Source: Streptomyces sp. NRRL S-337
GTDB taxonomy: Bacteria > Actinomycetota > Actinomycetes > Streptomycetales > Streptomycetaceae
Direction of reading: 5' to 3'
Length of the DNA: 24,778 nt
Assembly (NCBI RefSeq): GCF_000720175.1
Contig: NZ_JOIX01000102.1
Location: forward strand, 1-24,778
The notes beneath the pieces are model-generated. The model did no database searches and had not been told where the DNA came from. It was given only the letters and a program-made list of their open reading frames with translations. This document shows positions 1 through 24,778 of the stretch, piece after piece (positions within the stretch are counted from its first letter, which is position 1; each line of letters opens with the position of its first letter). A program made the translations under genes and the position numbers.

Positions 1-46
1 GGCCGGTGTTTGGGACGTAAAGCGACAGCAGTCCCAAACACCGGCC
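1..46. terminator. Perfect 16-bp hairpin at the window edge
   Basis: Bases 1-16 (GGCCGGTGTTTGGGAC) are exactly complementary to bases 31-46, with a 14-nt loop. No T-run follows on the + strand. Streptomyces terminators often lack one, so this is most likely the terminator of a gene just left of the window. The stem may continue beyond base 1. Confidence 0.55.
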
Positions 47-76
47 CCGCAGGCCCGTCACCGCACCCGACACCCA

Positions 77-242
77 CCCAGCCCGCCGCAGGCGCAACGA
101 CGAACAACACCCGCGGCGGGACAGACAGCTACGTGCGGGGCGCCGCAAAGCGCAACGGCGAGCAACCCCGACGGCGGGAGAGACGGGTACGTACGAGGCA
201 CCCCCAAGCGCGAGCCCCGCGGCGGGACAGATGGGTACGTGG
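77..242 (+). repeat. 58-bp intergenic tandem repeat, block 1 (one arm)
   Basis: A 15-bp core (CCCAGCCCGCCGCAG, 77-91) is followed by units at 92-149 and 150-207, each exactly 58 bp, and a shortened unit at 208-242 ending in TACGTGG. Each unit reads roughly GCGCAACGGCGA, then CCCGCGGCGGGACAG, then TACGT, then GGCGCCGCAAA. The same core and units recur at 6751-6952 and 24633-24778. The block sits in non-coding DNA before the small gene at 286. Open frames across it, with protein text such as DSYVRGAAKRNGE, are artefacts of the repeat. Bases 47-76 show nothing recognisable. Confidence 0.85.
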
Positions 243-285
243 GGGACACTAGAAGGAACCGTTACCCCCGACAGGAGCCGATCTC

Positions 286-477
286 ATGCCCCGCCTCGCT
301 CTCATGGCCCTTGCCGTGTGTGTTCTTGCCGTTGCCGCTGCCGTCGTTTCCTTCGTGGAGGGCAGCTTCGTGGGGATCGTGTGGGTGTTGCTGGCCGGTA
401 TTTCCAGCAACATGGCGTGGTTCTACGTGCGCAAGGCGAAGATCGAGCGGGAGCAGCAGGCCGCGACCTCCGGCTGA
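286..477 (+). CDS. Small membrane protein, unknown function
   Basis: A 63-residue protein starting at ATG 286, with a good AGGAG ribosome binding site 8 nt upstream. Residues 1-22 form one hydrophobic helix (MPRLALMALAVCVLAVAAAV). A second hydrophobic stretch lies at about residues 25-47, and a charged tail (RKAKIEREQQAATSG) probably faces the cytoplasm, which fits a two-pass membrane protein. I recognise no family. The stop codon lies 1 nt from the stop of the convergent M50 protease gene, so the two transcripts must overlap at their 3' ends. The 58-bp repeat block ends about 45 bp upstream. The ribosome binding site, codon usage and clean membrane profile make it a real gene. A role linked to the neighbouring protease is only a guess. 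Confidence 0.75.
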   Translation: MPRLALMALAVCVLAVAAAVVSFVEGSFVGIVWVLLAGISSNMAWFYVRKAKIEREQQAATSG

Positions 478-478
478 G

Positions 479-1264
479 TCAGGGGAACTGCGGGCCCTGC
501 CAGAAGCGGAAGAGTTCCTGGCCGAAGTAGGTGTCGGGGCGGGAGACGCCCAGGCCGTTCAGGACCGTGTCCACCAGGCCGAAGAAGGCCTGGTTGACCT
601 CGGGGAGCCACAGCAGGGCGAAGACCGCGAGCAGGCCGAAGACCGCGTACGGCTCGATCTGGCGGCGCAGGGCCGGTGGCAGCCAGGGCTTGAGCACGCC
701 GTAGCCGTCCAGGCCGGGGACCGGCAGGAAGTTCAGGATCGTCGCGGTTACCTGGAGCAGCGCGAGGAACGCCAGGGCGAAGCGGAACGCGGCGGGGACG
801 CCGGTGAGTCCGTCCAGCCAGAACGGGGCCGTGCAGACCACCGCGAAGGCGGCGTTGGTCAGGGGGCCGGCCGCCGAGATCAGGCTGTGCCGCCAGCGGC
901 CGCGGATGCGGGCGTCCTCGATGTAGACCGCGCCGCCCGGCAGGCCGATGCCGTTCACGATCAGGAAGATCAGCGGCAGGATGATGCTGAGCAGGACATG
1001 GGTGTATTTGAGGGGGTTCAGGGTGAGATAGCCCTTGGCCTCCACCGAGATGTCGCCGCTGTGCAGCGCGGTACGGGCGTGTGCGTACTCGTGCAGACAG
1101 AGCGAGGCCAGCCAGCCGGACGTGACGAACGCGAAGACCGCGACTCCGGTGTGCGTGCCGAGCGTTCCCTTCCATACGGCCCAGCCCGACACCGCGAGGA
1201 CGGCGACGAGCGCGAGGAAGACCGGGCTGATGCGCCGGTCGGCGCGCCGGATGGCGGTGGTCAT
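479..1264 (-). CDS. M50-family membrane zinc metalloprotease (site-2 protease type)
   Basis: A 261-residue integral membrane protein. The zinc motif HEYAH (residues 58-62, the HExxH type) lies in a hydrophobic segment, and the second M50 signature, FLPVPGLDGYG with Asp186, follows at 179-189. Together these provide the two His, the catalytic Glu and the Asp of the site-2 protease fold. About five or six transmembrane segments are visible (15-30, 41-57, 88-105, 128-150, 160-182, 205-220). There is no PDZ domain, so this is the minimal M50 type. Such enzymes cut substrates inside the membrane, commonly anti-sigma factors or signal peptides; the substrate here cannot be told. It starts at ATG 1264 with GGGAG 8 nt upstream, is divergent from the BTAD regulator and convergent with the small membrane protein. 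Confidence 0.88.
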   Translation of the reverse strand: MTTAIRRADRRISPVFLALVAVLAVSGWAVWKGTLGTHTGVAVFAFVTSGWLASLCLHEYAHARTALHSGDISVEAKGYLTLNPLKYTHVLLSIILPLIFLIVNGIGLPGGAVYIEDARIRGRWRHSLISAAGPLTNAAFAVVCTAPFWLDGLTGVPAAFRFALAFLALLQVTATILNFLPVPGLDGYGVLKPWLPPALRRQIEPYAVFGLLAVFALLWLPEVNQAFFGLVDTVLNGLGVSRPDTYFGQELFRFWQGPQFP

Positions 1265-1413
1265 GGTGCGGGCTCCCGGGGACGGTCTCGGCAGGGGCAG
1301 CCCCGACCGTAACCGCGTCGGGGCGGACCGCGCACGGGTGCCGCCGCCACCGGTCGTCGCCCGGAACGGAAACTCGGTGCAAAGCGGCCGCCACCCTGAA
1401 CGACAATGGGCCG
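1265..1413. promoter_or_regulatory. Divergent promoter region, protease / BTAD regulator
   Basis: This 149-bp gap must hold both divergent promoters. It contains an inverted repeat, CCCCGAC (1301-1307) and GTCGGGG (1317-1323), with a 9-nt spacer, which could be an operator. GACAAT at 1402-1407 looks like a -10 hexamer only 6 nt before the GTG of the regulator. That spacing would give a leaderless transcript, which is common in Streptomyces. No convincing -35 box is seen. Confidence 0.35.
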
Positions 1414-4400
1414 GTGCGCTATGGAATTCTCGGCACCGCCCAGGCCGACCGACCCGACGGCACCCCCGTGGCCCTCGGCGGCGCCCGCCTGCGCGCGCTG
1501 CTCACTGCCCTCGCCCTGCGTCCGGGCCGGGCGCTGCCGTCCGAGGCGCTGATCGCCGACGTCTGGGGCATGGATCCGCCCGCCGACGCACCCGGTGCGC
1601 TGCAGGCGCTGGTCGGACGGCTGCGGCGGGCCCTCGGGCACGCCGCGATCGCCTCGGTCGACGGCGGCTACCGGCTGTGCGCCGAGCCCGACGCGGTCGA
1701 TCTGCACCGCTTCGAGCGGCTCACCGCGGACGGCGGCCGGGCGCTCGCCGACGCCGATCCGGGCCGGGCCGCCGACCTGCTGGACGAGGCGCTGGCGCTG
1801 TGGCGCGGCCCGGCCCTCGCCGACCTGCCGGACGCGGGTACCGAGGCGGCCCGCGCGGACAGCCGCCGGCTGGACGCCCAGCGCACCCGCCTCGCCGCCG
1901 ACCTCGCCCTCGGCCGGGCCGACCGGGCGCTGCCCGCCCTGCTCGCGCTGTGCCGGGAGCACCCCCTCGACGAGCCCCTCCAGGCCCTGCGGCTGCGGGC
2001 GCTGCGCGCCGCGGGACGTACCGCGGAGGCCCTGGCCGCCTACGAGGAGATACGCACCGGCCTCGCCGACCGCCTCGGCGCCGACCCGGGCCCGGAGCTG
2101 CGGGCCCTGCACGCGGAGCTGCTGCGGCTCGGCGCGGACGGGCCGGTCGCGGCCGTGGCGGAGGCCCCGGTGCCGCCGTCCCGGCCCGCCGGGCGCGGCC
2201 CCGGCAACCTCCGTGCCCGGCTCACCTCGTTCGTCGGCCGGGACGCCGATCTCGCGGCGATCCGGTCCGATCTGGCCGAACACCGGCTGGTGACCCTGCT
2301 GGGCCCGGGCGGGGCGGGCAAGACCCGGCTGTCGCAGGAGGGCGCGGAGAGCGCCGCCGCGGCCCGGCCGGGGGCCTGGCCGCACGGCGTGTGGCTGGCG
2401 GAGCTGGCGCCGGTGGACGATCCACAGACCGTGCCGGAGGCGGTACTGACCGCGCTGGGCGCCCGCGAGACCGTCGTCCGCGGCACCACCGCCGAGGGCC
2501 TGCGGGCCGCCGCCGACCCGACCGCCCTGGACCCGCTCGGCCGGCTCGCCGAGCACTGCGCGGGACTCCGGATGCTGCTGGTCCTGGACAACTGCGAGCA
2601 TGTGATCGGTGCCGCCGCCGCGCTCGCCGAGCGGCTGCTGGCCGACTGCCCGGGCGTCACTGTCCTGGCCACCAGCCGCGAGCCGCTGGCCGTACCGGGC
2701 GAGGTGCTGCGGCCGGTCGAGCCGCTCCCGGACCCGGTCGCGCTGCGGCTGCTGGCCGACCGGGGCGCCGCCGCCCGCCCCGGCTTCCGGATCGACGACG
2801 ATGTCGCCGCCTGCACCGAGATCTGCCGCCGGCTGGACGGTCTGCCACTCGCCATCGAACTCGCCGCCGCCCGGCTCCGGCTGCTCACCCCCCGCCAGCT
2901 GGCCGACCGGCTCGACGACCGCTTCCGGCTGCTGACCAGCGGCAGCCGGACCGTGCTGCCCCGCCAGCAGACCCTGCGCGCGGTCGTCGACTGGTCCTGG
3001 GACCTCACCGACGAGCCCGAACGGGCGGTGCTTCGGCGGCTGTCCGTCTTCGCCGGCGGCTGCGACCTGGCCGCCGCGGAGGAGGTGTGCGCGGGCGACG
3101 GCGTCGAGGAGTACGAGGTCGCCGGGCTGCTGGGGTCGCTGATCGACAAGTCGCTGGTGGTGGCCGCGCCGGCCGACCAGGGGCGCGGCGTCGGCCGCTC
3201 CGGGGAGGCTCTCCCCGCCAGCCAGATGCGCTACCGGCTGCTGGAGACGGTGGGGGAGTACGCCGCGGAGCGGCTGGACGAGGCGGGCGAGCGGGCCGGT
3301 GCCGAGCGCCGGCACCTCGTCGCCTACCGCGAACTGGCCCGCACCACCGACCCGTTGCTGCGCGGCCCCGGCCAGGGCGCGGCCATGGAGCGGCTGGAGC
3401 TGGAGCACGACAACCTGCGCACCGCGCTGCGCCGGGCGATCGCGGCCGGGGACGAACACGAGGCGCTGTGCCTGGTGCTGTCCCTGCAGTGGTTCTGGTC
3501 GCTGCGCGACCACCGCAGCGACGCCCGCCACTGGGCCACCGCGGCCGGCGAGCTCGGCCCCAACCCCTTTCTGACTCCCGTCGAACCGGCCCCCCCATTG
3601 CACCGGCGCCCCATCGACGCCCCGCCGCCGATGTCCCCCGAGCAGCTGGCCGAGGCCCGCCGCGAGGTCCGCCTGGTGGCGCTGACCAGCCGGGACAGCG
3701 ACATCGAGGCGCTGCGCGACCCGGAGATGCAACGGGAGCTGGCCGGGATGCTCGCCGCCTACCACCCCAGGCTGCCGCAGACCTGCAAGGTGCCCGGTGT
3801 GATGTGGTACTTCGCGGTGCTGCTCACCGGGCGGTTCGACGAGCTGGCGGAGCTGATCGACGGCGCGGTGGCGGCCTGCCGCGGTTACGGCTACGAATGG
3901 GAGCTGGCCTACCTCCTGCAGATGCGCTCCAAGATCTTCAACGACCGGCCCGGCGGACTGGCCCAGGCGTCCCGCGACGCCGACGAGGCGCTGCGGATAT
4001 TCCGCGCCGCCGGCGACGCCTGGGGCGCGGCCGAGGCGCTGTCCGGGCGCGGCGAGTCCCACGAGAAGCGGGGGGCGTACGAACTGGCGGCGCGCGACTA
4101 CCGCGCGGCGATGGTGCACGCCGAGGAGCTGGGTGCGCACGCCCAGACCCTGCTGCTGCGCTGCCGGCTGGGTGCCGTGCTGATCGAGGCCGGCCAGGCG
4201 GAGCCCGGGGAGCGGATGCTGCGTGAGGTGCTGGCCGAGGCCGCGAAGGGCAGCAGCGGCCGGGACACCGAGCCGTTCGCCCGGCTGACCCTCGCCATGT
4301 GGCTGTCGGTGAGCGGGCGGCCGCAGGAGGCGCGGGCCGAACTCCACATGGTGCAGGAGCTGTTCGTGCCGCGCGCCCCGGATCTGTTCGCCGGCGTGGT

Positions 4401-4776
4401 GGAGTCCTCGCTGATCTCGCTGGACCTCCAGGAGGGCCGCACCGAGGGGGCGCTGCCGCGCTTCAGGAAGGCCCTTGCGCTGATGCAGGACGAGCTGACC
4501 CAGATGGTCGCCCCCGACCTGCCGGTGATCCAGCTCCTGACCGGCGCGCGGGTGCTGATGGCCGTAAGGGGCGAGGCGGCGGGCCGGGACGCGGCGCGGC
4601 TGATCGGGGCGTACGACGCGCTGCGGGCCATCGGTCATGTGCCGACCCTGGTCATCCGCGACGAGCGGGCGCGCACCGAGGAGGCGGCGCGGAAGCTGCT
4701 GAGCGACGACGCCTATGCGCGTGCCTACGCCGAAGGCGGTGGCCTCTCCCTGGAAGAGGCCACCGCCCTCATCTGA
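1414..4776 (+). CDS. AfsR/SARP-type regulator: OmpR-like DNA-binding, BTAD, NB-ARC ATPase and TPR-like domains
   Basis: A 1120-residue multidomain regulator. Residues 1-95 form the OmpR-type winged helix of SARPs (starts MRYGILG; LRALLTALAL; LIADVWG; LVGRLRRALG). Residues 96-240 are the BTAD helical domain (ALWRGPALADL, AYEEIRTGLADRLGADPG). An NB-ARC/STAND ATPase follows, with Walker A GPGGAGKT at about 297-304, Walker B LLVLDN at about 388-393, and LDGLPLAIELAAARL, the GLPLA motif, near 485. The C-terminal half is alpha-helical and TPR-like. Such proteins activate secondary-metabolite or exporter genes when nucleotide binding and oligomerisation are triggered. The target is unknown; the DrrAB-like exporter it converges on is one candidate. 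The GTG start has no clear ribosome binding site but a -10-like box 6 nt away, suggesting leaderless translation. Long frames overlapping it on both strands are GC-rich shadows. Confidence 0.92.
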   Translation: MRYGILGTAQADRPDGTPVALGGARLRALLTALALRPGRALPSEALIADVWGMDPPADAPGALQALVGRLRRALGHAAIASVDGGYRLCAEPDAVDLHRFERLTADGGRALADADPGRAADLLDEALALWRGPALADLPDAGTEAARADSRRLDAQRTRLAADLALGRADRALPALLALCREHPLDEPLQALRLRALRAAGRTAEALAAYEEIRTGLADRLGADPGPELRALHAELLRLGADGPVAAVAEAPVPPSRPAGRGPGNLRARLTSFVGRDADLAAIRSDLAEHRLVTLLGPGGAGKTRLSQEGAESAAAARPGAWPHGVWLAELAPVDDPQTVPEAVLTALGARETVVRGTTAEGLRAAADPTALDPLGRLAEHCAGLRMLLVLDNCEHVIGAAAALAERLLADCPGVTVLATSREPLAVPGEVLRPVEPLPDPVALRLLADRGAAARPGFRIDDDVAACTEICRRLDGLPLAIELAAARLRLLTPRQLADRLDDRFRLLTSGSRTVLPRQQTLRAVVDWSWDLTDEPERAVLRRLSVFAGGCDLAAAEEVCAGDGVEEYEVAGLLGSLIDKSLVVAAPADQGRGVGRSGEALPASQMRYRLLETVGEYAAERLDEAGERAGAERRHLVAYRELARTTDPLLRGPGQGAAMERLELEHDNLRTALRRAIAAGDEHEALCLVLSLQWFWSLRDHRSDARHWATAAGELGPNPFLTPVEPAPPLHRRPIDAPPPMSPEQLAEARREVRLVALTSRDSDIEALRDPEMQRELAGMLAAYHPRLPQTCKVPGVMWYFAVLLTGRFDELAELIDGAVAACRGYGYEWELAYLLQMRSKIFNDRPGGLAQASRDADEALRIFRAAGDAWGAAEALSGRGESHEKRGAYELAARDYRAAMVHAEELGAHAQTLLLRCRLGAVLIEAGQAEPGERMLREVLAEAAKGSSGRDTEPFARLTLAMWLSVSGRPQEARAELHMVQELFVPRAPDLFAGVVESSLISLDLQEGRTEGALPRFRKALALMQDELTQMVAPDLPVIQLLTGARVLMAVRGEAAGRDAARLIGAYDALRAIGHVPTLVIRDERARTEEAARKLLSDDAYARAYAEGGGLSLEEATALI

Positions 4777-4798
4777 CGCGAGCCGGGCGGAGGCTGTT

Positions 4799-4825
4799 GC
4801 CCCGCAGGGAAGGCCCCTGCGGGGC
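4799..4825. terminator. Bidirectional hairpin terminator
   Basis: GCCCCGCAGGG (4799-4809) pairs perfectly with CCCTGCGGGGC (4815-4825) across a 5-nt loop. It sits in the 54-bp gap between the convergent BTAD regulator and ABC permease genes, so it can end both transcripts. Confidence 0.85.
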
Positions 4826-4830
4826 GTGCG

Positions 4831-5661
4831 TCAGGTCTTCTTGCGGAACTTCGCCACCGCGAGCGGCATGGCGACGGCCGTGATGGCCACCGTCCAGCCG
4901 AGGGTGATCAGCGCCGGGTGCGCCACCGCGCCCTCGCCGTTGAGCAGTGCACGGGCCGCGTCCGCCAGCGTGGAGAGCGGGTTGACCTTGGTGAAGCCCT
5001 CCAGCCAGCCGGGCATCGAGGTCGGCGGGGCGAAGATCGACGAGCCGAACTGCAGCGGCATCAGCACGAGCATCGCCATGCCCTGCACCGCTTGAGGGGT
5101 CTTCACCGAGAGCCCCAACAGGATGAAGATCCACATCAGTGCCGCCCCGAAGGCCGTGGACAGCGCGACCGCGGCGAGGAACTCCAGAGCACTGCCGCGG
5201 ATTTCGAAGCCGAGCAGGAAGCCCATGCCGAGCAGGATCGCGATGGCGACCAGCATCCGGCCGATCTCCACGACGATCTTGGCTATCAGGACCGAGGAAC
5301 GGGCGATGGGCATCGTCCGAAAGCGGTCCATCACGCCCTTGCGGAAGTCCTCGTTGACGCCGGAGCCGACCGCCATGGCGATGTTCATGCCCATCATCGC
5401 CATCATGCCGGGCACCAGCCGCTGGATGTAGTCGGCCTGATGGTCCTTGCCGGCTATCGCGCCGCCGAAGACGTAGGTGAACAGCAGGATGAAGATGACC
5501 GGCATCAGCAGGACGTCGAACATCGACTCCGGGTCCTGCTTGATCTGCAGGGCGTTGCGCCGCACCAGGGCACCGATGTGCCGCAGGTTGCCGCGCAGCC
5601 CGATCCGGCCCTCGTTCGCGCCGGGCTTGGTGAGCGGCGCCGTCATCGTCGCGGCAGTCAT
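4831..5661 (-). CDS. ABC-2 type exporter permease (DrrB-like)
   Basis: A 276-residue ABC-2 permease. After a polar N-terminus (1-45) it has about six membrane segments: around 49-68, 83-103, 129-150, 158-182, 190-210 and 250-268. The NEDFRKGVMDRFRTMPIARS stretch (about 103-122) is the conserved cytoplasmic loop of DrrB-type permeases, thought to contact the ATPase. The protein would form the membrane pore of a drug or metabolite exporter with the ATPase encoded just upstream; ATGA at 5658-5661 overlaps that gene's stop with this start, so they are translationally coupled. The substrate is unknown. The family includes daunorubicin exporters but also many pumps of undefined role. Confidence 0.9.
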   Translation of the reverse strand: MTAATMTAPLTKPGANEGRIGLRGNLRHIGALVRRNALQIKQDPESMFDVLLMPVIFILLFTYVFGGAIAGKDHQADYIQRLVPGMMAMMGMNIAMAVGSGVNEDFRKGVMDRFRTMPIARSSVLIAKIVVEIGRMLVAIAILLGMGFLLGFEIRGSALEFLAAVALSTAFGAALMWIFILLGLSVKTPQAVQGMAMLVLMPLQFGSSIFAPPTSMPGWLEGFTKVNPLSTLADAARALLNGEGAVAHPALITLGWTVAITAVAMPLAVAKFRKKT

Positions 5662-6689
5662 GCCGATACCTCCGCGTACTGCTGGTCTTCCGTCAGGTCG
5701 TGCGACTCCGGTGCGCCGGAGGTCTTCTGGCCCGTGATGGCCAGGAACACCTCGTCCAGGCTGGGCAGATGGGTCGATATCCCGGCGAGCGCGAAGCCGC
5801 GGCCGCCGAGCACCGCGACCACCGCGGTCAGCTGCTCGTCGCTGACGATCGGTACGTTGACCACACCCCCGTCGTGGTCAGCCGTCGCGCCCGCGATGCC
5901 GTCCAGCCCCGCCTGGGCGATCGCGCCGACCATCCGGTCGAGCTCACCGGGGTCGGCCGGCCGGATCTGCAGGGTCCGCCCGCCGACCTTGGCTTTGAGC
6001 TCGTCGACCCGGCCCTCGGCGATCACCCGGCCGCGGTCGATGACCGTCAGCTCGTCCGCCAACTGCTCGGCCTCTTCCATGTATTGCGTGGTCAGCAGGA
6101 CCGTGGCGCCCTCGCGGACCATCCGCTGGACCTCCTCCCACACCTCGTTGCGGGTGCGGGGGTCCAGGCCGGTGGTCGGCTCGTCCAGATAGAGCACGGC
6201 CGGACGGCCGATCATCGAGGCGGCGAGGTCCAGCCGGCGGCGCATACCGCCGGAGTACTTGGCGGCGGGCCGCTTGGCGGCCTCGGTCAGCGAGAACCGC
6301 TCCAGCATCTCGTCCGCACGGGCGCGGGCGTCCTTGCGGGAGAGGTCGAGCAACCGCCCGATCATGTAGAGGTTCTCCCAGCCGGAGAGCTTCTCGTCGA
6401 CCGAGGCGTACTGCCCGGTCAGGCCGATCGTGCGGCGCAGCGCGCGGGGCTGGCGCACCACGTCGTAGCCCGCCACCACGGCACGGCCGGCGTCCGGCAC
6501 AAGGAGGGTGGACAGGCAGCGCACGAGCGTGGTCTTGCCGGCCCCGTTGGGGCCGAGCACGCCGAGTACGGTGCCTTCCTTCACGTCCAGGTCCACTCCG
6601 TCGACGGCCTTGACGTCGCCGAAGTGCTTGACCAGACCGCGCACCTCCACGGCGTTGCCGCCCTTGGTGGTCATCGTCTGTCGCGTCAT
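5658..6689 (-). CDS. ABC exporter ATP-binding subunit (DrrA-like)
   Basis: A 343-residue ATPase of the DrrA class. Walker A GPNGAGKTT is at 46-54, Q-loop Gln at 93 (GLTGQYASVDE), signature YSGGMRRRL at 145-153, Walker B VLYLDEPTTGLDP at 165-177 and an H/Q-switch region at LLTTQYMEEAEQLAD. The C-terminal 100 residues are the usual DrrA extension. It powers export through the DrrB-like permease, with which it overlaps by 4 bp. ATG 6689 was chosen because alignment-like content starts right after it; ATG 6674 (five codons in) is an equally plausible start, and neither has a good ribosome binding site. An open frame continues upstream to 6944 but only through the repeat block, so it is not coding. 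Confidence 0.92.
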   Translation of the reverse strand: MTRQTMTTKGGNAVEVRGLVKHFGDVKAVDGVDLDVKEGTVLGVLGPNGAGKTTLVRCLSTLLVPDAGRAVVAGYDVVRQPRALRRTIGLTGQYASVDEKLSGWENLYMIGRLLDLSRKDARARADEMLERFSLTEAAKRPAAKYSGGMRRRLDLAASMIGRPAVLYLDEPTTGLDPRTRNEVWEEVQRMVREGATVLLTTQYMEEAEQLADELTVIDRGRVIAEGRVDELKAKVGGRTLQIRPADPGELDRMVGAIAQAGLDGIAGATADHDGGVVNVPIVSDEQLTAVVAVLGGRGFALAGISTHLPSLDEVFLAITGQKTSGAPESHDLTEDQQYAEVSA

Positions 6690-6701
6690 ACCGTCAACGG
6701 T
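6690..6701. promoter_or_regulatory. 12-bp palindrome at the exporter start codon
   Basis: ACCGTCAACGGT has 5-bp arms (ACCGT/ACGGT) around a 2-bp centre and touches the ATG of the ATPase gene. It could be an operator of the exporter operon. No matching copy was noticed elsewhere in the window, so the role is a guess. Confidence 0.3.
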
Positions 6702-6750
6702 GCCAGGGGCCACCGACAACGCACCGACATTCGGCCTACAGGGGTGCCTC

Positions 6751-6952
6751 CCACGTACTTGGCTGTCCCGCCGCGGGTCGTCTCGCCGTTGCGCTTTGCG
6801 GCGCCCCGCACGTGGCTGTCTGTCCCACCACAAACCCAGCCCGCCGCAGGCGCAACGGCGAACAACAACCGCGGCGGGACGGCCAGCAACGTACGCGGCG
6901 CCGCAAAGCGCAACGGCGAGAAACCCCCGCGGCGGGAAAGCCAACTACGTGG
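6751..6952. repeat. 58-bp intergenic repeat, block 2 (large palindrome)
   Basis: This block holds two arms in opposite orientation. The left arm (6751 to about 6832) is in reverse orientation: it starts at the outer end CCACGTA, with a unit boundary at 6794/6795. The centre carries the core CCCAGCCCGCCGCAG (6835-6849). The right arm has one exact 58-bp unit (6850-6907) and a shortened one (6908-6952) ending in TACGTGG. The arms can pair into a long cruciform or RNA hairpin. It lies between panB (before the IS insertion) and the DrrAB-like operon, both on the minus strand, so it probably separates their transcripts. Confidence 0.85.
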
Positions 6953-6960
6953 GCGACTAG

Positions 6961-6978
6961 GGCCTGTCCGGCGGATCA
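6961..6978 (+). repeat. IS terminal inverted repeat, passenger-gene side
   Basis: GGCCTGTCCGGCGGATCA, identical over 18 bp to the opposite end at 8460-8477. The complement of its last three bases (6976-6978) supplies the TGA stop of the passenger gene. Confidence 0.92.
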
Positions 6979-7509
6979 GGGTCGGACCAGGCGGCGGTGG
7001 GGCGGGGATGAGCCGTCGGCGGGGATGGAGCCGCGCGCTGCCAGGACCTCGCCTGTGTCGGCGAACTCCCAGCGGGTCGCATGCTTCCTGTCCTCGCACG
7101 GCCATTCGACACGGACGATAGGGCGGCTCAACAGGCTCTCGAACCAGTCGGCGCACCGTTCCGCGAGCTCCTCGACCGTGCCGGAGGCCCGGAAGAAGCC
7201 ATGCTCCGGCGACTCGTGAAGGTTGAAGAACTGGTCGCAGGCCTTCCCAGCCACCACGTGTGTGCCGTAAAAGTGCACGGCCCACTGGGCAAGCACTAGT
7301 CGGCGCGCCTCATCGAGAAGGCTGATATAGACGAGGAACGACGACTCGTCTTCGGGTCGTCCGACCTGGCTGGGAGCCCACGGCACCCGCCAATCAGCGG
7401 TCCGGGCTCGCAAGGCTGCCAGGAAGGTGAGTTCGGCCTCGCCGAAGTCCCAGGGCTCCTCGCCGTACTCCTCCGGGATCTCGACCTCGAACCAGCTATT
7501 GACGTCCAC
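6976..7509 (-). CDS. Passenger gene in the IS element, unknown function
   Basis: A 177-residue soluble, acidic protein that I do not recognise. It has no membrane segment or signal peptide and is rich in Trp, Glu and Phe. Visible stretches include WDFGEAELTFLAALRA, QWAVHFYGTHVVAGKACDQF and ADWFESLLSRPIVRVEWP. It lies between the transposase stop and the outer inverted repeat, and its own TGA is formed by that repeat, so its C-terminus (about HRRLVRP) may not be native. The GTG start has only a weak ribosome binding site and follows an in-frame TAG belonging to an internal CTAG. Codon use is less GC-biased than the neighbours (AAT, TTT, CTT, TAT, CGA all occur), which suggests a foreign source. 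It is not needed for transposition as far as the family is known. Confidence 0.7.
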   Translation of the reverse strand: MDVNSWFEVEIPEEYGEEPWDFGEAELTFLAALRARTADWRVPWAPSQVGRPEDESSFLVYISLLDEARRLVLAQWAVHFYGTHVVAGKACDQFFNLHESPEHGFFRASGTVEELAERCADWFESLLSRPIVRVEWPCEDRKHATRWEFADTGEVLAARGSIPADGSSPPHRRLVRP

Positions 7510-7518
7510 GGGGTGACT

Positions 7519-7548
7519 CTAGAACCACCATGTCTCTCGCGGATCACA
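7519..7548. repeat. Possible relic inner IS end
   Basis: CTAG (7519-7522) is followed at about 7531-7546 by TGTCTCTCGCGGATCA. This resembles the terminal repeat segment TGTCCGGCGGATCA except for two extra bases and a changed middle. It lies at the transposase stop, where a normal-length IS would end. It may be the ancestral end that was bypassed when the passenger was captured. Confidence 0.4.
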
Positions 7549-8206
7549 AGCGGAGCCATAGGCGGATTGCCGCGGTGGTGACGGTGCCGTGGACGACGTA
7601 AGCCCGCTTGTCGTAGCGGGTGGCGACGGCTCGGGAGTTCTTGAGCCGATTGATGGTGCGCTCGACCTCGTTGCGGCGTTTGTAGATCTCGCTGTCGAAG
7701 CCGATGGGCCGGCCGCCCTTGCTGCCGCGCCGTTTGCGGTTGGCCCGCTGGTCCTTCGGTTCGGGGATGGTGTGCTTGATCTGGCGTCTTCGCAGGTAGC
7801 AGCGGTTGCGGCGTGAGCTGTATGCCTTGTCGCCGCCGAGGTAGTCCGGCCGCGTGCGAGGCCGTCCGCCCTTCGGGCGGGGAACGCGGATACGTTCGAG
7901 GACCTCGATCATCTGTGGTGCGTCGCCCCACTGGCCGGGCGTGATCAGGAACGCAAGAGGGCGGCAGCCGCCTTCACCTGCGAGGTGGATCTTGCAGGTC
8001 AGACCGCCCCGGGACCGTCCGAGTCCTTCGTCGGGGCGGTGGTGCCGGGGCGTTGTTCTTTTTTCGGGACGCGTGGCTTCTTCTATCGGGCCCCGGCCGC
8101 GTGCTGATGGGCACGGGAGGACGTCGAGTCGACGCCAACCATGCTCCAGTCGATCCGGCACGCGAGGTCGGCGTCGGCCTGGAGGGCACGCAGGATCCGG
8201 TCCCAC
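7544..8206 (-). CDS. IS5-family transposase, C-terminal part (orfB)
   Basis: This frame holds the second half of a DDE transposase. GRSRGGLTCKIHLA opens the catalytic core, YLGGDKAYSS carries the second Asp, and YKRRNEVERTINRLK carries the catalytic Glu in the usual IS5 Y-R-E signature. It ends RLWLRL, the normal C-terminus. The family-like sequence starts near 8115; the frame upstream to 8206 is open but does not look native. It must be joined to orfA by a -1 frameshift in the overlap (8083-8206). GGGGCCC just before the orfA stop is a possible slip site. An A6 run near 8059-8064 lies downstream of that stop and cannot serve. Whether the shift is programmed or a mutation cannot be decided here. 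All three catalytic residues are present. Confidence 0.85.
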   Translation of the reverse strand: MGPDPACPPGRRRPRVPDRLEHGWRRLDVLPCPSARGRGPIEEATRPEKRTTPRHHRPDEGLGRSRGGLTCKIHLAGEGGCRPLAFLITPGQWGDAPQMIEVLERIRVPRPKGGRPRTRPDYLGGDKAYSSRRNRCYLRRRQIKHTIPEPKDQRANRKRRGSKGGRPIGFDSEIYKRRNEVERTINRLKNSRAVATRYDKRAYVVHGTVTTAAIRLWLRL

Positions 8207-8424
8207 GTGCCCTCCGCTGACCAGCGCCGATGTCGTTCATAGATGGTCTTCCAGCTACCGAAACGCTCGGGAAGGTCTCGCCACGGTATGCCCGTTCGGA
8301 CCCGGAACAGGATCCCGTTGATCACCTTGTGGTGGTCGTTCCACCGACCGCCACGCTGTCCCGACGCCGGCAGGTGCGGCTCCAGTCGGACCCAATTGGC
8401 ATTCGTCAGATCACCCCGCCCCAT
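8083..8424 (-). CDS. IS5-family transposase, N-terminal part (orfA)
   Basis: A 113-residue protein with the IS5-type N-terminal domain (DUF4096-like). LTNANWVRLEPHLP starts it, GGRWNDHHKVINGILFRVRTGIPWRDLPERFGSWKTIYERHRRW is conserved in two pieces, and WSMVGVDSTSSRAHQHAAGAR carries the first catalytic Asp (about residue 99). It stops at TAG 8083 immediately after HQHAAGAR, where related transposases continue into GRSRGGLT. It therefore depends on a -1 frameshift into orfB for the full enzyme; alone it could act as a DNA-binding inhibitor, as in other two-frame IS. It starts at ATG 8424, 36 bp inside the right-hand inverted repeat. Confidence 0.85.
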   Translation of the reverse strand: MGRGDLTNANWVRLEPHLPASGQRGGRWNDHHKVINGILFRVRTGIPWRDLPERFGSWKTIYERHRRWSAEGTWDRILRALQADADLACRIDWSMVGVDSTSSRAHQHAAGAR

Positions 8425-8459
8425 GCCGGGAACAACGAGCCGACATTTCGACGGTCACA

Positions 8460-8477
8460 TGATCCGCCGGACAGGCC
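8460..8477 (-). repeat. IS terminal inverted repeat, transposase-start side
   Basis: Exact complement of 6961-6978. The next four bases (8478-8481, CTAG) contain the panB TAG stop on the minus strand. Confidence 0.92.
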
Positions 8478-9338
8478 CTAGTGGAACGTGTGCTGCGGAG
8501 CAGGGAACGTGCCCCCCACGACCTCCTCGGCGAAGGCCTTGGCCGCGCCGCCGAGCAGTTCGCGCATTTCGAGGTACTTCTTGACGAACTTCGGTACCCG
8601 GCCGGAGGTCATTCCGGCCATGTCGGTCCACACCAGGACCTGCGCGTCGCACTCCAGGCCCGCGCCGATGCCGACGGTCGGGATGTGCAGCGAGCGGGTG
8701 ACCTCGGCGGCCAGTTCGGCGGGGACCGCCTCCAGGACCACCGCGAACGCCCCCGCGTCCTGCACCGACTTGGCGTCCCGCAGCAGCTGCTGGGCGGCCT
8801 CCTCGCCGCGGCCCTGGACCGGGTAGCCGCCGAAGGCGTGTACCGACTGCGGGGTCAGCCCGACGTGTGCCATCACCGGGATGCCGGAGGAGACCAGCAG
8901 TTCCACCTGCTCCGCGGAGCGCTCACCGCCCTCCAGCTTGACCGCGCCGACCCCGGCCTCCTTCACCAGCCGGGTGGCGTTGCGCAGGGCCTGGACCGGC
9001 CCTTCCTGGTACGAGCCGAACGGCAGGTCCGCGACGACGAGGGACCGCTTGGTCCCCCGGACGACCGCTGCGGACAGGATCGTGATCTCGTCCATCGTGA
9101 CCGGCACGGTGGACTCGTAACCGAGGTGACAGTTGCCCATCGAGTCGCCTACGAGCAGGACCGGGATCCCGGCCTCGTCGAAGACGGAGGCGGTCATCGC
9201 GTCGTAGGCAGTGAGCATCGGCCACTTCTCGCCGCGCTCCTTGGCGGCGGCGATGTCACGCACGGTGATCCGGCGCGAGCTCGTACCGCCGTACAGGGAC
9301 TTGGGCACCGGCTTCTGGGCAGGCGAAGGCTGCGTCAT
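8478..9338 (-). CDS. panB: 3-methyl-2-oxobutanoate hydroxymethyltransferase (ketopantoate hydroxymethyltransferase)
   Basis: A 286-residue enzyme that transfers a hydroxymethyl group from 5,10-methylene-tetrahydrofolate to 2-oxoisovalerate, making ketopantoate for pantothenate and CoA. It is a (beta/alpha)8 protein of normal family length apart from about 20 extra N-terminal residues. Metal ligands Asp65 (LVGDSMGN) and Asp104 (VADLPFGSYQ), substrate-binding Lys134 (AVKLEGG) and the catalytic Glu203 (VLEAVPAELA) are all visible, with HVGLTPQSVHAFGGY in between. ATG 9338 has AGGAG 8 nt upstream. The last codon is CAC followed by TAG. The TAG is part of the CTAG target of the IS, and the insertion left the protein unchanged because the target was duplicated. 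Its terminator and 3' region are now 1.5 kb away beyond the IS. Confidence 0.96.
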   Translation of the reverse strand: MTQPSPAQKPVPKSLYGGTSSRRITVRDIAAAKERGEKWPMLTAYDAMTASVFDEAGIPVLLVGDSMGNCHLGYESTVPVTMDEITILSAAVVRGTKRSLVVADLPFGSYQEGPVQALRNATRLVKEAGVGAVKLEGGERSAEQVELLVSSGIPVMAHVGLTPQSVHAFGGYPVQGRGEEAAQQLLRDAKSVQDAGAFAVVLEAVPAELAAEVTRSLHIPTVGIGAGLECDAQVLVWTDMAGMTSGRVPKFVKKYLEMRELLGGAAKAFAEEVVGGTFPAPQHTFH

Positions 9339-9516
9339 GGTGACGGCTCCTGTTCGTCATCTCGAGGCACCCTGACGGTGTCCCCGGACTCCCCACCATG
9401 CTGGCACGACCGCGCGGCAAAGGAAAAGGGAGGGCGCAGCGGAAGCCGGAACGCCACAACCGCGGGAGAGTGGGACGTACGGTCGCCCGGCCGGGAAAAC
9501 CGGGCGCGGTTCATCA

Positions 9517-9535
9517 ATACGGAACGGACTCGTAT
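9517..9535. promoter_or_regulatory. Candidate TetR-type operator for the efflux operon
   Basis: ATACG (9517-9521) and CGTAT (9531-9535) form an inverted repeat over 19 bp with the centre GAACGGACT. It lies 21 bp before the exporter start, where a repressor would block transcription. The sequence resembles operators of TetR repressors that control DHA2 pumps. The TetR gene at the end of this operon is the natural candidate. The rest of the 218-bp gap back to panB shows no other clear element. Confidence 0.5.
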
Positions 9536-9556
9536 CGAAAAGCGTAGGGTGTCGGC

Positions 9557-11185
9557 ATGGCCACCTCCTCGACCCCACCGACCGCACCGGCCGGCCCGCC
9601 CGCCCGGCAGGTCCCCGACCGGGTGCACCGGCGCCGCTGGGCGATCCTGTCCGCCCTCATGCTCAGCCTGCTGATCGTGGTGCTGGACAACTCCATCCTC
9701 AACGTCGCCATGAAGACGATCGCCACGCCGGCCCCGCACGGCCTGGGCGCCACCCAGAGCGAACTGGAATGGGCGATCAACTCCTACACGCTGGTCTTCG
9801 CCGGGCTGCTCTTCACCGCCGGTCTGCTCGGCGACCGGATCGGCCGCAAGAAGACGCTGCTCTTCGGCCTGGCGGTGTTCGGCACCGGCTCGGTGCTCGC
9901 CGCGTTCGCCGGCTCGCCGACCCAGCTGATCGCCTTCCGCGCCCTCATGGGCCTGGGCGGTGCCTTCGTCATGCCGGCCACCCTCGCCGTCCTGATGAAC
10001 GTCTTCGAGCGCGACGAGCAGCCCAAGGCGATCGGCATCTGGGCCGGCGGGGTGGGCCTGGCCATCGCGATTGGCCCGATCGCCGGCGGGCTGCTGCTGA
10101 ACCAGTTCTGGTGGGGCTCGGTGTTCCTGGTCAACGTGCCCATCGTGCTGATCGCGCTGACCGCCATGCTGATCCTGGTGCCCGACTCCAGGGATCCCAG
10201 CCCCGGCCGGCTGGACCCGGTCGGCGTGCTGCTCTCCGTCGTCGGGCTGGTCCTGCTGGTCTACGGGATCATCAAGGGCGGCCAGCTCGCCGACTTCACC
10301 GAACCGCAGGTGATCGGCACGGTCGTGGCCGGCCTGGTGGTGCTCACCGGGTTCGTCGTGCACCAGAAGCGCAGCGACCACCCCTCGATCGACATCAACT
10401 ACTTCCGCAAGCCCGCGTTCTCCGCCGCGATCGCCGCCATCGCCCTGGTCTTCTTCTCCCTGATGGGCGTCACGTTCTTCATCGTCTTCTACGTGCAGAG
10501 CGTGCGCGGCTACACCCCGCTCCAGGCCGGCCTGCTGCTCCTGCCGCTGGCCGCCGCCCAGATGATCTTCGCGCCGCGGGCCCGGCTGGCCGTGGACCGC
10601 TACGGCGCCCGCGCGGTGTGCACCTTCAGCATGTTCGTGGTGGCCGACACCATGCTGGGCCTGCTGCTGCTGGACACCGACACCCCGATCTGGGTCATGG
10701 AGGCGCTGTTCTTCCTCCAGGGCGCCGGCATGGCGCACATCATGCCGCCGGTCACCGTCTCGATCATGCAGTCGCTGCCCCGCGAGAAGGCCGGTTCCGG
10801 TTCGGCGCTCAACAACGTGTTCCGGCAGGTCGGCGGCACTCTCGGCGTGGCCGTCCTGGGTTCGCTGCTGTCCACGAGCTACCGGGACCGCATCCAGGGT
10901 GTCCTCGACGCCGTGCCCGGACTGTCGGCCGGCGCCCGGCACGCGGCCGGTGAGTCGATCGAGGCCACCCTCGGTCTCGCGGACCGGATGGGCGCTCCGG
11001 GCCGGCCGCTGGTCGTCGCCGCGAACGACGCCTTCGTCCACGCCATGCACGTCACCGCCCTCGGGTCGGCCACCGTGTCGGCCGTCGGCGCCCTGGTCGT
11101 GCTGGCCTTCCTGCCGGGCAAGAAGGGACCGGCGCCGCAGTCCGCGGAGCCGCAGGGCGAACGGAAGGCGGGCGCAGCGCGATGA
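9557..11185 (+). CDS. DHA2-family (EmrB/QacA-type) 14-TM drug exporter
   Basis: A 542-residue major facilitator with about 14 transmembrane helices, the number expected of drug:H+ antiporter-2 pumps. Family motifs include LDNSILNVA in helix 1 (motif D1, residues about 42-50), [13 protein letters not shown] after helix 2 (motif A, about 93-105) and [12 protein letters not shown] in helix 5 (motif C, the antiporter motif, about 173-184). [17 protein letters not shown] is typical of the C-terminal half. It should expel toxic compounds using the proton gradient; the substrate is unknown. ATG 9557 follows AGGGTG by 5 nt. The stop overlaps the TetR start (ATGA at 11182-11185), so pump and repressor are one operon, probably repressed from the palindrome at 9517-9535 until a ligand binds. 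Confidence 0.93.
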
Positions 11186-11844
11186 GCCGGGCGGCACGGG
11201 ATCCCGAGGCGGCGGTGGCCGGGGCGGGGCCGGAGCCGGTGGCACCGGAGCGCCGCGGCCGGCCGCGCAGCGCCGCGGCCGACTCCGCGATCATCGAGGC
11301 GGTGCTCCGCCTGATCGAGAACGGGGCGTCCATGGGCGAGCTGTCCATGGAAGGGATCGCCCGCGAGGCCGGCGTCGGCAAGGCCACGGTCTACCGCCGC
11401 TGGTCCGGCAAGGACGCCCTGATGCTGGACGTCATGCGGTCCCTGGACGCCCCGCTCCCGCCCCTCGACGGCGACTCGGTCCGCGACGACCTGGTGTCCC
11501 TGCTGGAATTCCTCCGCCGCCGCGGCCTGGCCAAACGGGACTCCGCGCTGCTGCGCACCGTCGTCAGCCACGTCCAGGCGCACCCGGAGCTGTGGGAGGA
11601 GTACCACCGCTCGGTCGTCCGGGCCCGCAACGAGGCGCTGCTCGCCGTACTCCGTCGGGGGATGGCCAACGGCGAGATCCGCACCGACCGCCCCGTGGAC
11701 ACCCTCGCCGACCTCTTCGTCGGCCCGATGCTGGCCCGGGCCTTCCTCCACCAGTGGAAGGACCTCCCCGAGGGGCTGGCCGAGGACATCGTCGACACGG
11801 TCCTCGACGGCGTGCGGCCCCGCCCCCGGGCCGCGGCGGGCTGA
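11182..11844 (+). CDS. TetR-family repressor of the adjacent exporter
   Basis: A 220-residue TetR regulator. The DNA-binding helix-turn-helix is at about 55-76 ([21 protein letters not shown]), preceded by [22 protein letters not shown], and the rest is the helical ligand-binding domain with a TetR_C-like [21 protein letters not shown] segment. It is translated from the ATG overlapping the stop of the DHA2 pump gene. Such pairs are usually autoregulated, with the repressor binding the palindrome before the pump gene and released by pump substrates. The extended N-terminus (residues 1-25, Ala/Pro/Glu-rich) is poorly conserved in appearance and probably disordered. Confidence 0.92.
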
Positions 11845-12024
11845 GCGCCCGCCGGGCCCGCCCGGGCCCGCGCACCCGGCGTCATATGACCGGACCATGC
11901 CCGTTCTGTCACAGCCGTTGTCACGGACGCCCTGACCGGAACCCCACCCGGCAACACCGCCGTCCTCACCTCCGAAGAGCGCGCGGCACGGCCCGGCGCG
12001 AATCTAAGAAACCGCGTTACGGCC

Positions 12025-12053
12025 ATCACCTAGGGTCGGTGATCACGGGTGAC
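12025..12053. promoter_or_regulatory. Overlapping inverted repeats before the EEP-fold gene
   Basis: ATCACC (12025-12030) and GGTGAT (12038-12043) are inverted around TAGGGTC. The second arm also belongs to the perfect palindrome GTGATCAC (12039-12046), and ATCAC/GTGAC continue to 12053. TAGGGT (12031-12036) in the centre fits a -10 box. A regulator bound here would cover the promoter. Upstream, 11845-11880 is a GC-rich self-complementary stretch likely to terminate the TetR operon, and GTCATATGAC (11881-11890) is another perfect palindrome. Nothing else is seen in 11891-12024. Confidence 0.4.
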
Positions 12054-12084
12054 AGCACCGGAGCAAGGCAGTGAGGACGGCGGA

Positions 12085-13104
12085 ATGGCGCAGGCATACA
12101 TGACGGAGCCGGAGCAGGGGCGGGGTCCCGAAGGGGCCGGTTCCCGGGCCGGACGCCTGCGGAACTGGTGGCGTCCCGACGGGATGTGGCGGCGCGGCAT
12201 CGTGCTGGCGGTGCTGGCGGTGGTGCTCGGGCTGCTGATGATCCTGCACGCCCGGGTCCCCAACGACGTCGGAAACCTGGGCAGCCTGCTGGAGACCTTC
12301 CTGCCGTGGCTCGGCCTGGGCATCCCGCTGCTGCTGCTCGCCGCGGTCCTGCGCCGCTCCGCGACCGCCCTGATCGCGCTGGTCCTGCCGGCCTTCGTCT
12401 GGGTCAACCTGTTCGCCGGGCAGCTCACGGACAAGGCCGGCACCGGCGGCAACGTCACCGTCGTCACCCACAACGTCAACGCCGACAACCCCGACCCGGC
12501 GGCCACCGCCCGGGACATCGTGCACTCCGGCGCGGACGTCGTCGCCCTGGAGGAGCTGACCGGCGACGCCCTGCCCACGTACCGCAAGGGGCTGGCGAAG
12601 GCGTACCCGTACCACACCGTGCAGGGCACGGTCGGTCTGTGGAGCAAGCTGCCGCTGAGCGACGCCAGGCCGGTGGACATCAAGATGGGCTGGACCCGCG
12701 CGCTGCGTGCCACCGTCACCGCCACCGACGGCCAGCAGTTCGGCGTCTACGTGGCCCACCTGCCGTCGGTCCGGGTCAAGGTCGAGGCCGGCTTCACCGC
12801 CAACCAGCGCGACGGCAGCGCCGAGGCGCTGGGCGAGGCGATCGCCGCCGACCCGGTCAAGAAGGTCATGCTGCTCGGCGACCTCAACGGCACCATGAAC
12901 GACCGCTCGCTGGCCCCGGTCACCTCGCAGATGCGCTCCGCCCAGGGCGCCGCCGGCGACGGCTTCGGCTTCAGCTGGCCGGCCGGCTTCCCGATGGCCC
13001 GGATCGACCAGATCATGATGAAGGGCATGGACCCGGTCAGGGCGTGGGTGATGCCCTCGACCGGCAGTGACCACCTCCCGGTCGCCGCCTCGGTCAAGGT
13101 GTGA
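12085..13104 (+). CDS. Membrane-anchored endonuclease/exonuclease/phosphatase-fold protein
   Basis: A 339-residue protein: a short cytoplasmic tail, three membrane helices (about 37-55, 72-90, 95-113) and an outward-facing EEP domain (124-339). Catalytic signatures of the fold are complete: Asn130 (VVTHNVNADN), Glu156/157 (DVVALEEL), His225 (VYVAHLPS), Asp266 and Asn268 (LLGDLNGT), Asp308 (RIDQIMM) and Asp329-His330 (GSDHLPVA). Members hydrolyse phosphodiesters in nucleic acids, sphingomyelin or phosphoinositides; an extracytoplasmic domain argues for DNA, lipid or nucleotide scavenging rather than repair, but the substrate is unknown. ATG 12085 is preferred because GAGGACGGCGGA precedes it; an in-frame GTG at 12049 overlaps the promoter palindromes and is less likely. 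Confidence 0.85.
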   Translation: MAQAYMTEPEQGRGPEGAGSRAGRLRNWWRPDGMWRRGIVLAVLAVVLGLLMILHARVPNDVGNLGSLLETFLPWLGLGIPLLLLAAVLRRSATALIALVLPAFVWVNLFAGQLTDKAGTGGNVTVVTHNVNADNPDPAATARDIVHSGADVVALEELTGDALPTYRKGLAKAYPYHTVQGTVGLWSKLPLSDARPVDIKMGWTRALRATVTATDGQQFGVYVAHLPSVRVKVEAGFTANQRDGSAEALGEAIAADPVKKVMLLGDLNGTMNDRSLAPVTSQMRSAQGAAGDGFGFSWPAGFPMARIDQIMMKGMDPVRAWVMPSTGSDHLPVAASVKV

Positions 13105-13166
13105 CGGGCGGACGCGGCCCCGTAACGTCCCGTTCCCCCGCTGGAATACTGCGCCTGGGAGACTTT

Positions 13167-13181
13167 GTTCCGTAAGGGAAC
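13167..13181. promoter_or_regulatory. Inverted repeat in the MFS leader
   Basis: GTTCC (13167-13171) and GGAAC (13177-13181) are inverted around GTAAG, about 100 bp before the MFS start. It could be an operator; no regulator gene is adjacent. Confidence 0.3.
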
Positions 13182-13202
13182 TTAAGAGAACGTGGGAGTC
13201 CC

Positions 13203-13231
13203 GTGCGTCCTGCCGGCCCGGCAGGACGCAC
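13203..13231. promoter_or_regulatory. Perfect 13-bp hairpin in the MFS leader
   Basis: GTGCGTCCTGCCG (13203-13215) pairs without mismatch with CGGCAGGACGCAC (13219-13231) across a 3-nt loop. It begins 98 nt after the stop of the upstream gene and ends 49 nt before the MFS ATG. It could terminate the upstream transcript or act as an attenuator of the pump gene. There is no T-run after it. Confidence 0.5.
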
Positions 13232-13280
13232 GACCACGTCTCTGCCCGCACGTACGGAACGCGTCCCCGAAAGGTTTTCC

Positions 13281-14507
13281 ATGCCCTTGGCTCTGCTCGC
13301 GCTCGCGATCTCGGCCTTTGGTATCGGCACCACGGAATTCGTGATGATGGGCCTGCTGCCCGATGTCGCGGACGACCTGGGCACCTCGGTGCCCACCGCC
13401 GGCTACCTCGTCTCCGCCTACGCCCTCGGCGTCGGCATCGGCGCCCCGCTGCTGACCGCCCTCGGGTCCCGCATCCCCCGCAAGCGGATGCTCGTCTGGC
13501 TCATGGCGGTCTTCACGGTCGGCAACCTGGCCTCCGCCCTGGCCCCGAACTTCGGGTGGCTGATCGCCGGCCGGCTGCTGGCCGGCCTCCCGCACGGCGC
13601 CTTCTTCGGCGTCGGTGCGGTGGTCGCCGCCCGGCTGGTCCGCGAAGGCCGCCAGGCCCGCGCGGTCGCCACCATGTTCCTCGGCCTGACCATCGCCAAC
13701 ATCGTCGGCGTGCCCGCCGCCACCCTCCTCGGCCAGCGGCTCGGCTGGCGCGCCACCTTCCTCATCGTGGCCGCGATCGGACTGATCGCCATGGCCTCGC
13801 TGGCCCGGCTGATCCCGCCGCTGCCCGCGGAGGAACGCACCGGCCTGGCCCGCGAACTGCGCGCGCTCGGCGACCGCCAGGTGCTCCTCGGCCTGCTGAC
13901 CACGGTCTTCGGCTTCGCCGGCATCTTCGCCGTCTACAGCTACCTGGCGTCGATGATGACCCGGGTCACCGGCCTCGCCGAGAGCTCGGTCCCCCTCGTG
14001 CTCGCCCTCTTCGGCATCGGCATGACCCTCGGCGCGCTCGCCGCCGGCCCGCTCACCGACCGCGCGCTGCGCCCCACCCTCTACGGCTCCCTGGCGGGGC
14101 TGGCCCTGGTCCTTATGGCCCTGCACTTCGCCGCCCCGGTGGCGTGGGCCGCCATGGTCACCGTCGTCCTCGTAGGCGCGATCGGCTTCCTGACCACCAC
14201 GCCCCTGCAGATGCTGGTCATGAACAAGGCCCACCAGGCCCCCACCCTGGCCGCCGCCTCCAACCAGTCCGCCTTCAACCTCGCCAACGCGGGCGGCGCC
14301 TGGATCGGCGGGCTGGCCCTCTCGGCCGGCTGGGGCTGGACCTCCCCGGCGCTGGTCGGCGCCGTGCTGGCCGCCCTCGGCCTGGCCGTCGCGGTGACCG
14401 CCGGCCTGCTGGACCGGGCCCCGCACGACCCCTCGCGCATCGTGGCCCGCAGCGACGACGCCCCGGCCCCGGCCGAAGCGGGCGCCCGGACCGGCGGCGG
14501 GTCGTAA
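13281..14507 (+). CDS. DHA1-type MFS efflux transporter (AraJ/chloramphenicol-efflux-like)
   Basis: A 408-residue, 12-helix major facilitator. The opening LALAISAFGIGTTEFVMMGL with DVADDLGTSVPTAGYLVSAY is characteristic of the DHA1 branch that includes AraJ-like exporters and actinobacterial chloramphenicol pumps. GSRIPRKRMLVW is the motif A loop, and GRLLAGLPHGAFFGVGAVVA is helix 4. It probably exports a small drug or sugar-like compound; specificity cannot be read from sequence. ATG 13281 is chosen because GAAAGG lies 6 nt upstream and the first membrane helix starts at once. The open frame reaches back to GTG 13203 through a palindromic hairpin and is unlikely to be coding. No regulator gene is adjacent, so control may lie in the structured 176-nt leader. 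Confidence 0.9.
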   Translation: MPLALLALAISAFGIGTTEFVMMGLLPDVADDLGTSVPTAGYLVSAYALGVGIGAPLLTALGSRIPRKRMLVWLMAVFTVGNLASALAPNFGWLIAGRLLAGLPHGAFFGVGAVVAARLVREGRQARAVATMFLGLTIANIVGVPAATLLGQRLGWRATFLIVAAIGLIAMASLARLIPPLPAEERTGLARELRALGDRQVLLGLLTTVFGFAGIFAVYSYLASMMTRVTGLAESSVPLVLALFGIGMTLGALAAGPLTDRALRPTLYGSLAGLALVLMALHFAAPVAWAAMVTVVLVGAIGFLTTTPLQMLVMNKAHQAPTLAAASNQSAFNLANAGGAWIGGLALSAGWGWTSPALVGAVLAALGLAVAVTAGLLDRAPHDPSRIVARSDDAPAPAEAGARTGGGS

Positions 14508-14559
14508 CCGGCCGGCACCCCGCGACCGGCCGGCCGCCCCGGGGCAGACGCCCCAGGGC
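14508..14559. terminator. Bidirectional terminator, MFS / nadE
   Basis: This 54-bp convergent gap carries two possible hairpins. CCGGCCGG at 14508-14515 can pair with CCGGCCGG at 14526-14533. A second stem, GCCC-C-GGGGC (14536-14545) with GCCCC-A-GGGC (14550-14559), has one mismatch and an AGAC loop. Confidence 0.65.
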
Positions 14560-14561
14560 CC

Positions 14562-16316
14562 TCAGGGGCCCTCGCGCCAGTGGTTGGTGATCGGCAGCCG
14601 GCGGTCCTTGCCGAAGCCCTTCGCGGAAATCTTGGGGCCCGGCGGGTACTGCCGGCGCTTGTACTCGGCGTGGTCGACCATCCGCAGGACCCGGGTGACC
14701 AGCGCGGCGTCGTAGCCCTGGGCGACGATGTCGGCGTGGCCGCGGTCCCGGTCGACGTAGAGCTCCAGGATCCCGTCCAGCACGTCGTAGTCGGGCAGCG
14801 AGTCGGTGTCGACCTGGCCGGGGCGGAGCTCCGCGCTCGGCGGCTTGGTGAGGGTGTGCTCCGGGATCGGCGGGGTCCGGCCGCGGTCCGCGGCGGCCTG
14901 GTTGCGCCAGCGGGCCAGCTCGTAGACCACGGACTTGTAGACGTCCTTGATGGGGCCGTAGCCGCCCACCGAGTCCCCGTAGAGCGTCGAATAGCCGCAG
15001 GCCAGCTCGGACTTGTTGCCGGGGGCGAGGACCAGGTGGCCCTCCTGGTTGGAGATCCCCATCAGGGTCGTACCGCGCAGCCGGGACTGGAGGTTCTCCT
15101 CCGCGAGACCGGTCAGACCGAGCGAGTCCATGTAGGCGTCGAACATCGGCCCGATCGGGACCGTACGGAACGCCAGGCCGGTCCGGCGGGCGAGTTCGGC
15201 CGCGTCGCTGAGCGAGTGCTCGGAGGAGTAGCGCGACGGCATCGCCACCGCGTGCACCTGCGCGGCGCCCAGCGCGTCACAGGCGATCGTGGCGACGAGG
15301 GCCGAGTCGATGCCCCCGGAGAGACCGACCACGACGCTTCGGAAGCCGTTCTTGGCGACGTACGCGCGCAGGCCGACGACCAGCGCGGTGTAGATCTCCT
15401 CCAGGTCGACGAGGCGTTCGGCCTCCCCGCCGGGGCTCTCCGGCGGATACGCCGGCAACGGGTCGGCGGAGAGCACGAGGTGGTCCACGCGCAGTCCGTC
15501 GTCCAGGACACCGGCCGGCGGTTCCGGCGCCGCCGCGGGCAGGTCCAGGTCGACCAGCACACAGCCCTCCGCGAACTGCGGCGCCCGCGCGATCACCCCG
15601 CCGTCCTTGTCCACCACGATCGAGTCGCCGTCGAAGACCAGCTCGTCCTGAGCGCCGATCATGGCGAGGTAGGCCGTGGCGCAGCCGGCCTCCTGCGCCC
15701 GCTTGCCGACCAGCTCCAGACGGGTGTCGTCCTTGTCCCGCTCGTACGGGGAGGCGTTGATGGACAGCAGCAGCCCGGCCCCGGCACTGCGGGTCGCCGG
15801 CACCCGGCCGCCGTCCTGCCACAGGTCCTCGCAGATGGCCAGCGCGATGTCGATGCCGTGCAGCCGGACGACGGGCAGGGTGTCGCCGGGCACGAAGTAG
15901 CGGAACTCGTCGAAGACGCCGTAGTTGGGCAGGTGGTGCTTGGCGAAGGAGAGCGCGACCGTGCCGCGGTGCAGCACCGCGGCGGCGTTCTGCGGCGCGC
16001 CGGCCGGGCGTCCGTAGCGCGGCCGGTCCTGCTCGCAGCGGTCGAGATAGCCGACGACGACGGGGAGTTCGCCCAGGCCCTCGTCGGCCAGCCGGGCGGC
16101 CAGCGCCCGCAGCGCGGCCCGGCTCGCCTCGACGAACGACGGGCGCAGCGCGAGGTCCTCGACGGGATAGCCGGTGAGCGCCATCTCGGGGAACGCCACG
16201 AGATGGGCGCCCTGGTCGGCGGAGTGCCGGGTCCAGCGCACGATCGTCTCGGCGTTCTGCGCGAGGTCCCCGACGCAGGAATCGATCTGATTGAGGGCGA
16301 GGCGGAGTTGAGGCAC
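14562..16316 (-). CDS. nadE: Glutamine-dependent NAD+ synthetase
   Basis: A 584-residue two-domain enzyme that converts deamido-NAD+ to NAD+ using ATP and ammonia drawn from glutamine. The N-terminal nitrilase-type glutaminase (1-270) has its triad: Glu44 (AFPEMALTGYP), Lys126 (SFAKHHLPN) and Cys162 (ALAICEDLW). The C-terminal synthetase has the PP-loop GLSGGIDSALVATIA near residues 330-342 and NKSELACGYSTLYGDSVGGY downstream. Length matches the long glutamine-dependent form of actinobacteria rather than the short ammonia-only form. GTG 16316 is preferred because family members begin PQLRLALNQI right after the start. A TTG at 16346 would add ten unlikely residues. TACACT about 10 nt before the GTG could be a -10 box, giving a very short leader. 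Confidence 0.95.
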   Translation of the reverse strand: MPQLRLALNQIDSCVGDLAQNAETIVRWTRHSADQGAHLVAFPEMALTGYPVEDLALRPSFVEASRAALRALAARLADEGLGELPVVVGYLDRCEQDRPRYGRPAGAPQNAAAVLHRGTVALSFAKHHLPNYGVFDEFRYFVPGDTLPVVRLHGIDIALAICEDLWQDGGRVPATRSAGAGLLLSINASPYERDKDDTRLELVGKRAQEAGCATAYLAMIGAQDELVFDGDSIVVDKDGGVIARAPQFAEGCVLVDLDLPAAAPEPPAGVLDDGLRVDHLVLSADPLPAYPPESPGGEAERLVDLEEIYTALVVGLRAYVAKNGFRSVVVGLSGGIDSALVATIACDALGAAQVHAVAMPSRYSSEHSLSDAAELARRTGLAFRTVPIGPMFDAYMDSLGLTGLAEENLQSRLRGTTLMGISNQEGHLVLAPGNKSELACGYSTLYGDSVGGYGPIKDVYKSVVYELARWRNQAAADRGRTPPIPEHTLTKPPSAELRPGQVDTDSLPDYDVLDGILELYVDRDRGHADIVAQGYDAALVTRVLRMVDHAEYKRRQYPPGPKISAKGFGKDRRLPITNHWREGP

Positions 16317-16396
16317 CCCGCCAGTGTAATCGTCTTTCTGACGCAATGGGGGAGAGTGCGATGCGGGGGAGAGGCGGAGGGCCGGGTCCGGGCCCG

Positions 16397-16423
16397 GGCC
16401 GGCGTCCGGGGAGGGCGCCGGCC
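16397..16423. terminator. Hairpin terminator after the multicopper oxidase
   Basis: GGCCGGCG (16397-16404) and CGCCGGCC (16416-16423) form an 8-bp perfect stem with an 11-nt loop, 13 bp past the oxidase stop on the minus strand. It separates the oxidase from nadE, which lies downstream on the same strand. Confidence 0.7.
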
Positions 16424-16436
16424 GCCCGTCCGTCCC

Positions 16437-18458
16437 CTACGAGCGGTAGCCCAGGATCGTCATCATCCCCGACTCCGAGTGGTAGATGTTGTGGCAGTGG
16501 ACCATCCACAGGCCCGGATTGTCGGCGTCGAAATCGACCGCCAACCGCCGTCCCGGCAGCATGATCGTGGTGTCCTTCCGGGGCCCGCCGTGCGGCAGCG
16601 TGAAGTGGTGCCCGTGCAGATGCATCGGATGCCACATCCGGGTGTGGTTGCGGAAGACGATCCGCACCCGCTCACCGGACCGCACGGGATAGCGCTGGTA
16701 CGGGGAGTACGGCCGGCCGTTGATCGCCCAGTTGTACCGGGCCATGTTGCCGGTGAGGGTCATGTCGATGACGCGGTCGGGGCGGCGCGACGAGAGCCGT
16801 GCGGAGGCGGCCGCCTTGAGGCGGTCCGCGGTCATCAGCCTGCCGCGCAGCTCCCCGGGCCGGTCGGACGGGCCGGGCGCGGCGCCATGCCCGGTCCGCA
16901 GCACCGCCAGCGCGGAACGGTTCCGCTTGCCCTCGGCGAGCGCGGTCAGCGGGAAGACGCCGTCCTCGGCGGTGACCAGGACGTCGTAGCGCTCGCCCAC
17001 CCCGAGCAGCAGCGCGTCCGTCTTGGCGTGCCGTACGGGGTAGCCGTCGGTGTGGGTCACGGTCATCCGGTGGCCGCCGAGCGCGACCCGGTAGGACGTG
17101 TCCCCGGCCGCGTTGATGAACCGGATCCGGATCCGGTCGCCGGGCCGGGCGCGGAAGGTGTGCGGATGCCGGGCGGTACGGCCGTTGATGAGGTGGAACG
17201 GGTGGTCCACCGAGCCCGGGTCGCCCCAGAGCCGCCGGTGCCCGCCGAACAGCCGCCGCGCCGAGCCGTGCTCGTGCCCATGCCCGCGGCCGCGCCCGCC
17301 GCCGTGCCCGTGGTCGCCCTTGCCGTGCCCGTGCCCGTCGTGGCCGTGCCGGGTGGCGGTCCCGCCGCCGCCCTTCCCGTCGTCACCCATGTCCATGCCC
17401 ATGTGGCCCATGCCCCCGCCGTGCCGGCCCGCGCGCTTCAGGAAGGCGGCCAGTACGGCGTCCGGGGTGCGGCCGTCGATCCCGTCGATCCAGTCGTCGA
17501 TCAGGACGACCCATTCCCGGTCGTACGAGAGCGGCTCCCTGGGGTCCTCGACGATCAGCGGCGCGTACAGCCCGCGGTCCAACTGCACGCCGACGTGCGG
17601 ATGCAGCCAGTGCGTACCGGGCTGGTTGACCTTGAAGTGGTAGTCGTAGGAGCCGCCGGGCCGGATGGCCCGCTGGGTGAGGTCCGGGACGCCGTCCATG
17701 TCGTTGCGCACGTGCAGCCCGTGCCAGTGGACGGTGGTGGACTGCGGCAGGTGGTTGTGGAGGGTCAGCGCGATCCGCTCGCCCGCGGTGACCCGGATCT
17801 CCTTGCCCGGCAGTTCGTCGCCGTACGCCCAGGTCCTGACGGTCCGGCCGCCGCCCAGGTCGAGCCGGGTCGCGGCGGCGGTCAGGGTGAAGTGCCGGAC
17901 GGGTCCCGTGCCGCGCTCGCGCTCGCACTTGGCCACCTCGGGGCCGTCCGGGGTGACATAGCCCCGCGGGGGCCTCCCGCCGGAACCACCACCGCCGTGG
18001 GAGCCGTGCGTGCCAGGGGAATCGTGGGTGTCATGCGTGCCGTGGGAGCCGTGCGCGTCATGGTCCTTGTGGGTGCTATGAGGTGCCGGGCTGCCGGCCG
18101 CGCCGTGCAAGCCGTGGGAGCCGTGCGCGCTCGGGGACGTGTGGGGGCGGCGGGAGGGGTGGGAGCCGTACAGACCGGCCTTGAGGTCCGGGCCGGAGCC
18201 CGTGTCCGGCGTGCCGCAGGCGGCCAGCAGCCCGCTGCCGGCGACCGCGGCCCCCGCGCCGAGCAGGGCGCGTCGCGAGGGCGTCCGCGGGCCGGCGGGC
18301 CGAGCGTCGTCCGGCGCATCGGACCGGTCTTCCGGCCGTCCGTTTGACGGGCCTTTTGACGGGCCTTCCCAGAGGCCGCCCGACGGGCGTTCCGACGGGC
18401 GTTCCGACGGGTCACCGGACGGGTCATCGTGCAGGGCAGGGCGCTGCGAATCGCGCAT
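16437..18458 (-). CDS. Tat-exported multicopper oxidase lipoprotein, histidine-rich (copper tolerance)
   Basis: A 673-residue multicopper oxidase. All four copper-binding signatures are present: HWHG (244-247), HWLHPH (283-288), HPMHLHGH (610-617) and HCHNIYHSESGM (654-665), the last giving type-1 ligands Cys655, His660 and Met665. Residues 61-81 form a twin-arginine signal (SRRALLGAG) ending in the lipobox LAAC with Cys81, so the enzyme should be exported folded and lipid-anchored. Two His/Gly-rich insertions, about 100-155 and 347-398 (HGHDGHGHGKGDHGHGG), probably bind copper. Such enzymes oxidise Cu(I) or phenolic substrates outside the cell. The cytoplasmic tail before the twin arginines is very long (60 residues), partly built from a 12-bp DNA repeat. 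ATG 18458 has GAGGTG upstream; reading frames further upstream are not coding. A CsoR-like operator at 18773 fits copper induction. Confidence 0.93.
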   Translation of the reverse strand: MRDSQRPALHDDPSGDPSERPSERPSGGLWEGPSKGPSNGRPEDRSDAPDDARPAGPRTPSRRALLGAGAAVAGSGLLAACGTPDTGSGPDLKAGLYGSHPSRRPHTSPSAHGSHGLHGAAGSPAPHSTHKDHDAHGSHGTHDTHDSPGTHGSHGGGGSGGRPPRGYVTPDGPEVAKCERERGTGPVRHFTLTAAATRLDLGGGRTVRTWAYGDELPGKEIRVTAGERIALTLHNHLPQSTTVHWHGLHVRNDMDGVPDLTQRAIRPGGSYDYHFKVNQPGTHWLHPHVGVQLDRGLYAPLIVEDPREPLSYDREWVVLIDDWIDGIDGRTPDAVLAAFLKRAGRHGGGMGHMGMDMGDDGKGGGGTATRHGHDGHGHGKGDHGHGGGRGRGHGHEHGSARRLFGGHRRLWGDPGSVDHPFHLINGRTARHPHTFRARPGDRIRIRFINAAGDTSYRVALGGHRMTVTHTDGYPVRHAKTDALLLGVGERYDVLVTAEDGVFPLTALAEGKRNRSALAVLRTGHGAAPGPSDRPGELRGRLMTADRLKAAASARLSSRRPDRVIDMTLTGNMARYNWAINGRPYSPYQRYPVRSGERVRIVFRNHTRMWHPMHLHGHHFTLPHGGPRKDTTIMLPGRRLAVDFDADNPGLWMVHCHNIYHSESGMMTILGYRS
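18322..18429 (-). repeat. 12-bp in-frame minisatellite in the oxidase N-terminus
   Basis: Nine 12-bp units lie in register. Clear copies are GACGGGCCTTTT (18346), GACGGGCCTTCC (18358), GACGGGCGTTCC (18382 and 18394), GACGGGTCACCG (18406) and GACGGGTCATCG (18418); units at 18322, 18334 and 18370 are diverged. They encode four-residue repeats of the type ERPS, GPSK, GDPS in the tail before the Tat signal. Copy number could vary between strains without shifting the frame. Confidence 0.8.
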
Positions 18459-18561
18459 GGAAGAGAGCACCTCGAAACGGTGTCGGTGTGAGCAAGGTCG
18501 GCTGCGGGTCGGCTGACGGGGTTCCGCCGCGGACTCCCGGGGACGTCGGCGGCGGGGCGCG

Positions 18562-18717
18562 CTACCGGGCGCGCGGCACCGACGAGGGGGCGAGGAATAT
18601 GGGGCGCGGCGGCGCGGATATCGGCCACCGGCCGGGCAGCAGACCCGCGCGTACCGTCCCCGTGCACCACGGCAGCCGGCCGCACCACGCGGCGGCGGCC
18701 GTGCCCTGTGCACGCAT
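18562..18717 (-). CDS. Possible small ORF between copper operator and oxidase
   Basis: A 51-codon frame from ATG 18717 with an excellent ribosome binding site (GGGAGG, 6 nt before the ATG), placed just downstream of the copper-type operator and ending about 100 nt before the oxidase start. Most codons (about 45 of 51) end in G or C. The product starts MRAQGTAAAAWCGRLPWCTG, has two cysteines, a mildly hydrophobic N-terminus and a Pro/Arg-rich tail, and matches no family I know. It could be a copper-linked small protein or a regulatory leader peptide. Because high-GC DNA gives GC-rich third positions by chance, it remains tentative. Confidence 0.4.
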   Translation of the reverse strand: MRAQGTAAAAWCGRLPWCTGTVRAGLLPGRWPISAPPRPIFLAPSSVPRAR

Positions 18718-18772
18718 CGCGGACCTCCCGACGAGGACGGCGGACACCGGAGGGGGCCGCCGGTTCGCACCC

Positions 18773-18787
18773 TACCCCCGAGGGGTA
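18773..18787. promoter_or_regulatory. CsoR-type copper operator
   Basis: TACCCC-CGA-GGGGTA is a perfect 6-bp inverted repeat with a 3-bp centre, the form of operator bound by the copper-sensing repressor CsoR in actinobacteria. On the minus strand it overlaps TAGGGT (18774-18769), a likely -10 box pointing to the small ORF and the multicopper oxidase. No csoR gene is in the window, so the repressor would be encoded elsewhere. The remaining gap, 18788-18956, shows no clear element beyond AGGAG before the hydrolase. Confidence 0.7.
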
Positions 18788-18956
18788 TGACCCTCCACCG
18801 GAGCGCCGCCGAACGGGGCGTCGCCCGCCTATCCTTGGCCTTCCCGCCCCACCGGCGGCCCCTGGGCACGTCCGGCGCGGCCGGGAACCCCGTACGGCCG
18901 GCCGGGTCCGCCCGAGCGCCTGGATGTCCGTGACCGGTACAGGAGATCCCCCACCG

Positions 18957-19844
18957 ATGAGCAGCCACCGCCTCCCCACCCCCGGCCGGTTCGTGCGCGT
19001 CGACGGGGTCCCGCTGCACGTCGTGACGGAGGGCTCCGGCCCGCTCTGCGTGCTCAGCGGCGGCCTCGGCATGGCGTGGTTCGACTGGGACGCGGTCGCC
19101 GCGCTGCTCGCCCCCCACCGCACCGTCGTCCGCTTCGACCGCCCCGGCCTCGGGCTCAGCGCCCAGGCGCCCGCGCCGCCCACCCTGGCCGCCGAGGCGG
19201 ACCGGATCGCCCGGCTCCTCGACGCGCTCGGCCACCGCGGCCCGGCCACCGTCGTCGGCCACTCCCTCGCCGGGTTCCACGTCGAGGCGTTCGCCCGGCT
19301 GCACCCGGAGCGCTGCGCCGGAGTCGTCCTCGTCGACGGCAGCATCGAGGAGAACCCGCGACCCCTGCTGCCGCGGGCGGTGCGGACGGCCTGGGCGGGC
19401 GGGGTGGCCGGGGCGCTGTCCGCGGCCGGTCTGCCGCGCGTCCTGGGCCCGGCCGCCCGCCGCCTGGTGGGCCGCGCCTCGACGGTCGGCAGCCATCCGC
19501 CGCACCCCTGGGAGCGGGCCGGCTACCGCACCAGCCGGGTCGCCCGGGCCTGCGTCCTGGAGAACGCCACCTACCCCTACCAGGCCGCCGAACTCGCCGC
19601 GCTGCGCCGGGACCGCCCGATGCCGTCCGTCCCGGTGACGGTCCTGGCGGCCTACGACGGCAGCGAGACCGCCGGCCGGCTGCGCTGGCTGGAGCGGCAG
19701 CGGGCACTGGCCGCGGAGCTCGGCGGGCGGTTCGCCCTCGCCGCGCCCGCGGGCCACCTGGTGATGGCCGACGTCCCGGAATCCGTGGTCCACGCGGTCC
19801 TGGACCTCACCGGCACCGGCCGGGACGCCGCCCCGCTCGCGTAG
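18957..19844 (+). CDS. Alpha/beta-hydrolase
   Basis: A 295-residue alpha/beta-hydrolase fold protein of unknown substrate. The nucleophile elbow VVGHSLAG holds Ser103. DRPGLGLS at 61-68 is the usual loop before it, and LVDGS follows the nucleophile. AAYDGSE near residue 224 is a candidate for the acid residue. The catalytic His is in APAGHLVMADVPE near the C-terminus. No signal peptide is visible, so it should be cytoplasmic. ATG 18957 has AGGAG 11 nt upstream. An in-frame ATG at 18924 is possible, and the longer open frame back to 18708 overlaps the copper operator and is not coding. It is divergent from the oxidase, and whether copper affects it is open. Esterase, lipase and haloperoxidase-like activities are all possible. 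Confidence 0.85.
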   Translation: MSSHRLPTPGRFVRVDGVPLHVVTEGSGPLCVLSGGLGMAWFDWDAVAALLAPHRTVVRFDRPGLGLSAQAPAPPTLAAEADRIARLLDALGHRGPATVVGHSLAGFHVEAFARLHPERCAGVVLVDGSIEENPRPLLPRAVRTAWAGGVAGALSAAGLPRVLGPAARRLVGRASTVGSHPPHPWERAGYRTSRVARACVLENATYPYQAAELAALRRDRPMPSVPVTVLAAYDGSETAGRLRWLERQRALAAELGGRFALAAPAGHLVMADVPESVVHAVLDLTGTGRDAAPLA

Positions 19845-20174
19845 CCCCGTACGGCACCCGCCGCCCCCGCCCGGTCACCACCCGGCAACCGTCGGCGACC
19901 GGCGCGGAACGCCCCGCTCAACAGCTGGTCAACGGCCCCTCAGGGCGGCTTCAAGAGTGGACCAAGCGGGCCGATTGCCGCCGCCGGCTGCGCTGAGCTT
20001 GCTCGCTGCGGGAAAGGATGCGGGAAGGAAGCGGAGCGGGGGTTACGGGTCGACGGTTCTGGTTCAGGCCAAGGGTGCGTAATGTGACGGTAACCCCCTC
20101 ACGTGATACTGGTTGCCACGCGCGTCGTTCGACGTACGTGGACAGGCCGATTGACCTGCAAGGATTGGTGACCC
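19845..20174. promoter_or_regulatory. Regulatory region of glnA2-glnE
   Basis: This 330-bp gap carries the promoter of the glnA2 operon. GATACT (20105-20110) fits a -10 box, with GTGACG (20084-20089) as a weak -35 at slightly short spacing. GTAAT-N6-GTAAC (20079-20094) overlaps the -35 and resembles the paired half-sites bound by GlnR or MtrA in Streptomyces nitrogen genes. An inverted half-site GTTAC is at 20042-20046. AGGA at 20161-20164 is the ribosome binding site. Nothing distinct is seen in 19845-20040. Confidence 0.4.
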
Positions 20175-21536
20175 ATGGACAAGCAGCAGGAGTTTGTGCT
20201 CCGGACGCTGGAAGAGCGCGACATCCGCTTCGTCCGGCTGTGGTTCACCGATGTGCTCGGATTCCTGAAGTCGGTGGCCGTCGCGCCCGCCGAGCTGGAG
20301 CAGGCCTTTGACGAGGGCATCGGTTTCGACGGCTCGGCCATCGAAGGATTCGCCCGGGTGTACGAATCCGACATGATCGCCAAGCCCGACCCCGGCACCT
20401 TCCAGATCCTGCCCTGGCGCGCCGAGGCCCCCGGCACCGCCCGGATGTTCTGCGACATCCTCATGCCGGACGGCTCGCCCTCGTACGCCGACCCCCGGTA
20501 CGTCCTCAAGCGGATCCTGGCGAAGACCTCCGACCTCGGCTTCACCTTCTACACCCACCCCGAGATCGAGTTCTTCCTGCTCAAGGACAAGCCCGTCGAT
20601 GGCTCCCGGCCGATCCCCGGCGACTCCTCCGGCTACTTCGACCACACCCCGCAGAACGTCGGCATGGACTTCCGCCGCCAGGCGATCACCATGCTGGAGT
20701 CGATGGGCATCTCGGTGGAGTTCAGCCACCACGAGGGCGCCCCCGGCCAGCAGGAGATCGACCTGCGGTACGCCGACGCGCTCTCCACCGCCGACAACAT
20801 CATGACCTTCCGGCTGGTCATGAAGCAGGTCGCGCTGGAGCAGGGCGTCCAGGCGACGTTCATGCCCAAGCCGTTCTCCGAGTACCCCGGCTCCGGCATG
20901 CACACCCACCTCTCCCTCTTCGAGGGCGACCGCAACGCCTTCCACGAGTCCGGCTCGGAGTACCAACTCTCCAAGGTGGGACGCTCGTTCATCGCCGGCC
21001 TGCTCAAGCACGCCGGCGAGATCTCCGCCGTCACCAACCAGTGGGTGAACTCCTACAAGCGCATCTGGGGCGGCGCCAACCGCACCGCGGGCGCCGGCGG
21101 CGAAGCACCCTCGTACATCTGCTGGGGCCACAACAACCGCTCCGCCCTGATCCGCGTCCCGATGTACAAGCCCGGCAAGATGGGCTCCACCCGGGTCGAG
21201 GTCCGCTCGATCGACTCCGGCGCCAACCCCTACCTCACCTACGCCGTCCTGCTCGCCGCCGGCCTCAAGGGCATCGAGGAGGGCTACGAGCTGCCCGCCG
21301 GCGCCGACGACGACGTCTGGGCGCTGACCGACTCCGAGCGCCGGGCGATGGGCATCGAGCCGCTGCCGCAGAACCTCGGCGAGGCCATCGAGCTCATGGA
21401 ACGCAGCGAACTCGTCGCCGAAACCCTCGGTGAGCACGTCTTCGACTTCTTCCTCCGCAACAAGAAGCAGGAGTGGGAGGAGTACCGCTCCGAGGTCACC
21501 GCCTTCGAGCTGCGCAAGATGCTGCCCGTGCTCTGA
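20175..21536 (+). CDS. glnA2: GlnA2-type glutamine synthetase homologue (gamma-glutamyl-amine ligase)
   Basis: A 453-residue type I glutamine synthetase fold protein. FDGSAIEGFARVYESDM (51-67), THPEIEFF (127-134), SGMHTHLS (240-247), NRTAGAG near 302 and RVEVRSIDSGANPYL (340-354) are the ATP, metal and glutamate-binding regions. The C-terminal loop that carries the adenylylated tyrosine in regulated GSI enzymes (NLYDLP) is here SERRAMGIEPLPQN (387-400), without tyrosine, so GlnE should not modify it. In Streptomyces the GlnA2 group has been reported to glutamylate polyamines rather than ammonia; that role is carried over from the family. It is followed after 27 bp by glnE, as one operon. The start is supported by AGGA 10 nt upstream. 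Confidence 0.93.
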   Translation: MDKQQEFVLRTLEERDIRFVRLWFTDVLGFLKSVAVAPAELEQAFDEGIGFDGSAIEGFARVYESDMIAKPDPGTFQILPWRAEAPGTARMFCDILMPDGSPSYADPRYVLKRILAKTSDLGFTFYTHPEIEFFLLKDKPVDGSRPIPGDSSGYFDHTPQNVGMDFRRQAITMLESMGISVEFSHHEGAPGQQEIDLRYADALSTADNIMTFRLVMKQVALEQGVQATFMPKPFSEYPGSGMHTHLSLFEGDRNAFHESGSEYQLSKVGRSFIAGLLKHAGEISAVTNQWVNSYKRIWGGANRTAGAGGEAPSYICWGHNNRSALIRVPMYKPGKMGSTRVEVRSIDSGANPYLTYAVLLAAGLKGIEEGYELPAGADDDVWALTDSERRAMGIEPLPQNLGEAIELMERSELVAETLGEHVFDFFLRNKKQEWEEYRSEVTAFELRKMLPVL

Positions 21537-21563
21537 GCCACCGCGCCACCGAGAGGCTGGACC

Positions 21564-24500
21564 ATGGCACTACCCGCTCCGCAGGGACGGCGCAGCAGCA
21601 CGTTCGGCCGGCTGCTGAGACACGGCTTCACCGACCCCTCGGCGGCCGGGGAACTGCTCGACGCCCCCGAACTCGCAGCCGTCCGCGACGACTCGGTCCT
21701 CCTGGAGGCATTCGGCGGCACCGCCGACCCCGACCTGGCCCTGCGGGGCCTGGTCCGGCTGGTGGAGGCGCTGCCGGAGGACGAGCAGCAGGCGCTGCTG
21801 AGCACCCTCGTCGCCGCGAAACCGCTGCGCGACCGGCTGCTCGGCGTCCTGGGCGCCTCCGAGGCGCTCGCCGACCACCTCGCCCGCCACCCCCGCGACT
21901 GGCGGTCGCTGGTCACCTACGAGTCGGTCGATCTGCACCCGACCACCCCCGAGTTCGAGCAGGCGCTCGCCGAGGGCATCTGGGGCGAGCAGGGCGAGGG
22001 CCGGCCCCGCGCCGACGCGCTGCGCGCCGCCTACCGCCGGGCCCTCCTCGGCATCGCGGCCCGCGACGTGTGCGGCACGACGGACGTCGCCGAGGCCGCG
22101 GCGGAACTCGCCGACCTGGCCACCGCCACCGTCCGCGCCGCCCTGCAGATCTCCTACGAAGAGGCGCCCGGCGACGCCGCGGTGTGCCGGCTGGCCGTCA
22201 TCGGCATGGGCAAATGCGGTGGCCGGGAACTGAACTACGTCTCCGACGTCGACGTCATCTTCGTCGCCGAGGCCAAGGACGGCGTCGACGAGGCCAAGGC
22301 ACTGCAGGCCGCGACCCGGATCGCCGCCCGCATGATGCAGCTGTGCTCGGACAACACCGTCGAGGGCACGATCTGGCCGGTCGACGCCAACCTGCGCCCC
22401 GAAGGCCGCAACGGGCCCCTGGTGCGCACCCTCAGCAGCCACCTCGCCTACTACCAGCGCTGGGCCAAGACCTGGGAGTTCCAGGCACTGCTCAAGGCCC
22501 GCCCGATGGCCGGCGACCTCGGCCTGGGCCAGGAGTACGTCGACGCGCTCGCCCCGATGGTGTGGGAGGTGGCCGAACGGGACAACTTCGTCTCCGACGT
22601 CCGCCAGATGCGCCGCAGGGTCGTCGAGAACATCCCCGCGGCGCAGATCGAACGCGAACTCAAACTCGGCCCCGGCGGTCTGCGCGACGTCGAATTCGCC
22701 GTCCAGCTCCTCCAGTTGGTGCACGGCCGCAGCGACGCCACCCTGCGCAGCGCCACCACCCTGGACGCCCTGGCCGCCCTCGCGGCCGGCGGCTACGTGG
22801 GACGTCAGGACGCCGCCGCCCTGGACGCCGCCTACCGCTTCCTGCGCACCCTCGAACACCGCATCCAGCTGTTCCGCCTCCGCCGCACCCACCTGATGCC
22901 CGAGGACGAGGCCGAACTGCGCCGCCTGGCACGCTCGTTGGGACTGCGGACCGAGCCGGTCGACACCCTCCGCAGGGAGTGGAGATGGCACGCCAGGGAG
23001 GTGCGCCGACTGCATGAGAAGCTCTTCTACCGCCCCCTGCTCGATGCCGTCGCCCACCTCGAACCCGGCGAGGCCCGGCTCTCGGCCAAGGCCGCCGGTC
23101 ACCGCCTCGAAGCGCTCGGCTACGCCGACCCGGTGGCCGCACTGCGCCACCTGGAGGCGCTGGCGTCCGGCGTAACCCGTAAGGCCGCCATCCAGCGGAC
23201 CTTGCTCCCGGTGCTGCTCGCCTGGTTCGCGGACTCCGCCGACCCGGACGCCGGGCTGCTCAACTTCCGCAAGGTCTCCGACGCGCTCGGCAAGACCCCC
23301 TGGTACCTCCGGCTGCTGCGCGACGAGGGCGCGGCCGCCGAGAACCTCGCCCGGGTGCTCTCCGCCGGCCGCCTCGCCCCCGACCTGCTCCTCCGCGCCC
23401 CCGAGGCGGTGGCCCTCCTCGGCGCCCCGGACGGCCTCCAGCCCCGCAGCCGCGCCGCCCTGGAACAGGAGGTGCTGGCCGCGGTCGGCCGCGCGGACGG
23501 CGCGGAGGCGGCCGTCGCGGCGGCCCGCGGGGTCCGCCGCCGGGAGATGTTCCGCACCGCCGCGTCCGACGTCATCGGCGCGTACGGCACGGAGTTCAGC
23601 CCCGCCGACACCGACCACGGCCACTCCGTGGACACGGTCGGCGCCGCGCTCTCCGACCTCAACGCCGCCACTCTCGCCGGTGCGCTGCGCGCCGCGGTCC
23701 GCGCGCAGTGGGGCGACACTCTGCCCACCCGCTTCGCGGTGATCGGCATGGGCCGCTTCGGCGGCCACGAGCTGAGCTACGGCTCGGACGCCGACGTCCT
23801 CTTCGTCCACGAACCCCGCGAGGGAGCCGACGAACAGGAGGCCGCCAAGGCCGCCCACGCGGTCGCCAACGAAATGCGCCGGCTGCTCCAACTCCCGTCC
23901 TCCGACCCGCCGTTGCTGATCGACGCGGACCTCCGCCCGGAGGGCCGGACCGGCCCGCTGGTGCGCACCCTCGCCTCGTACGCGGCCTACTACCGGCGCT
24001 GGTCACTGGTCTGGGAGGCACAGGCCCTGCTGCGCGCCGAACCGGTCGCCGGCGACCCCGACCTCGGGCAGCGCTTCATCGAGCTGATCGACCCGCTGCG
24101 CTACCCGGCCGAGGGCCTGGGCGACGAGGCGGTGCGCGAGATCCGCAAGCTCAAGGCCCGGATGGAGTCCGAACGGCTGCCCCGCGGCGCGGACCCCACC
24201 ACCCATGCCAAGCTGGGCCGCGGCGGCCTGAGCGACGTCGAGTGGACGGTCCAGCTGCTCCAGATGCAGCACGGCTGGGAGATCCCCGGCCTGCGCACCA
24301 CCCGCACCCGCGAGGCCCTGTCCGCCGCGCACGCGGCCGGGCTGATCGCCACGGAGGACGCCCAGATACTGGACGAGGCGTGGGTCCTGGCGGCCCGGGT
24401 CCGCAACGCGGTGATGCTCGTACGCGGCCGCCCCGGCGACACGTTCCCGGTCGACGGCCGGGAACTGGCCGCGGTCGGCCGCTACCTCGGCTACGAGGAC

Positions 24501-24632
24501 GGCCTCAGCCGCCGCCCCACCGAAAACGGCCGCGGCAACGAGGTCTCCGGCCGCAGCGGCGAAATGATCGACGACTACCGCCGCATCACACGCCGGGCAC
24601 GTAGCGTCGTGGAGCGGCTCTTCTATTCCTGA
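21564..24632 (+). CDS. glnE: Bifunctional glutamine synthetase adenylyltransferase/adenylyl-removing enzyme
   Basis: A 1022-residue enzyme that adds AMP to glutamine synthetase I when nitrogen is plentiful and removes it when nitrogen is scarce. Two nucleotidyltransferase domains are visible, each with the G-G-x-E-L...S-D-x-D signature. The first starts at Val212 (VIGMGKCGGRELNYVSDVDV, metal Asp228 and Asp230) and is the deadenylylation half. The second starts at Val726 (VIGMGRFGGHELSYGSDADV, Asp742 and Asp744) and is the adenylylation half. Both are followed by DANLRPEGR/DADLRPEGR and a helical GlnD/PII-uridylyltransferase-like domain (GPGGLRDVEF, GRGGLSDVEW). The length fits actinobacterial GlnE. 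GAGAGG lies 7 nt before ATG 21564, and the gene follows glnA2 closely. Confidence 0.96.
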   Translation: MALPAPQGRRSSTFGRLLRHGFTDPSAAGELLDAPELAAVRDDSVLLEAFGGTADPDLALRGLVRLVEALPEDEQQALLSTLVAAKPLRDRLLGVLGASEALADHLARHPRDWRSLVTYESVDLHPTTPEFEQALAEGIWGEQGEGRPRADALRAAYRRALLGIAARDVCGTTDVAEAAAELADLATATVRAALQISYEEAPGDAAVCRLAVIGMGKCGGRELNYVSDVDVIFVAEAKDGVDEAKALQAATRIAARMMQLCSDNTVEGTIWPVDANLRPEGRNGPLVRTLSSHLAYYQRWAKTWEFQALLKARPMAGDLGLGQEYVDALAPMVWEVAERDNFVSDVRQMRRRVVENIPAAQIERELKLGPGGLRDVEFAVQLLQLVHGRSDATLRSATTLDALAALAAGGYVGRQDAAALDAAYRFLRTLEHRIQLFRLRRTHLMPEDEAELRRLARSLGLRTEPVDTLRREWRWHAREVRRLHEKLFYRPLLDAVAHLEPGEARLSAKAAGHRLEALGYADPVAALRHLEALASGVTRKAAIQRTLLPVLLAWFADSADPDAGLLNFRKVSDALGKTPWYLRLLRDEGAAAENLARVLSAGRLAPDLLLRAPEAVALLGAPDGLQPRSRAALEQEVLAAVGRADGAEAAVAAARGVRRREMFRTAASDVIGAYGTEFSPADTDHGHSVDTVGAALSDLNAATLAGALRAAVRAQWGDTLPTRFAVIGMGRFGGHELSYGSDADVLFVHEPREGADEQEAAKAAHAVANEMRRLLQLPSSDPPLLIDADLRPEGRTGPLVRTLASYAAYYRRWSLVWEAQALLRAEPVAGDPDLGQRFIELIDPLRYPAEGLGDEAVREIRKLKARMESERLPRGADPTTHAKLGRGGLSDVEWTVQLLQMQHGWEIPGLRTTRTREALSAAHAAGLIATEDAQILDEAWVLAARVRNAVMLVRGRPGDTFPVDGRELAAVGRYLGYEDGLSRRPTENGRGNEVSGRSGEMIDDYRRITRRARSVVERLFYS

Positions 24633-24778
24633 CCACGTACCTGTCTGCTGCGCCGCGGGGCGCTGCGCTTGGCTGGCCTCCCACGTACCTGGCTTTCCCG
24701 CCGTCGGGGTTGCTCGTCGTTGCGCTTTGCGGCGCCGCGTACGTAGCTGTCTGCGGCGTCGCGGGTCGTCTCGCCGTT
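24633..24778 (-). repeat. 58-bp intergenic repeat, block 3 (cut by window end)
   Basis: The block begins with the outer end CCACGTAC at the very first base after the glnE stop. In reverse orientation it holds a shortened unit (24633-24668), a 57-bp unit (24669-24725) and most of another (24726 onward), running off the window. The first unit contains GCGCC-GCGG-GGCGC (24650-24663), a 5-bp hairpin that may help end the glnE transcript. Confidence 0.85.

Follow-up and report, generated by a model that had tools for sequence, protein, structure and literature searches.

Modular quasi-palindromic intergenic elements lie flush behind stop codons in Streptomyces and are probably homogenised by short-tract conversion

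Introduction

What are the three blocks of a 58-bp repeat that stand between the genes of a 24,778-bp contig of Streptomyces sp. NRRL S-337 (the window, here the whole stretch that we analysed)? An earlier note made from this sequence described the repeat units as one intergenic family and offered a terminator or insulator, a nucleoid-protein target, and the product of a non-autonomous element as possible identities. Bacterial intergenic palindromic repeats are common, but their turnover is rarely measurable; in this family the flanks of many fixed sites are nearly identical, so that exchange can be counted directly. We followed the repeat through its own genome, Streptomyces endophytica, Streptomyces nigrescens, and other Streptomyces genomes.

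Results

We re-found the units, their 57- or 58-bp spacing, and the TACGTGG outer edges, with coordinates within a base or two of those first given. A 12-mer unit anchor (at most 1 mismatch) occurs eight times in the window, against a mean of 0.62 and a maximum of 3 in 100 first-order Markov simulations, which confirms that the blocks are real; two of the eight anchors, near 4945 and near 23685, lie outside them. The blocks are the outer parts of a larger element that is not visible from this contig alone. Block 1 is half of a copy, made up of its right arm and, at window 1-91, the right end of its core, with the left core part and left arm beyond the contig start. Block 2 is a left arm joined to a right arm, the core having been lost, and block 3 is the left arm of another copy, the core of which falls past the end of the contig. 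The contig breaks within both end copies (elements 1 and 3), and the unit direction is opposite on the two sides of the core. The sequence CCCAGCCCGCCGCAG, earlier taken for the core, is really the core edge adjoining the arm (Table 1). The next gene after element 1 has its predicted start codon at 286.

Table 1. Parts of the three element copies in the window
Feature	Position	Strand	Basis
Element 1 core hairpin: 16-bp perfect stem (1-16/31-46), loop GTAAAGCGACAGCA (17-30)	1..46	+	Fold; homologous to the covarying hairpin
Element 1 core, right end, terminating in CCCAGCCCGCCGCAG	47..91	+	Window 1-92 (G000:C102) matches core 195-286
Element 1 right arm: 58-bp units 92-149 and 150-207; shortened unit 208-243 ending TACGTGGG	92..243	+	
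Element 2 left arm: anchor ending 6794, shortened outer unit starting CCCACGTA, core-side remnant	6750..6834	-	
Element 2 core edge CCCAGCCCGCCGCAG, remaining core absent	6835..6849	+	
Element 2 right arm: unit 6850-6907, shortened unit 6908-6953	6850..6953	+	
Stop codon TGA of predicted gene 21564-24632; element 3 directly after	24630..24632	+	
Element 3 left arm: CCACGTACC outer edge, 57-bp unit 24669-24725, next unit cut by contig end	24633..24778	-	

Each of the three window sites corresponds to one in S. nigrescens. The ortholog of element 2 there (L260 10680-11133) has a full core, and the orthologs of element 3 in S. endophytica (L224) and S. nigrescens (L261) have cores that are oppositely oriented in those two. 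For blocks 2 and 3, a hairpin of G064 or G293 lies a few hundred base pairs from the orthologous flank.

We counted as full copies those whose core match reached 230 bp or more and excluded partial and core-less copies, which gave 87 in S. endophytica and S. nigrescens together. The element is a composite quasi-palindrome with a median length of 458 bp (mostly 0.43 to 0.5 kb), in which 58-bp units build two inverted arms around a core of ~290 bp. Its outer ends are inverted (CCCACGTA..TACGTGGG), and an arm usually holds 1 to 3 units, with a range of 0 to 5 in 174 arms. A 493-bp copy folds at -383 and -395 kcal/mol on the two strands (z -21 and -24).

The core hairpin covaries: 97.6% of cells are paired, both sides have changed in 11 of 18 pairs, and 0 of 500 shuffles scored as high. 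Compensated stems flank an invariant loop, and the hairpin arms occur whole in few compensated versions. Longer relatives, whose internal loop is identical or nearly so, occur in other Streptomyces, in some cases between convergent genes. Both the compensated stems and these relatives would suit a cis-acting or small RNA in which the hairpin with its conserved loop works in the transcript. We consider this improbable, because the orientation of the core to the upstream gene is not fixed (16 sense and 24 antisense in 40 tandem contexts), the core is flipped at some common sites, and hairpin-templated DNA correction can also yield perfect stems. Rfam likewise gave no match at the gathering cut-off in the window and none above cut-off in 13 related loci; one sub-threshold match was to mir-629.

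A 28-base unit pattern (at most 3 mismatches) matches the own genome 159 times, compared with 5 for the reversed control, and the core hairpin is found at 51 sites in S. endophytica and 65 in S. nigrescens. The search of the host and other Streptomyces returned dozens of dispersed copies in some chromosomes, and the unit is not confined to the three places in the window. For the 8-kb comparison we used all 51 S. endophytica core sites and 62 of the 65 in S. nigrescens, omitting three near 8.05 and 8.23-8.24 Mb. Many contigs of the own genome end in element repeats.

We found no phage match that would point to a phage origin. A plasmid origin was also rejected; the plasmid matches were to one Streptomyces megaplasmid (BHT-5-2), at six places, the best covering 32% of the query. 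An exact 23-mer match in a Planctomycetota MAG (L083) was set aside, as the 600 bases examined there held no further element sequence. The units abut, so there is no CRISPR-type spacing, and no tRNA genes were found.

We found that none of the 87 full copies lies inside a predicted gene, with genes called by a simple script rather than by standard annotation. Stop-facing ends begin 0 to 10 bp after the stop codon in 73 of 120 cases, and start-facing ends never do so at that distance (0/54). A convergent gene pair flanks 40 of the 87 full copies; among the other gene pairs of these 83 loci, 64 of 474 are convergent (Fisher p 7e-11). This confirms that the repeats are a defined intergenic family, present in many copies close to gene ends.

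Element-free sites were compared at two places. At one, two relatives have ordinary terminator-like hairpins in the place of the element. At the second, 4 of 9 relatives have a shorter spacer and 5 of 9 carry over 1 kb of other DNA. Site 1 of L250 was not used as an empty site because relatives carry long other DNA there (735 bp in G137). Scans of two copies for an intrinsic terminator, a GC stem with a T tract behind it, gave predictions on one strand only: one site with a 20-pair stem in the S. lydicus copy L174, which is near shuffle level (mean 0.6, sd 0.9), and four short sites, three of them overlapping, in the S. nigrescens copy L293 (shuffle mean 0.5, sd 0.8). The position flush behind stops, the convergent enrichment, and the terminator-like hairpins of the two relatives fit the earlier suggestion of a terminator or insulator, and the role itself is putative. 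A common function of the neighbouring genes was rejected: in a survey of 65 of 72 listed S. nigrescens neighbour proteins (7 left out; genes outside the length window unlisted), none of the 25 Pfam families listed of 101 had more than two members.

Dozens of dispersed copies with inverted ends and hairpins, absent from some relatives at two sites, could also be a REP/RAYT- or MITE-like transposable element that is spread and renewed by a transposase in trans. Our transposase search, which covered PF01797 only, found this Y1 transposase in 1 of 11 carriers (the own draft) and in 0 of the 10 others, on which ground a RAYT was rejected; PF01797 was present in 2 of 3 added genomes that had not been picked as carriers. 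In addition, the examined sites are common to the species, and at the single filled/empty junction, read by eye, we saw no target duplication; the relatives have a different spacer instead. We therefore regard continued transposition as a poor candidate, although a non-autonomous element is possible as the source of an ancient spread.

S. endophytica and S. nigrescens share 37 sites, whose flanks are 97.7% identical (median). We found that orthology is lost within the element: cores at these sites are 89.9% identical (median), compared with 89.5% for non-orthologous between-species pairs, and the ortholog is the best cross-species core match in 1 of 37. The core is flipped at 4 of the 37 sites and unit numbers differ at 29. 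Of the variable core columns, 61 of 67 are polymorphic in both species, and there are no fixed differences. Core variants are close to linkage equilibrium, with r2 falling from 0.38 at 1-3 bp to 0.04 at 11-30 bp and 0.015 over 80 bp, so that they are unlinked beyond ~30 bp. RecA-dependent conversion tracts are usually longer than ~10-30 bp. Linkage extends over only that distance, and part of the pattern could thus be fast mutation at tolerated columns.

We also found that substitution is fast in the genes beside the element. In the last 60 bp of flush genes, third codon positions differ at 15.9% (87/547), compared with 4.1% (101/2446) in control genes (129 or 130, by window length), a difference reached in 0 of 20,000 permutations; the figures are 16.5 and 5.1% when gaps count as differences. 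The result was again 0 of 20,000 against 23 element-free convergent controls (5.3%). In contrast, second codon positions differ at 2.9% in flush genes and 3.0% in controls. For S. endophytica and S. nigrescens, the excess seen outside the element falls at third and first codon positions and not at second positions. The third-position excess recurs when S. nigrescens is compared with the own genome and with S. lydicus; first and second positions have no clear excess over controls in either comparison (a small control set of 11 genes in the former).

Half-kilobase repeats are hard to polish, and contigs of the own genome that end in them invite the suspicion of a polishing or assembly artefact in public genomes. 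We think this very improbable, since the excess between S. endophytica and S. nigrescens spares second codon positions, recurs at third positions in the two other comparisons, and is accompanied by a linkage decay scale much shorter than reads.

Local hypermutation alone, in which fast change at tolerant columns erases orthology and linkage without exchange, has more in its favour. Substitution is fast beside the element and linkage is near zero beyond ~30 bp. Allele frequencies are correlated across the two species (r 0.48), as saturation would also give, and three or four alleles are found in 16 of the 46 columns that vary at high frequency. We nonetheless find it doubtful. In the other 30, only two alleles reach 3 or more copies, and in 25 of the 46 a transversion separates the two commonest alleles. 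Variants 1-10 bp apart are linked, hairpin arms occur whole in few compensated versions, and mutation of this kind does not fit the core flips and changes in unit number. Exchange between the pools of the two species is incomplete, as seen from the 16 multi-allelic columns and from the 68 of 87 cores whose nearest neighbour belongs to the same species.

Discussion

We conclude, with a probability of roughly 0.6, that the blocks belong to a modular family of non-coding, quasi-palindromic elements between genes, which resemble terminators and are kept alike by frequent, locally mutagenic short-tract conversion. According to this model, the element would be a putative bidirectional transcription end between genes and would be kept in place for that reason. 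Its hairpin or cruciform form may often be broken or stall synthesis (e.g., through a nuclease of the SbcCD type), and repair would copy short patches from copies elsewhere in the chromosome. Such patch copying could keep the copies homogeneous, shuffle variants among them, now and then invert a core, and change unit number, and breakage and repair would leave mutations within ~100 bp of the element edge. We infer both the transcription-termination role and hairpin breakage as the cause.

More tentatively, the copies may be a freely recombining population inside one chromosome: they would stay at fixed 3'-intergenic sites over long periods and exchange patches of tens of bases so frequently that orthologs resemble each other no more than any other two copies do. 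The machinery, possibly a dedicated nuclease that reads the conserved hairpin loop, would mutate the adjoining gene ends and may put the element where an ordinary terminator stood. The zone of fast substitution reaches into ordinary genes. If confirmed, the family would let short-tract gene conversion, the fragility of palindromes, and the ending of transcription be studied in a natural system in GC-rich bacteria, and would help explain the breaks of draft assemblies at these elements.

REP and BIME sequences with their RAYTs are extragenic palindromes, often 3' of genes, that occur in composite arrays. The Streptomyces element shares the extragenic palindromes, described in part in PMC1590033, and is much longer, and the Y1 transposase is absent in 10 of 11 carriers. 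BOX of Streptococcus pneumoniae, as described in PMC3049150, is likewise modular (boxA-(boxB)n-boxC) and intergenic, with predicted stem-loops and a tandem module number that varies between strains; module number also varies here. Set beside BOX by that description, the Streptomyces element differs in that its tandem modules are outer inverted arms, it is a quasi-palindrome of ~0.5 kb, and it is flush with stops. Within the Streptomyces family, copies at common sites resemble each other no more closely than randomly chosen ones do.

The BrickBuilt MITE of Porphyromonas gingivalis also places spacerless tandem repeats within an intergenic element with inverted ends; its repeats are given as 23 bp, in 19 copies lying 49-591 nt from genes (PMC4596501), whereas the Streptomyces units are 58 bp and mostly 0-10 bp from stops. 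The 246-bp interrupted palindrome of Escherichia coli studied with SbcCD (PMC3315005) resembles the element as a long interrupted palindrome and a site of rearrangement; described there as a single site and not a natural family, it serves only as a model of the possible cause. Finally, RNA sequencing of Streptomyces clavuligerus found bidirectional transcript ends (PMC8269248), which are not presented there as a dispersed repeat family and which may share with the element the role of ending transcripts from both sides.

Structure of the element

An earlier note had described three blocks of a 58-bp unit in the window (block 1, 77 to 242; block 2, 6751 to 6952; block 3, 24633 to 24778), and we found that its block and unit coordinates hold to within a base or two. 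Eight unit anchors lie within one mismatch in the window, two of them outside the blocks, compared with a mean of 0.62 in simulated sequence. The note had proposed searching the host genome for the unit; with a 28-base pattern and up to 3 mismatches, we obtained 159 matches, compared with 5 for the control. This genome is a draft (9.06 Mb, 227 contigs). Among the matches listed, 15 of its contigs have an element copy in their first 400 bp, and the window contig is broken inside an element at either end.

Features of the repeat blocks in the window
Feature	Position	Strand	Remark
Unit anchor GCGCAACGGCGA	92, 150, 6850, 6908	+	One of the five anchors (both strands) has a single change
Unit anchor GCGCAACGGCGA	end at 6794	-	Block 2
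Block 3 unit	end at 24725	-	Taken from the sequence
Right end of core, block 1 element	1-91		Starts with a perfect 16-bp hairpin

Scanning named genomes for an exact 23-mer pointed us to S. nigrescens HEK616, S. endophytica HNM0140, S. lydicus, and S. sioyaensis; the copies that we read there have two opposed unit arrays flanking a core of ~290 bp. Block 2 is such an element without a core, and the orthologous S. nigrescens site has the core. Block 3 is a left arm, the first base of which directly follows the stop codon of a predicted gene (21564 to 24632). Our full-copy sample (core match of at least 230 bp) comprised 42 copies from S. endophytica and 45 from S. nigrescens. These 87 copies are 290 to 643 bp long (median, 458), and their 174 arms most often hold two units (97 arms) or one (52), with three in 17, four in 6, five in 1, and none in 1.

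In the DNA to the right of block 2 (6954 to 7912), positions 6954 to 7700 had no match in the loci fetched from other genomes, and the open reading frame at 7544 to 7912 may be a transposase fragment. A later insertion may therefore adjoin the block 2 element. Separately, a 9-bp periodic repeat (GCCGTGGGAGCCGTGCGTGCC and onward) at 17994 to 18169 lies outside the genes predicted by a simple caller and within a long minus-strand open frame (16437 to 19793).

Position relative to genes

We placed the full copies relative to genes called with a simple script of our own. None of the 87 lies inside a predicted gene. Forty lie between convergent genes, compared with 64 of 474 other gene pairs at the same 83 loci (Fisher P = 7e-11), and 7 lie between divergent genes, compared with 90 of 474 (P = 0.013). 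Many intergenic copies near gene ends, which the earlier note set as support for a defined repeat family, were confirmed: 73 of 120 stop-facing ends lie 0 to 10 bp after the stop (median of all 120, 3.5), compared with 0 of 54 start-facing ends (median, 84.5). A stop lies within 20 bp of an end in 72 of the 87 copies, and both stops are that close in 22 of the 40 convergent pairs. The neighboring genes have no common function among 65 proteins. At one locus (L386, G175:C8:10800-14900), an element adjoins sequence that may be a serine recombinase gene.

The core hairpin and its distribution

On both strands, a 493-bp copy is predicted to fold into one extended arm that branches at its top (−383 and −395 kcal/mol; z, −21 and −24). 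Within the core is a hairpin whose loop, GTAAAGCG(N)(C)AGCA, is conserved; its stems vary among copies and species with matching changes. In 30 sequences selected out of 70, 97.6% of 540 cells are paired, both sides changed in 11 of 18 pairs, and the covariation score is 0.400, compared with 0.096 in shuffles. Searching for a 22-mer of the hairpin tip gave 51 sites in S. endophytica, 46 of them exact, and 65 in S. nigrescens, 64 of them exact; the control gave 0. Some copies in the window's genome and in genomes G191, G064, G310, and G175 carry the hairpin on both core sides. Some copies at loci L007, L015, L080, L093, and L249 have an extended tip, in which GCTTCGCTTCC...GGAGC is inserted ahead of GTAAAGCG or GTGAAGCG; this is possibly the older form.

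Of 392 Streptomyces genomes, 28 matched a covariance model of the hairpin (E, 0.001), 13 of them strongly, including the window's own (best E, 4.6e-14 or lower). Across the class, the model matched 2 of 296 genomes, both Streptomyces, and no Rfam family scored above its cutoff. The weaker Streptomyces matches are mostly longer hairpins of 116 to 143 nt (L313, L314, L316 to L319, L321 to L325, and L327). L318 and L321 to L325 share an identical or near-identical internal loop (GTAAAGC opposite GCA) below long variable upper stems, and L321 to L324 lie between the same convergent genes. S. nigrescens AP026073.1 has 1.27 Mb (~3.04 to 4.32 Mb) without a core hairpin, a gap reached in 9 of 5,000 random placements of 61 sites; this is perhaps the variable part of the chromosome.

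We also observed sibling elements at L212, L220, L248, L249, and L256, with the same core hairpin and loop and with the 58-bp arms replaced. Their flanks are of the CGCTTGGTGGGTGGTG type in several, and all except L212 have two inverted hairpins ~200 to 260 bp apart.

Probable exchange between copies

S. endophytica and S. nigrescens share 37 sites at which both flanks align. The 74 flanks are 90.6 to 99.2% identical (median, 97.7), and the orthologous cores have a median identity of 89.9%, compared with 89.5% for nonorthologous pairs between the species and 89.5 and 90.3% within the two genomes. The best cross-species core match is the ortholog at only 1 of the 37 sites; the core is flipped at 4, and unit numbers are unequal at 29. 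Linkage between variable columns falls from an r2 of 0.38 (1 to 3 bp) to 0.13 (4 to 10 bp), 0.04 (11 to 30 bp), and 0.015 (>80 bp), where 1/n is 0.011, and 759 and 876 of 1,035 column pairs show all four combinations. No two of the 87 cores are identical, and in 30 of 46 columns only two alleles occur in at least three copies. Of the 67 variable columns, 61 are polymorphic in both species and none is a fixed difference. This pattern as a whole is what frequent short-patch exchange among many copies would predict.

Saturating mutation at tolerated core columns, which we rate second, predicts part of this pattern as well. If copies do exchange patches, mixing is incomplete, since the nearest core neighbor is in the same species for 68 of the 87 copies.

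Divergence beside elements and sites without them

Orthologous flank identity rises outward from 63% (first 25 bp) to 79% (next 25 bp), 92%, and then ~96% up to 250 bp, in a profile that takes in noncoding flanks and edge uncertainty and whose lower last two bins reflect alignment ends. In the last 60 bp, third positions differ at 15.9% (87/547) in 29 flush-stop genes, compared with 4.1% (101/2,446) in 130 control genes from the same loci (0 of 20,000 permutations). First positions differ at 6.4 and 2.6%, second positions are alike (2.9 and 3.0%), and third positions 100 to 200 bp inside are also alike (4.0 and 3.9%). Convergent controls (29 genes) stand at 7.4% (21 of 20,000 permutations); among them, the figure is 15.8% for the 6 that lie within 150 bp of element-like DNA and 5.3% for the 23 that do not (0 of 20,000). 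Over the last 30 bp, flush-stop genes have 77% GC at third positions, compared with 88.9% in controls. Two further comparisons point in the same direction. Between S. nigrescens and the window's genome, 24 flush genes differ at 32.0% of third positions, compared with 17.7% for 11 controls and with 14.2% in more internal parts of those 24 genes; between S. nigrescens and S. lydicus, 7 flush genes differ at 40.6%, compared with 21.9% in 19 controls. In both of these comparisons, there is no clear excess over controls at first or second positions.

At locus L275, between DyP peroxidase and AIR-synthase-related genes, relatives G064 and G137 (genes 84 to 88% identical) have no element. There, 66 and 146 bp separate the flank matches and contain ordinary strong hairpins; nothing similar to these terminator-like hairpins is left beside the element. 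At the second L250 site, four of nine relatives (G191, G137, G064, and G264) have gaps of 80 to 387 bp with no core match, and five (G293, G347, G389, G090, and G086) have gaps of >1 kb. At these two sites, then, other species have different spacers in the position that the element occupies.

Proposed mechanism and comparison with known repeats

We infer that the element ends transcripts arriving from both sides and is, in addition, a fragile site. The termination role is suggested by its position and by the relatives' hairpins at one such place. The earlier note's terminator idea fits the position; simple T-tract scans of two copies matched on one strand only and gave it little support. A foldback would form at the replication fork or under supercoiling and would be cut or stall synthesis. 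The gap would be filled by patches copied from other element copies, and synthesis past the element edge would be error prone. For the foldback and the cutting or stalling, we follow work on an interrupted palindrome in E. coli (PMC3315005); these steps would carry over to Streptomyces by analogy.

The literature matches listed for Streptomyces, with subscription journals mostly outside coverage, contained no description of this family. REP/RAYT systems are defined by a Y1 transposase, which we did not find in 10 of the 11 carrier genomes searched. In other bacteria, a 40-genome survey describes families of small palindromic repeats that lie in intergenic DNA at the 3' side of genes (PMC1590033). 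BOX elements are likewise modular, with variable tandem modules (PMC3049150). The kind of repeat is known; the apparent exchange behavior of this family is unusual.
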